Source of the DNA: a virus
Strand: one strand, 5' to 3'
Virus record (IMG/VR): IMGVR_UViG_3300032174_000005
Location: 1-64,000 of that record
DNA length: 64,000 bases
The first letter of the stretch is position 1. Each line of letters opens with the position of its first letter. Position numbers and translations under genes: made by a program. The notes beneath the pieces are model-generated. The model was not told the origin of the DNA. It searched no databases and saw only the letters and a program-made list of their open reading frames with translations. This document shows positions 1 to 64,000 of the stretch, in pieces.

Positions 1-18
1 CAAAGGAGGCACACCGAA

Positions 19-72
19 ATGTTCAAGTCCACCGAGCGCGTTGCCAATCGCGGCAAAAAGCACAAGAAGTAA
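19..72 (+). CDS. Very small basic protein, or C-terminal end of a gene starting left of the window
   Basis: An ATG with a near-perfect ribosome site (AAGGAGG at 3-9) opens a 17-residue Lys/Arg-rich frame that ends at TAA. The frame is also open back to position 1, so it could be the tail of a gene starting outside the window. The portal gene at the right end of the window would lie just upstream if the genome is circular or permuted. No function is recognised. Confidence 0.4.
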   Translation: MFKSTERVANRGKKHKK

Positions 73-204
73 CCTCTCCCCGTTTGGACGAATGCCGCGA
101 GCATTCTCCCAACAGGGATTCCGATCCACCGGGGAGGGGCGGGCAGCGTTGGCGCAATCCGGCCCCTTCCATTTCACATCACCTTGCGCCGCAGGAGTTA
201 TCAC

Positions 205-372
205 ATGGCAGGTTACGGCAAGTCGAAAATGAAAAAGGGCGGGTTCGTCGGGAACCTCGCGAAGCTCGGCGGCTCCAAGCACAAGCTCTCCCTCGCCGGC
301 GACATGCGTTCCGAGAACATGACCCACGGCACGATGAAAAAAGCCTCCAAGCAGGCGCATAAGAAAGTCTAA
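205..372 (+). CDS. Small basic Gly/Lys-rich protein of the head region
   Basis: This 55-residue protein starts at ATG 205, which has AGGAG at 193-197. An in-frame ATG at 184 has no ribosome site. It is rich in Lys, Gly, Ser and His (MAGYGKSKMKKGG at the start). It lies between portal and scaffold, where phages often carry very small basic head-associated proteins. The role is unknown. The 132 bases before it (73-204) hold only a 6-bp hairpin at 90-106 and no gene I can support. Confidence 0.7.
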   Translation: MAGYGKSKMKKGGFVGNLAKLGGSKHKLSLAGDMRSENMTHGTMKKASKQAHKKV

Positions 373-375
373 TGG

Positions 376-696
376 ATGGCAACTCCTTCATCCTCGCTCA
401 TGCCGCCACCGCCCGACGCAGGCGACTCCTCTGCCCCACCGCAGCAGGCCCCGCAGAGTGTCCCGACCTCTCCCCAGGCCGCGTCCCCGGCTCCCGCGAC
501 GCCATCCCCGGCGATCGAGCAGGGAACGAAAATGATGCTGGACGTAGTGCAGGGGCTCCGAGCGATAGCGAAAACATACCCCGGCGCATCAGCCGCCGTC
601 GCGAAGATCAACGAACTGATTCGGGGCGAAGTGATGCCCGCGATTATGCAGCACGCCGAACCCGGCGAGGCGCAAGCTCCACCAGTCGGAGCATAG
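376..696 (+). CDS. Pro/Ala-rich head-region protein, unknown function
   Basis: This 106-residue protein starts 3 nt after the previous stop. The first half (residues 1-50) is low-complexity Pro/Ala/Ser/Gln and probably disordered. The second half (residues 50-95) looks like an amphipathic helical segment. It ends at TAG, followed after four sense codons by TGA. Its position directly before the scaffold gene suggests a head-assembly or minor virion role, but nothing in the sequence identifies one. Confidence 0.75.
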   Translation: MATPSSSLMPPPPDAGDSSAPPQQAPQSVPTSPQAASPAPATPSPAIEQGTKMMLDVVQGLRAIAKTYPGASAAVAKINELIRGEVMPAIMQHAEPGEAQAPPVGA

Positions 697-707
697 AGGA
701 ATAACAT

Positions 708-1529
708 ATGAGCAAATACGCCGATTTCCTACGGGAACAAGGGGCTTCAGAAGAAGACATCAAGGTTCTGGATACGCCGATCGCGCAGAAAGCATTCGAC
801 GCGCAGCAAGCCGCCGCGACCGCCGCGATCAACGATTACAAGCAGAAGGCGGATGACTGGTATGAGAAAGTCGCCACGCCGAATCTCACGAAGGCCCAGC
901 AGGAAGCCACGAAGGCTCAAGCGGAAGCAGCGCGACTCCGCGCCCTTGTGGTCAGCTCCACGGATGAAGCTCTGAAAGCGGTCGCCGCTGATATGGGCTA
1001 CAAGCTGGACGGGTCCGCCGCGCCGAAGAAGGATGATCCTCCGGCCATCGACTCGCGCTATGTCACTACGGAATCCATCCTGAACATGGCGGACAACGTA
1101 GGCGACAACCTCGCGCACATGCAGGATGCCGTATTGGAGCACATGCAACTCTTCCCCGGCCAGCGCCTGAACGTCGCCGCGCTACGTAAAGAGGCCGTCG
1201 CCAACCGCAAGGGATTCTACGAATATTGGGAACAAAAATACAAGGTGCCCGATGCCCGCGAGGCGCAATCCAAGGCCGCGCGCGAGGCGCATGAGGCCAC
1301 GATCCGCAAGGAAGAACGGGAAAAGGTAACCGCAGAACTTGCCTCACAATATGGCAATCCGAACACCATCCCGTCGTCCCCCAGCACCAACGTCTTCGTC
1401 CCGCGTCCTTCCACCGGACGTGAGAAAGCTCCCTGGGAAACCGGTTTCGACGGTCAGAACGGCGCGGGGGATCGCACAGCCCGCGCGGCGAAGAATTACA
1501 TCGAGCGGCAAGGTACGCGAACGAATTAA
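708..1529 (+). CDS. Putative capsid scaffolding protein
   Basis: A 273-residue protein that starts at ATG 708 with AGAGGAAT just upstream. It is rich in Ala, Lys, Glu and Gln. Residues 20-95 and 165-205 look strongly helical or coiled-coil, and the C-terminus is basic and disordered. Charge pattern, size and position immediately before the major capsid gene are typical of phage scaffolds, which fill the procapsid and are then expelled. The call rests on context and composition, not on a sequence motif. A shared minor head protein role is the main alternative. Confidence 0.75.
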   Translation: MSKYADFLREQGASEEDIKVLDTPIAQKAFDAQQAAATAAINDYKQKADDWYEKVATPNLTKAQQEATKAQAEAARLRALVVSSTDEALKAVAADMGYKLDGSAAPKKDDPPAIDSRYVTTESILNMADNVGDNLAHMQDAVLEHMQLFPGQRLNVAALRKEAVANRKGFYEYWEQKYKVPDAREAQSKAAREAHEATIRKEEREKVTAELASQYGNPNTIPSSPSTNVFVPRPSTGREKAPWETGFDGQNGAGDRTARAAKNYIERQGTRTN

Positions 1530-1555
1530 ATTTGTCTCACTAGGAGTGTACAGCC

Positions 1556-2704
1556 ATGGCTGATCCAGTATTCGACCAGATCGCAGCGACAACGCTCGCG
1601 GACCTCAGGGATGACGTTTTGTATGATTGCTTCTTCGTGGATTCCGCCTTCCAGCGGAAGCTGCGGACTAGTGGCGCCCTCGATGAGTTTCTGGGCGGCA
1701 CGATCATGCAGACGCCATTCCAGTACAACCGCGTGAACGGCGGCGCGATCGCCCCCGGCTCGGACCTCCAAGTCACGCAGAACCAGATTCTGGCCGCGAC
1801 TGCCTTCGTGCCCAAGGAATACGTGGAACAAGTCCCATTGAACCTGTTCCGGACCAACGTAATTCAGGGCAGCGGCCCAGCGGTGAAGATCAAAGAAGTG
1901 GACGCCTACATGACGAACGCGGTCCAGGCGCTCAACACGGATATCTCCATCGACTTCTTCCGGCACGGCCAATCCATCTCCGGCTCCAATCGCCTGATCT
2001 TCATCAACGGGATCAGCGAGGCCCTGAACGACGGCATCAATCCCTCGTGGGATGGCAACGTGTTCACCACCTACGGCTCGCAGCTTCGCAATGGCGTCGT
2101 CGGCAACGTGCTGAACAGCGTTCCCATCTGGGCAGGCAACCAAACCGGTGGCACGGGGCAGATCAGCTATAAGGTGCTCGTGGAAGCGTATCTGAACTGC
2201 GTCCAGCGTCCTGACATCGGCCTCTGCAACAAGGCATTGTACGCTTACCTCTTGGAGCGGCAGGAACCGAAGCAACGCTTCAGCATGGAACAGGACGTAT
2301 CCATCGGAATGTCCGGATTGAAACTTCTGGATGCGATGATCTTTGAGGAGAAGCTGGCCCCCAGCACAAAGTATGGCACCCTTTTGCCCTCTGGCCTCTC
2401 CCAGACGACCTCTATCAAGCCGTCCACGTTCACCGTGCCGAACCTCACGACAGCCCAAGTGGCCGTCTCGAACTTCCCCACCGGCGGCACCGCGACCATC
2501 AACCCCGGCGAGCCGTTCTTCTGGCTGCGCGTGAAGGGCTGGAAGATCCGCCCATCCGCCGACCCGGAATACAATTTCAATTTCACTCCGCCAATCCGGT
2601 CGCAAACCAACCCGGACCTGGTTGTCATGTTCTTGAAAGCTGCCCTCAACTGTTATACCACAAGTCCCCGTGATAACAGTCAGATACTAGGTGCTGGCTT
2701 CTAG
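1556..2704 (+). CDS. Major capsid protein
   Basis: A 382-residue protein with a strong ribosome site (TAGGAG, 1541-1546). It follows the scaffold-like gene, and its size and composition fit the phage major capsid family. Recognisable features are the N-terminal helix (ADPVFDQIAATTLADLRDD), a hydrophobic beta-rich core and a long C-terminal beta segment. It would form the icosahedral shell. It stops at TAG. If that amber codon is read by the phage's own CUA tRNAs, 19 further codons are open to a TGA at 2762, giving an extended capsid protein. That extension overlaps the start of the next gene and is speculative. Confidence 0.88.
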   Translation: MADPVFDQIAATTLADLRDDVLYDCFFVDSAFQRKLRTSGALDEFLGGTIMQTPFQYNRVNGGAIAPGSDLQVTQNQILAATAFVPKEYVEQVPLNLFRTNVIQGSGPAVKIKEVDAYMTNAVQALNTDISIDFFRHGQSISGSNRLIFINGISEALNDGINPSWDGNVFTTYGSQLRNGVVGNVLNSVPIWAGNQTGGTGQISYKVLVEAYLNCVQRPDIGLCNKALYAYLLERQEPKQRFSMEQDVSIGMSGLKLLDAMIFEEKLAPSTKYGTLLPSGLSQTTSIKPSTFTVPNLTTAQVAVSNFPTGGTATINPGEPFFWLRVKGWKIRPSADPEYNFNFTPPIRSQTNPDLVVMFLKAALNCYTTSPRDNSQILGAGF

Positions 2705-2745
2705 TTTCGTTATACGTTATTAATTGCTAGAATTGTGGAGGAAAT

Positions 2746-3396
2746 ATGGCCGCAGGAATGTTGACGAAGCAAGCCACACTGAACACCGCGAAGTTCCTGA
2801 ACGACGTGAACGACGCGGCGGCGGGAGGGGTAATCGTAACACTCCCGGCGGGAGTCACTGGCCCGCAAGTCTCCCAGGATCTCCCCGGTGATCGCATCGC
2901 GCTTGACGATGCCACGGCCCTCGCGCTATCTGACACGGCCATCGGCACTCTCCTCGGCGGCGTGTACATGTATGTCAAAGCCACCTCCGTGACCCGCGCC
3001 ATCTCTCGCGGCTGCGTGGCGTTCTTTAAAACCGCCGATCTCGGCACCTCGTACGCCGTGTACTCGGACGTGGACCCGACTGCCGCGCATCCCTCCCACG
3101 TCGCGGGCCTGTTCATCAACACCATCACCTCCGGCAACTACGGATGGATTCTCGTGGCGGGTTCCGGCGCGGGGCAATTCTCAGACGAAGCCCTCACATC
3201 TGCCAACGACGGCGCGAACGTAACCGTGAAAATCAGCACCTCCACTCTCGCGACGAAGGGCTACCCGCTGGACGCCGGCGCATCTCCGACCGAAGCCACA
3301 GTCGCCTCGCAAGTTGGCGTGGCGTGCGGCCTGCCCTCCTCCACCGTCATCTCAACCGTCATGCTGACGCGCGGCACATTCTGCGGACGCATCTAA
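2746..3396 (+). CDS. Putative head decoration or minor head protein
   Basis: A 216-residue protein with ribosome site GGAGG at 2736-2740. It is rich in Ala, Thr, Val and Gly with predicted beta content and no signal peptide. It follows the capsid gene directly, which is where decoration proteins usually sit. The 41-bp gap before it is AT-rich, unlike its surroundings. I do not recognise a specific family. Confidence 0.7.
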   Translation: MAAGMLTKQATLNTAKFLNDVNDAAAGGVIVTLPAGVTGPQVSQDLPGDRIALDDATALALSDTAIGTLLGGVYMYVKATSVTRAISRGCVAFFKTADLGTSYAVYSDVDPTAAHPSHVAGLFINTITSGNYGWILVAGSGAGQFSDEALTSANDGANVTVKISTSTLATKGYPLDAGASPTEATVASQVGVACGLPSSTVISTVMLTRGTFCGRI

Positions 3397-3405
3397 GGAG
3401 CCATC

Positions 3406-3768
3406 ATGGCGAATCGAATTCTCGACGGATACATGCTACAGGTCAGCGAAAAGCTAGAAGTCATCGTTGACCATGATGGCCCTGCTACCTATGTCAACAC
3501 GAACACCTTCGCGACCTCCGGCGAAACGATCAACGCATCCGACTTCGGCCTCGGGGGATTTGAACTCGTCCAGGTGGATGCGCTATCATCCGATGGCCTG
3601 AACTACGCCTACGTTGTGCTGGTCGGCCAATCCACCAGCACCGCGAACAAAGCCAACGCGGTCACCTCAGCGGTCATCCACTGGTTTGTCGTGGCTACGG
3701 GCGCGGAAGTGGCGAATGGTGTGGTACTCAACACAAAATCAATCCGACTTCAGATTCGAGGGGTGTAA
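3406..3768 (+). CDS. Small beta-rich structural protein
   Basis: A 120-residue protein with ribosome site AAGGAG (3395-3400). It is Val/Thr/Ala-rich with alternating hydrophobic residues, consistent with a compact beta fold. It lies between the putative decoration gene and the first adaptor gene. A head-associated role is likely from position only. Confidence 0.65.
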   Translation: MANRILDGYMLQVSEKLEVIVDHDGPATYVNTNTFATSGETINASDFGLGGFELVQVDALSSDGLNYAYVVLVGQSTSTANKANAVTSAVIHWFVVATGAEVANGVVLNTKSIRLQIRGV

Positions 3769-3770
3769 TA

Positions 3771-3938
3771 ATGGGATCAGCCGCTAAAGTAGGCGCAGGA
3801 TTGGGATTCGAAAAGGAACCGAAGCAGCCGCACGGGCCGAAGCTCCGGGGGAAGCAACCGCTCGTCCACTCCCATGGGAAAGCCCCCGTGCGGAAGATCA
3901 ATCCCGGCAAGCGCGCCACCGCGAAATCATCCATCTAG
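3771..3938 (+). CDS. Small basic protein of the head region
   Basis: A 55-residue, Lys/Pro/Gly-rich protein that begins 2 nt after the previous TAA. It has 12 Lys or Arg and few hydrophobic residues, so it is probably disordered and possibly nucleic-acid binding. It ends at TAG. The composition resembles the small basic protein at 205-372. No function is recognised. Confidence 0.6.
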   Translation: MGSAAKVGAGLGFEKEPKQPHGPKLRGKQPLVHSHGKAPVRKINPGKRATAKSSI

Positions 3939-3955
3939 GAGCGGGGGAATGATCC

Positions 3956-4951
3956 GTGTCTCTCGCATCCATGATGACGGAACTGCGCGGCAGCGTGCCG
4001 AAGCTGCCCATCAGTTTCACCAAGACTCTCGTTAACCGCGCATATCGGTCCATCCGCCTCGCCAATCTGTGGTCATTTAACCTATTCGAGTCCGCTTGGA
4101 TCACCCCGCCGCTGATTAACTCTGGGACAGTCACCACCACTCAGGGCTCGGCCACCATCACATTCGACGCGAACGCGATCACCGCATTGAACGCTGGCAC
4201 CACACTCTATTCCTTCATCACCCAGCGACAATTCCGCATCGGCGTCGGCGGAATCTACTCCATCATCACCTATAACAGCGGCACGGGAGTCGCGACCCTG
4301 GATCGTATCTTCGCTGATCCCGCCGGGGCAGGCCAAGCCTATTCTGTTTACCAATTATACTATACCGCGCCTTACCAAGACTTCCGCACGTGGCTGTCCG
4401 TCCGCAATCCTCAAATGTTCATCGACCTCGATCTCACCACCACGCGATCAGAAGTGGACGCAATGGACCCGCAACGCAGCTGGTATCAATTCCCCACGCG
4501 AGTCGTCCCATACGGCCTCGACCTGCGCGGCGCAGGCACCGCGAACCAATCCGCGACATTTCAATATCCAATGTTTGAGCTGTGGGGCCAGCCCGTGCAA
4601 CTTTTCACCTATCCATGCTACGGCGTGCGCGATGGCGTTGATCTTGTCAATCCCGGTGACACGATTCCCCCGCAAATCCGCGAGGAAACGATCATCGCGC
4701 GGGCGAAACTCTATGCATACGAATGGGCCGAAGCGAACAAGGACATGTCCCCGCGATCCTCCGGCCCAGACTTCAAATATCTCAGCGGTGCGACGATGGC
4801 GGAATATAAGGAACTCTTGCAGAAGGACCGTCAAACAGATAAGGATTTCGTGGACAACTGGATCACCGCACGCGCCCCCGGCCTCGCAGGACGCGGCATC
4901 GGCTACTACAATTCCATCTCCGGATTCGCTGGTCCGTACTCACAATTATAA
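3956..4951 (+). CDS. Putative head-tail adaptor protein (first of two)
   Basis: A 331-residue protein that starts at GTG 3956. Its ribosome site (AGGAG at 3937-3941) is rather far away, and ATG 3971 is an alternative start. The first 50 residues (SFTKTLVNRAYRSIRLANLW) have the helical pattern seen at the start of phage adaptor or connector proteins. The C-terminal third is helical with acidic and basic repeats. Gene order (capsid, small head genes, this) fits a protein that docks onto the portal ring. A second adaptor-like gene lies at 18422-19795. Confidence 0.6.
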   Translation: MSLASMMTELRGSVPKLPISFTKTLVNRAYRSIRLANLWSFNLFESAWITPPLINSGTVTTTQGSATITFDANAITALNAGTTLYSFITQRQFRIGVGGIYSIITYNSGTGVATLDRIFADPAGAGQAYSVYQLYYTAPYQDFRTWLSVRNPQMFIDLDLTTTRSEVDAMDPQRSWYQFPTRVVPYGLDLRGAGTANQSATFQYPMFELWGQPVQLFTYPCYGVRDGVDLVNPGDTIPPQIREETIIARAKLYAYEWAEANKDMSPRSSGPDFKYLSGATMAEYKELLQKDRQTDKDFVDNWITARAPGLAGRGIGYYNSISGFAGPYSQL

Positions 4952-5014
4952 TTATTTCTTCCGTCATACCGTTTTCCCCTTGCATATTCCCCCCGCCCCG
5001 TGTAGAAATCTTCC

Positions 5015-6133
5015 ATGCCTGATACCAATCCGTCAATATCCGACAATCCCGTTAAATACATGCAACTGGATAACGCAAGATACGCCATACTTCATCTGGC
5101 CACTCATCCACCTGTCACATGGGAAGACTATCTACATATTTCTAGTGCGTTCTTTCTCTTAGAACACACGTCACTTGCCCTGCACAACGCCCGTGAAGCC
5201 ATTCGCATAGATCGCAATCCCCTGACCCTGATTAATCTTGCGGTGATATTGGAGTCTCAATCAGACTTCTATACCGCCCTCCCTCTTGCGGAGGAAGCAT
5301 ACAAGCTGGACCCGTCCAACAATTTTGCGGCCATCCTATACTCTGATGCGCTCCTGCGGATGGGCCATTATGCGGAGGCATGGCCGCTGTACTCTCGCTC
5401 GCACACAAATTGGGGATGGGTGAAGGAAATCATCCCCGAGTGGGATGGTCGCGCGGATCTGCTCCACAAACGTATCCTAGTGCTCTCCGGCGGGGGGTAC
5501 GGGGATAATTTCTTCCATCTCCGCTGGATACCTCAACTAAAGCAGCGCGGGGCTCACATCACGTATATGTGCCCTCCGTCTATGCACTCCCTGCTGGCAG
5601 GGATGCCGGGATTCGACCGCCTGCTGCCCTCGGACAGCCAGTTAATCCCGTCGGAATATGACTACCACACCTGTGTGCTGGCCCTCGGGGGATACTTTAG
5701 CCACACTCGAAAAAGTTATATCCAAGTTTCCAAACGGGCTACCGCGAAGGTGGCCTTGCGCACACATGCGGGTGAAGAGAAAGTTCCTCGGCGTAATCGT
5801 TCTTTATCTCAACCCCAAACCAGCCAATTACGCGAGGCCATAGGCAGGAAACTGGACTGGAATTTGGATATGGCCCCCAGCACTTGGAAGGAAACTGCGG
5901 AGGCGGTAGTATCTTGTCAGTTGATCATCACCGTGGACACCGCCATCGCCCACCTCGCTGGCGCAATGGGCATCCCCTGCTGGGTCATCCTCCCCGGCAA
6001 CTCCGCAGCATACTATGGCGTCAGTGGTGAATCCTGCCCGTGGTATCCCTCCCACCGCCTGTTCCGCAACGGTGGCGAAGGCATCGACCATTCCGTGGAT
6101 TCCGTCTGCCGCGCGCTGGGGGAACTTTCTTAA
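5015..6133 (+). CDS. TPR-fused glycosyltransferase (GT9/TPR type)
   Basis: A 372-residue protein. Residues 30-135 carry TPR-like helical pairs (LALHNAREAIRIDRNPLTL, then LPLAEEAYKLDPSN). The remainder matches the TPR-linked GT-B glycosyltransferases: SGGGYGDNFFHLRWIPQLK near residue 155, then IITVDTAIAHLAGAMGIPCW near 310 and PWYPSHRLFR near 345. These enzymes move sugars from nucleotide donors. It opens a sugar and methyl-transfer cassette inserted between head and tail genes. No clear ribosome site precedes ATG 5015, and the 63-bp gap before it is AT-rich, which fits acquisition as a block. The substrate is unknown. Confidence 0.85.
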   Translation: MPDTNPSISDNPVKYMQLDNARYAILHLATHPPVTWEDYLHISSAFFLLEHTSLALHNAREAIRIDRNPLTLINLAVILESQSDFYTALPLAEEAYKLDPSNNFAAILYSDALLRMGHYAEAWPLYSRSHTNWGWVKEIIPEWDGRADLLHKRILVLSGGGYGDNFFHLRWIPQLKQRGAHITYMCPPSMHSLLAGMPGFDRLLPSDSQLIPSEYDYHTCVLALGGYFSHTRKSYIQVSKRATAKVALRTHAGEEKVPRRNRSLSQPQTSQLREAIGRKLDWNLDMAPSTWKETAEAVVSCQLIITVDTAIAHLAGAMGIPCWVILPGNSAAYYGVSGESCPWYPSHRLFRNGGEGIDHSVDSVCRALGELS

Positions 6134-6499
6134 ATGCCTAGACTTCGTGGAAGTATCACCAATTGTCCTCATGTGGAGGTAAAGCATCATTGTAAGGGCA
6201 TGTGCCGAAGCTGTTATTGGAAGGCAAATCACAGAGCCAATCCAAATCGCGTTCGCTGGAACCATATCAGAGCGCGATATAAAATCTCAAAAGAGCAGTG
6301 GATGTACATGCTCAAACAACAAAAGGGCCTCTGTAAGATATGTGATCATCCCCTGATGATTAATAAATGGGCGGCTACTGATCATAACCACAAGACAGGG
6401 AGAGTGCGAGGCCTCCTCTGCTCTGTCTGTAATGGAAATATCGGATGGTTTGAGAGAAATAGAGAGCGGGTGTTTGCCCATCTTTCGGAGCCACAATGA
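6134..6499 (+). CDS. Recombination endonuclease VII-like (HNH/treble-clef) nuclease
   Basis: A 121-residue protein that starts directly after the previous TAA. It has an N-terminal CxxC pair (GMCRSCYWK), a second pair (LCKICDHPL) and the family signature DHNHKTGRVRGLLCSVCN around residues 81-98, a zinc-bound beta-beta-alpha nuclease core. T4 endonuclease VII resolves branched DNA before packaging. Free-standing relatives in sugar cassettes often behave as mobile endonucleases. Codon use is more AT-rich than its neighbours, which supports later insertion. Confidence 0.88.
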   Translation: MPRLRGSITNCPHVEVKHHCKGMCRSCYWKANHRANPNRVRWNHIRARYKISKEQWMYMLKQQKGLCKICDHPLMINKWAATDHNHKTGRVRGLLCSVCNGNIGWFERNRERVFAHLSEPQ

Positions 6500-6843
6500 T
6501 AAAAATGGTCCAAAAAATCTGGGGTTCTGAAGAATGGTTAGTTAATACAGAGCTGTATTGTCTGAAGAAAATGATCGTCCGCCCCGGCGGGATGTGCTCC
6601 CTGCACGCGCATCCCAAAAAAGACGAAACATTCTACCTCCTGATGGGCAAGCCCATGATCCAAATCGGCAATCTCGTCGCGCCGTTGCGTTACGCCGTCC
6701 GCATCCCTCCCAACACGAAGCATCGCTTCTGGGTGCCCCCCGGCGAGCGTGAGGCGATCTTCTGGGAAGTTTCCACCCATCACGAGGATTCCGATGTCAT
6801 CCGATACGAAGAATCGAGGATTATCACCAATGACCCAACGTGA
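6496..6843 (+). CDS. Cupin sugar-isomerase-like protein (mannose-6-phosphate isomerase type II fold)
   Basis: A 115-residue single cupin domain. The pattern WGSEEWLVN, then a PGGMCSLHAHPKKDETFY metal-binding motif (His, His, Glu) and a late His in PPNTKHRFWV, matches the C-terminal domain of GDP-mannose pyrophosphorylase/phosphomannose isomerase and free-standing relatives. It probably epimerises or isomerises a sugar used by the neighbouring transferases. ATGA overlap with the gene before. Confidence 0.8.
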   Translation: MIKMVQKIWGSEEWLVNTELYCLKKMIVRPGGMCSLHAHPKKDETFYLLMGKPMIQIGNLVAPLRYAVRIPPNTKHRFWVPPGEREAIFWEVSTHHEDSDVIRYEESRIITNDPT

Positions 6844-7003
6844 CCAAACTACGTTGATGCGCTATCTCAAGAAGTCAATAGAGGCTTGTCCTATTGCTGT
6901 CGATGCCAAGCTAACCTTGCAGCAGTGTGATAATCATCCGTGCGATCACTGGCAGATTATTATCGCTCCGGTTACTCGACGTAAGAAGAATCGAGGACGC
7001 TGA
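6830..7003 (+). CDS. Small hypothetical protein
   Basis: A 57-residue frame that starts at ATG 6830 inside the end of the cupin gene (14-nt overlap) and stops 1 nt before the next start. It holds a Cys/His cluster (QQCDNHPCDHW) and a basic C-terminus. The fit between flanking genes supports it as real. No family is recognised. Confidence 0.5.
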   Translation: MTQRDQTTLMRYLKKSIEACPIAVDAKLTLQQCDNHPCDHWQIIIAPVTRRKKNRGR

Positions 7004-7004
7004 T

Positions 7005-8183
7005 ATGACCTGTAGAGGCTGCGGCTCCTCTGACACACGCACGATATTCTCCCTCGGCGATATGCCACTCGCGAATTCCCTATTGGACGGCCCCTCGCAG
7101 CCGTATAAAACCTATCCCCTGGAACTCGCGCTCTGCCCTGTCTGCTCCCTCGTGCAGCTCACCCAGACGGTGCCCCCCGAAGACCTGTTCGTGGATTATT
7201 CCTATCTCACCTCCTACTCCATCCCGATGGTCGAACACGCGAAGCAACTCGTGGACGAGGTGATGTCACTTTACTCCCCGGAATTCATCCTAGAAATCGG
7301 CTCAAACGACGGTTATCTCCTCCAGCACTACCTCCCGCATTCCGTCCCGACCGTCCTTGGCATCGACCCGTCCCACATCGCCGCGCAGGCCGCGAAATCC
7401 CGCAACGTGGCCACGATCGAAGGATTCTTCGGCTCCCTCTACGCGAACACGATCGTTGATCAGGTGGACATCATCCATGCGAACAACGTGCTGGCCCACG
7501 TCCCTGACCTGAACGATTTTGTAGGGGGCATCGCCCTCGCGCTGAAGCCCTCGGGCCTCGCGATTATTGAAGTTCCATATCTCTGCCAGCTTATTGATAA
7601 GACAGCGTTTGATACGTGCTACCATGAGCACATTTTCTATTTCTCCCTGACCGCGCTGTCTGCCCTGTTCGCGCGACACAATCTAATCATCAACCGCACG
7701 GATGAAATCCCCACTCATGGCGGATCCCTTCGCCTCTGGGTAGGCAAGCGCGGTGCTCCCGATCCGACCACCCTCCGCCTGCTATCCCGCGAGTCATTTT
7801 TCATTCGCTCCTCTGGATACTACCGTCAATTCGCCCTCCGCGTGGAAGCGGCGAAACGCGACACCCGCGAACTCCTATCCCACCGCACCGTCGCAGGATT
7901 CGGTGCAGCCGCCAAAGCCACTATCTTCCTCAACGCCTGCGGAATCACCTCCGCCGAAATGCCCTACATCGCCGACGCCACGCCCACGAAACAGGGGAAA
8001 TTCATCCCCGGCACGGGCATTCAAGTCCTCCCCGTGGAATCCTGGCTTAACGACCAGCCCGACGCGACGATGATTCTCTGCTGGAATTTCGCCCATGACG
8101 TTGCGCATCGGTACACGCCCGCGTATCATGGCAGGTTCTTCACATGGTATACCCCTGAGATAATCCAAGGAGTCTCACAATGA
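7005..8183 (+). CDS. Sugar C-methyltransferase-like SAM enzyme
   Basis: A 392-residue protein. The start at ATG 7005 is chosen because it gives the family's N-terminal zinc site (CRGCGSSD, CPVC). Order of parts: zinc domain (1-60), SAM-binding Rossmann fold with EIGSNDGYLL (about residue 90), a catalytic-region YHEHIFYFS (about 205) and a C-terminal domain with AGFGAAAKATIFLN (about 300). This is the architecture of NDP-sugar C-methyltransferases such as NovU/TylCIII. It is the only enzyme in the cassette with a clear nucleotide-sugar tailoring assignment. Confidence 0.87.
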   Translation: MTCRGCGSSDTRTIFSLGDMPLANSLLDGPSQPYKTYPLELALCPVCSLVQLTQTVPPEDLFVDYSYLTSYSIPMVEHAKQLVDEVMSLYSPEFILEIGSNDGYLLQHYLPHSVPTVLGIDPSHIAAQAAKSRNVATIEGFFGSLYANTIVDQVDIIHANNVLAHVPDLNDFVGGIALALKPSGLAIIEVPYLCQLIDKTAFDTCYHEHIFYFSLTALSALFARHNLIINRTDEIPTHGGSLRLWVGKRGAPDPTTLRLLSRESFFIRSSGYYRQFALRVEAAKRDTRELLSHRTVAGFGAAAKATIFLNACGITSAEMPYIADATPTKQGKFIPGTGIQVLPVESWLNDQPDATMILCWNFAHDVAHRYTPAYHGRFFTWYTPEIIQGVSQ

Positions 8184-9076
8184 GCGTTGGAGTGGTATTC
8201 GTATCGACAGGTGGAAATAAAATAGCCCGCGCGTTGCGTTCCTTCCGCCGTACTGAGCCTGATCTGCCTGTTCACATTGCATTCGCCACCTCGTCGAAAG
8301 TCTGGCCCGCAAACGAGGTGCAAGTCCCCACGGAATATTTCGTGCGCCAGCCAAACGTAAAAGTGCTGCACACCTACTCCACCGGATGGATCAACGGCTG
8401 CTTCAACGAGGCCATCAACTGGATGCGGCAGCTCGGTCATTCCCACGTGTGCTGTCTGCATGATGACACGATATTCTCACCACTTCCCGAGAACGTCGGC
8501 GACTTATCCAAATGGCTGGCCTACGCGGAATCCAGTCCCGCATCAGGCATCACCCTGTCCTCCCTCGAAGCGCTCGTCCACACCGGCATCGAAGGAATCT
8601 GGGAGCGTTCCCCCGCTGAATGGGACGCACGCGATTTGGAATCCCCTTCCGTCTGGCAGACCATGTGCCCGAACGGACAATCCGCGATGTATTTCGGCTC
8701 CCCCGGCTCGGACCACGGCGTATCCCTCGGGGACTGGTTCGTGAAATACTTCGTCACCGAACGCATCATCTCCATCGCAAGACTCGGCCCAGTCGGCTTC
8801 ATCATCCCTATCCACTTGTGGGAGGCCATCAACGGATTCGGCGAGTCCGATGGAATCTTCTACGACATGGAGTATCCCGTCCGCACGGCGATGCTGGGCC
8901 TGCCCCCCGTGCTGGCCGTCCCCAACTGCCCCATCCTTCATCTCCACAATCAATCCACCGCATTCGGCGACCCGGCCACCGGCATCTGGGGCCACGACCT
9001 GCAATCATTCATTCACAAATACGGCGGCGATCCAGCGGCGATCCTCCGCTCGCTGCCCAACGGAGGTGGATATTGA
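8180..9076 (+). CDS. GT-A-type glycosyltransferase-like protein
   Basis: A 298-residue protein with ATGA overlap to the methyltransferase. It has a nucleotide-sugar-binding style N-terminus (VGVVFVSTGGNK) and CCLHDDTIF near residue 95, which fits the DxD/DDD metal motif of GT-A enzymes. A later aromatic/acidic segment (FGESDGIFYDMEYPVRTAML) resembles the acceptor region of family 2 transferases. The acceptor is unknown. Confidence 0.75.
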   Translation: MSVGVVFVSTGGNKIARALRSFRRTEPDLPVHIAFATSSKVWPANEVQVPTEYFVRQPNVKVLHTYSTGWINGCFNEAINWMRQLGHSHVCCLHDDTIFSPLPENVGDLSKWLAYAESSPASGITLSSLEALVHTGIEGIWERSPAEWDARDLESPSVWQTMCPNGQSAMYFGSPGSDHGVSLGDWFVKYFVTERIISIARLGPVGFIIPIHLWEAINGFGESDGIFYDMEYPVRTAMLGLPPVLAVPNCPILHLHNQSTAFGDPATGIWGHDLQSFIHKYGGDPAAILRSLPNGGGY

Positions 9077-9666
9077 AGTACCCTGATGTATCGGAAGTGT
9101 TGCGCGGGGAAACTCTGCTGAAGGAGGATGACACTTGGATTCGATTGATCCATGAGAAGCAGCATCTGGTGGAATCCCTCTCCCGTGTTTATCCGAATAG
9201 CATCCTCGAAATCGGCTGTGGCACGGGCATCTACGCGGGAATGCTGGCGAAAAAGTTCCCCAAAGCGATCTATACAGGCGTGGATGCGAATCCGGAAGCA
9301 CTCGCCATCGCGCGGCGGAGGAATCCTGATCTAAAATTTATACAAGCCGATTTCCGCGATGTGGAAATGTTGAACGGAGAATGGGATCTCGTCTGCGCGC
9401 ACGCTTTCCTGAAACATTTCGATCTTGAAAACTGGATGGAACTGTTCCCCAAGTTCCTGTCTCTCGGCTATATGGCACAGTTCGACATGCAGACCGCCGC
9501 TGAGACGATCAATGATGGCTCGCCGTCCTTCGGCAACAACCTGTGGGTGGCAGACAATTTATTCAACGAAACCTTCGTCGCGTCTGGACACAAAATTATC
9601 AGTTATGAGACGGCATATGAATCCGCCGATCGCCGCGCCACCATCTTCCTCACGGAGCGCCAATGA
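9073..9666 (+). CDS. SAM-dependent methyltransferase
   Basis: A 197-residue class I methyltransferase. The start is TTG 9073, overlapping the previous TGA, with GGAGG at 9062-9066. A longer frame that runs into the previous gene has no support. Motif I is EIGCGTGIYAGML (about residue 43) and motif II is TGVDANPEAL. This is the first of four consecutive small methyltransferases. Confidence 0.85.
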   Translation: MKYPDVSEVLRGETLLKEDDTWIRLIHEKQHLVESLSRVYPNSILEIGCGTGIYAGMLAKKFPKAIYTGVDANPEALAIARRRNPDLKFIQADFRDVEMLNGEWDLVCAHAFLKHFDLENWMELFPKFLSLGYMAQFDMQTAAETINDGSPSFGNNLWVADNLFNETFVASGHKIISYETAYESADRRATIFLTERQ

Positions 9667-10211
9667 ACCTCCCCTCCAACTTCGAACGCTTCAACGCGGG
9701 CCAGCGCAAGCCGGAATTCCTCACCTGGGCCTCCATCTGCCTCGCCTCCGGCGCGAAAAGTTACGTGGAATTGGGGACCGGCCACGCGGCCTATATGCGG
9801 GAGATGGGAATTGAAAAAGTCGTCGCCGTGGATATCAACACACCACTATACGGAATAGAAGACGCGGGCGTGCATTACGTGGGCGGCAGCAGCTACGACA
9901 TCTCCACCCTCAGCAAAGTGACTGAAATACTCGGCGGGCTCCCCGATATCGTGTTCATCGACGCGGATCACGACGGGGACGCGCCATTATGGGACTTCAA
10001 CCTCTGGTATCCTGTCGCACAGAAACTTGTGGGATTCCACGACATCCAGATTCCCAATATCAAGCACCGCATCTGGCCCGCCATTTCACTGGCTCACCCT
10101 TCCGTGGAAATACTGGGCCGCGACTTCGCCTCCGCCGCCGCGTGGCAGGGTCCGCTCTGCCCAGCTGACGGCATCCTCTCCGGCGGCGGAATTGGAGTCA
10201 TATGGAAATAA
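9663..10211 (+). CDS. Class I methyltransferase-like protein
   Basis: A 182-residue protein with ATGA overlap. It has motif I YVELGTGHAAYM, an acidic turn VVAVDIN and an FIDADHDGDAPLWD segment like those of O-methyltransferases that place metal-binding Asp and His residues near the active site. Probably a sugar or peptide O-methyltransferase. The substrate is unknown. Confidence 0.75.
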   Translation: MNLPSNFERFNAGQRKPEFLTWASICLASGAKSYVELGTGHAAYMREMGIEKVVAVDINTPLYGIEDAGVHYVGGSSYDISTLSKVTEILGGLPDIVFIDADHDGDAPLWDFNLWYPVAQKLVGFHDIQIPNIKHRIWPAISLAHPSVEILGRDFASAAAWQGPLCPADGILSGGGIGVIWK

Positions 10212-10744
10212 CCTACACTCCCCTGTGCGCATTGGCCGAGCATTACGGCACAGACAAACGCCCCGAGCCGCTTGGCCATGGGTACACGCACTATTACCAT
10301 TCCCTTTTCGCCGATCGCCGCGAATCCATCCGCAAGGTGATGGAAATCGGCATCGACGTGGGGGCATCGCTCCGCATGTGGAGGGATTACTTTCCCAATG
10401 CAACTATATATGGCGTGGATGTGGACCCGAACAAACTTATCACTGAGGACCGTATCCAATGTTTCCTGTGTGACCAAAGCAGTGAATCCGCGCTGATTGA
10501 CCTCACCTTCCGCGTGGGCGACTCCTTTGACCTCATCATCGACGACGGCTCACATCGCCCGCATGATCAAATCACCACCGCGAATGTGCTGATCCCCTCC
10601 CTCACGCCGGGGGGCATCTACGTGATCGAGGACGTACTGGAGCCGCGCGGCGTCACTCCCCACCTCCCCTGCGAATCCCATGTGGAATATTTCAAAGTGG
10701 AACGCGATCCCTGGAGCAAACTGATGGTGATACATGCAAGCTGA
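10202..10744 (+). CDS. Class I O-methyltransferase (MycE-like)
   Basis: A 180-residue protein. LAEHYGTDK with a following HGYTHYYHSLF, then EIGIDVGASLRMWRDYFP and GVDVDPNKL, is the signature arrangement of a macrolide-sugar O-methyltransferase group. An IIDDGSH motif (about residue 115) fits the metal-binding site. It overlaps both neighbours by about 10 nt, so it is translated with them. Likely role: methylating a sugar hydroxyl made or moved by this cassette. Confidence 0.8.
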   Translation: MEITYTPLCALAEHYGTDKRPEPLGHGYTHYYHSLFADRRESIRKVMEIGIDVGASLRMWRDYFPNATIYGVDVDPNKLITEDRIQCFLCDQSSESALIDLTFRVGDSFDLIIDDGSHRPHDQITTANVLIPSLTPGGIYVIEDVLEPRGVTPHLPCESHVEYFKVERDPWSKLMVIHAS

Positions 10745-11306
10745 ACTATCGGAAATCCTTCGCCATTTCCGGGTAAGTCAGTTCAACTCCGCTGACTATA
10801 TCAATTTTAAACGTGAAGTCGCCCGCGCCATCCAGCCGCGCTCCATCCTTGAAATCGGCATCGGCATGGGCGTCGCAGCCCTCGCGTTTCTTGAAGCCTC
10901 CCCATTTGGCGCAACCTATACTGGCATCGACAATGACTATGAATACGAGAAGAAATTCTCCGTGCGCCCAACAGATTACGTGAGGGATTTGCTCGGCAAC
11001 GCGGGATATCACACTGACATTGTGGTGGCCGACAGCAGCGCCCTTACCGAACTCCCCGCCCGCTGGTACGACCTCGCACATATCGACGGGGACCACCGCG
11101 AACCCGCCGTGCGCCATGATGTAACGCTCGCATGGCAGGCTGGATCGAAATGGATTCTCTGCGACGACGCGAGGGATACAGAGGTCGTGCGAGGGATATT
11201 CAACGCACTGCACGATCTGAACCGTGGCAGTGTGGATTGGGCGTATTTCCCCCAAGGCAGTGGCAACATTTTGATTCGTACCGACCACAAACGAGGTGAA
11301 TTGTGA
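10734..11306 (+). CDS. Class I methyltransferase
   Basis: A 190-residue protein with motif I EIGIGMGVAALAF (about residue 40), TGIDNDYEYEK and AHIDGDHREPAV (about 125), which resembles the O-methyltransferase family 24 pattern. It overlaps its neighbour by 11 nt upstream and 4 nt downstream. Last of the methyltransferase run. Confidence 0.8.
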   Translation: MQAELSEILRHFRVSQFNSADYINFKREVARAIQPRSILEIGIGMGVAALAFLEASPFGATYTGIDNDYEYEKKFSVRPTDYVRDLLGNAGYHTDIVVADSSALTELPARWYDLAHIDGDHREPAVRHDVTLAWQAGSKWILCDDARDTEVVRGIFNALHDLNRGSVDWAYFPQGSGNILIRTDHKRGEL

Positions 11307-12277
11307 AGTTTCTACTCCCGCAGGGCATCGGCGACAGCGTGTGGGCGCTGCATAAAATCCAGGCAATCCGCGACAAGCTCGATCCCGGTGGCCCGATCGA
11401 CATTCATCTCACCTGCTCCCGTCAGGATGATCTCCAATCCCGCGCGGTGGATTTCCTCCGCAGGTTCGATTTCGTCGATTCCGTGGAGATGCAACTTAAC
11501 TACGGCATCCATCGTGAGTATGATGAGAAGCGTCCCCCGTTCACCCCCGGCGGATATTGGGATTACCTCGAAGACGGGATGTATGATTTCAAGGGGGAGA
11601 AATTCTGCGTGCTGATCCCCAACGCGCCCCTCGAACGTGGGATTCGCCTCGAAAACTGGCTCCCACAATACTCCATCAACTGGGACATCTTCTCCCACTT
11701 CCGCGTTTCCCCTGCGGAACTCGCCTACGGTCGCATGGTCCGCTCGAAACTCGGCCCGTTCGCGGTGTTCTACCCCGGCCCGCTGCACGGGAATACCATC
11801 GAAGGCCACAACCGCAACATGCTCTGGAAGCCTGCGGAGTGGATCGACCTCGGGGAACAACTCCACGATAAATATGGCCTGAAAACCGTCGTCGTCGGCG
11901 CGGAATACGACCACGACTACTACACCCACATGCTCGCCCCCCGCATAAACGGTTCCGCCTCCCACTGGATTGACCTGATCGGTCGGACCAGCATCGGAGA
12001 ACTCTTTGCGACCACCTCCCAGTCCTCCCTGCTCATCTCCTATCAAGCTGGCGTGGGAATCATCTCCGCCTATCGCCACGTCCCGACCGCGATGTGGTGG
12101 CGTCCGCGCGGGGATTCTATCTCCACTCACGGATTCCTTTCCTTCGAGGAGGAGATGTCCACTGCGTGGGCACCCCCTGACATTTTGGAACAGGGCACAT
12201 ATCTCCCCTTAATCTACGGGAAACATGGTATAGAGTATATCCTTGAGGAAATTGTCAAGCGAGGATGGGTGAAATGA
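11303..12277 (+). CDS. GT9-type (heptosyltransferase-like) glycosyltransferase
   Basis: A 324-residue protein that starts at GTG 11303. It opens with LLPQGIGDSVWALHKI, the glycine-rich loop of GT-B family 9, and has GPLHGNT and RTSIGELFATTSQSSLLISYQAGV (donor-binding half, residues 240-262), followed by Trp/Arg-rich nucleotide contacts. It closes the sugar cassette. Its stop overlaps the start of an exported tail-fibre-like gene (ATGA). That linkage suggests the cassette acts on virion or surface glycans. Confidence 0.82.
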   Translation: MKFLLPQGIGDSVWALHKIQAIRDKLDPGGPIDIHLTCSRQDDLQSRAVDFLRRFDFVDSVEMQLNYGIHREYDEKRPPFTPGGYWDYLEDGMYDFKGEKFCVLIPNAPLERGIRLENWLPQYSINWDIFSHFRVSPAELAYGRMVRSKLGPFAVFYPGPLHGNTIEGHNRNMLWKPAEWIDLGEQLHDKYGLKTVVVGAEYDHDYYTHMLAPRINGSASHWIDLIGRTSIGELFATTSQSSLLISYQAGVGIISAYRHVPTAMWWRPRGDSISTHGFLSFEEEMSTAWAPPDILEQGTYLPLIYGKHGIEYILEEIVKRGWVK

Positions 12278-15200
12278 ATCTGCGACGGTTGCTGTGGCTG
12301 CTCCCTTTGTTTTTGCTGTCCGCGCTTCCGGCTCATGCCCAATTCCCCAACGCTTACGGCTGGTGCGAGGCGGGCGCGCAGAATGTGATCACCTCCGGCC
12401 TGCAATCCACCACCCTCGTACAAGCGAGCTTCCCCCAATGCACCGTCAGCGTGAGCATCCACGGCGGGGGCACCGCCACTATTTACTCTAACGACACAGG
12501 CACGCCGTTATCCAATCCCTTCACTGCCACCACGAATGGTCAGTGGCAGTTCTTCGCCGCTGTGGGGAATTACGATGTCACGCTTACCTGTTCCGGCGCG
12601 TGCGTTCCCCCGTCCCCATCCCCATTCCCTATTACTTTCAATGAGATAAACGTGGGGATTGGCAGCGGAGGGGGTGGGGGCAGTCCACCTGTCAAGCCCG
12701 CCGTCGCTGATGGCATCCAATATGTCACCCTTGAGGGCCTTGACACCAACGACGGCCTTAGCTGGGGCTCAGCGAAACTCACCTGGACAGGCGCGTGCGA
12801 AGCACTCCCCGGCGGTTCCGCCAGCCCTCCCACTTGCGGCGTGGGGGCGATTCACATCGCCAAGGAAATCCTCGCCAATCCCATATCCGGCGCCGGCATC
12901 TGGATGTTTGGCTCCGCCGACCCTGGCTATGCAGCGGGTGTATCCGGATGGCACCGCTACGGCGGACCCATCAAAACAATCTGCGACGCGACCCTCGGCG
13001 GGGTGACCAACAACGGCTCAGGAACCTGTGTAATCGACGGCGGGTCCACCACAGACAACCTTCACCCAGCCATCTGGCTGAGCGCGATTAACGCGGGGGT
13101 GGAGTTCTACGGCGCGCAAGTTCAATTCCGCGCGGGTGTGAACCTGATGCTGAGTGTGTGTTCCAACGGCACGAATAACGGCTCCTGCGCGGTGCAGAAC
13201 GTGCGATTTGACCGCTTCCAGGCCACGGAGGGGGGATTATCCGCTGGACTCGGGCCTCCCGTGCTGATCGGCGACGGAACCTTCTGGGTATTCTTCAACG
13301 ATTACAATATCTCGGGCAACGCGAATAACTCCCCCACCGCAGACAACGGCGCGGCGGTGTTGATGACCAACAACACCACCCCCAGCGGATTGATCTCCTT
13401 CCACCAAGGCGGGTTCAACACGGGCGGGATTAAATACTACGCGGGGAATGAAGCCACCCTCCTGATCGACGGCGTGACCACTACGGAGAATAACCTAGAG
13501 GCTGTCCTGTGGGTAGCCAGCGGCAACCTCGGCGATGGAAATGTAATTGTCCAGAACGCCGGGGTATCCGATTGCAACACCGTCGTGGCCCACTGCGCGA
13601 TCGTCCGCAACGATGCCCTCGGCGCGGTGCATATCTCCAATATCGCGGGCCCGACAATCGGTTATGTCATCGCGGACGCGGCGGAAAACTCCCGGCTGGT
13701 ATTCCCCGACTCTCTCATTCACTACATCGGCGCGCTGACCTATCCCACCAACGCAGGTTCTTCCGCGCCGATTATCGAAGTCTCCCGCACGCAGGGAAAT
13801 AACCCCCAGAAAATGTTCGGTCCAGCCGTGGTTCCGGGGGCGAATCTCGTGGACATCGGCACGCACACCTGCGCCACCTGCACTGTGACCACCGGAATCA
13901 CCGATCCCACCGTTATCGGCACGGGCGCGATTCAAATCACCGATTCTGCATCCGTCGGAGCACTGTCCTTCACCCTTTCCAGCGCGGGCGGGGCGGTGAC
14001 CAATGACACCTACGTTGCCAGCCTCTGGACGCGCTCGCCGAACAATCTTGGATATAACCGCAGCGTGGCATTCCAGTTTCAGCTCACCGGCGGAAGCGAC
14101 ATCTGCAACGCCTCCACATCCGGATTCGTGCAGCCCAGCCCGTTATCCTCCACGGAATCCGGCTGGACGCATTACATCAGCCTTTGCAAAGTCACCACAT
14201 TCGGCGGCACAACTCCCACATTCAACGTAACCACAGGCAGCGCCATCCCCATGCAGGTGTACGCGCCGATTGTGTTTGTGATGCATGGATATTCCGATGA
14301 TGATGTGTTGAACACGGCCCTGAACATGGGCACATGGGATATCAACTGCCCTACAGGTCAGCTTTGTGTGGAAAGTGGAATCCTCTCCGCGTTCGCGGGG
14401 TCCACGGCATTCTACGGCACGTTAACCCACGCGAACACCGCGAATCGCACCTACACCTTCCCCGACGCCACCGGAAATATCCCCGCATACACAGTATCCC
14501 CCACAAACCTCGATTGCGTGGACTGGTCTGGGGTGCTGGGGCTCCTCGGGGATGTTAGCGGAAAATGCGCCACCTACTCCATAACCCCGACCCCAGGGGA
14601 CTGCGTAACATGGGCGGCAGGACCAAAACTCGGCGATTCCGGGTCCGCGTGCGGTGCTGGCGGCGGCGGCATGAACACCAACATGTCCAACATGGCCAAT
14701 CCCACGCTGATGAATCAAACGCTGACTCCCGCCTCCGCGAATACCATCGCCGTGGGCACCGCGGCGCTCCCCTTCACCAATTTCTTCTTCGGCACGGTGG
14801 CGAATCAGACGATCTCCGGTAACACCGCGAACCTCACCGCAAATCGCGTGGTGAACTGGCCGGATGCAACGTCCTCCCCCGTGCGGAACTGCCCCGCCGT
14901 CGCGAATCAATTCATCTCAGCCATCGCCGTAGCCACCGGCATCTGCACGCAGGCGAATATCTCCGCCTCCTCCACCATGCCCTTCGCCTACGCGGCTGAC
15001 ACAGGTGCGGCGAACGCAGCGGTCGTCACCCTATCCCCCGCGCTGACATCTTACACAACCGGATTGGAGGTGGATTTCCTGCCCACCGCCGCAAACACAC
15101 TCACCAATCCCACGGTGAATGTGAATGGCCTCGGCGCAATCACCATCACGAAATACGGCACGGCAGCGCTTCAGGCGAACGACCTCCTCACCACCGCCAT

Positions 15201-15879
15201 CGCGAAGGTGATCTATGACGGGACGAATTTCCAGCTCCAGAATCCCGCCACGCAATCCTCCACGGTCACTTCATCTTCCGTGAATACTTTTACAAATAAG
15301 ACGATAAATTGTGAATCCACGGGGAATAATTGTAGCGAGCCCGTGCGGATGTACTTCCCCGCTGGCGGATGCAACAACACCACCCCCGGAAATGGCTGGG
15401 ATATCGGCCTTGCCAACGCCCCCACGCCGCAATGCACGGGATCCACCACCCGCCGGGGAGTGCTGCAATTCGCGCGGGGAAATGTCGCCTATATCAACGC
15501 GCATCTGCCGAATGACCTCAACACGGGGGCCAGTCTGGACTTGGAAATTTGCTATACAACAACGGATACCACGAATGGCCATGTGACAAGTTTCAATATC
15601 CAGACGGGATTCAACAGTGTCACAGGGGCAGCAACAGACGATCCCACGCTGAACACGCTCCAAGCGCTGAGCTCCACGATCGGCGCATCCCAGACCTCCG
15701 GCGGGGAGCTATGCAAGCAGCTCACGGGGCTAACCACCACCGGCTGGGCAGCGGATTCCAACTTCGTCCTCGCCATCACAAGGAATAACAGTGGCACGGA
15801 TACAAACACAGACACTGCGGTGAATGTGAAATCCGCCGAGGTAATTCTAGGAGTCACTAAAAATGCCACGAATCGCTAA
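12274..15879 (+). CDS. Very large tail-fibre-like protein with a Sec signal peptide
   Basis: A 1201-residue protein. The start at ATG 12274 is preferred over ATG 12265 because of its ATGA overlap and the GAGG at 12261-12264. Residues 1-23 form a classic signal peptide (RR, then LLWLLPLFLLSAL, cut after AHA). The middle is beta-rich with repeated Asn/Gly/Ser. Near residues 715-735 is an ANRTYTFPDATGNI motif, and about residues 908-990 carry a fibre module (VNVNGLGAITITKYG, then VIYDGTNFQLQNP) known in many phage tail fibres. It is probably a receptor-binding fibre. The export signal is abnormal for a virion protein. Confidence 0.85.
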   Translation: MNLRRLLWLLPLFLLSALPAHAQFPNAYGWCEAGAQNVITSGLQSTTLVQASFPQCTVSVSIHGGGTATIYSNDTGTPLSNPFTATTNGQWQFFAAVGNYDVTLTCSGACVPPSPSPFPITFNEINVGIGSGGGGGSPPVKPAVADGIQYVTLEGLDTNDGLSWGSAKLTWTGACEALPGGSASPPTCGVGAIHIAKEILANPISGAGIWMFGSADPGYAAGVSGWHRYGGPIKTICDATLGGVTNNGSGTCVIDGGSTTDNLHPAIWLSAINAGVEFYGAQVQFRAGVNLMLSVCSNGTNNGSCAVQNVRFDRFQATEGGLSAGLGPPVLIGDGTFWVFFNDYNISGNANNSPTADNGAAVLMTNNTTPSGLISFHQGGFNTGGIKYYAGNEATLLIDGVTTTENNLEAVLWVASGNLGDGNVIVQNAGVSDCNTVVAHCAIVRNDALGAVHISNIAGPTIGYVIADAAENSRLVFPDSLIHYIGALTYPTNAGSSAPIIEVSRTQGNNPQKMFGPAVVPGANLVDIGTHTCATCTVTTGITDPTVIGTGAIQITDSASVGALSFTLSSAGGAVTNDTYVASLWTRSPNNLGYNRSVAFQFQLTGGSDICNASTSGFVQPSPLSSTESGWTHYISLCKVTTFGGTTPTFNVTTGSAIPMQVYAPIVFVMHGYSDDDVLNTALNMGTWDINCPTGQLCVESGILSAFAGSTAFYGTLTHANTANRTYTFPDATGNIPAYTVSPTNLDCVDWSGVLGLLGDVSGKCATYSITPTPGDCVTWAAGPKLGDSGSACGAGGGGMNTNMSNMANPTLMNQTLTPASANTIAVGTAALPFTNFFFGTVANQTISGNTANLTANRVVNWPDATSSPVRNCPAVANQFISAIAVATGICTQANISASSTMPFAYAADTGAANAAVVTLSPALTSYTTGLEVDFLPTAANTLTNPTVNVNGLGAITITKYGTAALQANDLLTTAIAKVIYDGTNFQLQNPATQSSTVTSSSVNTFTNKTINCESTGNNCSEPVRMYFPAGGCNNTTPGNGWDIGLANAPTPQCTGSTTRRGVLQFARGNVAYINAHLPNDLNTGASLDLEICYTTTDTTNGHVTSFNIQTGFNSVTGAATDDPTLNTLQALSSTIGASQTSGGELCKQLTGLTTTGWAADSNFVLAITRNNSGTDTNTDTAVNVKSAEVILGVTKNATNR

Positions 15880-17452
15880 GCTGCTCCTCTTCCTGTTCCT
15901 TGCCTCCCCCGCTGGGGCGACCACACATTACATCTCCAGCAGCACCGGCCTTGACACAAACACCGCCGCGCAGGCGACCTCGAAGACGACCCCCTGGGCA
16001 CATCTCCCCGGCATGGCAAACGCGACCTCGAACGCGGCCTCCTACGTCGCCGCCGCAGGGGATCAATTCATCCTGATGGGATGTGACAGCTGGTACAACG
16101 CCTCCTTCCCCCTCGCCATCACTCACGGCGGCGCATCCGGCAATCCCGTCATCATCACCATCGACCAGACCTGGTTCAATACCACCGCCTGCCCTTCCGG
16201 ATGGAATCGCCCTATTTTCGACGCGCACACCTCCGCCGCATCCTCAACGCCGATGGAAATTAACGGCACCGGCGGACAAGCCACCGGCTGCGTGGGTAAT
16301 GACGGAAATTTTTTCATGGCCTTCCACGCCTCCAACGTCACCGTCAGCTGGATCGAGATGAGGAATCTCTACTGGGCAAACGACGCGCAGAACACCTGCT
16401 ACGGTTCCAACGGCTGGTGGGCGGCGCATAGCGTGGATTTCGTCATCGTCAGCCATTCGTACGAAAGCTCATGGTCAATGCATGCGTATCAAGCCAACAC
16501 CTTCGGAGACGTGGATATTGCCATCGAGGTGGACGGGACTCCCAGCTGCCCGCATTGTTTTGTGGATTACAACGTAGCGGATAACTGCGCCACACACCCC
16601 GGCCCGACCAATCTCCCCGGCGGCGCGATTGACTTCGTGAACATCACCCATTCCATCTTCAAGTGCATGTCCAACGCGATCAAACCAATCTTCCCCGGCG
16701 AAATCGGCTGGAATGAAGTGACAAAAAACGGCAACTCCCCCGATGCCACCGTGCATGAAAACGTGCTGGAAAGCGTGAGTGTCATCAACGGGACGTATTA
16801 CATCCACGACAACCGTTTCCATGACTATTGGGCAGGGGAGGGGCTGCAAATTGGCAACCCCGGCGAAACGGATTACGTCTGGAACAACAGCTGGTACGGG
16901 CTGCTTCAAGTCGGCGCGAACGGCCCGCAGGTGCCGCAATCCGAGACTCCCGTCGCGTTTTACTACTGGAACAACACGATCGTGGACTGGGGAGATTGCG
17001 TCAACGACGCAAATCACGGATACACATGGTCGGGGGCATTTCAATCCCGCAACAACCTATGCATCAATTCCGCCGGGAACGCGGGTTCCGGCTCGCCCAA
17101 TTCCACCCCCGCAGCGGTGATTGGGAATAATCTCGGCATGACAGATTCCGCTGCCACCGCCGCAGGATACACATCCTCCCAGACGCGACCGTTTTCCCCC
17201 ACCCTCGCCACGTCCGCCAGCGTGGGATTCGGGGCGAATCTAACCTCCATCTGGCCAGCGGGATTCCCCACAGTGGACGCATCTCTCATCTGTTCCGAAC
17301 AAACCGTCAGCGGGGTGGTACAGGCGGTATGCACGGGAACTCCCATCGCACGCCCCACCACGGGAGCTTGGGCCTCCGGCGCATTTCAGTTCGCGGGGAA
17401 TCAGCCCGCGCCCAATCCGCCCACTAACTTTCGTGTGGTGAGCATTCAATGA
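15863..17452 (+). CDS. Exported beta-helix-like protein
   Basis: A 529-residue protein with ribosome site TAGGAG (15849-15854). Residues 1-19 form a signal peptide (KLLLFLFLASPAGA). The rest is rich in Asn, Gly, Trp and beta turns (NNSWYGL, NNTIVDWGDC), as in right-handed parallel beta-helix proteins such as pectate-lyase-like tailspikes. It overlaps the fibre gene by 17 nt. It may degrade or bind a surface polysaccharide. No catalytic residues can be assigned. Confidence 0.75.
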   Translation: MPRIAKLLLFLFLASPAGATTHYISSSTGLDTNTAAQATSKTTPWAHLPGMANATSNAASYVAAAGDQFILMGCDSWYNASFPLAITHGGASGNPVIITIDQTWFNTTACPSGWNRPIFDAHTSAASSTPMEINGTGGQATGCVGNDGNFFMAFHASNVTVSWIEMRNLYWANDAQNTCYGSNGWWAAHSVDFVIVSHSYESSWSMHAYQANTFGDVDIAIEVDGTPSCPHCFVDYNVADNCATHPGPTNLPGGAIDFVNITHSIFKCMSNAIKPIFPGEIGWNEVTKNGNSPDATVHENVLESVSVINGTYYIHDNRFHDYWAGEGLQIGNPGETDYVWNNSWYGLLQVGANGPQVPQSETPVAFYYWNNTIVDWGDCVNDANHGYTWSGAFQSRNNLCINSAGNAGSGSPNSTPAAVIGNNLGMTDSAATAAGYTSSQTRPFSPTLATSASVGFGANLTSIWPAGFPTVDASLICSEQTVSGVVQAVCTGTPIARPTTGAWASGAFQFAGNQPAPNPPTNFRVVSIQ

Positions 17453-17739
17453 GCCAGCCGCGATCCATTGACTCCCAGCCAAGACTGTCTGAAGGCCCGA
17501 CAGCGGCAGTAACTGTGAAATTCGGCCCAAGGGAGTTGGAGTTTATCCAATTGCGCTACGGGCAGGCGCTGCCAATAAAAGTAGTGGCCGAGCGAATGGG
17601 GATAGAGCTGCGCACTGTGAAATATTATTCCTATATGCTGCTGATGAAATTCAGCATCTATCCAGCGAAGGGTAAGGAAGCCATCCACGCGATCGAGGCG
17701 ACGAAATTACTAGTTAAACATGGGTTTATTCAAGTCTAG
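17449..17739 (+). CDS. Small LuxR-type helix-turn-helix protein
   Basis: A 96-residue protein, ATGA overlap with the gene before. Residues 26-75 match the LuxR/sigma-region-4 helix-turn-helix: FGPRELEFIQLRYGQALP, then KVVAERMGIELRTVKYY. There is no receiver or ligand domain. A DNA-binding regulator placed among tail genes suggests late-gene control or a moron. It ends at TAG. Confidence 0.8.
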   Translation: MSQPRSIDSQPRLSEGPTAAVTVKFGPRELEFIQLRYGQALPIKVVAERMGIELRTVKYYSYMLLMKFSIYPAKGKEAIHAIEATKLLVKHGFIQV

Positions 17740-17748
17740 GAGGACAAA

Positions 17749-17970
17749 ATGGCCTATCGACCGGGAAACACAGGATCACCTGTTCGGGATGTGACGTATC
17801 CCAGCGAAATCGCGGGGCAGCGACCGATGATGTCCCCACGCATCCACTGCGATAACTCGATGGATGAAATGGAGGATTGTGAGCGCGGGGGGATTGCGGA
17901 TGACCGCAGCGCGGAATTTAAACGGCAACTGCGATCGGGGATTGGCACGGGACGACCAGACTCTGAATAG
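17749..17970 (+). CDS. Small acidic hypothetical protein
   Basis: A 73-residue protein with a strong ribosome site (TAGGAGG, 17737-17743, partly inside the previous stop). It is charged and probably disordered, with a Met/Asp/Glu run (DNSMDEMEDCERGG). It lies between the helix-turn-helix gene and an HNH gene. No function is recognised. Confidence 0.6.
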   Translation: MAYRPGNTGSPVRDVTYPSEIAGQRPMMSPRIHCDNSMDEMEDCERGGIADDRSAEFKRQLRSGIGTGRPDSE

Positions 17971-17978
17971 GATTCCAC

Positions 17979-18425
17979 TTGGCCAAACACAAATACAATC
18001 CAGATAGTCCGGGTCGTCAGCGTATCCAAACTCGCTGGTATGGAGTATGGAGAAGCATGAAGTCTCGCTGTTACAATCCAAAGTCTTTTGGGGGGCATGC
18101 AAAACGCTATTATATAGATAAAGGGATAAAGGTGTGTGAACGCTGGCTGAACAGTCCAGAGAATTTTTTGGCGGATATGGGAGAACCAGCTGAAGGATTA
18201 TCCCTTGATCGTATTGATGGCTCCGGAGATTATTCACCCGAAAACTGTCGATGGGCCACTCGTCAGCAGCAGGCAAGGAACCGATGTACCACCAAACTAA
18301 ATCCATCAGCGGTATACTTTATACGCAAAATGCGATGGGATTTTTGTGATCAACGGCAAATTGGGGCTATGTTTGGAGTTGGCCCGGATGTCATTAGTCG
18401 CGTCCTTTCAGGGAAACGCTGGTGA
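17979..18425 (+). CDS. HNH-like phage endonuclease, free-standing
   Basis: A 148-residue protein that starts at TTG 17979. The pattern WRSMKSRCYNP, then GIKVCERW, then SLDRIDGSGDYSPENCRWAT and QQQARN is a common HNH-like module of phage mobile endonucleases. The C-terminal 40 residues look like a helix-turn-helix (QIGAMFGVGPDVISRVL). Codon use is more AT-rich than the flanking genes. A related protein lies at 49052-49543. It is probably a selfish insertion between tail genes. Confidence 0.75.
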   Translation: MAKHKYNPDSPGRQRIQTRWYGVWRSMKSRCYNPKSFGGHAKRYYIDKGIKVCERWLNSPENFLADMGEPAEGLSLDRIDGSGDYSPENCRWATRQQQARNRCTTKLNPSAVYFIRKMRWDFCDQRQIGAMFGVGPDVISRVLSGKRW

Positions 18426-19795
18426 GTGTGTACAATTACACCACGCTTGGCGCGGTTCGGCAGGAGGTCGCAAACCGCCTGTTCGACCCCGCGCAGGTGT
18501 TCTGGTCCGCGCCGGAACTGAATATCTATCTCACGGAAGCTCTGCGGACGTTCAACGCGCTGACGGGATTCTGGCGGGGGGATTTCACATTCAATCTCGT
18601 CCAAGCTCAGGTGTGGTACGACCTCACAACCTTCCCGAACACGCTTCGGCCCGTCACTGTTCCTCTCAGCTATGTCGTCACGCTACTGGATTACATGCTG
18701 CTGGAGCCTGCCAGCACGGTGACAGGCGGGACGTTTGACCCATGGATTGGCTCCCTGCAATTCACCCTGGATGATCTGATTCAAGCGATTGCACGCCGAC
18801 GGGATGAATTACTCTCACTGACTGGCTGCACGCAGACGCAATCCCTCGTTCCTGCGGTGGCGGGGCGGATTCAACTCGCCGATTCCATCATCGACGTGCG
18901 GAGAATGGCCTACATCCCCTCCACGCTGTTCCCCACGCAGCACGCCTCCCCGATGTGGCAGGAGGACACATGGGGCGAGGAATCCTACAATTCAACTTAT
19001 CTCCAAGCCCCCGCAGGCATGCCGTTCGCATATTTACTCTCCACGCAACCACCCATCAGCTTCGACACGGACATCCCCCCTGCATTCGCGGGGAATTACG
19101 ACATCCTGACCACCAGCGCGGGGCCGGCCCTCACTACCTCCACGCCCGCCCTCACGCTGTCCATCCCCGACGACTGGGTACACATCCTCGTGTGGGGAGC
19201 CCTCGCGGATTTACTGTCCCGTGAGTCACTCGCAAAGGACACCCCCCGCGCGGAATACTGTGAGAAACGCTACCGGATGGGGGTTGCCGCCCTCGCCGCC
19301 GCGCCCGCGCTCCTCGCCATGCGCCTCGATAACACGCCATTGCTGATTGATTCCGTGCGCGCGGCGGATCAGTACAACAATAATTGGCAGGCGGAAGCAC
19401 AGGGATCCCCCCGCGCGTGCTACTACGCAGGGATGAATCTCATCGCGTTCCGACCGCCAAGCGCGGGGCCATTTTCCATGACCGCCACTGTGGTACAGAA
19501 CGCCCCATTCCCAGTTGTGGACACCGACCCTTTCCCCTGCTCCCGCGATGATCTGGACGCGATTATCGACTACACGCAGCATCTCGCGGCGTTTAAGCAG
19601 GGCGGACAGGAGTTCTCCCGCACAGGGAATCTGCTGACGCGATTTATGACGCAATGCGGCGTGTACAATGCCAAGCTGGCGGAGATGGGGGAGTACACTT
19701 CCATGCTGGGTGGCCTCGCCTCCCGCGAGCGTGACATGAACCCTGTGATGTCTCCTGATGGTGAGGATGCGCGAGGCGGCGGGGGCGGCGGATGA
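18422..19795 (+). CDS. Putative adaptor/tail connector protein (second of two)
   Basis: A 457-residue protein, GTG start overlapping the HNH gene. The N-terminus (VRQEVANRLFDPAQVFWSAP, then ELNIYLTEALRTFNA) is the helical pattern of phage adaptor proteins that sit between portal and tail. The middle is beta-rich, and the tail ends in a Gly run. It directly precedes the giant tail gene. Its resemblance in pattern to 3956-4951 suggests that both belong to the neck. Confidence 0.6.
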   Translation: MSVYNYTTLGAVRQEVANRLFDPAQVFWSAPELNIYLTEALRTFNALTGFWRGDFTFNLVQAQVWYDLTTFPNTLRPVTVPLSYVVTLLDYMLLEPASTVTGGTFDPWIGSLQFTLDDLIQAIARRRDELLSLTGCTQTQSLVPAVAGRIQLADSIIDVRRMAYIPSTLFPTQHASPMWQEDTWGEESYNSTYLQAPAGMPFAYLLSTQPPISFDTDIPPAFAGNYDILTTSAGPALTTSTPALTLSIPDDWVHILVWGALADLLSRESLAKDTPRAEYCEKRYRMGVAALAAAPALLAMRLDNTPLLIDSVRAADQYNNNWQAEAQGSPRACYYAGMNLIAFRPPSAGPFSMTATVVQNAPFPVVDTDPFPCSRDDLDAIIDYTQHLAAFKQGGQEFSRTGNLLTRFMTQCGVYNAKLAEMGEYTSMLGGLASRERDMNPVMSPDGEDARGGGGGG

Positions 19796-22700
19796 CCAAC
19801 GATTTCAAACGCGATCCCTCCGGATTCCCGTTCAAGTTTGATGGGATGAAAATCTCCGAGCGCGCGGATACCCTCCCGCCGGGGAAATATGCCGTCGCCC
19901 AGAACGTTCGCGCATACTCAGATACCACCGTGCAGACTCGGCCAGGGACATCCACCCTCGCTGAACTGGGCTCTTCCCATTCCGCCTATTCCGCCCTCGA
20001 CATGCGCGCGTATGCATCTCTGGGAGGGGATATCGCCCGCACCCTAATCTTCGACTCCAACTCCAACGTGTGGCTGGATAACGGGAGCCTTGTGGGCACG
20101 CTCGCGGGCGGAGCGAACACCTTCGGCGCATCCCTTATCCCGTTCCGCCCCGGCGCATCCCCTGCCCCGTGGATGTATGTGGCAAATGGATTCGACTACC
20201 AGAAATTCTCCTCCCCGAACACGTTTAATCAGGTGACGCAAGCCAAAGCGGGCATTGCCGAGCCGCAAACCGCCCCCAACGCGGCGATTGGCGGGAATTC
20301 CTCCATTATCACCGCCACGCCATCCTACGTCGCTGCGGGGACGGCGGGGGTGATCTCCGCCGGGAATCGCGTATCGGACACCGCAGGCACGGTGCTACAA
20401 GACCCCACCACGGACTCCCTCTGGAGCGTGCAGGTCGGCACATCCGTGGGATATCAGAAACTCATGTCCGTGACCATCGGATCCACGATATTCATCGTGG
20501 TGGATGTGTTCGCCGCGCTGCCCGCAAATATCACCATTCAAGGGATATATTACTTCTCTGGGAACACGGGACGGTGTGTGGTCGTCCCCGCGAATATCTC
20601 CTTCGAGGGGGAAGGGTCCATCTACGGCCCGACCGCGCTCGCCAGCCTCCGCCGGGGGGCACTCATCAAAATCGGCACGGAAACATGTTACGTCTGGAGC
20701 GTCACGAGCGGCCCGAACAATACAATCTCCATCGAAACCTCCACTGTGTCCAATCATACAACAGCGGAGGTGCTGACCACCGTCCCCGCCATCGCAGTGA
20801 TCCCCGAAGCTCCCATCCAGCAGCAATCCTCCATTGGCTCCCCGTCCATCGCGTCTACCATTTCCCTCGCGGCTAATCCATGGGTGAATCCAAACAACAT
20901 CTTCACGCTGGATGGGAATTTCGCCACCTGCACGATCCCCAATCCGGCGGTGCTGAGTAATTCCGATTACATCGTCGCGACTAATTTCAACTTTGCCATC
21001 CCCGCAGGCGCGGTGATTCTCGGCGTGCTGGCCACGGCGTATGTGAAATCCACTCCAGTTAATGGCGTGTTCACCTTCGGCGTGCGGCTGGTAATCGGCA
21101 ACGCGCTCACGGGCAACACAGAAGGGATATTCACGCCCGTGTGGACGGGAACGGTCGCCCCGGCGTTATGGGGAGGGCAGGCGGATACGTGGGGACTGGC
21201 ACTGACCCCCGCTATCGTGAATTCTGCGGGATTCGGATTCGGGCTGGGAGTGCAGGCCACCGCGATTCAACCCACCGAAGCATTCATAGACTGGATGAAT
21301 TTACAAATATTTTACACCGTCCCCGGCGCGGGTATCACTCCCCCCGCACCCACAAACTCCATCGTAGCTGTGGATTCCACGTATCAGGTGACCACGGGGC
21401 AGGGCACCGCCACTTCCACCAGCATCTCCCCGAATCCGTTTAATCTATCTGGCGTGTCCTTCCAGCCAGATGATTACATCTCCATTGGGATCAATATCGA
21501 CACGCTGGTTAATCTGACTGAGGTGAAATTTCTCCTTGATGTCGGGGATGCGAGCTTCACGCAGAACTTTTTCTATTACACCATCCGGCCATCGGATATC
21601 GCCACGGCCATCGCCAACACATCCACGCAGCTCGCCGCAGCGCAAACAGTGTCCCAGCGATCGCAGATTGATTCCGAGACTGCCGCGATCAACGCACAGG
21701 CGGGGTATTTTGATCTAACCAGCGGCGCGCAACTATCCCCTGGAACTGGCCAATGGACGCAGATTGTATTCCCCATCAGTTCGCTCGTGCGCGTGGGGAA
21801 TGACCAGACGAAGTCCCTTCAAACTCTCACCAAGATACAATTCCTATGGAACGCGAGCGGGACGATCAACGTGGCGACGGACCTCCCCGTGGTGATTGGA
21901 GGATTCCAGCCGGATGTAGGGGATCAGGGGGCACCTTACCTGTATCGCGTGCGGCCACGATCCCGATCTACTGGAGTGGTAGGGAATCCCTCCCCGGCCA
22001 CGCGATACGGCGTCAACCCGCGCAGACATTTCGTGAACGTATACCTTCCCTCCGCGCTGTATGACCCGCAAATCGACACTTGGGATATCTTCCGGTATGG
22101 CGGAACGGTCACGGAATGGCGGTTCATCGGCTCCACCCCTTCCGCCAGCAGCCAGTTCCTCGACAACTTCGACGATGCCGCCGCGCAGGCCGGGGATGCG
22201 CTGGACTTCGACAACTTTGAGCCATGGCCAAGCGTGGATGTCCCGAATATCGGCACCGCATCTATCGTGAACGGGACATTAGCTACAGTGGTCAGCACGG
22301 ACCCGGATATCATCGGCTATCTCCCCGGAACACTGGTTGAACTGGGCGGGTCGAACGCATACACGCTGTGGGCCAGACCCACGCTGATTTCAGGGAACAC
22401 ATACCTTCTGCAATTTGTCGAGAATGCCGGCGCTGGAACAAACATCCCTTACATCATCCAAGAGCCCGCGCTTGCGAGGCAGTTCCTCCCGTTTATGTGG
22501 GGGCCGGATGCGAATGGGACGGTGTTCGCGTGCGGGGATCAGCTGCGGCCCGGATCATTATATTTCTCAAAGAACTACGCGCCGGATTCCGCCCCGGATA
22601 CATATAATCAGGAAATCAGTCAGCCGAGCGAACCGTTACTGGGCGGGGAAACAATCGACGGATTATCCTATGTCGCCTCACCAGAACGCTGGTGGGCACT

Positions 22701-23922
22701 GTACCCGCAGCCGCAAGACACGGCACAACGGTATTCCGTGGTGCAGCAACCGTTCGACCGGGGGCTCGCGGCACCATTCGGCCACTGCACAGACGGGAAA
22801 TCCCTCTTCTGGGTGGCGAAGGATAGCATTCAGTCCTCATCTCAGGGGAATCTCACAGGGGATATGTATAAATTGTTCCCGCATGAAGGGATCGCCGGGG
22901 AGAATCACACCTACGGCGGGATTACCATCTTCGCGCCGGACTACACTCGCGCGAACACCTTCCGTCTGACCTATTCCCTCGGATACTTATACTTCATCTA
23001 TCAGGATTCCACGAGCACCTATCGCATGCTGACCCTCGACATCCGACGTGGCGCATGGTGCGTGGACCAGTATCCCACCCCCGCCACCGCAGCTTATCAC
23101 GTGGAGCAGGAGCCGCAGTCCGACTCAAAGGTGCTCCTCTTGGCGTTCAGTCTAATTGTGGGTGGACTGCCCCCCGCGCACTCCATCCTCCTCGCGAAGC
23201 AGCAGGCGCTATCCAACGATTACAACTCCACCCCTATCTCCTGTGCCCTCGCGACGAATGAATTCGACGGCGGGGACATCCGCGCGCCGAAGCAATGGGG
23301 GGATTTCTTCGTGGATTGCCTGCCCAGCAGCGCGGACGTGGCAACCCCCGGTCTCACCGTCACTCCAGTATCCATCGGCGCGGCAGTGGCACCTGCAACC
23401 ATCATCCCCACCTCTCCCACGCGGGTCCGCACTCCAGTCAGTGTTGGCGGGGTGGTGATCAGCGATTTTATGGGGATGCTGGCCACGTGGCTGGATGATT
23501 TCACAACGCAAATCGTGCCGACGAAATTGTACTCCTGGCAACCCAGCTATGACATCCAGCCGGTTCGCGCGATCGCATGGAGCACTTTCGGCACCAGCTA
23601 CGGGATTGAAGGGTATATGCATGTGCCATGGGTAGGGATTGCTTATGTTGCGCTCGCGCCGGTGCAACTTACTTGTGTGTGCTACGACGGGCAGTCTCCC
23701 GCGCAGATTTTCCTACCCGCAACTGGAGGATCGCTGGCGAAAGCACTGTTCCGCCTGTCCGCCAACAAGGGCCAGCTATACACATTTTCCATGTCCAGCA
23801 CCCTGCCGTTTCAGATCTTCTCGAATGATTGTGATATTTACGTGGGCGCGTGGGGGAGGCAGGATAACTATCTCACTGTCCAGAGGTTCGGAGGCGAAGA
23901 TGTCGAGCCATCCCCAATCTAG
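19792..23922 (+). CDS. Giant tail protein, possibly nozzle/stopper-like
   Basis: A 1376-residue protein, ATGA overlap with the connector gene. The N-terminus (KFDGMKISERADTLPPGKYA, then VAQNVRAYSDTTVQTRPGT) matches the start seen in podovirus tail nozzle or hub proteins, which list 'N-R' contacts after a PPG loop. The rest is beta-rich with no transmembrane segment or signal peptide. It is the largest gene in the window and probably forms the tail tube tip. The family assignment is inference. Confidence 0.6.
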   Translation: MTNDFKRDPSGFPFKFDGMKISERADTLPPGKYAVAQNVRAYSDTTVQTRPGTSTLAELGSSHSAYSALDMRAYASLGGDIARTLIFDSNSNVWLDNGSLVGTLAGGANTFGASLIPFRPGASPAPWMYVANGFDYQKFSSPNTFNQVTQAKAGIAEPQTAPNAAIGGNSSIITATPSYVAAGTAGVISAGNRVSDTAGTVLQDPTTDSLWSVQVGTSVGYQKLMSVTIGSTIFIVVDVFAALPANITIQGIYYFSGNTGRCVVVPANISFEGEGSIYGPTALASLRRGALIKIGTETCYVWSVTSGPNNTISIETSTVSNHTTAEVLTTVPAIAVIPEAPIQQQSSIGSPSIASTISLAANPWVNPNNIFTLDGNFATCTIPNPAVLSNSDYIVATNFNFAIPAGAVILGVLATAYVKSTPVNGVFTFGVRLVIGNALTGNTEGIFTPVWTGTVAPALWGGQADTWGLALTPAIVNSAGFGFGLGVQATAIQPTEAFIDWMNLQIFYTVPGAGITPPAPTNSIVAVDSTYQVTTGQGTATSTSISPNPFNLSGVSFQPDDYISIGINIDTLVNLTEVKFLLDVGDASFTQNFFYYTIRPSDIATAIANTSTQLAAAQTVSQRSQIDSETAAINAQAGYFDLTSGAQLSPGTGQWTQIVFPISSLVRVGNDQTKSLQTLTKIQFLWNASGTINVATDLPVVIGGFQPDVGDQGAPYLYRVRPRSRSTGVVGNPSPATRYGVNPRRHFVNVYLPSALYDPQIDTWDIFRYGGTVTEWRFIGSTPSASSQFLDNFDDAAAQAGDALDFDNFEPWPSVDVPNIGTASIVNGTLATVVSTDPDIIGYLPGTLVELGGSNAYTLWARPTLISGNTYLLQFVENAGAGTNIPYIIQEPALARQFLPFMWGPDANGTVFACGDQLRPGSLYFSKNYAPDSAPDTYNQEISQPSEPLLGGETIDGLSYVASPERWWALYPQPQDTAQRYSVVQQPFDRGLAAPFGHCTDGKSLFWVAKDSIQSSSQGNLTGDMYKLFPHEGIAGENHTYGGITIFAPDYTRANTFRLTYSLGYLYFIYQDSTSTYRMLTLDIRRGAWCVDQYPTPATAAYHVEQEPQSDSKVLLLAFSLIVGGLPPAHSILLAKQQALSNDYNSTPISCALATNEFDGGDIRAPKQWGDFFVDCLPSSADVATPGLTVTPVSIGAAVAPATIIPTSPTRVRTPVSVGGVVISDFMGMLATWLDDFTTQIVPTKLYSWQPSYDIQPVRAIAWSTFGTSYGIEGYMHVPWVGIAYVALAPVQLTCVCYDGQSPAQIFLPATGGSLAKALFRLSANKGQLYTFSMSSTLPFQIFSNDCDIYVGAWGRQDNYLTVQRFGGEDVEPSPI

Positions 23923-24205
23923 ATGGTATCCAAGCGCGGACCAGTTAAAGGATCCCGCCACGACGCAGCGCGCGATGAAGCAGGTGCTGGATCAGCTGTA
24001 TTCGCTTCAGGATCAGCATTCCGCATTACAGGCCAGCCACGCCGCGCTGCAATCCAAAGTGGCAGCGTCCACGCCCGCTGAGGTGAACGGCCCCGCGAAC
24101 ACAAAGTTGCTAGGCCTCAATGTCGCACCGGTTGACACGAATTCTCTCGCGAATGGGGCCACTTTAAAGTATAACAAGGCGACAGGTAACTTTTCGTTCC
24201 AATAG
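23900..24205 (+). CDS. Small coiled-coil tail protein
   Basis: A 101-residue protein that starts at ATG 23900 inside the end of the giant tail gene (23-nt overlap, GGAGGCG upstream). A longer frame from 23639 has no ribosome site. Residues 20-55 form a heptad-like coiled coil (VLDQLYSLQDQHSALQASHA). It is probably a short trimeric connector or fibre base. It ends at TAG. Confidence 0.65.
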   Translation: MSSHPQSRWYPSADQLKDPATTQRAMKQVLDQLYSLQDQHSALQASHAALQSKVAASTPAEVNGPANTKLLGLNVAPVDTNSLANGATLKYNKATGNFSFQ

Positions 24206-24216
24206 GAGTGTGAGAG

Positions 24217-24651
24217 ATGGCAAGCGTGATGCAAGACAAACAAGGTCCGATCTGGCCACTAGGGCAGATCGTCGTCACCTCCCCTGGGACGCCCGTCAAC
24301 ATCATGTCCCTCGTGGATTCCACGAACCGCGATGCGCCGGAAACGGCCAATCCCTCCGCTGCGGGAGTCCCCGGCGCGGAATACACAAACCGCGCGCAGC
24401 AGATACTATTCCAAGCATTCAAAGGCTCCCCTGCGGTGAACAACACGGGGAACATTTATATTATTAAAAAGGGCGGCACGGGGACGCAGAACCGCTCGGA
24501 CACTGGCGCGATCGTGGTGATCCTCGCGCCGGGGCAGACCTTCTCCCTCGGCAGCGCGGCGCTGAATCGAAACGTGTTTAACGCATACGAGTATTTCATC
24601 GACGCAGACAACGCGAACGACTGCGCCCAAGTCACGCTTATCATTCAGTGA
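24217..24651 (+). CDS. Small beta-rich structural protein
   Basis: A 144-residue protein with ribosome site TAGGAGTG just upstream. It alternates hydrophobic and polar residues with Gly/Asn turns and ends in a hydrophobic strand (DCAQVTLIIQ). No signal peptide. Its place between tail genes suggests a virion part such as a tail decoration or plug. Confidence 0.6.
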   Translation: MASVMQDKQGPIWPLGQIVVTSPGTPVNIMSLVDSTNRDAPETANPSAAGVPGAEYTNRAQQILFQAFKGSPAVNNTGNIYIIKKGGTGTQNRSDTGAIVVILAPGQTFSLGSAALNRNVFNAYEYFIDADNANDCAQVTLIIQ

Positions 24652-24657
24652 GGGATT

Positions 24658-25740
24658 ATGAAACGCATATTACTTATCATCCCGATGATGTTGGTAGCCG
24701 GGGCTTTATGGGGACAATCCAACATAAACGGAGGCGGAGGCAGCGGGACGGGATCGGGCACGGTATCCGGCCAAGCGAATAATGTAATCCCCAAGGGCAC
24801 GACGGCGACGACCATCACCCAACAATCCTCCATCACGGATAACGGAACCACCGTCAGCGTCACCGAGCCCATCACCACCACCGGCAGCGTCAGCACGGGA
24901 AGCGGCTGCACTCCCGCAGGCTCCACCGCCACGGGTGGGTTGTGTGGAACGGAAGCCACCAGCACAGGATGGACGCCCACCGCTGGATTCGACTACATGC
25001 GCGCGGATTCGACCCAGCATACTTTTCTGTGCTCACTGAACGGCGCGGCGGAAGTGTTATGCGGAGGGGCGAATTTTCCTCTCACCGTATCGGGCACCGT
25101 CACCTCCGGCGGAATGCCGTACTTCAATTCCACCACGCAGGAATCCTCCTCTGGGATAATGAACGCGAATATTCTGATTAAAGGTGGCGGCGCGGGGGCT
25201 GCTCCCACAAACTCCAGCATCACAGACAACGGGACGACGGTAAGCACGTCAGAGAATCTGGTAACCACTGGAGCGGTTTCCACTGGCACCTCCCCTCCCA
25301 CCTGCACGATCGGCACCGCTGGCGCACATTGCTTTGGAGAAGGAACGGCTCCAACGGGCGCGGCTTCTGTGGATGCCCTCTACGGGGATGCTACCGCCCA
25401 TCAGCTCAAAATGATCAACAACAACGGCACGGCGGATATCGTCGGGGACGCTATCGTGCAGTTCTGCGGGGCGACCTCAGGCGCGTCCCAAGCCTGCGTG
25501 AAGACTCGCGAAATCAATCCCTTCATCATATTTGGGGACGTGGCGCTGAACACCGCCACCTCGCAGTCCATCACCTCCCTGCCATTCACCGCCGCCGCTG
25601 ACTACTCCTGCACGGGGAGCGACCTCACCACCGCAGCGGGGGTTGTAACATTCAACACCTACGCCGCAGCGTCCGTGACCATCGCGGAAACGGGCGGCGT
25701 CAACACGGATCATCTGAGGTATATATGCATCGGCTTCTAA
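24658..25740 (+). CDS. Exported repetitive fibre-like protein
   Basis: A 360-residue protein. Residues 1-19 are a signal peptide (KRILLIIPMMLVAGALWG, then QS). Two copies of a repeat unit (SSITDNGTTVSVTEPITTTG and a later SSITDNGTTVSTSENLVTTG) support a repeated fibre fold. It is Thr/Gly/Ser-rich. Third of the exported tail-region proteins. Confidence 0.75.
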   Translation: MKRILLIIPMMLVAGALWGQSNINGGGGSGTGSGTVSGQANNVIPKGTTATTITQQSSITDNGTTVSVTEPITTTGSVSTGSGCTPAGSTATGGLCGTEATSTGWTPTAGFDYMRADSTQHTFLCSLNGAAEVLCGGANFPLTVSGTVTSGGMPYFNSTTQESSSGIMNANILIKGGGAGAAPTNSSITDNGTTVSTSENLVTTGAVSTGTSPPTCTIGTAGAHCFGEGTAPTGAASVDALYGDATAHQLKMINNNGTADIVGDAIVQFCGATSGASQACVKTREINPFIIFGDVALNTATSQSITSLPFTAAADYSCTGSDLTTAAGVVTFNTYAAASVTIAETGGVNTDHLRYICIGF

Positions 25741-26495
25741 AGCGCATCCTTCCACTCGCGGGATTGCTGCTATGCGCCGTTCCTTCAGAAGCGCAATGGA
25801 CGAAAATTCAATCTCCAACTCCTAACACCACCCTTGCGACCAAGACGGTCACTTCTACTGGCGCAGGGCACCTTTTAATTGTAATGGTGAATGGAGCTAG
25901 TGGCGGAGCTACCACGCACAATACGCCAACCACGACCGGAACAGCGCAGACTTGGGTAACGTTGTGTTCTCAATGTCAGGACGGCTCTCACGGAGTCAAC
26001 GCTGGAATTTTCTATACCTGCAATTCTGCTGCGGGAACCACGGGCATCAATGCCACCGATTCAGCATCCGATGCCAACATCGCAATTACTTTCTTGGAAT
26101 ATTCGGGGAACGCTACCTCTTCCTGTCACGATAAGGGAACGACTCTTCAGGACGCCGGGTCATCAAGCAACTGGACCTCCGCATCCATCACACCGACAGC
26201 CGGGGCGCTGGTTACTGTTTTTGGCTATCAGGGAACGACAGGAGGAACCACATATACCGCAACGGCCAGCGGGTATGCGATTGAATCTCAGGCAAACTTT
26301 GCATCTCTTGGTGGAGCTCTTTTCTTCGCTGACAACTCCACAGCTTCAGGCGCGACGAGCGGCGCGGGAGCCATTGGAACGACTTCGGCCTATCAATACA
26401 CAAATATAGATTCCTGGCTGGCTGGCGCTGCGGGTGCGGCTGCCAGCAAAATTGCCGGTCCATCTACGGTAGCGGGTCCAACAAAAACAGACTAA
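25725..26495 (+). CDS. Exported beta-sandwich-like protein
   Basis: A 256-residue protein with a signal peptide at 1-23 (LLKRILPLAGLLLCAVPSEA, then QW). The body is rich in Thr, Gly and Ala with the pattern of a lectin or adhesin beta-sandwich (TSTGAGHLLIVMVNGASGG), and a low-complexity tail. It overlaps the neighbouring genes by 16 nt and 1 nt. No enzyme motif is visible. Confidence 0.7.
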   Translation: MHRLLKRILPLAGLLLCAVPSEAQWTKIQSPTPNTTLATKTVTSTGAGHLLIVMVNGASGGATTHNTPTTTGTAQTWVTLCSQCQDGSHGVNAGIFYTCNSAAGTTGINATDSASDANIAITFLEYSGNATSSCHDKGTTLQDAGSSSNWTSASITPTAGALVTVFGYQGTTGGTTYTATASGYAIESQANFASLGGALFFADNSTASGATSGAGAIGTTSAYQYTNIDSWLAGAAGAAASKIAGPSTVAGPTKTD

Positions 26496-28081
26496 TGCGG
26501 ATATTCATTCTAATCGCGCTCATTGGATTGTTCGCCTTCTGTGTGGTTCCCGCACACGGGCAGGGATATACCGCCCGTACCGATCTGACGAATCAGCCTT
26601 ACCCTGGCACGATTCCTTGCCCCTCTTCAGGGGGATGTTCTGGGGGAGGCAACGCTTCGGGACAAGGCTACTGCTTCACGCCAACCGATTTCAACATCCT
26701 GACATGCAGGCTGACCGATAATAGCGCCGGAGGCAGCCAGCACAGCTACGGCGCGGATTGTGGCGGCTCTGCGGAAATTAACATGTTCAGTTCTGATGAC
26801 ACCATGACGTTTGCTTGTACAGGGGGAAGCGTTCCAATTGTCATCAATTTGCCCGCCTCTTTTGCGAATGGCGCAAATTCCATTACCACGCGCTATCCAG
26901 GGCAGGGTCCAAACGGCGATGGAATGCTTGGAGGGTGCGCGGCCGGAGCAACCTTCATCACCACCACTCCCGAATTCAGTTTCACTCAGCCGAAGATTGC
27001 CTATGTGGAGAGTTTCAACGCCTCTGGCAATCAATCTATTTGCCAATACGATTTCACAAGCGCAACCACCATGCCCACCTCAGGCAACGGAAAAGCATCT
27101 GTCCTGATCGACCTTTCCACATGCGCTGGAGCGCTGGCAGGCGTCGGCTATGGCACTTACGTGGATGATGTAAACGTAAGTTCAGACGATCAGACGTTCG
27201 CTGTTCTTGGCAGCACGACAGCAGGGCAGGGCTCAACCGGGGCGGTCTGGGTTGTGGTCTGGAATCGAACCAACGGCTGTCGCGTATGGAATACAGCCAC
27301 CGGCGCAGTGACCGGCGCAATGGGCGCTCTCGCTTATCCGACCGGCTCCATCAATATCACGGACCGTTTTTATCTTCATAATGTTCGCCTAAGCAAGAAT
27401 GGGCATGTCGTTAAGGTTACGCAGAATACTTGCACAGCTTCACCTGGCGGCTGCACGGTCAACACAAGCACTTATATCTGGGACATCACCGGATTAACCG
27501 TAAATCGCATTATTAACGATGGCACGCTTGGCTGTGGTCACAACACTATCGGCCAGACTTCCACCATGAATCTTTGCAGCGGATTTCAGTTCCGGCCATT
27601 CAGCAGTAACGATCAATCGGGAACGGACGTTCTTGCAGGACACTATCCGGGAGCCTTTTCCGAAGACGGCCACGCAGGATTCAGCAATGGAAATTCCGCT
27701 GACACATTGCCTGTGCTTTGGAGCCTCTACAACGGAACTTTTGCGCCAGCCGAAGCATGGGACAACGAAATTATAGGCGTGCGACTCGATGGAAGCGGTG
27801 TGGCCTACCGATTCGCGCATAGCTACATCACCGGACAGGCTGTTGATTTTGGGGCACAGTTTGGAATTGGCGCGATTTCCGCAGATGGAAAATATTTTAT
27901 CTGGAGTACGGACTGGGATGGAATGCTCGGCACTTCCGCTCCTGCCAATTCCTGCACGATTGGCTCGAATTGCAGGGATGATTTGTTTCTTGCCGTCTTG
28001 CCTGTTTCAGCAAGTCCAGGGACTACAGGCTTCATTCTCCCCTCCGGCGTGACGCTGGCGAAAGGAGCATCGGTACAATGA
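26495..28081 (+). CDS. Exported large beta-rich protein
   Basis: A 528-residue protein with a signal peptide (RIFILIALIGLFAFCVVPAHG, cut before QG). It is Cys- and Gly-rich with repeated blades of the sort seen in beta-propellers (YLHNVRLSKNGHVVKVTQN; AISADGKYFIWSTDWDG). It could be a glycan-binding or host-derived surface protein. The family is not assigned. Confidence 0.7.
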   Translation: MRIFILIALIGLFAFCVVPAHGQGYTARTDLTNQPYPGTIPCPSSGGCSGGGNASGQGYCFTPTDFNILTCRLTDNSAGGSQHSYGADCGGSAEINMFSSDDTMTFACTGGSVPIVINLPASFANGANSITTRYPGQGPNGDGMLGGCAAGATFITTTPEFSFTQPKIAYVESFNASGNQSICQYDFTSATTMPTSGNGKASVLIDLSTCAGALAGVGYGTYVDDVNVSSDDQTFAVLGSTTAGQGSTGAVWVVVWNRTNGCRVWNTATGAVTGAMGALAYPTGSINITDRFYLHNVRLSKNGHVVKVTQNTCTASPGGCTVNTSTYIWDITGLTVNRIINDGTLGCGHNTIGQTSTMNLCSGFQFRPFSSNDQSGTDVLAGHYPGAFSEDGHAGFSNGNSADTLPVLWSLYNGTFAPAEAWDNEIIGVRLDGSGVAYRFAHSYITGQAVDFGAQFGIGAISADGKYFIWSTDWDGMLGTSAPANSCTIGSNCRDDLFLAVLPVSASPGTTGFILPSGVTLAKGASVQ

Positions 28082-28458
28082 GCGAAGTGAATTATAGGTG
28101 GATTGATGGGCCTACTGCGACGGATGAGGAATGGAATCGGTTCGAGGATATACTGGTCGCGCGCGGGTGGATGTCGTTGAATCGTCCCACCTCGCGTGTG
28201 CTGGTCGCAGAGGATGAACACAATGAGTTGCTGGGATTTATTGTGATGCAGCTGGTTCCGCATACGGAGCCGTTGTGGGTCAGGCCGTCACAACGCGGGA
28301 CGGAAGTCGCGAATGAACTCGCGGATCGTATGCTGAGTTTTATGATTGAGATTCAAGCCAGAGGATGGATGCTAGTTGCGTCGAATGATATTATCGCGAA
28401 GATGGCAGAGGCGAGGGGAATGGTACGGGAGACACAGCCTGTGTATGTGGCGAAGTAA
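28078..28458 (+). CDS. GNAT-like acetyltransferase-fold protein
   Basis: A 126-residue protein, ATGA overlap. The order beta (VLVAEDEHNELLGFIVMQLV), loop with V-R-P-S-Q-R-G, helix (VANELADRMLSFMIEIQARG) and strand fits a GNAT fold. The R/Q-x-x-G-x-A/G acetyl-CoA loop is visible as QRGTEVA. Similar proteins occur in podovirus virion operons. Substrate unknown. Confidence 0.65.
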   Translation: MSEVNYRWIDGPTATDEEWNRFEDILVARGWMSLNRPTSRVLVAEDEHNELLGFIVMQLVPHTEPLWVRPSQRGTEVANELADRMLSFMIEIQARGWMLVASNDIIAKMAEARGMVRETQPVYVAK

Positions 28459-28467
28459 GGAGGCCGA

Positions 28468-29040
28468 ATGAACGGGTTCATGGGCATCGGCGGGAAGAAT
28501 AGTGGCCAGCAGAATCAGGCCATTGGAAATTTAAATAACCTGTTCAACTTCGGCTTCAGCACGGGGCAGAAGGAAACCGGCGCGGGGAACGCTTCTGTGG
28601 GACAGGGGCAGTCTGCATTGGGCATGGCGGGGAATTATTTCTCCAAGATTGCCAGCGGGAATCGCCAAGCGATGACACAAGCGGCGGCACCCGTGTCGAA
28701 TGCGGTTCAGAGTCAGGGGGATGCCGCGAGGCGGCAGCAATCAAGTATGGGCACCGCGCGTGGGGGCGGAGTCGCCAGCACGAATCAGACACAGAAAGAT
28801 GCGCAGATGGCACAGGTGGATAATGCGTTGTTTGGTGCGCAGGGCGGAGCTGCGAAGGAAGAGGCAGGAGTCGGCGGGGAGCAGGCACAGGTGGGCCTCG
28901 GGCAACTCAGTGCGGCGAATAGTCTGCTGAACAATGCCGCGTATGCCAGCGGCACGGCTGGGAGCATCGCCACGCAGGCGAGACAACAATCAGGCCAAGA
29001 GCAGCAGCAGATTATCAAGGATATCTTCGGGTTCGGTTAG
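28468..29040 (+). CDS. Putative internal virion (ejection) protein, low complexity
   Basis: A 190-residue protein with a strong ribosome site (AAGGAGG, 28458-28464). It is Gln/Gly/Ala/Ser-rich with little hydrophobic core (GQQNQAIGNL, QQQSGQEQQQI), typical of proteins stored inside podovirus capsids and ejected with DNA. First of three such genes. It ends at TAG. Confidence 0.6.
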   Translation: MNGFMGIGGKNSGQQNQAIGNLNNLFNFGFSTGQKETGAGNASVGQGQSALGMAGNYFSKIASGNRQAMTQAAAPVSNAVQSQGDAARRQQSSMGTARGGGVASTNQTQKDAQMAQVDNALFGAQGGAAKEEAGVGGEQAQVGLGQLSAANSLLNNAAYASGTAGSIATQARQQSGQEQQQIIKDIFGFG

Positions 29041-29055
29041 GAACAGGAGAATTAA

Positions 29056-30807
29056 ATGGGCGGTACACCGACAGTATTGACTCCTCCCCCTGATCCGGGG
29101 AATGCAGTCCCAGATGTGCAGAAATCCACTGGGGATAAAATCGGCGGATTCCTCGGCGCGATATCAAATGGCGGCGCGCTCGGGTCGATTTCCGATGCGC
29201 TGGGTCGTGCTCATCAGAAGCGATTGACCGAAGCGAAGATGTATCACGATGCGATGGTGGAGAAATTATCCCATCCCGCGTTTAGTGATCCGAATGATCC
29301 TGACCATGACAGGATTCAGCAGGAATACAGTTTGGTGAAGGATAACTATCTAAAAGCACTGGGTGACAAGGACGCGAAAGCAAACGCCCAGCAGCGCATC
29401 GCGATCGCGGAGCATCATGTCGCATCGCAGGGTGGGGGGCAGAATGGCGCGGTCCCCCCACCGCCTTCCCCGACTGGATCACCATCCCAATCTTCCAGCA
29501 GCCCCGCTCAGTCCTCACCCATGCAAGGACCGCCGGCTCCTGCCGCACCCGCAGCCACTCCTGACGCTGCGGCAGGGAACGGAAATCCTGCGGTCCCCCC
29601 GCCCCCGAAGCCGGATGCGACGGATGTGATGGCGGGGGTGCCTGCGGAGAGGGCGCAGTTACAGCAGAGGGCTGCGTTGAAGCAGAAGCAGGCGGAATCG
29701 GATATCGAGCAAAAGCGTCAGATTGCCGTCGCGCAAGCCAAGCCACCAGCCACGGAATTTTCCGCATGGCAGGACGCGTTTAAAAGTGAACATGGACGTG
29801 TACCGACTACCACGGAAATCGACGTACATCTGGCGGAAAAGGGCGCGGGAAAATCCGCTGCGACGAAACCGCTCGGCACAGAACGCGCGCAGAATCTAAA
29901 TCAAACGCTAACCGCGTTAAACGGGGGGAAAGATCTCCCGCCGTATATGATGCTAGGGCCGGATGCCACACAGAAAGATTACGACAACGCGAAATCCGCG
30001 ATAGATGATATGCGAAAAGCTGCGGCCAAGCCAAAGGACGCGGATATCAGCGATGATGCGGTGAATGCGTTCGCAGATGTGGTGATGAAGGGCGGTGCGT
30101 TGCCGAATCTCGGACTCGGCGGGGCAAACGCGCGTATTAAGATCATCAACCGCGTGGGGCAGATTGCCGCTGGGAAGGGAAAACCATCCACAGGAACTGG
30201 AGATCAGATTGTTTCTGGAAAGGCGGCTCTGACCGCTCTCACGCGAGAACTCACTGGATTGCAGGTCCAGCGCGGAGCGGTCGGGGCATTTGAAAACACC
30301 GCGTTGAAGAATCTGGAATTATTTGAAAAGACGGCCGAAGCGGTGGTGGATAAAGGATCTCCTTGGGTGAATAAGCCATTACGGGAAGTGGAAGCTGGCG
30401 GGCTGGGGAGTGATGAGGTAGTGGCTTACAACACCGCACGTAACGTGGCTCTGACCGAAATCTCCCGTGTGCTGGCAAATCCGAATATGACAGGGGTGCT
30501 CAGTGATCAGCAACGTGGGGAGGTGGGTGCGCTGATTGGGCCAGGGGCGACGCTATCCAACGTGCTGGCTGCAAGCAAGATATTGAAGCAGGATATGAAG
30601 AACAGGAAAGATTCCTTGGATGATGAGCTGGATGCGGTGCATACGCAGATTGGCACGAAGCCGGGGAAAAATACAGGGGGAGAGGCGTGGACGGCTCCGA
30701 AGGACGCACCCCCCGCGCCAAAACAGGATGGGCATAAGTTGAAATCCGGGGATAAGGTAATCGCCGTGAGCAAGGGGGGCGCATGGGCCAATCCCAGTAC
30801 ACAATAG
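29056..30807 (+). CDS. Putative internal virion (ejection) protein, large
   Basis: A 583-residue protein with ribosome site CAGGAG (29043-29048). Helical N-terminus (residues 20-110), Pro/Ala/Ser-rich linker (about 130-200), charged Gln/Lys coiled coil (205-250) and a helical C-terminal half. The mix fits an ejection protein that crosses the cell envelope. It ends at TAG 25 nt inside the next gene. Confidence 0.6.
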   Translation: MGGTPTVLTPPPDPGNAVPDVQKSTGDKIGGFLGAISNGGALGSISDALGRAHQKRLTEAKMYHDAMVEKLSHPAFSDPNDPDHDRIQQEYSLVKDNYLKALGDKDAKANAQQRIAIAEHHVASQGGGQNGAVPPPPSPTGSPSQSSSSPAQSSPMQGPPAPAAPAATPDAAAGNGNPAVPPPPKPDATDVMAGVPAERAQLQQRAALKQKQAESDIEQKRQIAVAQAKPPATEFSAWQDAFKSEHGRVPTTTEIDVHLAEKGAGKSAATKPLGTERAQNLNQTLTALNGGKDLPPYMMLGPDATQKDYDNAKSAIDDMRKAAAKPKDADISDDAVNAFADVVMKGGALPNLGLGGANARIKIINRVGQIAAGKGKPSTGTGDQIVSGKAALTALTRELTGLQVQRGAVGAFENTALKNLELFEKTAEAVVDKGSPWVNKPLREVEAGGLGSDEVVAYNTARNVALTEISRVLANPNMTGVLSDQQRGEVGALIGPGATLSNVLAASKILKQDMKNRKDSLDDELDAVHTQIGTKPGKNTGGEAWTAPKDAPPAPKQDGHKLKSGDKVIAVSKGGAWANPSTQ

Positions 30808-31778
30808 AGCCCCCGGATAGCCAATATAGTATTGAGCCCCCAGAGGGCGGGGATCTCACGCAACAGACACAAGCCGCCGCGAAACAAGCAGGCGCGCCGA
30901 CCAGCGCACCACCGCCTTCCAGCCCGCTGACCCGCCCTGCCATGCCGGGAACATCGTCCAAGTATGCCGGCCCGCAATCCGTCGCGCTCCCCGCGAAGGA
31001 ACGCGCCAGCCGGGATATCCCATTTGATGTGGCGAAAGTGGCGGGACCATCCGCCGCACTGGCCGTTGGTCCGGAGGTGATGCTACCCGGAGCGATCGCA
31101 AGCGGCGTTGCGCGCGGGGCGAGTGCGCTGACCGGGGCCACATATGGCGGGAGGATGTCGGCGGAAGCTGGATTACCAAAATGGCCGGGACAGGTGATCG
31201 GCGGGGTGGCAGGGCTGCTCGCGCCGGAAGTATTGAACAAGATGACAGGGCCATTGATCTCCAAGATCGCCACCGTGCTGGGGAAATCCACTCCGGAAAT
31301 CGCATCGGTGCTAACGGAGGATTCCACCCTCGCGCAGAAGGTGGGGAGGGATGTGGCGGAACGCGCAGCAAGAGGCGCGCCATTATCCCCCAAGGAAGAG
31401 GAATTGCTTTTGAAACAGGTGCAGAAGTATTACACACCTGAAACCGGGATTGAGCAATCCGCGCAGAAGGCGGGGAAGATTTACGCGGGCAGGGGGACTT
31501 CCCTCCGCCCGACAAACGAGCAGATTGCCATCCGGGGAATGGAACCGCCGCCTGAGCCCTCCCCCGTCACCACAGGCGGAAGCGGAGAATCCGATGCATC
31601 ATTTGAATCCAACCAGCGCATCGCGGCAGAGAAGGCGGGAGGGGTTAAATACTTCCGCGTGACGCGAGGGGGGAAGAGGATTCCCTGGGTGGGAAATGAC
31701 CCCGGCGTTGCAAGACTGAATCCGGGGGAAAGAATGGTCAGGATAAACACCAAAACAGGAGAAGAGTTTTCGCTGTGA
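30783..31778 (+). CDS. Putative internal virion protein with amphipathic segment
   Basis: A 331-residue protein with ribosome site AAGGGGGG. It opens with a twofold peptide repeat (QYTIEPPDS, QYSIEPPEG). Residues 75-130 are Ala/Gly/Val/Leu-rich and could insert in membranes (LAVGPEVMLPGAIASGVARG). The C-terminal part is charged. It is likely part of the ejection machine. Overlaps the gene before by 25 nt. Confidence 0.55.
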   Translation: MGQSQYTIEPPDSQYSIEPPEGGDLTQQTQAAAKQAGAPTSAPPPSSPLTRPAMPGTSSKYAGPQSVALPAKERASRDIPFDVAKVAGPSAALAVGPEVMLPGAIASGVARGASALTGATYGGRMSAEAGLPKWPGQVIGGVAGLLAPEVLNKMTGPLISKIATVLGKSTPEIASVLTEDSTLAQKVGRDVAERAARGAPLSPKEEELLLKQVQKYYTPETGIEQSAQKAGKIYAGRGTSLRPTNEQIAIRGMEPPPEPSPVTTGGSGESDASFESNQRIAAEKAGGVKYFRVTRGGKRIPWVGNDPGVARLNPGERMVRINTKTGEEFSL

Positions 31779-32761
31779 TCCTCACAGCGTCCACCCTCAC
31801 GGATTATCAAAGTTGTCCCCGCAAGACGTTATTATCCACCGATTGGGAAATATTGAAGTTGAGGCCGAAGCAGATGCTGGATTCGTGTCTCCGGCGGGGG
31901 ATTCTCGCGATCACACAGGGCAAGGACGCAGGGGAGGTGGCGGAGGGAATGAAAGCGGAATTCCTGCAAGCTGCGGCGAATCCTGGGATGGACACCCCAC
32001 GCGGGGCGAAGCCGTATGAGATAGCCAAGGATCACGTGGCGATGATTCAGACGATTCTGCGTGCGGCGAAGCGGATGGAACTGCCGGTGCTGGCGGAATC
32101 CCCGACAGTCCAGTTATCCTCCACGGTGGAGTATCAGCCACTCGCGTTTACGGATGGGGTGATGCTGCACAGGATCATCACAGTGGATAGATGGGATGAC
32201 GCGGCACTGTCTCGCGAGTTGCATGGATGGTACACAATCGGCGATCAAGCGGTGACAGGACTCCCCCTCACGCTGCATGTGATTGAAACCGGTCAGACGC
32301 GGAATGGCCGTCGCGCGAGTCCATGGGCAAGGGGCTGGAGGCATCCCACCCTGCGGAACGCACATCGTATCCGCTTCCTACATAAAGATGGCACGGGATT
32401 CAAAGGCTGGACGCCCGTGTGGCTCGCGGATGAGCGAGAACTGGACGCGGAAGAATGGGTGGAAGCGATGTGGAAGGAGGGCGCGGTGCAGGCGGCGTGG
32501 AAGGATATCGCGGTTGCGCCGCCCACGTTATCCCAACGCAGCGGGACATTGGGGCAGCTTCGGCTGGAGGCCCATCGGATGAGTGTTCTGATTTCGGAAC
32601 GCCAGTCCAATCCGTGGTCCGCCATCCCCATGCATCGTGGGAGTTGCGACGGGATGGTGCCCTGCGGGTGGCAGGAAGCATGTTATCGTGAAAGTAACGA
32701 TGTCCAAGAATCCGGATTGTATCGCGGGAGAGATCAGGGTACTCTACAGGTAATTATGTAG
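31775..32761 (+). CDS. RecB/Cas4-like fold protein with an unusual active site
   Basis: A 328-residue protein, GTG start overlapping the previous stop. It begins with SYL-type sequence (STLTDYQSCPRKTLLS), and the C-terminus has CDGMVPCGWQEAC. One early Cys and three late Cys is the iron-sulfur pattern of Cas4/AddB-type nucleases. The expected D-x(n)-E-x-K core is not obvious. The segment around residues 165-190 has D, E and R but no acid-x-Lys triplet. It may be a nuclease-derived structural or regulatory protein. It stops at tandem TAG TAG. Confidence 0.55.
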   Translation: MILTASTLTDYQSCPRKTLLSTDWEILKLRPKQMLDSCLRRGILAITQGKDAGEVAEGMKAEFLQAAANPGMDTPRGAKPYEIAKDHVAMIQTILRAAKRMELPVLAESPTVQLSSTVEYQPLAFTDGVMLHRIITVDRWDDAALSRELHGWYTIGDQAVTGLPLTLHVIETGQTRNGRRASPWARGWRHPTLRNAHRIRFLHKDGTGFKGWTPVWLADERELDAEEWVEAMWKEGAVQAAWKDIAVAPPTLSQRSGTLGQLRLEAHRMSVLISERQSNPWSAIPMHRGSCDGMVPCGWQEACYRESNDVQESGLYRGRDQGTLQVIM

Positions 32762-32784
32762 TAGGAAACGATAAAGGAGAGACG

Positions 32785-33381
32785 ATGAGACGACTGCTGG
32801 CCCTGCCCCTGCTGTTACTGTTCAGCCTTCCTGTGTTTGCCCAATCCCATTCCGCGAGCCTGTCATGGACCCTCAGCACCTCCACGGCGGTGGTGAGCCA
32901 GAATGTGTATCGGAGTTCCGATGCGGGGGTGACATTTACGAAACTCGCTGCGGGGACGGGCCTCGCGGCAACAATCACCACCTTCACCGATTCCACAGCG
33001 GCTGCGGGTGCGACATACCAGTATTACGTCACGGCTGTGTGCCCGACAACTGGGGCCTGCACGGGGGAATCCATCCCATCCAATAAAGTGACAGCGGTGA
33101 TCCCTGGGAACACTCCGCCGCCCCCAACCGGTCTTTCCATCACCAACATCGCGATCAACAACGTGAACGGGCAGGATCGCTTGCAGGTGGATTGGACCGC
33201 GCCCGCAAACTCCGCTACCGCATTCACCATCTTCGGCGGGCAGGGGCAGGTGCTGAAGCAGGGTAGCCAGACCACCGCGAATGGCGTGTACTCGTATGCG
33301 ATTCTCATCCCCGTGCAGAACGGTGTCGTGACTATCTGTGATTCCAAGGGATGCACGAGCCAGAACTTTCAGGGGATTTAA
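32785..33381 (+). CDS. Exported fibronectin type III-like protein
   Basis: A 198-residue protein with ribosome site AAAGGAG. Signal peptide 1-20 (RRLLALPLLLLFSLPVFA, then QS). Residues 22-105 resemble a fibronectin III domain (SLSWTLSTSTAVVSQNVYRS, then YQYYVTAV). A Pro-rich linker leads to a second beta domain. Sixth of the exported tail-region proteins. It probably binds a cell or polymer surface. Confidence 0.75.
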   Translation: MRRLLALPLLLLFSLPVFAQSHSASLSWTLSTSTAVVSQNVYRSSDAGVTFTKLAAGTGLAATITTFTDSTAAAGATYQYYVTAVCPTTGACTGESIPSNKVTAVIPGNTPPPPTGLSITNIAINNVNGQDRLQVDWTAPANSATAFTIFGGQGQVLKQGSQTTANGVYSYAILIPVQNGVVTICDSKGCTSQNFQGI

Positions 33382-33849
33382 ATGTTCGGACTGCATTGGC
33401 ATCGACGGGGACGGGGGGAGCGGCATCACCATCCCCATCATCCCCATGACCACGCGGCAACCATTCAATTCATCACAAGATTCGGCAATGTAATTCAAAA
33501 AGGAGAGAACATGGTTAACCTGACACCAGCAGCAAGCGCGTATGACATTGTGGTAACCGGGGAGCTGGACGCAAGTGGAAATGCGGTCCCGCTGCCTAGC
33601 GTGGCGTTCGGATTCGCGGTGAATGATCCGGCGCTCGGGATCCTCACGGTGAACGCGGATGGGAGAAGCGGGACTTTCGTCGCGAACGCGGCCCAGACGG
33701 CCAGCTCATCCGGATTCATCACCATCACCGATCCAGTCGTGGGCATCACCGCGCAATCTCACTTTACGTTCACCGTTCCCCCGCCGCCGCCTCCGCCAGT
33801 CGCAGCGACGATTCAGTTCACGGAATCCGCTCCGCATCCTGCTGTCTAG
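33382..33849 (+). CDS. Ig-like protein with His-rich N-terminus and two possible starts
   Basis: A 155-residue frame that begins directly after the previous TAA with a weak ribosome site. Residues 15-25 are His-rich (HHHPHHPHDH). A second in-frame ATG at 33511 has a perfect site (AAAAGGAGAG), giving a 112-residue Ig-like domain (VTGELDASGNAVPLPSVAFG). AATIQF occurs at both ends of the long form. Both products may be made. The tail is Pro-rich. It ends at TAG. Confidence 0.6.
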   Translation: MFGLHWHRRGRGERHHHPHHPHDHAATIQFITRFGNVIQKGENMVNLTPAASAYDIVVTGELDASGNAVPLPSVAFGFAVNDPALGILTVNADGRSGTFVANAAQTASSSGFITITDPVVGITAQSHFTFTVPPPPPPPVAATIQFTESAPHPAV

Positions 33850-33858
33850 GAGAGGCTC

Positions 33859-34344
33859 ATGTTCTTCGGCGCGCTACAGATGCACGAAGGCGAGTCGCTG
33901 TATCTCGCGAATAAATGGGATCTGATCGGGCTCGGGATATTGACCATCCTGTTGCTGCTGTTGATATTTTCCGATCGGATCCCGTCCATCGGGACGATTC
34001 GCGAGTTCGTGGAGATTATCAACACGAGGGGCGGGAACATCCTGCTGCTGGGATTCTTCGTGTGGATATTCTTCCGCTCGGCGATGTTGTTTATCTACCA
34101 TGTCATGGGCATGGCCGAGGCTCCGGGGCCGATCGACAAGGCGCAGGCGGTGATTACCTCAGGGCTGGGATTCGTGACTGGATCCGCGTTCGGTGGGGCG
34201 TTCGGCGCGCTATTGAAAACGATGAATCCATCTCAGACGGAGACTCCACCCTCCATTCCCCCCGGCGTATCCCAAGCTGAAACGATCACCAAGACGACTT
34301 CTACTATTCCTCCCCCGGCCATCCCGCCGGACGTGAAACCTTGA
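33859..34344 (+). CDS. Membrane protein, holin candidate
   Basis: A 161-residue protein with ribosome site TAGGAGAGG. Two clear transmembrane helices (residues about 22-42 LIGLGILTILLLLLIFS and 57-84 ILLLGFFVWIFFRSAMLFIY) and a third weaker Gly/Ala/Phe-rich segment (about 98-118). The C-terminus is Pro/Thr-rich. It opens the lysis cassette and is the best holin candidate. Confidence 0.6.
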   Translation: MFFGALQMHEGESLYLANKWDLIGLGILTILLLLLIFSDRIPSIGTIREFVEIINTRGGNILLLGFFVWIFFRSAMLFIYHVMGMAEAPGPIDKAQAVITSGLGFVTGSAFGGAFGALLKTMNPSQTETPPSIPPGVSQAETITKTTSTIPPPAIPPDVKP

Positions 34345-34664
34345 GCGAAGCCTTCAACGACGGGGTGATCGGGGCCATCGGCGCGGCGTTTATGCTGGGG
34401 GTGCAGTGGGCGAGTAAGTTTTTCAAGCCATCCAGCGGGAACGGGGGGAACGGGAACGGGCACGTGAAAGCCATCGCGGATGCCGTGGCGATTGCGGAGA
34501 TTAAAAAAGACCTCGCGAATCTTGGTGCGCTGAAGGAGATTGTCGAGGATAATAGCCGGCAGATGTTCGAGTTCGCCAAGGATCACGCGGAGTTTACCCA
34601 GGCGTACATCGAAAAACATGCCCAGCTCTCCGAGCGGATTGCTCGATTGGAGAGTGAACGATGA
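34341..34664 (+). CDS. Membrane-anchored coiled-coil protein (spanin- or holin-like)
   Basis: A 107-residue protein; the start is TTG overlapping the previous stop. One N-terminal membrane helix (about 7-25, GVIGAIGAAFMLGVQWASKF), a Gly/Asn linker, then a long charged coiled coil (residues 45-107). Membrane anchor plus periplasmic coiled coil fits an inner-membrane spanin. An accessory holin is also possible. Confidence 0.55.
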   Translation: MSEAFNDGVIGAIGAAFMLGVQWASKFFKPSSGNGGNGNGHVKAIADAVAIAEIKKDLANLGALKEIVEDNSRQMFEFAKDHAEFTQAYIEKHAQLSERIARLESER

Positions 34665-34882
34665 AGGAACTGTTATGGTCGGCGGTCGCACCGTTGTGTT
34701 TTGTGGGAGGGTTCATCACCTGTATGGTTATATTGCACAAAATGAAAAACAAACTCCTTGACGTGCCGAGGGAAAGTGTTACCGTTCAGGATATTACAGA
34801 ATGGGTAAAAAGGAAGCAGGCTACGGATGCGCTGCTTGCCTTGGCAAAAGAGATGCGGCACAAGTTCCTCGCAGGAGGATAA
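34661..34882 (+). CDS. Single-pass membrane protein of the lysis cassette
   Basis: A 73-residue protein, ATGA overlap. One membrane helix (residues about 4-26, LLWSAVAPLCFVGGFITCMV) followed by a charged helical tail. It shares translation coupling with its neighbours. Its exact lysis role is unknown. Confidence 0.6.
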   Translation: MKELLWSAVAPLCFVGGFITCMVILHKMKNKLLDVPRESVTVQDITEWVKRKQATDALLALAKEMRHKFLAGG

Positions 34883-34885
34883 TCC

Positions 34886-35110
34886 ATGGACGGCCCCCAG
34901 CCCTCAGTCACCATATACTATCTGATATTAGGTGCGTTCTTCGCGCTGCTGTTCTTCTCCAGCTGGATCACGTTGAATGTGTTTGTGGCGTTATGGAGGA
35001 AGTCGCATGTGGACATGGGAACAGACCACCGGAAGGCTGATCACCCCTACTGGCGGGCTGATGGCCTCGGGCTACTCAGGAGCGGGAGATGGAAAGAACA
35101 ATCCAAATGA
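34886..35110 (+). CDS. Single-pass membrane protein overlapping the lysin gene
   Basis: A 74-residue protein that starts at ATG 34886 with GCAGGAGG before it. One membrane helix (about 10-35, YYLILGAFFALLFFSSWITL). The last 34 residues lie in another frame of the following lysin gene (104-nt overlap). Such nesting is common for lysis partners. It could be a holin/antiholin. Confidence 0.6.
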   Translation: MDGPQPSVTIYYLILGAFFALLFFSSWITLNVFVALWRKSHVDMGTDHRKADHPYWRADGLGLLRSGRWKEQSK

Positions 35111-35390
35111 AGAGACCATCCGAAATGTTGGACCGATCCCGGTTGGACTTTATGACATTGAAGATCCCATCGACTCTCCTACCCACGGGCCTTTCGCGCT
35201 TCCCCTGTTACCAAGTGTGGAAAATATCATGTACGGTCGTTCCGAATTCCTCATTCACGGTGACAGTATCGAACGCCCTGGCCAAGCCTCAGAAGGCTGC
35301 ATTATCCTTCCCCGTTTCGCAAGAGTGAATATATGGAATAGTAATGACCACGTGCTCGAAGTTGTGCGACAATTGCCTTCCAAGACGTAG
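35007..35390 (+). CDS. DUF2778/Tlde1-like cell-wall enzyme, putative endolysin
   Basis: A 127-residue protein. Start ATG 35007 has GGAGGA at 34995-35000; an upstream ATG (34977) has no good site. The family sequence is plain: WTWEQTTGRLI at the start, GKNNPNEE, VGPIPVGLYDI, then the catalytic region FLIHGDSIERPG and ASEGCIIL, with His and Cys placed as in L,D-transpeptidase-type folds. DUF2778/Tlde1 domains are known as type VI effectors that attack or edit peptidoglycan stem peptides. As last gene of the lysis set it is probably the endolysin. No signal peptide. Confidence 0.82.
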   Translation: MWTWEQTTGRLITPTGGLMASGYSGAGDGKNNPNEETIRNVGPIPVGLYDIEDPIDSPTHGPFALPLLPSVENIMYGRSEFLIHGDSIERPGQASEGCIILPRFARVNIWNSNDHVLEVVRQLPSKT

Positions 35391-35430
35391 CTGCAAACCC
35401 CAACCCTCGAAAGAAAACCACAGACCCCTC

Positions 35431-35451
35431 GGGACCGAGACGAACGGTCCC
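35431..35451. terminator. Hairpin between convergent late and tRNA units
   Basis: A perfect 7-bp stem (GGGACCG/CGGTCCC) with a 7-nt loop lies between the end of the plus-strand late unit and the minus-strand tRNA unit. A T-rich stretch follows 9 nt away on the plus side and a T-rich tract on the minus side. It is likely a shared, imperfect intrinsic terminator. Confidence 0.55.
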
Positions 35452-35474
35452 GCCTTGACTGTTTTTGGGAAAAT

Positions 35475-35549
35475 TGGAGCACCTGGTGGGACTTGCACCC
35501 ACAGCCTGAGAGCTTAGAGGTCTCTGCTCAACTTTTGAGCTACAGGTGC
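35475..35549 (-). tRNA. tRNA with anticodon CUA (amber-reading)
   Basis: A full cloverleaf on the minus strand: 7-bp acceptor (GCACCTG/CAGGTGC), U8-A9, D stem GCTC/GAGC, anticodon loop CTCTAAG with U33, CUA and A37, 5-nt variable loop, T stem GTGGG/CCCAC, and discriminator U followed by encoded CCA. Deviations: C31-C39 mismatch in the anticodon stem, no GG in the D loop, G at position 55. The anticodon pairs with UAG. The charging amino acid is unknown. Confidence 0.8.
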
Positions 35550-35557
35550 TAAGAAAT

Positions 35558-35609
35558 TGGCGCGGGGTGTCGCACTCAAGCGCAGTGATCTGCCGACCAC
35601 TCACCCCGC
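35558..35609 (-). ncRNA. 52-nt tRNA-like element with acceptor stem and CCA
   Basis: On the minus strand GCGGGGT pairs with ACCCCGC, followed by G and CCA exactly as in a tRNA 3' end. A D-arm-like hairpin (GTGG/TCAC, loop TCGGCAGA with GG) follows the first strand. Only 16 nt remain, enough for one short hairpin, so either the anticodon or the T arm is missing. It lies 8 nt and 1 nt from two full tRNAs. It could be a degraded tRNA or a functional mini-tRNA mimic. Confidence 0.5.
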
Positions 35610-36004
35610 ATGGCGCTCCCGGCAGGGCTTATACCTGCATCTTCGGCTTTAGAGACCGACGCACATACACTTGTGCTACGGGAACGTGGGTAAAGACGAT
35701 AATTCTCAAGAACGCTTCGAATCTGTCCTGCAAGTGGAACTGTGGCAATCGCGGTGAATCCCAAATCGAAATCAGGCTCATGCCAACTGAAATGAGTAAT
35801 CTGATTCTCGACCAACTTGCGCTCCACCTTCATTAGACTTTTCACATTTGGCACAGCAATGAGAACAATATTAGGAATTCCTTGGATACCAGAATTATCA
35901 AGGGCTAGATGAAAAATAGCATGATTTGATTGAACGATCTGATGCTCGATGGGAATATCGGTGCGGATAAAAACGTAAACGTAAGATTCAGTAATCTATG
36001 TCAT
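35576..36004 (-). CDS. PTH2-type peptidyl-tRNA hydrolase-like protein with in-frame amber at codon 3
   Basis: From ATG 36004 the frame reads ATG ACA TAG and then stays open for 139 codons to a TGA at 35576. After the amber come IRTDIPIEHQIVQSNHAIF, a middle strand (IVLIAVPNVKSLMKVERKL) and HEPDFDLGFTAIATVPL, the order of conserved parts in PTH2 proteins, which release amino acids or peptides from tRNA. No ATG, GTG or TTG lies between the TAG and a GTG at 35856, which would lose the conserved N-terminus. The last 35 codons run through a tRNA gene. The promoter places the transcript start close to this ATG, so translation may be leaderless. Confidence 0.62.
35611..35685 (-). tRNA. tRNA with anticodon CUA (amber-reading), second copy
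   Basis: Complete minus-strand cloverleaf: acceptor GTTCCCG/CGGGAGC (one G-U pair), U8-A9, D stem GCAC/GTGC, G26, anticodon stem TCGGT/GCCGA around loop CTCTAAA (U33, CUA, A37), 4-nt variable loop, T stem GCAGG/CCTGC, discriminator G with encoded CCA. The T loop lacks the usual TTC. Its body is unlike the first CUA tRNA, so the two may carry different amino acids. It overlaps the end of the PTH2-like frame. Confidence 0.83.
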
Positions 36005-36010
36005 GCCGTG

Positions 36011-36038
36011 ATTATCCACAAACAAATTACTCTGTCAA
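36011..36038 (-). promoter_or_regulatory. Sigma70-like promoter of the tRNA/PTH2 unit
   Basis: Minus-strand TTGACA (36038-36033), 16-bp spacer, GATAAT (36016-36011). The predicted start falls within 1-3 nt of the ATG at 36004, so little or no leader would be made. Confidence 0.65.
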
Positions 36039-36075
36039 GAAGTTTTGTGTGGTACAGTTTCGCGCGGAGGTGCTT

Positions 36076-36303
36076 ATGGGCGGACCCAACCCCGGCATCA
36101 TAGCGAACTTTGCAGTCGAATCGGTAGTCGATTTAGGTGATGAATACGATCTCGTGCGCCTGACGATTCGCGTGCCGAGATACTGCACACAGATTCCCGA
36201 CCCGAACCACCCCGGCAAAACCCTGCAATACTTCGTCGTCGGCCAGCAGTACGGCGCTTCGATCATCGCAGACTATGCTGTACCTCCCGAACCCACAACT
36301 TGA
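36076..36303 (+). CDS. Small hypothetical protein
   Basis: A 75-residue protein. ATG 36076 has GGAGG at 36066-36070. The frame extends up to ATG 35998, but that start would collide with the oppositely oriented start and lacks a site. The protein is beta-rich (YDLVRLTIRVPRYC) and not of a recognised family. It forms a two-gene plus-strand unit with the following membrane protein. Confidence 0.6.
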   Translation: MGGPNPGIIANFAVESVVDLGDEYDLVRLTIRVPRYCTQIPDPNHPGKTLQYFVVGQQYGASIIADYAVPPEPTT

Positions 36304-36866
36304 TCGCCATAGGACCTTTCCTCGTGGGCCTTACGACGCTCTTTGCCCTGCGTCGGCCTCTAGATGTATACCTGCGCGGCTATCTCGCTGCCACGGCGCT
36401 GCATTCGGCCTTGCAGGGCATTCTGCTCCTAGTCGTGCCCGTCACTTCCTACCTGTATGGCTTTGAGTGGTACGCCGGAAGGATATTTCAACTTGTCTTT
36501 GCCCTGCTTTACGCCTGCGATATTTCGAGCTTCAGGCGACGAATAATTGTAGGCGGTTTTGTCAGCGTAGTTTTTTCCTTTAACCAATTGCCAAATATAT
36601 GGTTTAACTGGCTAGCCTTCGGCTATTCGTTCCTTCTTTTGTCACTTGGCTTGTCTCTCGTTGAGGAATCCCCGATTATCGGCCTGTACTGGATAGCGAT
36701 GGGCGCATGGCAGTATGCTTTCTTCCACCTGTCGATGCGCCCGGATTCGCTCGTCTGGCAACTCAATTCGTGGCTTCCTTCGGCCATTTCGATTGCCGCG
36801 TTTCTGTCGATCAGTCTTTCAGGCACACCGCAATTCCGGCTGCCAGTCCGACCATGTAGAACGTGA
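36300..36866 (+). CDS. Polytopic membrane protein
   Basis: A 188-residue protein, TTG start overlapping the previous stop (TTGA). About six hydrophobic helices (for example VYLRGYLAATALHSALQGIL and WLAFGYSFLLLSLGLSLVEE). No transporter motif is recognised. Its 3' end overlaps a convergent minus-strand gene by 56 nt. Codon use is somewhat more AT-rich than the late genes. It may alter the host membrane or block superinfection, but that is a guess. Confidence 0.6.
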   Translation: MIAIGPFLVGLTTLFALRRPLDVYLRGYLAATALHSALQGILLLVVPVTSYLYGFEWYAGRIFQLVFALLYACDISSFRRRIIVGGFVSVVFSFNQLPNIWFNWLAFGYSFLLLSLGLSLVEESPIIGLYWIAMGAWQYAFFHLSMRPDSLVWQLNSWLPSAISIAAFLSISLSGTPQFRLPVRPCRT

Positions 36867-37074
36867 AGTCGAGGAGGCTTGATCCCCGAACCGCTGCGTC
36901 CTCGTAATGTTCGTCATACCAGAACTCTTTCCCGATGGCCCAGATAGTCACTCCGAGAGCCGAGATGTACAGCCAGTAGGGCACGTGGAAGATGAATATA
37001 GTGAGCACCACGGAGTAGGCCCCGAGGAAATGGCCGATTTGATCGAAGATGTTCTGTAGCTGCGCGTCGGTCAT
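36811..37074 (-). CDS. Small two-helix membrane protein
   Basis: An 87-residue protein, ATGA overlap with the gene upstream. Membrane segments at about 19-45 (AYSVVLTIFIFHVPYWLYIS) and 68-84 (LLDFTFYMVGLAAGIAVCL). Last gene of the leftward replication unit. Function unknown. Confidence 0.6.
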   Translation of the reverse strand: MTDAQLQNIFDQIGHFLGAYSVVLTIFIFHVPYWLYISALGVTIWAIGKEFWYDEHYEDAAVRGSSLLDFTFYMVGLAAGIAVCLKD

Positions 37075-37532
37075 ACGGTTGGCGCGGCAGGCGCTGCGGG
37101 CGGGACGGTGGGAGTTGGCAGCGTCGGCAAGGGTTGCAGGGCCGGCGCGGGGCTCGGGTTCGGCACGTTATCCGCGTGGAGGCTGTTCAGGATATCCGCC
37201 ATGCCCGAGGTGATCTTCTGGCTACCTTGGATGAACAGGGCTTCGTTCGCGATTTTCTTCCCCGCGATGAGTTCCGAGGTTTGTACAATCTGCGCGACAA
37301 GCGGCGTGGCGGCGGAGAGCTTCGTCGCACCGGTTCCTGTGCCCTGGATTAATGTTTCCGCTTGTAATACCACCTGTCCGATGGAGGTGAGGTCATTCAC
37401 CGCCGTGCTTGCTATCTTCGACGCCGTGCCTGACCCAAGAAACGGCTGTAGGATCGGGCCAATCCCCGCTGCGACCGCAGCCACGTTGGCGATGGTTGCC
37501 AGTACTTTGCCTAGCTTCTGAAGAAATGTCAT
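37071..37532 (-). CDS. Hypothetical Ala/Thr-rich protein with Pro-rich tail
   Basis: A 153-residue protein, ATGA overlap with the DNA polymerase gene. Hydrophobic N-terminal half (ATIANVAAVAAGIGPILQPF) that could associate with membranes, helical middle and a disordered Pro/Ala tail. No family is recognised. Confidence 0.6.
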   Translation of the reverse strand: MTFLQKLGKVLATIANVAAVAAGIGPILQPFLGSGTASKIASTAVNDLTSIGQVVLQAETLIQGTGTGATKLSAATPLVAQIVQTSELIAGKKIANEALFIQGSQKITSGMADILNSLHADNVPNPSPAPALQPLPTLPTPTVPPAAPAAPTV

Positions 37533-40216
37533 CGTGTGCCTCCGGATGAGGATAATACTACAGGGGAAAGTTTAATGTCGGACATTTGTGCCCAGGTGGG
37601 GCCGGCACAGGCTTCCACGTCCACGGTGAGGCCCGAGGGCGCGAGGATCGGATGCGTCAGCACACGCGAGGGCGCACGCAGCACTGGGATCACCTCGGAG
37701 ATGAACTCCTCCAATAGTGACTGTTTAAACACATACACGAAGGAATCATGCACGTTGTTACACAGGCCGTATTTTTCATCCAGCCCCCTTGCGCGCAGCT
37801 CCTTCATCGTCTCCCTGATATTCCCGAACGCATGATTCGCGGGGAGAAACGCTACCGCTTCTTCCGCTTGGTCCCCTGGGGCGAGCGCGCCGTTTTTCCA
37901 GGTGAACACTTCATAGAACCGGCGAAGATGGCCGAAACGGGAACGGAGGAACTGATCACGGTGGGCCTGCTGGCGGATACGATCCTGCCACTGGAAAACC
38001 TTGGGGAAGATACCGCGCAGTAGATCGTGAAATCTCTTGGCTGTTTTTTCGCTGTCAAAATGTTCGAGATTTTCCTGATAAAGTCTTCGATAGCCCATGC
38101 CAAATCCGATGCCGAGGATGCTGGGCTTCGCTTGCTTGTCCCGTACCCGCTTACGTTGATCGTCACTTTTGAGCCATTGGAATCGGTCCATGAGAGCATC
38201 GTCGGATTCCTCCATCACGTTAGGTTGCCACAGGTTAAGGAAACATCCTGCTACGAAACTGTGCATATCGAGGCGGGCCATTCGCATGTAGGATGCGTCT
38301 TCCGCTTCGAAGCCGGTGGTTAGGACGTGGTAACTTTTGAAGTCGGCTTCGACGAGGATTTCCCCCGCCGGGGCCGCGACCATTCCGCGAACGGCTTTGG
38401 CGAGCCGTCCATGCTTAGGGAAATTTTGGATATTTGGATTCCGGGAGGTAAGCTGACCAGTTCCGGTGTCAAAAGTGAACGTAGTATGGACTTTTCCGTC
38501 AGCGTGGGGCTTAAACCCGTCGATGTAAGTTCCGCGCATTTTAGAAAGTTCTCGATACTCAATGACGCGGAGGTAGAAGTTGTCCCCCGTCCTGTGTGCG
38601 AGTCGCTGGAGTTCCTTTTTCGCCGTGGTGTCTTTTTTGTTGCCATCGTCGTCCTCCATCTTACCTTTGGGGATCTTGTGCTTCATTGCTTTCATGTACC
38701 GGATTAACTGCTGGGAGGAGTTCGGATTAAACGGTTCCAGCTTGCAGTATCGCTCAATCTTAATCACACAAGGATTCCCCGCGTCATCCGTCGCGGCATC
38801 ATCGAAGGTCCGCAGCACCAGACCGTCCAGCTCTTTAGGCGCGCGCTTATAGCCGTTCTTTGGGTGGACCGAACGTACAGACTCCGGGCACAGGCTATCC
38901 AGTTCAGCCCCTACTTCCTTCTGGGTGATTTCAAATTCCGCGTCGAGGCCCAGCCGGGAGGTGTCATCAATCGGCATCCCCCGCTCCTCCATCGCGGCTA
39001 GGACTGGTCGCACGGCGTGGAGCTGGCCGAGGTAGCCGAGGGTGCGGTCGCCCCACAGGCCGTCTTTTTTCAGCGATCCTTCCAGAAAAGTGTAAAGACG
39101 TAAAGTAGCGTCAACATCGCAACACCCATAGAACTCAATGTCCGTTCCCGCAAGATGTTTCCATGGAAATGGGAAGGAGACAAACTGAGCGCAAAATTGT
39201 AAATGAGCAGGAAGATCAGGCTGCCAGTGATGAAACATCTGAAGCGTATCATGGATTACTCCTCTCGGATTCAGGTCGAGCCCTTCGCGTTCCCCCGCCG
39301 CGCGGAGAACTTTGTTGTCGAAGAGCCAGACGTTGTGGCCACACTTTATGTTCGGGGAATGCAGGAGTCGCCGTATAGCCGGTATAAAGATTCGCTCGAA
39401 CGGGATAGCGATGCTGCGGCCCCCATGACTGAATTGTACGAGACGCACAATTGTGTCTTGAAATCCATCTCTTGCATCTTCGTCAAGTGAGGCGGACTCG
39501 GAAGTCTCGATATCATAACTAAGCGCTCCGCCATCTGATTCAACTCTTGATATAAATCCCCCAACGTCGTCCAGGTTTGGGTGGGTGAGATATCCAAGTC
39601 CATATGCGCTCTCCTTCGGGTCGATGTTCCATTGCCAGTTGGTATCCTTGCCTGCTGCGATGTTCACCGCGCGATTGAGGATGCGGGCGAACAGGCCCTG
39701 GAGGGAAGCTTTGCCGCGTCGCAGGAATGCGGGGTGGAAATCCCCGATGACGGGGATATTGTTGGGTCCGGGGAGGACGTATCCCGCCAGATGGCTGATC
39801 CCCCTCGCCTCCCCTGTCATCCCGGTCAATTCCCTCAACGCGGCCCCGCCAAGAGCCGTGATGCACCTCGGGCGGCGAGCAGCGATAGCCGCATCAAGAT
39901 TCCCGCGACAATGGTTGATCGCCGAAAACTCATACGGACTACCTTCGAGCCAGTTGTTTCGTGGACGGCAACGTAGAATATTTGTGATCGAGAATTGCTG
40001 TCGGTCCATGCCCATGCGTCGAAAAGTTCGTTCGAGCAGACTTCCAGCCGGTGCGTACGGACGGAATGGTAATCCATCGCGTGCCTCCATTTCGCCGGAT
40101 GCCTCGCCCACTAATAATACTGAGTTGGCCCCTGTACCCTCCACGCGGGAGAAGTCGGAGCCATGGCTCTCGCAGGCGCATCCGGAACAACTTTCAGGCT
40201 TGGCGCGCAGGTTCAC
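37529..40216 (-). CDS. Uracil-DNA glycosylase fused to family A DNA polymerase
   Basis: 895 residues from GTG 40216, chosen because it overlaps the upstream TGA (GTGA); ATG 40279 would run deep into the neighbour. Residues 8-200: family 4-type UDG with CSGCAC, VGEASGEMEARDGLPF, ILRCRPRNN and RRPRC, fitting an iron-sulfur cluster. Residues 225-410: 3'-5' exonuclease (YDIET near 236; GHNVWLFD; YGCCDVDATLRLY). Residues 430-880: polymerase with TSRNPNIQNFP, motif A VEADFKSYH (about 620), motif B KQAKPSILGIGFGMGY (about 700) and motif C NVHDS (about 822). It copies the phage genome. The fusion suggests uracil removal coupled to synthesis. Confidence 0.93.
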   Translation of the reverse strand: MNLRAKPESCSGCACESHGSDFSRVEGTGANSVLLVGEASGEMEARDGLPFRPYAPAGSLLERTFRRMGMDRQQFSITNILRCRPRNNWLEGSPYEFSAINHCRGNLDAAIAARRPRCITALGGAALRELTGMTGEARGISHLAGYVLPGPNNIPVIGDFHPAFLRRGKASLQGLFARILNRAVNIAAGKDTNWQWNIDPKESAYGLGYLTHPNLDDVGGFISRVESDGGALSYDIETSESASLDEDARDGFQDTIVRLVQFSHGGRSIAIPFERIFIPAIRRLLHSPNIKCGHNVWLFDNKVLRAAGEREGLDLNPRGVIHDTLQMFHHWQPDLPAHLQFCAQFVSFPFPWKHLAGTDIEFYGCCDVDATLRLYTFLEGSLKKDGLWGDRTLGYLGQLHAVRPVLAAMEERGMPIDDTSRLGLDAEFEITQKEVGAELDSLCPESVRSVHPKNGYKRAPKELDGLVLRTFDDAATDDAGNPCVIKIERYCKLEPFNPNSSQQLIRYMKAMKHKIPKGKMEDDDGNKKDTTAKKELQRLAHRTGDNFYLRVIEYRELSKMRGTYIDGFKPHADGKVHTTFTFDTGTGQLTSRNPNIQNFPKHGRLAKAVRGMVAAPAGEILVEADFKSYHVLTTGFEAEDASYMRMARLDMHSFVAGCFLNLWQPNVMEESDDALMDRFQWLKSDDQRKRVRDKQAKPSILGIGFGMGYRRLYQENLEHFDSEKTAKRFHDLLRGIFPKVFQWQDRIRQQAHRDQFLRSRFGHLRRFYEVFTWKNGALAPGDQAEEAVAFLPANHAFGNIRETMKELRARGLDEKYGLCNNVHDSFVYVFKQSLLEEFISEVIPVLRAPSRVLTHPILAPSGLTVDVEACAGPTWAQMSDIKLSPVVLSSSGGTR

Positions 40217-40512
40217 TGGGTCAGTTTCCCTTTCATCATCCCCTCCAGCAGCGCCTCCTGCTGCGGGTTCACCACGCATAACATCTCCCCCAGCGTGGGT
40301 TCATTCCGGCCCAGCTCCCCGCCCATGTCAATCGGGATCACAATCTGGATGATCAACATGGCCGGAGTGAGATCCTTCGAGCTGCCCATGGACAATCCCC
40401 CGTCCTCCACACGGACGGCTTGGACGATCAATCCGCGTTTCAGGCGTTCAGGCTCGGGATGCCAGCACAATAGTGATTTCTCGGTGATGCGGTTCCCAAT
40501 GCAATCCTTCAC
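40213..40512 (-). CDS. Hypothetical protein upstream of DNA polymerase
   Basis: A 99-residue protein, ATGA overlap upstream and GTGA overlap with the polymerase gene. Mixed alpha/beta composition (LTPAMLIIQIVIPIDMGGEL). The close coupling suggests a replication accessory factor, but no domain is recognised. Confidence 0.6.
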   Translation of the reverse strand: MKDCIGNRITEKSLLCWHPEPERLKRGLIVQAVRVEDGGLSMGSSKDLTPAMLIIQIVIPIDMGGELGRNEPTLGEMLCVVNPQQEALLEGMMKGKLTQ

Positions 40513-40760
40513 TGTAATCCTCCGTTCGGGTAGCGGCGTTTGAATTCCCTCGTCCCGGCTTCCACATCCCCGTTCGCCTCTTTGATCAGCACGTTCAGCA
40601 CATTCTGCCGGATGGCGGGGTCGAGGCGCATGTTTGTTTCCGCTTGGAGTCTCGCGGACTCAGGGACTGGCCCCCACGCGGTCATGATTTCCGGCGGCGG
40701 GGGGACATTTACCATTGGATTACCCTTGAACTTTTCAATCAGCTTCTTGATCCGGCTCAT
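40509..40760 (-). CDS. Small basic hypothetical protein
   Basis: An 83-residue protein with ribosome site AAAGGAG. Basic N-terminus (SRIKKLIEKFKGNP) and a helical C-terminal region. First gene of the polymerase unit. Confidence 0.6.
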   Translation of the reverse strand: MSRIKKLIEKFKGNPMVNVPPPPEIMTAWGPVPESARLQAETNMRLDPAIRQNVLNVLIKEANGDVEAGTREFKRRYPNGGLQ

Positions 40761-40771
40761 CTCATCGCTCC

Positions 40772-40789
40772 TTTAACATTCACGTTAAA
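40772..40789. promoter_or_regulatory. Perfect inverted repeat, possible operator
   Basis: TTTAAC and GTTAAA flank a 6-bp centre just upstream of the ribosome site of the gene at 40760 and between divergent genes. It could bind a dimeric repressor. Confidence 0.4.
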
Positions 40790-40806
40790 TTACAGTATTC
40801 CCCCGA

Positions 40807-40835
40807 TTGCCACACCATCTTGTCTAATCTATACA
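40807..40835 (+). promoter_or_regulatory. Sigma70-like promoter for the 40861 gene
   Basis: TTGCCA at 40807-40812, 17-bp spacer, TATACA at 40830-40835. The start would lie near 40842, just before the GGAGG ribosome site of the gene at 40861. Confidence 0.6.
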
Positions 40836-40860
40836 TATCCTCTACAATGGAGGCTGCACC

Positions 40861-41157
40861 ATGAGTGTATGTGAGCGCCCCACCTGTGGACATCTCGCCG
40901 AGCTGCATGACGTGCTGGGCTGCATCATGCTGGAGTGTGAGTGCAAATCGCTCGTGCTTAATGGAATCAGCAACCCCGTCCGCGCAGGGGCAGGGCCTGA
41001 TCGGGAGGGGGAGGTCGTGGGGGCCATCATATCCACGGCTGAACCCTCTCGTCTGTCTTGCACTGTGCGGCGAATCGCTCGGGAGATCCGACAAGGCGCA
41101 GGCCAGCGAGCGTACGACAACGGGACAAGGCCACGTATAGCATCGCCGGCGCGCTGA
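40861..41157 (+). CDS. Small zinc-finger-like protein, antisense-overlapping the helicase gene
   Basis: A 98-residue protein with its own promoter and GGAGG at 40849-40853. Residues 4-30 (CERPTCGHLAELHDVLGCIM, then LECECKS) have the Cys/His spacing of tiny phage zinc fingers. The last 43 codons overlap the 3' end of the convergent helicase gene, so the C-terminus may be unconstrained. Confidence 0.6.
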   Translation: MSVCERPTCGHLAELHDVLGCIMLECECKSLVLNGISNPVRAGAGPDREGEVVGAIISTAEPSRLSCTVRRIAREIRQGAGQRAYDNGTRPRIASPAR

Positions 41158-42385
41158 AGAACCGATCGCGGAAATCCACCTGCACACGATCCAAAGTTAA
41201 ACTCTGACTCTTATGTACGCTGGTGGCCCAGGCCAATCGGAGGGGATGATATTGTATCTGTCCGATCACATACCTCCCACTCTTGCGTCGTCGATGCGGG
41301 GCCTCATGCCATGGCGTTCCCTCTGAATCGTCCACTCGGGGGGCGTCAGCGGGGAATCCATCTGGCCGATTCACTTCCTCCACACCTCTCACAATGGGTG
41401 ATATGGCCGTTTCCAGCCCCGTCCTGAGCAATTTCACGATCACCTGACCATTCGTGTCATCCCACCCTGTAATATGCCCTGTATCTCCGTTGACCACGCT
41501 GAAATCGGATGAATTGGCCAGAATCATCACGAGCGCTCCCACTTTCAGGGGGAGATGCGGGGGGATGCCCCATTCGCGCGTCCGGGGATTCTCGCCCCAT
41601 TCCGTGCGCTGCTTCCCCCAGCGGCGGGAGATCACCGCGAAGGGATCACCTTTCAATTTGCTGAGGGCCAGCGCGTTGTAGCGGTTTACCATTTCGTTTT
41701 TCGGGAGGATCGTCGTGCCATCGAATTCACAATCCAGCTGAGTGTTCCAACGAGTGCCAGCCCTATTAAGTAGGTCAGTAGCGCCAGCACCGTCGCCTGC
41801 TCGAAGTAAGTTAAGTGCGTCCAGAAATGGGCCACCATCCTGCCTCCAGACTTTCGTCAATCTCTCAGTATTATTTGCGAATTCGTTCCAGCAATCCGCA
41901 GTGAACACCCACGGACCTTTCACGGGGGGCAGCTGGGCCAGATCTCCCACCAGCAGTATCCCGAGGGGCCGATCCTGCAAGTCAGGGTAACGATTCGCCT
42001 CCCCGACCCCGCGATGGATGAGGTCGAGTTGATCCCCGTGGAGCATCGAATATTCTTCGATGACCAGCCATCGCACACTCTGGCCGATGTCATGCAGGGT
42101 GCGGGATAATCTCCCAGTGAGGAACGCATCGCGGAGGCTGAACGTGTCGCTGAATTTCAATGTGCTGTGTACGGTGATCGCGCCGAGATTCACCGCGCTG
42201 ACGCCTGTCGTGCTGGTGAGCAGCCCCCATCCGATATCCGCCGCCGATCGTTGCATCAGCTGGTACGTTTTCCCTGAACCTGCGCAGCCAATCAGTCTCG
42301 CGCATGGGACTGGACGCTCGGGTGCGGGGGCCTCGATCAGCGCCCCCTCCGCCGCCTCCAATTCGGGATGGAGGGAGTCGTTCAC
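41027..42385 (-). CDS. PIF1/RecD-like superfamily 1B helicase
   Basis: A 452-residue protein with Walker A IGCAGSGKT (about 33-41), motif Ia (TSTTGVSAVN), Walker B WLVIEEYSML (about 106), motif III VGDLAQLPPV (about 148), motif V VHKSQSLTLD (about 395) and motif VI YVALSRCRTLAGL (about 420). It unwinds DNA 5'-3' during replication or recombination. ATGA overlap with the gene upstream. Confidence 0.92.
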   Translation of the reverse strand: MNDSLHPELEAAEGALIEAPAPERPVPCARLIGCAGSGKTYQLMQRSAADIGWGLLTSTTGVSAVNLGAITVHSTLKFSDTFSLRDAFLTGRLSRTLHDIGQSVRWLVIEEYSMLHGDQLDLIHRGVGEANRYPDLQDRPLGILLVGDLAQLPPVKGPWVFTADCWNEFANNTERLTKVWRQDGGPFLDALNLLRAGDGAGATDLLNRAGTRWNTQLDCEFDGTTILPKNEMVNRYNALALSKLKGDPFAVISRRWGKQRTEWGENPRTREWGIPPHLPLKVGALVMILANSSDFSVVNGDTGHITGWDDTNGQVIVKLLRTGLETAISPIVRGVEEVNRPDGFPADAPRVDDSEGTPWHEAPHRRRKSGRYVIGQIQYHPLRLAWATSVHKSQSLTLDRVQVDFRDRFFSAPAMLYVALSRCRTLAGLRLVGSPERFAAQCKTDERVQPWI

Positions 42386-42666
42386 GATGCGATCATCGCC
42401 TTATTCACAAATTCCTCACTTAGGATATTCCCTGCCGGTCCGGATGCTGCGGCGGCGGGGGGCTGCACCTCATCCTTCCGATCCCGATTCTTCTTCGCTG
42501 CGCGCTTCACCATCTTTGTTTGATTGTGCTGATCCGCCTGGGCCAGCAGTGTGAGTCTTCGTTTTAAAATGTCGGACATTCGGTGGAATACATAATCCAC
42601 CTCTTCCACATCCGCATTTCGTGCCCAATCAATTACCCTTCCGAGTGATAACTGTCTCGCTGCCAT
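42382..42666 (-). CDS. Small helical protein upstream of the helicase
   Basis: A 94-residue protein; ATG 42666 has AAAGGAG upstream (the longer frame runs through a tRNA). Basic, helical (RQLSLGRVIDWARNADVEEV), with an Ala/Pro linker. ATGA overlap with the helicase suggests a partner or loader. No family is recognised. Confidence 0.6.
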   Translation of the reverse strand: MAARQLSLGRVIDWARNADVEEVDYVFHRMSDILKRRLTLLAQADQHNQTKMVKRAAKKNRDRKDEVQPPAAAASGPAGNILSEEFVNKAMIAS

Positions 42667-42689
42667 GATATTTCTCCTTTTCAATTTAG

Positions 42690-42762
42690 TGGACCGGGTG
42701 CGAGTCGAACGCACAACCTGCGCTTTAAGAGAGCGATGCTCTGCCAGTTGAGCTACCAGTCC
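42690..42762 (-). tRNA. tRNA-Lys (anticodon CUU)
   Basis: Minus-strand cloverleaf: acceptor GGACTGG/CCGGTCC, U8-A9, D stem GCTC/GAGC with GG in the loop, anticodon loop CTCTTAA, T stem GTGCG/CGCAC with loop TTCGACT, discriminator A. CCA is not encoded. The outermost anticodon-stem pair is a mismatch. Confidence 0.85.
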
Positions 42763-42774
42763 CCTGAGTGTTTC

Positions 42775-42852
42775 GGCCCTCCTGTGGTCCCCTTCGGAGA
42801 TTCGGATAAATCCCCTCGCTATGCCCAGCATGAAGGACTCGATGGGAGGGCC
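42775..42852. repeat. Long-range inverted repeat between two tRNAs
   Basis: GGCCCTC (42775-42781) and GAGGGCC (42846-42852) can form a 7-bp stem enclosing 64 nt with small internal hairpins. The length resembles a tRNA, but no D arm, anticodon arm or T arm fits. It may be a processing structure or a tRNA remnant. Confidence 0.35.
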
Positions 42853-42859
42853 GTATCGT

Positions 42860-42961
42860 TGGTTGCGGCGACAGGATTCGAACCTGTAGTGACCACCGAT
42901 TAAATCCGGCTAGCCTATCCCCACCTAAATGGGGCGGGTCTGCCAATTCCCCTACGCCGCG
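42860..42961 (-). tRNA. tRNA-Leu (anticodon UAG), unusually long
   Basis: Minus-strand 102-nt candidate. Acceptor CGCGGCG/CGCCGCA with C1-A72 mismatch, discriminator A and encoded CCA. D arm with GG, anticodon region CCCCATTTAGGTGGGG (loop TTTAGGT as in Leu tRNAs), variable region of about 30 nt with its own hairpins, T arm ACAGG/CCTGT with TTCGAAT. The class II shape supports Leu. The length of the variable arm and the weak anticodon stem lower confidence in details. Confidence 0.7.
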
Positions 42962-42970
42962 ACCGAATCG

Positions 42971-43729
42971 TTACTTCTTCAGTTCATCCAGCGACAGGAA
43001 TCGTGCAATCGTGATGCGGGCTCGCCCGAATCCATGCGCGGGATTCACCGCACACTTCATCTCAGGACTGTACAGTTGCCCCAGCTTCCGTTTGGACTGA
43101 TCCTGCTCCGGGGGAAAATGATGCATCCCCGTTACGCTGCGGGGATATTTCTTCCCGGCTGCCTTCGCTTCCTCCCCGCAGGCTTGGCAGGAATACTCCC
43201 ATGCAGTTTCGATTCCCAGTTCAGGTTCGCCGGCCAGCGCCTGCACCAGCAGATCCATCCATCCCTTGGGGGCGAGTCGCTGATGCGGGGTGATCCACGA
43301 TGACCCGTCGGGCCTGCGCAGCTTGTTCACGATTGTTGTGACCTTCGTCGCAGAATCCCGGCTGACAAACGTACTCACGTTATAGTCATACGCCTTCAGC
43401 CCGTCGTACTTCCCCGTTCCGTCGATGATCTGGGCTTCCACGCCAGTAACCAATACCGCTTGTCCCGGCGCGGCTCCCCACAGCTTCGGGACATAATCCA
43501 CCTTCTGCCCGTTCACTTCCTTCTGGGCCAGCTTCAGCTTCACGCGATACTTCCCATCGGGTGGAGGTGCGGGCTGCGCATACGCATCCGCATCGGGATT
43601 CGCATGCAGCTCCTCGCTGACCAGCCGGGGATCGTTCGGATCCAGCAATTCCTGCGGTGCATCTGATACTTGGATATTCTGTTGCGGATCGTTCAGATCC
43701 GTGACGGGTTGTCCAAATGTTGTTGCCAT
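42971..43729 (-). CDS. Hypothetical replication-region protein with Cys pair
   Basis: A 252-residue protein with ribosome site AAGGAG. Disordered acidic/Pro N-terminus (1-60), then a beta-rich domain (YRVKLKLAQKEVNG, AVLVTGVEAQIIDGTG) and a CQAC site with later Cys and His residues. Being next to the recombination ATPase and its beta content suggest a DNA-binding protein such as a single-strand binding factor. This is inference. Confidence 0.6.
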   Translation of the reverse strand: MATTFGQPVTDLNDPQQNIQVSDAPQELLDPNDPRLVSEELHANPDADAYAQPAPPPDGKYRVKLKLAQKEVNGQKVDYVPKLWGAAPGQAVLVTGVEAQIIDGTGKYDGLKAYDYNVSTFVSRDSATKVTTIVNKLRRPDGSSWITPHQRLAPKGWMDLLVQALAGEPELGIETAWEYSCQACGEEAKAAGKKYPRSVTGMHHFPPEQDQSKRKLGQLYSPEMKCAVNPAHGFGRARITIARFLSLDELKK

Positions 43730-43821
43730 GATGATTGATTCTCCTTAGTTTGATTTGATTTGCTTACTTGTTATGCAATAAAGGCGCCTCAGGGAAGGCC
43801 GTTACTCATCCCTCCCCGATA

Positions 43822-44850
43822 TTACTTCGTCGCGACCGCAGCGATGTTGCGGCCCAATTTCTGATCCATCCGCTCTCTCCACTTGGCCAGCGCCGGGGAC
43901 TTCCCCGCATCCACGGACAGTTCATCCACCGTTTTCAGATAGATATCCAATCCCCCTTCCGTGGTGGGCTCAAAATACCCCCCAGGGAATCGTTCATCAA
44001 GCGCGGCCATTTTTTCCGGCGTCACTCTCGGCTTCGCAGGATAGGGGATCAACGTGGCGGGGTCGGGATGCTTTTTAAAATACACCCGGACTTTCATTTC
44101 CGCCACTTGTGTCTGCACCATTTTGCGCGGGTCCGATGGATCCGGCACTTCCACATTGCGGATGATCTGGTAATCCTGTGCGTGGAGCAGATCCCCCACC
44201 CACGCGCCGCATTCAGCGGTGGCTTTCTTTCCGCTGATGGATGGTCCGTACACCGTCGTCCGCGCATCATCTTCCGTCTTACTCTCCAGCGCGGTGTACA
44301 GCACCCTTTTACAAGGCAGCGAGTTAAAGTTCATCACTAATCCGTATAGATGATTCTGCACGAATCCATAATCCCCCCGCGTGTTGCTGCGGAAATTTAA
44401 ATTCTGCACCACGCCGCCGACTGTCACCTGCTGCGCGAACCCTCCCAGCTTGTTCCGATCCTCCCCACCCACGGATATCCCAGATGCGGGCAGAAACCGC
44501 ATAATGACGGCGGAGATGCTGGTCCACCCTTCCACGGCGATTCCTCCCACGTCATCCCAGTTCACAGGTTGCAGGTCGAGTTCAGCGGGTGTGCTGGCCA
44601 TCGGATTCCTCGGCCAGTATCCCTTGCTGATCATTTGCAGGATCGGCATTGGGACGGTTGCGGAGTCACATCTATACGGGAGGATCATGCCTTCCGCGAT
44701 TTCGGGTTCGCACGCGCCCCACCCGCCGCCATCACAGGACAGCAGCAGGGTCGCTTTGCCTGTTGTTTCCGCGATGTAATGACTAAACCACTTGACTTGG
44801 GAAGTTTTGAAGCTCCCCGTGCACCCGTAAAGACACGTAGACGCCGCCAT
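43822..44850 (-). CDS. P-loop ATPase of phage recombination type (Sak4/RecA-like)
   Basis: A 342-residue protein. The N-terminus has a modified Walker A, YGCTGSFKTSQV (residues 8-19), followed by LLLSCDGGGW. A later ITAL-type strand (KRVLYTALESKTEDDART) fits the Walker B/sensor region. This resembles the phage nucleotide-binding proteins grouped with Sak4 annealing/recombination ATPases. It starts where the HNH gene ends (TAATG). Confidence 0.65.
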   Translation of the reverse strand: MAASTCLYGCTGSFKTSQVKWFSHYIAETTGKATLLLSCDGGGWGACEPEIAEGMILPYRCDSATVPMPILQMISKGYWPRNPMASTPAELDLQPVNWDDVGGIAVEGWTSISAVIMRFLPASGISVGGEDRNKLGGFAQQVTVGGVVQNLNFRSNTRGDYGFVQNHLYGLVMNFNSLPCKRVLYTALESKTEDDARTTVYGPSISGKKATAECGAWVGDLLHAQDYQIIRNVEVPDPSDPRKMVQTQVAEMKVRVYFKKHPDPATLIPYPAKPRVTPEKMAALDERFPGGYFEPTTEGGLDIYLKTVDELSVDAGKSPALAKWRERMDQKLGRNIAAVATK

Positions 44851-45413
44851 TACAATAGCCCTCGTTTTCTGGCCGTTCGAACGGTATATCCAATAGTTGA
44901 GTAGTGTCGGCCAATCCCATTTGAAATGGTTTCGTAAGTCTCGCCGCTTCGATAACGGCGAAGAATCTCGCTTCGTTCAGCCAAGCTCAGATTGGCCCCT
45001 CGATCTTTAAGTATCTGGCCATTCTTCCACGCTTGTTGAATATTGTGCCGCTGTGAGCACCACTCCAAGTTCGTATGTCGATTGTTAGTGCGATTCCCGT
45101 CTATGTGATTAATCCTCATCCTATCAGGACTTGGAGGAGGGCCAATAAAAGTCAGCGCGATGATGTGATGAGCATACACACGAACATTATTTTTGTGTTT
45201 GCGCGAGGCTCCCATGGAGTGCCCAGAAAACACGGCCAACTTTCGAGGCAGACATACATGGCGATAACTGGCAGCAGAAGAATGTCCTACCATCCGGGCA
45301 ATCCGGCCCAGACTACTCGCAATGTACAAATCTTCCAGTCCCGGCACAACTCTCCATTCCTCAGGTTCCTGTGGACCCTGTGCCAACACGGGGATATGAG
45401 GATTCTGGCTCAC
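44850..45413 (-). CDS. NUMOD4/HNH homing endonuclease
   Basis: A 187-residue protein. NUMOD4 (EEWRVVPGLEDLYIASSLGR, about 17-36), HNH core (RINHIDGNRTNNRHTNLEWC, then HNIQQAWKNG, about 99-130) and a helix-turn-helix tail (LSLAERSEILRRYRSGETYE). A mobile element sitting between the RHH gene and the ATPase with 1-4 nt overlaps. Confidence 0.92.
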   Translation of the reverse strand: MSQNPHIPVLAQGPQEPEEWRVVPGLEDLYIASSLGRIARMVGHSSAASYRHVCLPRKLAVFSGHSMGASRKHKNNVRVYAHHIIALTFIGPPPSPDRMRINHIDGNRTNNRHTNLEWCSQRHNIQQAWKNGQILKDRGANLSLAERSEILRRYRSGETYETISNGIGRHYSTIGYTVRTARKRGLL

Positions 45414-45574
45414 GCATTTCCCCTTCGCTCCAACCGTTCTACCTCACGCATAATGGCCAGCCGCAGAAACTCACTCACCTGCATATCCTGCGCGGTCGCT
45501 TGCTTACGAATGCGCTCCAGCTGCCGCCTCCGCATCCGAATGCTAACTTGTTCTTCTTTTACTGTGTCTGTCAT
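45410..45574 (-). CDS. Small ribbon-helix-helix regulator
   Basis: A 54-residue protein. ATG 45574 is downstream of the promoter start; the longer frame from 45649 would begin upstream of it. EEQVSIRMRRRQLERIRKQA, then VSEFLRLAIMREVERL is the ribbon-helix-helix pattern. Probably represses its own unit. ATGA overlap with the HNH gene. Confidence 0.75.
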   Translation of the reverse strand: MTDTVKEEQVSIRMRRRQLERIRKQATAQDMQVSEFLRLAIMREVERLERRGNA

Positions 45575-45620
45575 TGGCATCTCTATCTTGCACCCCACTT
45601 GACTTACGTTGGAGATTGGA

Positions 45621-45649
45621 ACAGTACGCCTAGTTATAAATCCTGTCAA
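45621..45649 (-). promoter_or_regulatory. Sigma70-like promoter for the RHH unit
   Basis: Minus-strand TTGACA (45649-45644), 17-bp spacer, TACTGT (45626-45621). It shares TTGACAGGATT with the promoter at 51687. Confidence 0.7.
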
Positions 45650-45668
45650 CTACTATTTTAATTATTTT

Positions 45669-46265
45669 TCAGACGCAGCTCGCCGCCGGGAATCCATACT
45701 CCGTCCCGCACTCCAGCACTCCCCCCGGCGCGGCGATCCATCCCAATCCCTGCCACAATCCGTTCGAATAATAAAATATCAACGGCGATGGGATGAGATA
45801 CGGAATCCTCCGCCAGTACCCCACGTTCTGCCAGATCTGCACGGTGGGAACCTGACTTGCATCCCCGGCGAGATAGTCCATTGAGTAATAATTCACCGTC
45901 GGGGAAGGATCGTTATCCGATATCACAATCCAGTACCATTGACCTTTTACCAATGTGACTTGCGGCGTGAAGCAGATAAGCGGGAACCTCCCCTTTCCAC
46001 TCGCGGGATCGGGGAACTCCGGATCGGGAACTTTCACGCCCGTGGCTAGTGGCGGGCCGAATGGCAGTCCATTCTGTTCCGCGAAAAGTTGCATGAGGAT
46101 ATTTCCCCCCGTCCCTCCTGAATATCCCGGCGCGTGGTCGATGTCATACGCCCTCTCCGCGCAGAACGGGGAGGAGTGAGCCGCCTGGAAGCGCTGCCCC
46201 CCTTTCACTCCCCACGGACCGCCAATGATTTCGTTTGATAATCCGGTGGATATGATGCTGGACAT
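45669..46265 (-). CDS. Hypothetical beta-rich protein
   Basis: A 198-residue protein. ATG 46265 has AGGAGG; a longer start is unsupported. Trp/Tyr/Pro-rich beta pattern (VTLVKGQWYWIVISDNDPSP, IPYLIPSPLIFYYSNGLWQG), like a jelly-roll or carbohydrate-binding domain. Unusual in an early-type unit. Function unknown. Confidence 0.65.
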   Translation of the reverse strand: MSSIISTGLSNEIIGGPWGVKGGQRFQAAHSSPFCAERAYDIDHAPGYSGGTGGNILMQLFAEQNGLPFGPPLATGVKVPDPEFPDPASGKGRFPLICFTPQVTLVKGQWYWIVISDNDPSPTVNYYSMDYLAGDASQVPTVQIWQNVGYWRRIPYLIPSPLIFYYSNGLWQGLGWIAAPGGVLECGTEYGFPAASCV

Positions 46266-46334
46266 GATAATCCTCCTCTCGAAGTTAGCAGCCGAACGTC
46301 CGGTAAACGGCTCGGCTGTCCCGCAACGCGCCAA

Positions 46335-46529
46335 CTAAATACTTTGTTCCTCGACCGCAGCTTGCATCAACCGGATATGCTGCTTCTGTAAGCGTTCGCG
46401 CGTCTCTTGCGCTTGGGTCAACTTTTCCCTAGCCTTTTCCAGTTCCTCGGAGCGAACCTTAACGACATGTATTGCCATTTCCAAATCCGCTTCTGTGTCC
46501 TCGATTAACTGTTTCAGATTTTTACTCAT
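46335..46529 (-). CDS. Small coiled-coil protein
   Basis: A 64-residue protein with GGGGAGAG before it. Almost wholly charged coiled coil (LEMAIHVVKVRSEELEKARE). It ends at TAG. Function unknown. Confidence 0.6.
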   Translation of the reverse strand: MSKNLKQLIEDTEADLEMAIHVVKVRSEELEKAREKLTQAQETRERLQKQHIRLMQAAVEEQSI

Positions 46530-46562
46530 AGCTCTCCCCTGTCCCGCAACGTAAAGACCAAA

Positions 46563-46697
46563 TCACTTGGTTCCTGTAGCCTTCGGTTGATCGTGGCCTG
46601 CCTCTCGTATGGCTCTGCATATATCTACTGCGGCTAACATGATCATTATGTTCAGGGACAGAAATCCCAAGAACAAAGCGATGATTACGCCGATCAT
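46563..46697 (-). CDS. Tiny single-pass membrane protein
   Basis: A 44-residue protein with ribosome site GGAGAAG and ATGA overlap with the gene upstream. One helix (IGVIIALFLGFLSLNIIMIM) and a charged tail. Too short for usual ORF cut-offs but supported by coupling. Confidence 0.65.
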   Translation of the reverse strand: MIGVIIALFLGFLSLNIMIMLAAVDICRAIREAGHDQPKATGTK

Positions 46698-46825
46698 CGC
46701 TTCTCCTTCGTCGCATCGGCTTTGCCGGTTCCTCGGTCACGTCTGTTCGCGTAGGCAATTCCGGCGTCAAATCCTGATAAAAATATGCAGATAGAGCAAA
46801 AAATAACAAGTGGCCATAAAATCAT
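46694..46825 (-). CDS. Tiny single-pass membrane protein
   Basis: A 43-residue protein, ATGA overlap at both ends. One helix (ILWPLVIFCSICIFLSGFDA) and a basic tail. Pairs with the similar gene at 46563. Confidence 0.65.
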   Translation of the reverse strand: MILWPLVIFCSICIFLSGFDAGIAYANRRDRGTGKADATKEKR

Positions 46826-47109
46826 TGCGAATCCTCGGCTGGCCGATATTCGGGACATCCCGGCTCGTGTCCCTCTCCCGGCAAGTCTCCATCGCAATGC
46901 GGATAACCAGCGCATGTGCGGCCTTCCGGCTGTCGCGCATAGGATTCCGCCCCACACGAAAATGCCGTCACCTGAATGTCGAAATACGCCTTCCTCAAGT
47001 TGCATCCGTAGCAGAAGCATCCCTGATGCTTGCCGAGATCGAGGGTCGTATTCAGATGGATTAGCGTCTGCTTCACCGCGTCCAAAAGTGCTTTCTGTTT
47101 ATCCGCCAT
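46822..47109 (-). CDS. Small Cys-rich protein
   Basis: A 95-residue protein with site AAGGTGG. Cys/His clusters (GCFCYGCNLRKAYFDIQ; CAGYPHCDGDLPGEGHEPGC) suggest two zinc sites. N-terminal helix. Function unknown. Confidence 0.65.
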   Translation of the reverse strand: MADKQKALLDAVKQTLIHLNTTLDLGKHQGCFCYGCNLRKAYFDIQVTAFSCGAESYARQPEGRTCAGYPHCDGDLPGEGHEPGCPEYRPAEDSQ

Positions 47110-47611
47110 CGGCTTCCACCTTCCCCTGCGTGTCGGCCATTAGTGGGAGAGTTCGGATTGCAACAGCAGCTATTGTATAGCCCATATCCTGTAATTGATT
47201 TGCCCACTCGTCCCGCATCTCCCTCCGTGCCTCCTCCAGCAGCTTGTCGAGCGCGGCGGTGCGGGCGGGAGTTTTGAGGGCGCGGATTTCTTTAGCCAGA
47301 GTCGTGTATAATTTCTCTAACTCACGAGCTATCGAGGCGTGGCCATAGTTTTTAAGTATGTACAGCTTCTCCTCTTTGTCGTGTTCGGTTGCGGCTTTCG
47401 CCTCAAGAAAACGCGCCGCATTCTCGACAGCAGCCGCCACAGCCGCCAGCACCTCCTCGGCGTGGCGGGCGGATAGTTCGCGGTCGCGGGCATCCCAACC
47501 AGCTTTGAAGGCAGACTGTCTCTCATATTCGACATGCCCTATTGTTGGGGTCCAGTTGTCTCGCAATTTGTTTTCTTTGTTCCACTTCTCAAATTCCTTC
47601 GCGCTATCCAT
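47099..47611 (-). CDS. Helical hypothetical protein
   Basis: A 170-residue protein; ATG 47611 with GGGAG is preferred over upstream ATGs. Ala/Glu/Arg-rich helices through most of its length (ENAARFLEAKAATEHDKEEK). WNKENKLRDNWTPTI near the start. Function unknown. Confidence 0.6.
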   Translation of the reverse strand: MDSAKEFEKWNKENKLRDNWTPTIGHVEYERQSAFKAGWDARDRELSARHAEEVLAAVAAAVENAARFLEAKAATEHDKEEKLYILKNYGHASIARELEKLYTTLAKEIRALKTPARTAALDKLLEEARREMRDEWANQLQDMGYTIAAVAIRTLPLMADTQGKVEADGG

Positions 47612-47640
47612 TGCGTTTTCTCCCATTCCCTCGATAATCC

Positions 47641-47811
47641 CTACTGTGGAAGTTCTTCCCGCCATGTTTTACCGCAATCCAAGCATCTGTAATCCGCGCA
47701 GCATCCATCAAGACAGCCGTCTCCGTCCTCAACAACATTCGTATGCTCCCATCTTCCCTCAGCGCCCTTTGGCATCGGGTGTTCAGGCGTACATGTCTGT
47801 CTGTCGCTCAT
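47641..47811 (-). CDS. Tiny zinc-binding protein
   Basis: A 56-residue protein not seen at a 60-codon cut-off. Ribosome site GGGGAGGGGAGAAA. Cys pattern CLDGCCADYRCLDCGKTW. ATGA overlap upstream. Ends at TAG. Confidence 0.6.
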   Translation of the reverse strand: MSDRQTCTPEHPMPKGAEGRWEHTNVVEDGDGCLDGCCADYRCLDCGKTWREELPQ

Positions 47812-47978
47812 TTTCTCCCCTCCCCTCGTGGGCGTGGGCCGAATCGCCTATGCAGAGAGTGGTGGTAGCAAAACGAACAAACTCTCTTGCCACAATCCAG
47901 ACATCGAATGCGACGTTTTCCGACCTCAATTTCATCGTCGCAGTCTTCGCATGTGAGCTCCTTTTGCTTACCGCGCAT
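47808..47978 (-). CDS. Tiny zinc-binding protein
   Basis: A 56-residue protein with AGGAG. CEDCDDEIEVGKRRIRCLDC, then CSFCYHH is a two-knuckle zinc pattern. ATGA coupling downstream, and 11-nt overlap upstream. Confidence 0.65.
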   Translation of the reverse strand: MRGKQKELTCEDCDDEIEVGKRRIRCLDCGKRVCSFCYHHSLHRRFGPRPRGEGRK

Positions 47979-48282
47979 TGGTGGGCTCCTTTCCCGCCGT
48001 GGCTCGGCGGAGTTCGGCAAGCACGTTGTTGACTATTGCGAGAGCCAAATCGACATCCATTGGCTTCGACGTGTTTGGAGGAACGCACCAACCTTGCGCT
48101 ACGGCTGCGTGGATTGATTCCACTAAATCCGCCGTCACTTCCAGCTTGGTCTGCTCCTCGGCCTGTGCGAGGCGGGATTGAAGGTATGCGATGGTGTCAA
48201 GACAATCGTCTTCATAATGCGATGTGTGTCCGTGTTCACGTTGTTCGCGCCTTAATATCAAGTCTGCATCCGTCAGAATCAT
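47968..48282 (-). CDS. Helical hypothetical protein
   Basis: A 104-residue protein with ribosome site GGAGGGAAAGGA. Helical (LDTIAYLQSRLAQAEEQTKL) with no motif recognised. Confidence 0.65.
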   Translation of the reverse strand: MILTDADLILRREQREHGHTSHYEDDCLDTIAYLQSRLAQAEEQTKLEVTADLVESIHAAVAQGWCVPPNTSKPMDVDLALAIVNNVLAELRRATAGKEPTNAR

Positions 48283-48611
48283 TCCTTTCCCTCCAGTGCG
48301 GCCTTAATTTCGTCATAATTAAATAGCCTTGTGCCAGGATTTACGCACTTTTCCGCGTCTTTGATAGCCTCCTGACAAACCTCCGTCAGCCGCTCGATCT
48401 TCTCTTTCAGTTCGGTGACTTCGGCAAGGCGATCTGCCGCCTTATTCATATCGACCCGACAAATCGGGCAGACTCCGCCCTTAATTGTGGTCAGTTCTTC
48501 GATTTCGGCATCTCGGGCGTGCCAAGCACGACTTGCAATATCAATGGCTATCGCCGGGAACATGGGACCGTATTGCACGTTTTCCTCGAACCATTCCCCA
48601 AACGTCTTCAT
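48279..48611 (-). CDS. Hypothetical protein with CxxC
   Basis: A 110-residue protein, ATGA coupling on both sides. An early Trp/Phe helix, a CPIC pair and a coiled coil (DRLAEVTELKEKIERLTEVC). Function unknown. Confidence 0.65.
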   Translation of the reverse strand: MKTFGEWFEENVQYGPMFPAIAIDIASRAWHARDAEIEELTTIKGGVCPICRVDMNKAADRLAEVTELKEKIERLTEVCQEAIKDAEKCVNPGTRLFNYDEIKAALEGKE

Positions 48612-48835
48612 TCGCTCCTCCGATGCCCGCCCCTGCCGTCCATCCCCTTCCCAGCCTCCTCAATCAGCATCCAATCCCTTTCCGCTTCCGTGAGAAACGC
48701 GCTGGCGATTCCCAGCACCGTCGCCATTGGCCGCACCGCCAGATCCACCGCATCGGACCCACAGTGGCCGCAGCGCAGGTGGCGATTGAGCGTGCCGATA
48801 TGATCACAGTTTGCGCAGTACCAGTCATTCGACAT
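48608..48835 (-). CDS. Small zinc-ribbon protein
   Basis: A 75-residue protein. YCANCDHIGTLNRHLRCGHC is a clear zinc ribbon. The rest is helical. ATGA coupling downstream and a short overlap upstream. Confidence 0.7.
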   Translation of the reverse strand: MSNDWYCANCDHIGTLNRHLRCGHCGSDAVDLAVRPMATVLGIASAFLTEAERDWMLIEEAGKGMDGRGGHRRSE

Positions 48836-49055
48836 TCACGTGATCCTCCGAGTGGGATGATTTACGTTTCAGCTTCGCATCCTCGATTGCTTGATCTTCC
48901 GCCTTCCATTCCGCCATCCATCTGTATAACGTCGTCCACGCGATCCCCAGCACGATCGCCGCCCGCCGCACATGCCCCTCTTCCGCCGCGATGACGAGTT
49001 CACAGTGTTCGCGGATCACGCGGGAGAGTTTCAGTGAGTTATCCGCCGGCTTCAC
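48825..49055 (-). CDS. Small Fis-like helix-turn-helix protein
   Basis: A 76-residue protein. REHCELVIAAEEGHVRRAAI, then VLGIAWTTLYRWMAEW is a typical helix-turn-helix with a Tyr-Arg recognition helix. Acidic/basic tail. Likely early regulator. Confidence 0.7.
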   Translation of the reverse strand: MKPADNSLKLSRVIREHCELVIAAEEGHVRRAAIVLGIAWTTLYRWMAEWKAEDQAIEDAKLKRKSSHSEDHVNVE

Positions 49056-49543
49056 TTGGTCCCTGCTTTGGCTCTCCGGGCTTCCCAGTCTTCGCAGCGA
49101 CTTTTATAGTCCCCTCGCAGCACACGCCGACCATACTTGGCGGGCTCTGTTAATGCTTTTGATAAGGGCCAGCCGCGATCCAATCTTCCTTTCAGCGTCA
49201 TGTTATTTATCCCCAGACGATTCGCCCAATCCTGCTGGCACATTCGTTCCCCTCGATAGCTAATCCATTTGGTATCCTTCTGATTTCTCAACTGCTGCGC
49301 TGGAGTTTCCCAACGGCAGTTGCTTGGCGCGTAGTGGCGATTGTTGTTAATCCGGCCAAGAGACATTCCCTCGGGCCTCGGTCCCATGTCCTTTAGGAAA
49401 TTATCAAACGATTTCCGCCACCTTGCGCACACTCGAATTCCTCTGCCTCCCCATCCTGCGTATTGATAATCCTCTGGCACATGGCATCTCCGCACCATGT
49501 GATACCAGCTGGTATATTCACGAGTCTTTGAGCGTGTTGGCAT
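49052..49543 (-). CDS. HNH-like phage endonuclease, free-standing
   Basis: 163 residues from ATG 49543 (AAGGGG upstream). YTSWYHMVRRCHV, GIRVCARW, SLGRINNNRHYAPSNCRWET and a Q-x-x-x-N tail match the module at 17979, although DRID is changed to GRIN. C-terminal helix-turn-helix. AT-rich codon use suggests insertion. Overlaps the upstream gene by 26 nt. Confidence 0.75.
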   Translation of the reverse strand: MPTRSKTREYTSWYHMVRRCHVPEDYQYAGWGGRGIRVCARWRKSFDNFLKDMGPRPEGMSLGRINNNRHYAPSNCRWETPAQQLRNQKDTKWISYRGERMCQQDWANRLGINNMTLKGRLDRGWPLSKALTEPAKYGRRVLRGDYKSRCEDWEARRAKAGTK

Positions 49544-51179
49544 TTTCCCCTTCTTGTGGATGGTTTGGCCGACGAGTTTTAAATTGCCCACTGCCCAGCG
49601 GATCATGCTGAATTGCTTCCCCACCGAAACAAATGGGCACAAATTGACATTGCGATGGATAACTGCAAGCACGTAAGGTTTGCGGAAAGTTTATATTTAA
49701 CAAATGTCGTACTTCATCTGCGTTTTCCGCGCTGTTGACAGCGGCTACACCTTCAGCTATTCGACGCTCGGATGCCTCCATTTGTTCCACCAAATCGCGT
49801 AGCGCGTCGTCTGACCGATAAATAACCAAGGGCGGAACGAAAACAGCATCAAGTGGATGGTTTTTCAAATATCCGGTCACTTGGGCATCACATTTATATC
49901 CCAACTGTCGTGGCTCCAGGCCCATTGTGGAATCCTCACCAGACATCACGGGAGCGGCATCGTCCAGCTTGTCAATCCATGCTTTGATACCTCCCGGTTC
50001 CTCCCACACAGGCCGCGACTTAAAATTCTGCCACGCGAGACTACCCTCTCTTCCATCCTCACGGATAAAATCCCAAGAGCAATTCACATCGCCGATTGAG
50101 TATCCAGCAACACCACGTTGCGGCACGCTTACTGCAACATATTGACGTATCAGCGGTGAACGCTGCGAGCGCATTTCGACACCGTACTTCATTGATAGGT
50201 CTTTGTCCACCCATCTTTCTGACTTCAATAGATATTCCATGCGTACCGCGTGGATGCGGGGCGGGGCGTCGAGCGCGAACAGATATCTCTGCATCGCTGG
50301 GGGACAATCAGCCTCACGCCCCATGCTCACAGGCGTATGTGTCTCCTTTGCGTGCTGAATTACATCCCACCATTGTCCGAGCCTCCTCTCAATCTCAATT
50401 CCCTCACTCAGCCCCTGCATATCATGCTGCGCGTCTTTTTCCTTCCGCATGTCCCAGGATGCGGCTGTCTTATATGATTGAATGTACAACTGGTTAGTTT
50501 GGCGATGGCGGAGGAGGGCATCGGGGCGGGACATGAACCACAGTTCCATCCACTCCCGAGGAATTCCCAGAAGGGGATCGTATCCTTGACCCTCGACTGT
50601 ATATTCCCCCAGCTTCCATTTCCCCTCCCGTTCCACCTCCAGCACCTCGAATTCCTCCAGCAGCGGGCGGAGTCGTCTCCTCGCGTACGCGCGGACCATC
50701 GCTTCAACCAGCGCGGATTGCTCACGGAATAGATAATCGTCGAATTCGTTCCGCCGCGCATCCATTGCATGCAATGGAGCATCGGTTTCCGCCCCTACCG
50801 CCGCGTTTATTTCAGACTGTGATGGTTCAATAATTGCGCGTTCAGCGTCCGGCGGGTCCAGCGCATTCTGATATTCCGCGAAATCCGCGAGCGCGACGGC
50901 TACCGCAGAATCCTCAATCACGCTGAACCAATCCTTTGATGGGAGGGAATTTTCCTCCCGTAATCGCTCGTTTTTCAGACATGCCTCTCCGTTGGCGAGA
51001 AGATATGCCAATCCTTCATGCACGGACGATCCGACAGCTAATGGCAACGGCTTCCGCGATGACGTGATCCCAGTTCCGCCGAAGTGATATTCCAGATATC
51101 GACTTCGCAAACATCTTTGAGCCTGTTCATATCGTGAGCGGTCGATGAAAATTTTAAAAGGGGATGTCATTGTTATCAT
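49518..51179 (-). CDS. PD-(D/E)XK (RecB/Cas4-type) nuclease-like protein
   Basis: A 553-residue protein. Early Cys (EQAQRCLRSRYLEYHF), VGSSVHEGL (H box), SRPDALLRHRQTNQLYIQSY followed by K, and a late cluster CSYPSQCQFVPIC, so four Cys for an iron-sulfur cluster. The usual acid-x-Lys reads S-Y-K here. Probably processes DNA ends with the recombination ATPase, or is a relative with altered catalysis. Confidence 0.75.
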   Translation of the reverse strand: MITMTSPFKIFIDRSRYEQAQRCLRSRYLEYHFGGTGITSSRKPLPLAVGSSVHEGLAYLLANGEACLKNERLREENSLPSKDWFSVIEDSAVAVALADFAEYQNALDPPDAERAIIEPSQSEINAAVGAETDAPLHAMDARRNEFDDYLFREQSALVEAMVRAYARRRLRPLLEEFEVLEVEREGKWKLGEYTVEGQGYDPLLGIPREWMELWFMSRPDALLRHRQTNQLYIQSYKTAASWDMRKEKDAQHDMQGLSEGIEIERRLGQWWDVIQHAKETHTPVSMGREADCPPAMQRYLFALDAPPRIHAVRMEYLLKSERWVDKDLSMKYGVEMRSQRSPLIRQYVAVSVPQRGVAGYSIGDVNCSWDFIREDGREGSLAWQNFKSRPVWEEPGGIKAWIDKLDDAAPVMSGEDSTMGLEPRQLGYKCDAQVTGYLKNHPLDAVFVPPLVIYRSDDALRDLVEQMEASERRIAEGVAAVNSAENADEVRHLLNINFPQTLRACSYPSQCQFVPICFGGEAIQHDPLGSGQFKTRRPNHPQEGENANTLKDS

Positions 51180-51618
51180 TCACCTGCGCTCCCCGTTCGA
51201 TTTGTTGGTCATGCCGAATCGCCTGCGCGAGCGGCGCGTCAATGTCAATTGGTTCCTTTTTGGCCAGCAGGGATGGAGTCTCAAAACACTCCCATTCCAC
51301 CACATCCACCGTCCGCGCGGGGATCACCTGTTCAGGGATAAACTTGCTCCCCACGATCTTCCGATTGCACACCTGCTCGCGCGAAGCCACCGCGACGATT
51401 TCAATATCTCCAACCTTCTTTTTCAGCTTGAAATATCCGCTGTCTGTGTATTCCTTTTCACACGATCCAAACGCCCGCGCGACGGTTTCCATTTCAGCTC
51501 TGGAGTGAATGTTGTACAATCCAATCTCATCCGCATCATGTGGGGGCTTCACCTCAGGATGCGATTCAAACCAATCCGCGACTTTTCTTAGCGATTCCAC
51601 GTATTCAGCATTCGTCAT
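51154..51618 (-). CDS. Phage hypothetical protein with SSB-like acidic tip
   Basis: 154 residues from ATG 51618 (CGGAGGGAAGGA upstream). It resembles a widespread unnamed phage family (VADWFESHP near the start; REQVCNRKIVGSKF; VIPARTVDVVEWEC). The C-terminal QVNDNNDIPF mimics the tip by which SSB recruits repair proteins. First gene of the 45.7-51.6 kb unit. Confidence 0.7.
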   Translation of the reverse strand: MTNAEYVESLRKVADWFESHPEVKPPHDADEIGLYNIHSRAEMETVARAFGSCEKEYTDSGYFKLKKKVGDIEIVAVASREQVCNRKIVGSKFIPEQVIPARTVDVVEWECFETPSLLAKKEPIDIDAPLAQAIRHDQQIERGAQVNDNNDIPF

Positions 51619-51658
51619 TTTCCTTCCCTCCGTGATTAAGTTTGTGTTGCGATTCTCA

Positions 51659-51687
51659 AAATAACACGTTCCCGCGAATCCTGTCAA
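51659..51687 (-). promoter_or_regulatory. Sigma70-like promoter of the leftward early unit
   Basis: Minus-strand TTGACA (51687-51682), 17-bp spacer, TTATTT (51664-51659). It shares TTGACAGGATT with the promoter at 45649. Confidence 0.65.
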
Positions 51688-51858
51688 GTTAAATCTTACC
51701 ATGATAGCATGATTGATACCACGCTGGAGTTATACTGTTTATTTTGACTGTGTTGGGAGGGAAAAATATTTTGTGGGGTCATGTCGATTTTGCTTGACAG
51801 AGGGTACATTGTTATCCCATGCTGCCCTCGCAGTGGATTGCCTGACGGAAAAGGTTTG

Positions 51859-51896
51859 GCGGGGGGTGGTAGGCAACCGTCCCCCGCTTCTTCTTT
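51859..51896 (+). terminator. Leader terminator/attenuator upstream of the 322-aa gene
   Basis: A 12-bp stem (GCGGGGGGTGGT paired with ACCGTCCCCCGC, two G-U pairs) with loop AGGCA, followed by TTCTTCTTT. No plus-strand gene lies upstream, so it acts in the leader. A perfect TTGACA at 51794 on the plus strand could drive this leader, though no clear -10 follows at normal spacing. Confidence 0.65.
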
Positions 51897-51933
51897 ATCC
51901 TGATGCCACTGACACCTTTTCGTTAGGAGAGCC

Positions 51934-52902
51934 ATGTCCACCCCTGCGCGCTTACCTGAAATCATCGTCCCCGACATTCCGCAACGCATCTACGATCCTC
52001 CTGATCCCAACAGCTACGAAAAAGGTTTAATAGAATTTGGCCTGTCCTACAAGGCACAACGCTCCGCAATAGCCCGGAACTCTTGGGAATTCTACAAAGC
52101 AGGCACAGTGGAAGATTCCTGGCGCAGACCTCTTTTTACAGTAATGCTGCGCACGGATGGATGGAAAGCTCAAAACCTCGCGGAGGAGCAGGAAAACACC
52201 TATCATAGCTTTGGAGAACTTATCGGCTCCACGTTCACCATTCTTAGCTTCAAGTTCATGGCGAAGAATTTCCGCGTGAAATCCGTCGGGCATCAACACA
52301 ATCAAGGAATCGTCCGGGCCATTCGCAAGGTGATTGATGAATTCCTCCCCGTATCTATCGACAAGGTTGGGGCATGTGAGGATAAATTCGGACGGTATAA
52401 TCGCGTGGTTAAGGTAATCCACGCATCTCCTGTAGATGGGGAACTCCATAAAGCCATCCAATCCGCCCTTCCCGAAGGGGTAACGCTTCAGCATCATGTG
52501 TTCAACAAGGCTGATTTTCATACGCAATTTCTCACCCTTCTCGCGCCGGATCTCCCACGCAAGGATTTTGACCGCGCGGGATTTGAAGCGTTTCTAGACC
52601 GAATGGTTCAGATACAAGTACATAAGATTTCTTCCGCCGACCGCAAGCGATTTGCATATACACCCACCTACGTCTATGCAAATCAGCCCGGAAGTAAAGA
52701 CCCCGCACCACTTTCAGACGGTCTGTCCGCTCCAATTTTCTGCGAGGAACATAAAGTTGTGCATGATAAAAACGGTCGGCGCATTCCCAGAAGCCCAAAA
52801 ACCGGCGCTTTTGCCACTCATGTATCCGTTGTAGTGGACATGAACACCAAAGCAGGCGATATTCTGCCCGAGGAATGGCTAGAATTACCTCCGCCAAGAT
52901 GA
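51934..52902 (+). CDS. Lone 322-residue protein of unknown function
   Basis: Ribosome site TAGGAG at 51925-51930. No signal or membrane helix. Charged, mixed alpha/beta (ELIGSTFTILSFKFMAKNFR; VVKVIHASPVDGELHKAI). The only plus-strand gene between 42 and 55 kb, with its own leader and attenuator. That isolation suggests a separately controlled early or regulatory role. No family is recognised. Confidence 0.7.
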   Translation: MSTPARLPEIIVPDIPQRIYDPPDPNSYEKGLIEFGLSYKAQRSAIARNSWEFYKAGTVEDSWRRPLFTVMLRTDGWKAQNLAEEQENTYHSFGELIGSTFTILSFKFMAKNFRVKSVGHQHNQGIVRAIRKVIDEFLPVSIDKVGACEDKFGRYNRVVKVIHASPVDGELHKAIQSALPEGVTLQHHVFNKADFHTQFLTLLAPDLPRKDFDRAGFEAFLDRMVQIQVHKISSADRKRFAYTPTYVYANQPGSKDPAPLSDGLSAPIFCEEHKVVHDKNGRRIPRSPKTGAFATHVSVVVDMNTKAGDILPEEWLELPPPR

Positions 52903-52941
52903 AAATTGTGTCATTTTAACCACAAAATTCTGCAAGTGTGT

Positions 52942-53094
52942 TCACAAGTTCGGAAACGCCGCGAACATCGCCCACACAATCGCGTACATGATGCCGAATG
53001 TCGCCAATACCCCTGCAATCGCCACCACATAGCCGAATGTGATCAGCAGGCGGGGAAATCGAATGGTGATCCGGTTTACCTGTTGGGATATCAT
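52942..53094 (-). CDS. Tiny single-pass membrane protein
   Basis: A 50-residue protein with GGGAGGGGAGG and ATGA overlap upstream. Long hydrophobic helix (TFGYVVAIAGVLATFGIMYA). Too short for usual ORF cut-offs. Confidence 0.65.
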   Translation of the reverse strand: MISQQVNRITIRFPRLLITFGYVVAIAGVLATFGIMYAIVWAMFAAFPNL

Positions 53095-53351
53095 CACCTC
53101 CCCTCCCACTTTGCGGCCAGATGTGGCACATAGTTCCCCACAAATGTTACTGTGTAACCCTGATCCAGCGCGATTCCCAGAAATCCATAATCGAATCGGC
53201 TGTTGGCAACAAATCTCGGGTGATTGGACGCAATAACCCTCGCGCAGCTGCCATAAGGCCCAGTCTCAGGCCGATTCATTGCGATGATAAATTTTATCGG
53301 CTGTTCCTGAAGCGTGTCATCCAGCAGGTAAGGAAATCTAGTATCGCTCAT
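53094..53351 (-). CDS. Small hypothetical protein
   Basis: An 85-residue protein, ATGA coupling on both sides. Compact mixed fold (PIKFIIAMNRPETGPYGSCA). Not recognised. Confidence 0.65.
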   Translation of the reverse strand: MSDTRFPYLLDDTLQEQPIKFIIAMNRPETGPYGSCARVIASNHPRFVANSRFDYGFLGIALDQGYTVTFVGNYVPHLAAKWEGR

Positions 53352-53551
53352 CGCTTCACCTCCACATCATCCGTCCGCCCATCCCTCCGCTGATTCACTT
53401 CCGCCCACGCGAAATCACTCATATCCCCGCCCTCAGCGAGGAACACGACATTTCTCAGTAGCAATGCCATCGCCGGCTGACCATTCCGCTCATATCTCTC
53501 AGCCAATCGCTTGTACTGATCAATTTCCGCCTGTTTCACCTCATCTGACAT
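53348..53551 (-). CDS. Small helical protein
   Basis: A 67-residue protein with extended site CGGAGGGA. Helical (AEIDQYKRLAERYERNGQPA). Not recognised. Confidence 0.65.
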   Translation of the reverse strand: MSDEVKQAEIDQYKRLAERYERNGQPAMALLLRNVVFLAEGGDMSDFAWAEVNQRRDGRTDDVEVKR

Positions 53552-53614
53552 GTGTAATCCCTCCGATTCAATTTTAATCCGTCCTGAGCCTTCCCTCCGC
53601 GTTCCAGCACCATC

Positions 53615-53785
53615 CTAGCGATAGTCCTTGTCACAATCACATGGTGCGCCGTGTCCCATTCGATACGTACAATCCGCATCATGGGACAAATCCGGCCTTC
53701 CCTCCGTTTGTTCCTTCCATTCCAGTTCACAATCCTCACAACCCTCTTGCTTGAAGTTAATGTGTTCTTCGCAAATGTGTTCCAT
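53615..53785 (-). CDS. Small Cys-rich protein
   Basis: 56 residues from ATG 53785, which has CGGAGGGA. MEHICEEHINFKQEGCEDCE and a later CTYRMGHGAPCDCDKD suggest two zinc sites. The 147 bases upstream (53786-53932) hold no gene I can support. Confidence 0.65.
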   Translation of the reverse strand: MEHICEEHINFKQEGCEDCELEWKEQTEGRPDLSHDADCTYRMGHGAPCDCDKDYR

Positions 53786-53932
53786 CTCAATCCCTCCGAT
53801 TGAATTTGTACTCATTCCCTCCGCTAAATCAGCGGTCAGGATGCGCGAACTTTGACCGATTGACGGGCCGCGCATCCCTTCCGCGAGCCATTCCGCGCAC
53901 CGGAGGGTATGCGGGATGGGAGATCAATCACT

Positions 53933-54187
53933 TCAATCCGTGTAATGTGATAATTTCTCTTCCAGCTTGTGAACCTCTTCTTCCAGATTCGCGCTTTCAT
54001 CTTTCAGATCGTCGTTCTCTTCTTGTAAATCCATCGCTTGTTGCTGGCAGTCCAGCACAGCATCCAATTCCACGACTCTTGGCGGGAGGATGCTGCCCCA
54101 ATTCCCATGCTCAACCTGGATGTGATCCGCGTACCTGCCCCACGTCACGGGAATCCCGCAATGGCTACAATTCACAATGTCGATCAT
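53933..54187 (-). CDS. Zinc-finger/coiled-coil protein
   Basis: An 84-residue protein with GCGGAGGGA. CSHCGIPVTWGRYADHIQVE, then H is a C2H2-like finger. The second half is a coiled coil (DLQEENDDLKDESANLEEEV). Confidence 0.7.
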   Translation of the reverse strand: MIDIVNCSHCGIPVTWGRYADHIQVEHGNWGSILPPRVVELDAVLDCQQQAMDLQEENDDLKDESANLEEEVHKLEEKLSHYTD

Positions 54188-54238
54188 GTTTCTTCCCTCC
54201 GCAAAATTGATTTCACTCCATCCAACTGTCCCGATTGC

Positions 54239-54583
54239 TCACGCTGGTACGCAAATCCCTTCCTGTCCCATATCATTCGTCGCGCCATCCGGTACAACCA
54301 CCTTAACGCAGCATCCGCGCGGGTCACCCTGAAAAATCGCCTTGCACTCATATGTGGACAATTCATCCGAAATGCGCTTTTCCAGACGGTCTGCTTTGGG
54401 GCATCCCACATAATCATTATTCACTGTGTAATGCACCTGTGGGCACGTTCCATTGCAATGATGCTCCATGATCCGCTGATACGTCACAGCCCACCGCATG
54501 AGCTGATAGATTGGATTTAGCGGCAAACTGGAATGCTTGGACATCATGTATACAAACTCCATCTTTTCCTTTGTGCTCACCAT
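54239..54583 (-). CDS. Hypothetical Cys-containing protein
   Basis: A 114-residue protein with CGGAGGGA. Helical first third, then scattered Cys (CNGTCPQVH, YVGC, CC). Not recognised. Confidence 0.65.
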   Translation of the reverse strand: MVSTKEKMEFVYMMSKHSSLPLNPIYQLMRWAVTYQRIMEHHCNGTCPQVHYTVNNDYVGCPKADRLEKRISDELSTYECKAIFQGDPRGCCVKVVVPDGATNDMGQEGICVPA

Positions 54584-54644
54584 TTCAATTCCCTCCGTTT
54601 AAAAGTGTGATAACCCTGGCCTGATCCAACTTCGCGATCACCCC

Positions 54645-54857
54645 TCACCACATATTCGCGGTGATTTTGTTCCATTCCTCGGGATAATGTTCCTTGATGT
54701 ACACTTTCGTCCAATCCGGCAAGTTATTAAGCGCTTTGACCGCATCGCCTTCAAACAGTTCATCCCAGTCCACAATCTGCACGTCCACAAAATCCGCCGC
54801 TTCAACGTTCGATACCACGCCGCCGCTCACCTCAATCATTACGTGTACCTTTTCCAT
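54645..54857 (-). CDS. Small acidic protein
   Basis: A 70-residue protein with CGGAGGGA. VHVMIEVSGGVVSNVEAADF, then DELFEGDAVKALNNL resembles small phage proteins that handle 'VxVEVxGGVV' beta motifs. Not recognised. Confidence 0.65.
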   Translation of the reverse strand: MEKVHVMIEVSGGVVSNVEAADFVDVQIVDWDELFEGDAVKALNNLPDWTKVYIKEHYPEEWNKITANMW

Positions 54858-54858
54858 G

Positions 54859-55011
54859 TCATTTCCCTCCGATTAAAGTGATCACATTGGATTGCTCCAA
54901 CGTGGTGCTAACTGACTCTTTGATGATCGTCCCCGCCACCATTGCGAAGCTATACCACGCAAACGCGAATCCGGCCATTTGGATGTAATAGTGGAGCCAT
55001 TCGCGGGTCAT
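54859..55011 (-). CDS. Tiny membrane-associated protein
   Basis: A 50-residue protein, ATGA overlap upstream. One moderately hydrophobic helix (YYIQMAGFAFAWYSFAMVAG). Its last codons form the ribosome site of the next gene. Confidence 0.55.
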   Translation of the reverse strand: MTREWLHYYIQMAGFAFAWYSFAMVAGTIIKESVSTTLEQSNVITLIGGK

Positions 55012-55214
55012 CGCGCCATTCTTCTCTTACGATCCGCAGCGCGAATTCGTTTCGCTTCAGGCCGATTGAACCAACGCGAATACGCTGTCGCAGGTACCAG
55101 ATGATCCGCATGGCACGCATCCACGCATCCCATGATCGTCTTACCCTGCGCGTCCACAACATGAAACGGCGTGTGTGCTTCCCTTGTGCATGTGTTACAA
55201 GTCTGTGTTGGCAT
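55008..55214 (-). CDS. Small zinc-finger protein, first gene of the leftward unit
   Basis: A 68-residue protein with CGGAGGG. CNTCTREAHTPFHVVDAQGK, then CVDACHADH is a zinc-knuckle pattern. Basic tail (RPEAKRIRAADRKRRMAR). Confidence 0.7.
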   Translation of the reverse strand: MPTQTCNTCTREAHTPFHVVDAQGKTIMGCVDACHADHLVPATAYSRWFNRPEAKRIRAADRKRRMAR

Positions 55215-55252
55215 CGTGCCCTCCGTTTGCCTGATTGCCTTCCAACACGATC

Positions 55253-55282
55253 ATATTCTCACAATCGCACAACACTGTCAAG
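55253..55282 (-). promoter_or_regulatory. Probable leftward early promoter
   Basis: Minus-strand TTGACA (55282-55277) with GAATAT 18 bp further (55258-55253), about 40 bp before the first gene of the 53-55 kb unit. The -10 is weak. Confidence 0.5.
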
Positions 55283-55496
55283 AGAAATCGTGGTAAACAT
55301 AAAAAATAAATGTATCGGATATGGCCTTCAAATTGCTTGTGTGGTTAAAAGGAGACACTATTTAGGTAGAAACGTTACAAAACGTGTCTAATCGCCACAC
55401 TGACCGATCAGGGAGATGCGAGAGTGTGTAAAAACGGACACACATGTGGAAATGCGAATATGTGAGAGAACCGTGTTCGGCGTCAGCATTAGACTA

Positions 55497-55530
55497 GTGA
55501 CGATATTTCGTCACTGACGATTAGTCGTCA
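55497..55530. promoter_or_regulatory. Tandem palindromes, possible operator array or origin element
   Basis: GTGACGA-TATT-TCGTCAC is followed directly by TGACGA-TTAG-TCGTCA: four half-sites of TGACGA in 34 bp. They lie in a 720-bp region between divergent early and late units (55215-55937). The same region has GTGTGT/ACACAC arms at 55424-55443. No large gene is present there. Confidence 0.55.
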
Positions 55531-55552
55531 CTTGGCCAGTCTCGCCGGTGCG

Positions 55553-55651
55553 ATGTCCCACACAAGTTGGATTGTCACGATGCTGTGGATGCGCGACGCG
55601 GGGATTTGGGAACCACACGCGACACTGGGGAACTGTGACGCGACAGAATGA
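55553..55651 (+). CDS. Possible 32-residue peptide
   Basis: ATG to TGA frame starting MSHTSWIVTMLWMRDAG. No ribosome site. Listed only because its stop overlaps the next frame (ATGA) and both share an MSHT-type sequence. Confidence 0.2.
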   Translation: MSHTSWIVTMLWMRDAGIWEPHATLGNCDATE

Positions 55652-55839
55652 TGCTGATCCTGGCCGCCACGCGGATGCTGATCATATCGACGCCGGTCAT
55701 GTGGCGCGGGTCGGCTGAGTTGTCCGGTCTGAGGGGCCGGGGCGGCGGCGACATGTCCCACACGGCCCTATGGCTATTTTTATTATTTTTTATTTCAGGC
55801 GGGGTCACAGTGGGAGCAGATATACCATGCCCAATTTAA
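55648..55839 (+). CDS. Possible small membrane peptide
   Basis: A 63-residue frame without a ribosome site. An inner ATG at 55753 would give a 28-residue peptide (MSHTALWLFLLFFISGG) with one hydrophobic helix. Weak support. Confidence 0.25.
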   Translation: MMLILAATRMLIISTPVMWRGSAELSGLRGRGGGDMSHTALWLFLLFFISGGVTVGADIPCPI

Positions 55840-55902
55840 CTTGTAAAGGGATTATTATCAGGTATTTCCGTGCGATTCTAACACATCCCACCATGATGAC
55901 AG

Positions 55903-55931
55903 TTGACAGGGCGGACAACAGGTGGTAAAGT
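55903..55931 (+). promoter_or_regulatory. Sigma70-like promoter of the rightward packaging/late unit
   Basis: TTGACA (55903-55908), exact 17-bp spacer, TAAAGT (55926-55931). The expected start coincides with the GTG at 55938, so the first gene may be translated without a leader. Confidence 0.7.
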
Positions 55932-55937
55932 GTCCCC

Positions 55938-56711
55938 GTGTCCACCAAAGACTACGACCTCGAATCCATCCCCATCACCGCGATCATGGATAAACGCGCG
56001 AGAATGAAGCAGATACGCGCGGAAATGGCATTGCTTCGCAAGGAATGGCTGGTGCTGACTGGCGGGGAGGACATACGGGGGCAGTTGGATAAACGTACCT
56101 GTCTGCGGTGTGGATATGATTGGTATCAGAACGATCCGTTCAAGACCCCCGCGCGGTGCCCCCAGTGCCAATCCACGAGTTGGATGAAGCCGCCGACAGG
56201 GAATTCCCGCAAGCCAGGAGACCCGCCGCGTCCGTACTGGAAGAATCGCCGGCAGTCGCGGAAGAATCCCCCGGTGGCAAAGTTAAGAGTGCGCACCACC
56301 TATCAGGATCTGGCCGACGCAAAAGTTTCCACCACGCCATCCCTCAGCAAATTTGAGAGGGTGCTCAGCACGCTCGACCCTCTGGACCCTCTGCTAGAGC
56401 CGTTCATCCCCCCGCCGCCTGCGCCTGAGCCAAGTTTTCCGCGCTGGACGGGGAGTCTGAGTGATGCGCTGAGGGAGCAGAGTGAGCCGCAACCTGAAAT
56501 CGTGACATCACACGTGACACCTGAGCCTGAATTAACTGAGGATACTCCTTCCGCCGAGATAACAGAAGTCATGCCTGCGGAAGAGGCGAAGGAAATGTAT
56601 CCGGACGCGGATGTGCCTCCTGAACAAGTGGGCCTTCCGCAATCCGATGCCGAACGGGAAGAACTACAGAAAGCCGAGGAGTCCGCATGGCCGACGACCA
56701 AACCGGAATGA
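55938..56711 (+). CDS. Zinc-ribbon protein with acidic disordered tail
   Basis: 257 residues from GTG 55938. Helical N-terminus (40), zinc ribbon CLRCGYDWYQNDPFKTPARC, then CPQC region (about residues 55-80), basic linker and long Pro/Glu-rich acidic tail. First gene of the packaging unit. A DNA- or RNA-binding role is likely but unproven. Confidence 0.65.
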   Translation: MSTKDYDLESIPITAIMDKRARMKQIRAEMALLRKEWLVLTGGEDIRGQLDKRTCLRCGYDWYQNDPFKTPARCPQCQSTSWMKPPTGNSRKPGDPPRPYWKNRRQSRKNPPVAKLRVRTTYQDLADAKVSTTPSLSKFERVLSTLDPLDPLLEPFIPPPPAPEPSFPRWTGSLSDALREQSEPQPEIVTSHVTPEPELTEDTPSAEITEVMPAEEAKEMYPDADVPPEQVGLPQSDAEREELQKAEESAWPTTKPE

Positions 56712-56887
56712 AAGACCCCCGCATGTGGTTCGGATTTGGTATTCTCGGCATCATCGCATTACTGGCACTGGCTATCGGTCTCGGCCACGTGGAACAGCAA
56801 TCATCATTCGGCCTGGATATTGTCCTTGGCTCCCTCGCCACTCTTGCAGGAGGATTTGCGCAATGGGCGTTCACGAAACGGGATTGA
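56687..56887 (+). CDS. Small membrane protein
   Basis: A 66-residue protein, 25-nt overlap upstream. Two hydrophobic segments (WFGFGILGIIALLALAIGLG; LDIVLGSLATLAGGFAQWAF). Function unknown. Confidence 0.65.
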   Translation: MADDQTGMKDPRMWFGFGILGIIALLALAIGLGHVEQQSSFGLDIVLGSLATLAGGFAQWAFTKRD

Positions 56888-57246
56888 ATGGAACAGGCTA
56901 CGCACACAGCATGGGAATCGCGAGACAGCCGAGTAAGCGCGCGACAATACTGGCCCGCTGGAACGATCGCTGGAAGCCGGAAGCGATGCTACGGTCCAAG
57001 CGGGAAGCGGATGACCCAGCGGATCAATTTGCGATTTATTTCGACTCCTTCCGCCGGCGCATGGATACCCTGCTGAACGGGAATATCGCGTGGTCGGCGA
57101 TCCTCAAGGGGGATCTGGATTCCCCATTTCAACTCGGCGCGGAATTCGACCGATCTCTGTGCCTTGCAATCGAACGGAGACGGTGTAGGATGAACAGGAA
57201 AAAAGGGGAAGGTAAAAAATATGTTAAGCACCACCGCAACTTGTGA
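56863..57246 (+). CDS. Basic hypothetical protein
   Basis: 127 residues from ATG 56863, which has AGGAGG at 56849-56854. The longer frame from 56611 is unsupported. Rich in Arg, Trp and Lys (KRATILARWNDRWKPEAMLR). Ends in a basic tract. Overlaps both neighbours. Confidence 0.6.
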   Translation: MGVHETGLNGTGYAHSMGIARQPSKRATILARWNDRWKPEAMLRSKREADDPADQFAIYFDSFRRRMDTLLNGNIAWSAILKGDLDSPFQLGAEFDRSLCLAIERRRCRMNRKKGEGKKYVKHHRNL

Positions 57247-57418
57247 CCGATGTGGTAAGTCCGAACCAGCTCCAGCAGATGACGCGATTCCTACGGGATG
57301 GAAGGAACTTCACATTGGCGGCACAACCACTGCAAAGGATCTATGCAATAAATGTGTGGATGAGTTTAATTATTGGATAAATACCCCGCCAGCCCAATCG
57401 GCAAGGAGCGCCGCATGA
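57221..57418 (+). CDS. Small zinc-binding protein
   Basis: A 65-residue protein with AAGGGGAAGG. CDRCGKSEP and CNKCVDEF form a four-Cys zinc site. ATGA coupling downstream. Confidence 0.7.
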   Translation: MLSTTATCDRCGKSEPAPADDAIPTGWKELHIGGTTTAKDLCNKCVDEFNYWINTPPAQSARSAA

Positions 57419-57888
57419 GCCCCACCGCAAATGAAGTGATCTCGCAGAAGCCGCTCAGCGCAACGGAAATCAAGGAAATCCTGCGATTGGACCTTGAGAG
57501 ATTGCTGGAAGGGGAGGGATTACTGTCTCATTACATGGCCTACGGGAGAATCAGCTACGACCTGACGCTGCGCCTCCACATGGACAATCCCATGATGCCG
57601 GAATCAAAGGTGACAGTGACATCTAAGCCCGCGCCGCCGCTTGCGGACCCATCCCCTGAAGCCGTCGCCAGCGGAACCAATGTTCATCGCAATATCAGCT
57701 CGCCGAACGCGGAACGCCTGCGTCATGCTCTCCCCGTCCCCGTGAGTGTAAAGGGTCAGGACGGCACCACGCAGACGGAATTTATCAAATATCCCCCGCA
57801 ACCCGACCTCGGGGAGGGTGATGTCACAGTGAGTGATGTCACGAAGGATGTCAAATCCGCATGGAAGCCCACGGAGCCAACCACATGA
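57415..57888 (+). CDS. Hypothetical protein
   Basis: 157 residues from ATG 57415 (ATGA, AAGGAG upstream). Helical first third (SATEIKEILRLDLERLLEGE), then beta and disordered. Not recognised. Confidence 0.65.
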   Translation: MSPTANEVISQKPLSATEIKEILRLDLERLLEGEGLLSHYMAYGRISYDLTLRLHMDNPMMPESKVTVTSKPAPPLADPSPEAVASGTNVHRNISSPNAERLRHALPVPVSVKGQDGTTQTEFIKYPPQPDLGEGDVTVSDVTKDVKSAWKPTEPTT

Positions 57889-58058
57889 CCGATTGTAAAT
57901 TGCGCATCAGAAAGTATCGAGGATTGGGATGGGGAGTCATCCTCCCTCCACATTATTTTGGAGTCCCCTTCGACTGGTGGGAGCCCTTTGATTCTTTTGA
58001 GGCAGCGCGCCGATATGTAGAATTAACGCTGGCTGGATTAGTGACGGGCACCTCCTGA
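57885..58058 (+). CDS. Small hypothetical protein
   Basis: 57 residues from ATG 57885 (ATGA coupling). Trp/Phe-rich (WGVILPPHYFGVPFDWWEPF). Not recognised. Confidence 0.6.
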   Translation: MTDCKLRIRKYRGLGWGVILPPHYFGVPFDWWEPFDSFEAARRYVELTLAGLVTGTS

Positions 58059-58252
58059 TGCCATTCGAAGGGCCGGAGGACCAGAATCCCGACACCTATT
58101 TCACTCGCCTGATGCAGCATCTGATACGAATGGGCCATCAGGCGTTCGACATCAACGGGAAGCGGATTGAGCTGGACCCCGCATACGGCCCTGATCCACT
58201 GGCCTACATGCGGAAGAAACGAAAGCGGAAGCAGAAAAAGGGGAAGAAGTGA
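58058..58252 (+). CDS. Small protein with very basic C-terminus
   Basis: A 64-residue protein, TGATG overlap. Helical start and a Lys/Arg tail (MRKKRKRKQKKGKK). Possibly DNA binding. Confidence 0.6.
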   Translation: MPFEGPEDQNPDTYFTRLMQHLIRMGHQAFDINGKRIELDPAYGPDPLAYMRKKRKRKQKKGKK

Positions 58253-58491
58253 AACTATTCACATGGCTCCGCGCCCTCGCACTCCTCCGCCGGCTGACCA
58301 TCGCGCTGGAGCGGATTGCAATATCCCAAGCGGAACTCGCCACTATTGAATCCGCAAGATATGACCGGGAGACACTCAAAAAGAAGCCCCGCCAGACGGA
58401 ATTTGGAGTATTGGATATTGAAGAAGCGAACAAACGATGGGCGAAGGAACAGGAAGCTGCTGCGGCGGGCATTGAGTTGGAGGAATTGTGA
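58249..58491 (+). CDS. Small helical protein
   Basis: An 80-residue protein from GTG 58249 (GTGA coupling). Hydrophobic N-terminus (LFTWLRALALLRRLTIALER) followed by a charged coiled coil. Directly precedes terminase small subunit. Confidence 0.6.
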   Translation: MKLFTWLRALALLRRLTIALERIAISQAELATIESARYDRETLKKKPRQTEFGVLDIEEANKRWAKEQEAAAAGIELEEL

Positions 58492-59177
58492 CCCGCACAC
58501 CCGACAGCACGCGGAGGCTGAAACTCGCGTGCGACGCCCTCGCGATTGACCCGAACACTATCCACACCCTCCCCCCGATCTCCTCCCAACTGGCCATGAT
58601 TGGCCGGAAACTAAAGAAACGCAAGCTGCCCATCTCCCCCTACTATTATCTGAAATGTTCCCCTGGGGAATCCGCGCGGCGCATTGTCGCCCTGTACTAC
58701 TCCCTCCCGAAGAATCAACGTGAAATCCTGCCCATCGAGGGATATTGCCTCGCGGTGGGGGTGAATCCGACTGACATCCTTGAGACGATTGTGAAAGCCA
58801 TCGCATCCGTGTCGCGGCAAGCCAGTGCAGCCATCGCGGCGGCGAATCACCCCGCTGTGGTGGAGAAGACCGTGGAAATGGCCCTGACGGATGAAGGGAT
58901 TGAGGACCGCACCACCTTGCACAAAGCCGTGGGATTCCTGCCTACTCCAAAGGGAAGTCAAATCACCGTGAACGCAAGCGCGAACGCGGCCAGCACAGCG
59001 CAGGCGGCGGCGCTTCCGGCTCCCCCGCCTGAAGCGACGATCAAACGGCTGATCGATCGATTTAATGACGCGAGGGCGCTCGGCCCCGCTTCTACCACTA
59101 ACATAATCGATTCCCTTCCAAGGCCAGAATCGATTCCCGTCATGGTAGAGGTCGATTCAGATGAGGATGAGGAATAG
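58488..59177 (+). CDS. terS: Terminase small subunit (putative)
   Basis: 229 residues from GTG 58488 (GTGA). Sits immediately before the large terminase. N-terminal helical DNA-binding-like half (DALAIDPNTIHTLPPISSQL), central helical oligomerisation region (about 95-150), disordered Ala/Pro linker and a C-terminal segment ending DEDEE. Recognises phage DNA for packaging. Identified by position and layout. It stops at TAG. Confidence 0.7.
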   Translation: MTRTPDSTRRLKLACDALAIDPNTIHTLPPISSQLAMIGRKLKKRKLPISPYYYLKCSPGESARRIVALYYSLPKNQREILPIEGYCLAVGVNPTDILETIVKAIASVSRQASAAIAAANHPAVVEKTVEMALTDEGIEDRTTLHKAVGFLPTPKGSQITVNASANAASTAQAAALPAPPPEATIKRLIDRFNDARALGPASTTNIIDSLPRPESIPVMVEVDSDEDEE

Positions 59178-61432
59178 TGTACGCGGAATCCAAGGTGCTG
59201 GAACGCATCGCGATGGCCGAAAAAGAATTCGGCATCTCCCTTGAATATCACACGGTAGCCGAGGTCGAGGAATTCGAACTCCGCATGGCCAAGTCGGGGA
59301 AATACCTCCTCGGCGAAATGGGCCAGCCCATCGCCACCCGCGATTTGAACGACTTCGAGCGCGCGTGGATGCTGAATGAACAACTATTGGTGCTGTGCGA
59401 CGCGGCTTACTTCCTCACGCGATACGCATTCCTCCGATCCGAGGAAGGCGTGATCCAGCGATTCAAATTCCGCGTGCCGCAGCGGATTTACTTCGACATC
59501 GTATGCGACCTTGAAGAACGCGGGGCCGCTATCGAGATCATGGCGCTGAAGGCTAGACAATTAGGGATATCCATCTTCACCGAACTCCTGATCGCCCATC
59601 GCACGATATTCAGCTACGGCGTATCCAGCGTAATCGGCAGCGCGGACCAGACGAAAACAGGTGAAATGTCGAAAATGCTCCTCCTGTGCTACGACATGCT
59701 CCCCGTGTGGATTCGCCCGCAGCACACCTCCCGCGTCGAGTCAGACAGAGGGAAGATGCTATTCGGTCACATGGCCAGCGGCGTGAGTTTCCAGCACGGG
59801 AGCCAGAAGTTCGGTATCGCCACCGGATCGACGCCGACCATTTACCACCTCAGTGAAGTCGCATTGTATGGCGACGCCTCCGTGATGCTGATTGACGAGG
59901 GATTGTGGAAAGCCGTTCACGCATCCACAAACGTGCTGGGAATATTGGAGTCCACGGGCCGATCCAACAAAGGCTGGTGGGCGGAAACCTGGTACTACTC
60001 CAAAGAACATTGGCCCCTCTCCCGCATGTACCCCATGTTCCTCCCGTGGTTCTGCGGCGTGGACATCTACCCGAAGCCCGCATGGCTCTCCCTCCGCCAA
60101 GACATCCTCCGCGACTGGCGACCGAACCAAGACACCCGCACGCATGTGGCGAAGGCGGAACTTTATGTACACTCCACCCCACTATTAAATAAGCACCTCA
60201 TCGCGGAACAGGACCGTCGCGGAATCCCCCACGGTCCGCAATGGCACATGCCCCGCGAGCAGCAATTCTTCTGGGAGGTTAACCATGACGAGGCGAAGGA
60301 AAAAGGGAATGAATCCTCATTTCTTCAGGAAATGGCCGGGGATGACGAAGAAGCCCTCCAGCATTCCGTGGAATCCGTTTTCGGACATCGCACAATCAAA
60401 TTAATCGAGGACAAGCGGACCAAACAGTATCAGTGCTATGGCCTATCCGGACAGTCGATTGAGGATTCACATGAACCGCCACCTGAAGATATCGACTACT
60501 CCCAAGACCGCATCCCCATCAAAATGTCCTCCCAGAAAGGGGAAACCTACCGCTGGGAATTAATCCCCCTGCGCTTCGACCCTCCCCTCCGCGAGCACGT
60601 GGCGGATGACGCGATTGGTAAGCTGATCGTGTTCCATCCCCCGCAGCCGGGAATCCGATATTCCATGGGGATTGACACGAGCGAGGGGAAAGGGGCGGAC
60701 AGCACGGTGATCAGCGTGTGGGGCCTTGGCGCGAGGCAGCAACCTGACTTCCAAGCGGCAGAATTCTCCTCCTCCTTCGTCTCGCACACTGAGGCTTATG
60801 CATTCGGCGCGGCGATCGGAGCCTTCTACGGGAAATACATGTCCGCTGAATCCACCAAATGGCCCCTCCCCTACTGCTCCATCGAACAAGTCGCGGCGGT
60901 CGGGGACACCTGCCAGCTGCAAATGATCCGTATGGGATACCCCGTCCGCTGCTTCCACAAAATGACCCGATACGACGGCAAACCCTCCGATATCGCGCGC
61001 CGCCGCCGTGGCAAAGGTGGCAAGCTCGGCTGGTTCACCTGGGGCTGGTCCCGGCCCATCCTCACTGGCAGCTTCGTCCAATCCGCGCAGAACGGCTGGG
61101 CTGAGATAAATTCCCCCTGGCTGATCGAGGAGATGAAAGAGTTCGAAATCCACACCACCGCAGCGGGGAAGGAGCGCCTAGAGCACTCTGAGTCCGGCCA
61201 CGACGACCGCATCTTCGCCGCAGCCATGGCCTGCTTCTGTCCCCATGACATGGATGTCCTCGCGGAACGGTCGAAAAATCGCAACGTGGAACTCGAAACC
61301 CTGCCCCCCGTGGACATCGGGGAGTACACCGGCCAGCGCATCAGTTCCGCCGACCTGCGAGATACCCGAACACTTACCCTCCAAGATGTGGTATACGGTG
61401 ATAGCAGTAGTTTGAGGAGACATAGTTACTGA
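59177..61432 (+). CDS. terL: Terminase large subunit
   Basis: 751 residues from GTG 59177 (TAGTG overlap). ATPase: variant Walker A ALKARQLGIS (about 123-132) and Walker B IYHLSEVALY (about 224). Nuclease: GIDTSEGKGADSTVISVWG (about 497-515) with the first metal Asp, and HDDRIFAAAMACF (about 674) with the last. It pumps and cuts DNA into the procapsid. Longer than many TerL proteins (450-600). Confidence 0.93.
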   Translation: MYAESKVLERIAMAEKEFGISLEYHTVAEVEEFELRMAKSGKYLLGEMGQPIATRDLNDFERAWMLNEQLLVLCDAAYFLTRYAFLRSEEGVIQRFKFRVPQRIYFDIVCDLEERGAAIEIMALKARQLGISIFTELLIAHRTIFSYGVSSVIGSADQTKTGEMSKMLLLCYDMLPVWIRPQHTSRVESDRGKMLFGHMASGVSFQHGSQKFGIATGSTPTIYHLSEVALYGDASVMLIDEGLWKAVHASTNVLGILESTGRSNKGWWAETWYYSKEHWPLSRMYPMFLPWFCGVDIYPKPAWLSLRQDILRDWRPNQDTRTHVAKAELYVHSTPLLNKHLIAEQDRRGIPHGPQWHMPREQQFFWEVNHDEAKEKGNESSFLQEMAGDDEEALQHSVESVFGHRTIKLIEDKRTKQYQCYGLSGQSIEDSHEPPPEDIDYSQDRIPIKMSSQKGETYRWELIPLRFDPPLREHVADDAIGKLIVFHPPQPGIRYSMGIDTSEGKGADSTVISVWGLGARQQPDFQAAEFSSSFVSHTEAYAFGAAIGAFYGKYMSAESTKWPLPYCSIEQVAAVGDTCQLQMIRMGYPVRCFHKMTRYDGKPSDIARRRRGKGGKLGWFTWGWSRPILTGSFVQSAQNGWAEINSPWLIEEMKEFEIHTTAAGKERLEHSESGHDDRIFAAAMACFCPHDMDVLAERSKNRNVELETLPPVDIGEYTGQRISSADLRDTRTLTLQDVVYGDSSSLRRHSY

Positions 61433-61902
61433 TGAACGGATTCCTTGGCTCCCTTGAAGCTGTCCTATACTTCTGCAACCACCGGGATCCGAACCACCCG
61501 CCCGGATACCTCATGCTGGCCCCGTACTCTGATTTCCCCACGCCCGCAGGATACTCCCGTGAATATGCGAGGACGTTGGGAGAAATCGACAAGTTACAAT
61601 TCACCCTCTGCGCGCAGGAACGCCGCGACTGTGAACAGGAGATGCTTCACGACGAGGCCGTGCTGGGACGGCGCTATGCGGAAATGACCGACAAACTCCG
61701 CCAGAAAATGATGTCCAGCGCGACGACTCCGTATGACCGGGATTTCATCGAAGGATATTTAAAATTGCGGGAAGAAAAGCGCGGCAAGCACCGCCAACGC
61801 TTCATGGAACGGGAAATGTATCTCCACGCGCGCGAAAACGACACGCCGAAGAATCGGAACACGAATGACGAACGTGTGTCACTAGATCGGATTAACTTCT
61901 GA
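61432..61902 (+). CDS. Hypothetical protein between terminase and portal
   Basis: A 156-residue protein, TGATG overlap. Pro-rich start (HPPGYLMLAPYSDFPTPAGY) and a long charged coiled coil (about 55-140). Not recognised. Confidence 0.65.
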   Translation: MNGFLGSLEAVLYFCNHRDPNHPPGYLMLAPYSDFPTPAGYSREYARTLGEIDKLQFTLCAQERRDCEQEMLHDEAVLGRRYAEMTDKLRQKMMSSATTPYDRDFIEGYLKLREEKRGKHRQRFMEREMYLHARENDTPKNRNTNDERVSLDRINF

Positions 61903-62180
61903 TGGCATCCTCCTATCCAACCGAGCATGTGATATTTGACTCTGGCATTCATCTCACCCGCCCTGGACCTTGGTATCTTTACCTGAGTGATCGCCGAGTG
62001 ACCATAGTCATCCCATGGGTGGGATTTTCAATCTATAACTGGGCACTAGACTGGAACACTTTGGTTCTGAAACGCGGCTGGGATTTTGTGTGGGGACGCG
62101 GGCCATATCCGTATGAGGAAAATAGGGAACTGTTTTTACATAAGCGGGAGCGTCTTGAATTCCGCAGGGTGGCTTACTAA
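61902..62180 (+). CDS. Small Trp/Tyr-rich hypothetical protein
   Basis: A 92-residue protein, coupled at both ends. Beta-rich (GPWYLYLSDRRVTIVIPWVG). Not recognised. Confidence 0.6.
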   Translation: MASSYPTEHVIFDSGIHLTRPGPWYLYLSDRRVTIVIPWVGFSIYNWALDWNTLVLKRGWDFVWGRGPYPYEENRELFLHKRERLEFRRVAY

Positions 62181-64000
62181 TGGCCGATGACAACAACGTA
62201 TACAAAAACTGGCAGGTGCCCCCTGCTGCTGTTGCGGAGGGCAAACGCCTCGGATGGGTGAACGAGGCCACAGAAGAGGGCATGGCGTGGCTGAAGTCCC
62301 AGCGCGGCTACAAAGACTGGAACCGCGCCCTCGACATCCTCGCAGGCCAAGACCCCGCATTCCCCGCCGCCGCTGAATACCGCTCGAAAGTTTCCACCAA
62401 TCGCCTGAAGCGCAACGTCCGCGAGGTCGTCGGCGCGATGGCGAAGCTCCGGCCCATGTGGGGATATCATTCCGACAACAAGTCCTATGCCGACCAAGCC
62501 GAGATGATGAACAAAGTCACCCGCGCGTGGTATCTGGAACAGTTCGCGGATGTGTCGATAAAGGAGGCGTTACAATATGCTGCTGCTACAGGACGCGGGT
62601 GGGTTCGACCTGTATATCGACGCGAGATGGGTGGAACTGGCCGGGGGGATATCAAGTTATTTACCTATGGCGCACCTTGTGTGCTTCCCTTCCAGCTCCC
62701 CGCAAGTGGTGACTGGCAGCAAGCCTACACCGTCACCATCCTCGAAGAAATGCCAGTGTACATGGCCCATGCAATGTTCCCTCTGTACCAATCGAGATTA
62801 AATCCCAGCACATCACGATATTGGTACGCGAACGACGGCGTGAGAAAAGCCTCCTCCGGCAATCTCCTTCAGCGGATATTCGGCAAGCCCCAGCGTGGCT
62901 CCAGCACGGAAGCGATGACAGATCTATTGGTCCCCATCCGCTACACCTATGTCATCGACCTCACCATCAATAAAACCGGCGCGCCGATCGTGATGGGCGA
63001 ACCCGGCTCCTCCTGGTCCTACACCGTCCCCTCCTACGGCCAAGACATCCCCGTGGGCACGGACCCGAAATCCGGCACGATGCTGCATCGCAAGGCGAAT
63101 GAGACTGACGCGCGGCTGTACCCATATCGCCGACTGATCATCAGTTCAGATCAGGTGATCACCTACGACGGTCCCAGTTTCGACTGGCACGGCATGGTCC
63201 CAGCCGTTTCCTTCACCATGGACAGCTGGCCATGGGAGCCGCTGGGATTCTCCCTCGTGCATGATGGCCACGAAATCCAATACGCCATCAACAAGATATT
63301 GCGTGGCAACATGGATAAAATCGGCGCGCAACTCTCCCCATCCCTCGCATTCGACACAAACGCAACCAACATGAGTGAAGCGCGGCGGTTCGACCCCTAC
63401 AAGCCAAATGACCGCATCGGATATGATGGGTCGGCAATTGAAGGTCAGCCATTCTCGCCCACAGTGGATGCTGAGACATTGAAAGTCACGCCTGAGTCAA
63501 TGGGCATGGTCGAGAAACTAGAGGGCACCCTCGATAACCAGATGGGCATCAGCGATGTGATGGCCCTCGCAAAGATGCGCGCGGTCGGCTCGATGGATGA
63601 ACTGGAAAAAATAATGGAAGCCAACGGCCCAATCATCGAGGATTTGTCTCGCAGCATGGAGCCCCCGATGCGCGACCTCGGCGTGATGGTAAAATATCTC
63701 ATCTGCCAATATTACACGACCGCCCGCACCATGCAGATTGTCGGCGCGGACGGGGTGGCACAATCTGTATTCGATTACGATCCGTCCTCCCTAGTCCCAT
63801 CGCACCTGCCGGGAGAAGACCCCAAGAGTCCATCCTCCGCTGATCGCATCAAACGCGCGCGCACATTCTGCGACAACCTGCGATTCTTCATCCTGCCGAA
63901 CTCACTCCATGAGATCACGCAGATTCAATCGAAATTAATGCTCATCCAGTTGCGCAAAATCGGCCTGATGATCGATTCTCAAACAATCGCTGAGGCGTGC
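62180..64000 (+). CDS. Portal protein (3' end outside the window)
   Basis: Starts at ATG 62180 and stays open for 607 codons to the window edge. Typical portal features: an early KVSTNRLKRNVREVVGAMAK segment, helix around QAEMMNKVTRAWYL, a mid region DWHGMVPAVSFTMDSWPWEP, and a later MGISDVMALAKMRAVGSMDE helix. It forms the ring through which DNA enters and leaves. Follows terminase as in most tailed phages. Confidence 0.9.
   Translation, partial: MADDNNVYKNWQVPPAAVAEGKRLGWVNEATEEGMAWLKSQRGYKDWNRALDILAGQDPAFPAAAEYRSKVSTNRLKRNVREVVGAMAKLRPMWGYHSDNKSYADQAEMMNKVTRAWYLEQFADVSIKEALQYAAATGRGWVRPVYRREMGGTGRGDIKLFTYGAPCVLPFQLPASGDWQQAYTVTILEEMPVYMAHAMFPLYQSRLNPSTSRYWYANDGVRKASSGNLLQRIFGKPQRGSSTEAMTDLLVPIRYTYVIDLTINKTGAPIVMGEPGSSWSYTVPSYGQDIPVGTDPKSGTMLHRKANETDARLYPYRRLIISSDQVITYDGPSFDWHGMVPAVSFTMDSWPWEPLGFSLVHDGHEIQYAINKILRGNMDKIGAQLSPSLAFDTNATNMSEARRFDPYKPNDRIGYDGSAIEGQPFSPTVDAETLKVTPESMGMVEKLEGTLDNQMGISDVMALAKMRAVGSMDELEKIMEANGPIIEDLSRSMEPPMRDLGVMVKYLICQYYTTARTMQIVGADGVAQSVFDYDPSSLVPSHLPGEDPKSPSSADRIKRARTFCDNLRFFILPNSLHEITQIQSKLMLIQLRKIGLMIDSQTIAEAC

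What the first reader, a model, noticed from the sequence alone, without database searches (positions are those of the whole stretch)
12274..33381. Six tail-region proteins carry Sec signal peptides
Genes at 12274, 15863, 24658, 25725, 26495 and 32785 all begin with a charged n-region, a 12-18 residue hydrophobic stretch and a small-x-small cut site, mostly before Gln. The first also has a classic phage fibre module (VNVNGLGAITITKYG). Virion tail proteins assemble in the cytoplasm, so export signals are unexpected. They may be exported early and displayed on the host, captured host adhesins, or fibres attached outside the inner membrane.
Basis: partly seen in the sequence, partly recalled or inferred. 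Interest (0 to 1): 0.72.

Follow-up and report, generated by a model that had tools for sequence, protein, structure and literature searches.

The report
Secretion-tagged tail fibres in soil phages
A widespread group of soil viruses that appear to infect Acidobacteriota carries secretion tags on the tail fibres it uses to grip its host, which suggests that these fibres mature outside the cytoplasm and join the virus only when the cell bursts, a route not described for tailed phages in the papers searched here.

Summary
All six genes start with textbook Sec signal peptides (SPs; 6/6 by rule, 0/23 other window genes, under 1% after shuffling). The window is a podovirus-like relative of the Acidobacteriota phages Tunturi_1/2. 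Tunturi_1 carries five SP fibre genes in the same block; nearly all the relatives fetched do too. Unrelated Tunturi phages, including Tunturi_3 on the same host strain, have none on their tail proteins. The domain right after the SP of 12274 is a phage fibre N-domain. SP-less homologues are ordinary tail fibres, one of them starting at the would-be cut site and lying in the same genomic slot. An AlphaFold model of it matches N-termini of phage tailspikes and, modestly, the P22 tailspike head-binding domain. SPs and a conserved cysteine pair go together (44/45 SP+ rows have the pair, 0/15 SP- rows), as expected of proteins that fold in the oxidising periplasm; only three switches are well supported. 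Best reading: disulphide-bonded tail fibres/spikes that are exported, cut, folded in the periplasm and docked on virions at lysis. SP, domain and cysteine covariation are shown; export, cutting, disulphides and docking are inferred. Main rival: secreted non-virion adhesins, depolymerases or superinfection blockers.

The parts
12274..15879 (+). SP tail fibre/spike, 1201 aa: SP (res 1-22), phage fibre N-domain (about res 23-125), long distal part with the VNVNGLGAITITKYG module; 30 Cys
12274..12339 (+). Sec signal peptide MNLRRLLWLLPLFLLSALPAHA, cut before Gln
   Evidence: SP conserved in 45 N-domain rows
12340..12690 (+). Fibre N-domain with the Cys pair GWC...FPQC that goes with the SP
   Evidence: AF2 pLDDT 82; BFVD and PDB matches; covariation
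15863..17452 (+). SP protein, 529 aa, 12 Cys, no family match; by eye a likely beta-helix
   Evidence: no relative by the scans
24658..25740 (+). SP fibre-like protein, 360 aa, 10 Cys; shares a module with SP proteins L019:7203 (46%/150 aa) and Tunturi_1 gp13 (64%/66 aa)
25725..26495 (+). SP protein, 256 aa
26495..28081 (+). SP protein, 528 aa, 17 Cys; weakly like proteins of L025 and L027
32785..33381 (+). SP protein, 198 aa, Fn3-like; weak relatives in L008 and L009
18422..19795 (+). SU10-type adaptor (neck) protein, no SP
   Evidence: PF24175 E 9e-11
19792..23922 (+). Large conserved virion structural protein, no SP; used to collect the relatives
24217..24651 (+). Conserved 144-aa SP-less protein just upstream of the late SP genes; the gene at the matching place in Tunturi_1 is annotated tail fibre
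1556..2704 (+). Major head protein, 31% identical to that of Tunturi_1/2

Best explanation
The SP genes encode receptor-binding tail fibres or spikes that are made as pre-proteins. The host Sec system exports them, signal peptidase removes the SP, and they fold, trimerise and form disulphides in the periplasm. At lysis periplasmic fibres and cytoplasmic virions mix, and the N-domain, now the mature N-terminus, docks on the tail, as the P22 tailspike is known (general knowledge) to do as a last step that also works in extracts. SHOWN: SPs; phage fibre N-domain right behind the SP; SP-less homologues that are ordinary tail fibres and can begin at the cut site; SP and Cys pair going together; conservation across a virus group. 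INFERRED: export, cutting, disulphides, trimers, docking at lysis.
For: (1) Six SPs above chance. (2) Tunturi_1, an isolate, has SPs on gp12, gp13, gp14 ('tail spike'), gp16 and gp17 in the same block; nearly all related loci have SP genes, mostly Cys-rich and fibre-sized, at these slots. (3) Unrelated phages of the same host genus (Tunturi_3 on the same strain X5P2, Tunturi_4, Tunturi_5) have no SP on the tail genes checked, so this is a trait of the virus lineage. (4) The N-domain is at the N-terminus of annotated SP-less tail proteins of enterobacterial phages and of SP-less L011/L042, which hit PHROG tail fibres at about 1e-31; L011 has it in the slot after the tail gene, starting where the SP would be cut. 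(5) AF2 model pLDDT 82: BFVD matches include phage pectate-lyase, tail-spike and EPS-depolymerase proteins, E from 3e-6; VIA top hit is a podophage tail complex, Z 8.2, with Pam1 7.4, P22 tailspike head-binding domain 6.7-6.8 and Sf6 gp14N complex 6.5 in the list. (6) Cys pair in 44/45 SP+ and 0/15 SP- rows; 7 changes of SP on the tree, 3 forced by well-supported branches, and in those the pair follows the SP. (7) Cys density 1.99 vs 0.84 per 100 aa, SP+ vs SP- conserved ORFs.
Against: No proteomics: nothing shows that these proteins are in virions. Docking at lysis is not tested; it rests on a fold resemblance with Z mostly under 8, which CNA-B and transthyretin-like domains share. Only 3 well-supported independent SP/Cys switches (sign test p 0.25); the Fisher p of 3e-13 ignores kinship. 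L075 has an SP but no Cys pair; some SP-less enterobacterial fibres are Cys-rich further on. The other five window genes lack the N-domain, so their place in the virion is by neighbourhood only.
Confidence: 0.5

Rival explanations
1. They are exported but are not virion parts: free adhesins, depolymerases or receptor blockers that coat the infected cell or its surroundings, stopping superinfection or freeing progeny from slime and debris.
For: Export signals without a proven way back to the virion; phages do export small superinfection blockers such as the T5 lipoprotein Llp (PMC9586334); several SP genes per genome, variable in sequence.
Against: The N-domain is what other tail fibres carry at their N-terminal, virion end, and a free blocker would not need it. 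SP-less versions occupy the same slot.
Confidence: 0.22
2. Captured host secreted proteins: the phage picked up genes of Acidobacteriota surface proteins with their SPs, and the SP is a relic or serves a lysogeny or surface role.
For: Choice-of-anchor D domains in SP genes of L012 and L014, CHB_HEX_C and Fn3_assoc in Tunturi_1 gp17; A-x-A^Q cut sites look host-like (general knowledge).
Against: The N-domain occurs in 1 of 297 Acidobacteriota genomes, beside a terminase-like gene; no match of 15863, 25725 or 26495 there (without a positive control); SPs kept across a wide virus group.
Confidence: 0.12
3. The hydrophobic N-terminus is not cut but is used in the virion or at the membrane: an anchor that recruits assembling tails to the inner membrane, or a membrane-piercing tip.
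For: A hydrophobic N-terminus alone does not prove cutting, and no N-terminal sequencing exists.
Against: Cut-site residues fit the consensus in 42 scored N-domain homologues: -1 Ala 34, Gly 6, Ser 2; -3 Ala 27; +1 Gln 18 (the rule itself favours such sites); the Cys pair right behind the SP argues for an oxidising place; SP-less relatives begin near the cut site.
Confidence: 0.08
4. The disulphides form only in the released virion, as in Agrobacterium phage Milano, and the SP has another role, so the Cys pair is not evidence of export.
For: Milano has an extensive disulphide network in its tail (title of PMC10811340, seen).
Against: It does not explain why the pair goes with the SP.
Confidence: 0.08

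Closest known systems
P22-type tailspike (gp9) head-binding domain
   Same: Fold resemblance of the mature N-domain (2vky Z 6.8, 1lkt Z 6.7); position at the virion end; by general knowledge attached in the last step
   Different: No P22 head-binding Pfam hit; P22 gp9 is cytoplasmic and has no SP (general knowledge); here SP plus Cys pair
Tunturiibacter phages Tunturi_1 and Tunturi_2 (PMC11924767)
   Same: Same gene order, head protein 31% and structural protein 38% identical, SP fibres in the same block of Tunturi_1
   Different: The paper text does not mention signal peptides; the window has other distal domains and a transferase-like cassette
Enterobacterial tail fibres (Escherichia ep3 and Alux-21, Klebsiella KA2-1, Serratia MQ-4)
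   Same: Same N-domain at the N-terminus of annotated tail proteins
   Different: No SP, no Cys pair in the N-domain
Filamentous phage coat proteins pIII and pVIII (general knowledge)
   Same: Virion proteins made with Sec signal peptides
   Different: Inoviruses assemble in the membrane and extrude; tailed phages assemble in the cytoplasm and lyse
T5 Llp / Cor superinfection lipoproteins (PMC9586334)
   Same: Phage proteins exported to the envelope; the T5 gene lies next to its receptor-binding gene
   Different: Small lipoproteins, not large Cys-rich fibres with a virion-binding domain

Membership tests
Sec signal peptide (signal peptidase I type) | Positive n-region, 8+ residue hydrophobic core, small residues at -3 and -1 | tested here: met
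   6/6 genes, shuffles under 1%
Sec signal peptide (signal peptidase I type) | SignalP score above threshold, N-terminal cutting seen | not testable with these tools
   no SignalP, no proteomics
Tailed-phage tail fibre / tailspike | Homology to annotated tail fibres | tested here: met
   12274 N-domain shared with L011/L042 (PHROG tail fibres) and L004-L007. The five other genes were not tied to a fibre family.
Tailed-phage tail fibre / tailspike | Present in the virion | not testable with these tools
   no virion proteomics in PMC11924767
P22-like tailspike head-binding domain | Hit to a P22 head-binding Pfam model | tested here: not met
   no Pfam hit up to E 0.1 for 12274; so not filed as a member
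P22-like tailspike head-binding domain | Same fold | tested here: inconclusive
   Z 6.7-6.8, tied with CNA-B and transthyretin-like folds; top hit is the podophage Pan3 tail complex, Z 8.2
P22-like tailspike head-binding domain | Trimer that docks on the tail hub as the last step | not testable with these tools
   needs reconstitution
Tunturi_1-like podovirus | Homologous head and structural genes in the same order | tested here: met
Superinfection exclusion lipoprotein (Llp/Cor) | Small exported lipoprotein (lipobox) | tested here: not met
   cut sites are A-x-A type without +1 Cys; 198-1201 aa

The most novel reading that the evidence does not exclude
A class of tailed phages sends its receptor-binding fibres through the host Sec pathway, has them disulphide-bonded in the periplasm, and completes the virion outside the cytoplasm at lysis: an assembly route in two compartments not known for tailed phages.
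Probability: 0.45. Interest if true: 0.9.

Novelty: new variant of a known kind. Interest (0 to 1): 0.76.

Why it matters
Tailed-phage virions are taken to be built wholly in the cytoplasm, and absence of SPs has been read as support for phage origin of variable proteins (Benler 2018, PMC6199706). If fibres are exported first, part of assembly happens after the membrane is breached, fibres can be disulphide-stabilised for soil, and searches that discard SP proteins as host genes miss receptor-binding proteins. Tunturi_1 and Tunturi_3, grown on the same strain, make it directly testable.

Tried and rejected
Amber recoding: two CUA tRNAs are present, but many structural genes end in TAG and read-through adds little, so it does not bear on the SPs. 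Host codon or sequence style as the cause: rejected, since Tunturi_3, 4 and 5 tail genes lack SPs. Model of 12274 residues 123-559 without an alignment: pLDDT 34, unusable. Relatives of 15863 in viral contigs: none by tblastn. Pfam, PHROG and NCBIfam on the six: nothing but weak hits for 32785 (Fn3, a virion structural family, pectate lyase PelI). A second scan with SP-less rows returned nearly the same contigs. Ten paper searches found no report of Sec SPs on tailed-phage fibres in the library held; rumen Bacteroides phages with 1-2 SPs are not tied to fibres in the passages read.

Full report
WHAT THE WINDOW IS. The window is most of one 64,742-base IMG/VR virus record. Its head protein finds only the Acidobacteriota phages Tunturi_1 and Tunturi_2 among 50,697 phage records (31% identity, 99% coverage), and the structural protein at 19792 finds the same two over 86% of its length. 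Gene order matches Tunturi_1. Tunturi_1 is a podovirus-like isolate of Tunturiibacter psychrotolerans X5P2 (PMC11924767). An Acidobacteriota host for the window is inferred from kinship.

OBSERVATION. SignalP was not available, so I used a written rule for n-, h- and c-regions. It scores all six 5.8-7.5, none of 23 other plausible genes, and under 1% of shuffled N-termini. The SPs are real in sequence terms.

CONSERVATION. Tunturi_1 gp12, gp13, gp14 (annotated tail spike), gp16 and gp17 begin with SPs in the same block. Relatives collected with the 19792 protein nearly all carry SP genes, mostly large and Cys-rich, on either side of the adaptor and structural genes; L069, which has the N-domain, has four in a row. 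L029 is an exception: both its N-domain copies are SP-less and no SP fibre was seen in its block. L016 is cut off and shows too little to judge. Tunturi_3 (unrelated, same host strain), Tunturi_4 and Tunturi_5 have no SP on the tail genes checked. Two small Tunturi_4 proteins outside the tail genes did score as SP or membrane segments. So the trait belongs to a virus lineage, not to the host.

THE DOMAIN BEHIND THE SP. After the SP, 12274 has a domain of about 100 residues that also starts Tunturi_1 gp12 (40% identity). It is found at the N-terminus of SP-less tail proteins of Escherichia, Klebsiella and Serratia phages and in 42 IMG/VR loci. In L011 the homologue lies in the slot right after the tail gene, begins 'MQAYSNFAQQGD...' at the point where the SP would be cut, and has PHROG tail-fibre hits at about 1e-31. 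So the mature SP form and the SP-less form have much the same N-terminus. An AlphaFold2 model (42 sequences, pLDDT 82) matches phage pectate-lyase, tail-spike and EPS-depolymerase proteins in BFVD (11 matches with E under 1e-3). Against the PDB the VIA top hit is the Pan3 podophage tail complex (Z 8.2), with Pam1 (7.4), P22 tailspike head-binding domain (6.7-6.8) and the Sf6 gp8:gp14N complex (6.5) among bacterial CNA-B and transthyretin-like domains of like Z. This fits a virion-docking domain but does not prove it.

SP AND CYSTEINES. Among 60 N-domain rows, 45 follow an SP. Two cysteines (GWC and FPxC in the window) are both present in 44 of the 45 and in none of 15 SP-less rows. A few SP calls (L051, L064, L065 and the second copy of L061) were made or confirmed by eye. 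Fisher's p is 3e-13 but ignores kinship. The tree needs 7 changes of SP; 3 are forced by well-supported branches, and in those the Cys pair goes the same way. Three independent pairs cannot reach significance alone (sign test p 0.25). The one SP row without the pair is L075. In the 30 loci, conserved ORFs of 150 aa or more with SP have median 1.99 Cys per 100 aa against 0.84 without (30 vs 194 ORFs, p 2e-7; related sequences, so again indicative). A Cys pair that comes and goes with the SP is what export to an oxidising compartment predicts.

NOT A HOST DOMAIN. The N-domain is in 1 of 297 Acidobacteriota genomes, a Granulicella locus with a terminase-like gene next to it. Some relatives do carry distal domains common in secreted bacterial proteins, so mosaic capture of tips is likely. 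The other five window genes do not have the N-domain; they are tied to the fibre group by SP, Cys content, position and, for 24658, a module shared with Tunturi_1 gp13.

MECHANISM. I commit to export, cutting, oxidative folding in the periplasm and docking at lysis (0.5). P22 tailspikes are known to add last and in extracts (general knowledge), so docking after membrane breach needs no new chemistry. Rivals are free secreted adhesins or depolymerases, host capture, an uncut membrane anchor, and disulphides formed only in the released virion, as the Milano tail suggests is possible. No virion proteomics exists for Tunturi phages in the paper.

NOVELTY. Ten searches of the paper library gave no report of Sec SPs on tailed-phage fibres; most subscription papers are not held, so this is not proof of absence. 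Benler 2018 took absence of SPs as support for phage origin. I file it as a new variant of tail fibre/spike; if docking outside the cytoplasm is shown, the assembly route would be categorically new.

Noticed in passing
window 35475-35549 and 35611-35685 (-): Two tandem tRNA genes with CUA anticodons (ARAGORN 'Pyl', Rfam tRNA 52.6 and 51.3 bits): possible amber suppressors, although the head protein, 19792 and others end in TAG, with read-through adding at most about 50 codons.
   Followed up: partly
window 5015-12277: Cassette that looks like sugar and methyl transferases just upstream of the first SP fibre; parts of it recur in the same place in L009, L018, L020, L024 and L032. It may modify a virion or host glycan.
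   Followed up: no
window 28078-28458: Small conserved protein between the SP genes and the ejection-type proteins; the gene at the same place in Tunturi_1 (gp34) is annotated acetyltransferase.
   Followed up: no
L029 5740-7989 and around 9330: The only relative seen in which both N-domain copies lack SP and Cys pair and no SP fibre was found in the block; a natural switch worth studying.
   Followed up: partly
L051 near 3900: SP and N-domain lie inside a longer open frame that begins with another SP: a fusion of two SP fibre genes, or a lost stop or sequencing error.
   Followed up: no
L078 (Granulicella sp. S156) 5929-8376: SP fibre with the N-domain next to a terminase-like gene in a bacterial genome: a prophage remnant that points to Acidobacteriota hosts.
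   Followed up: partly
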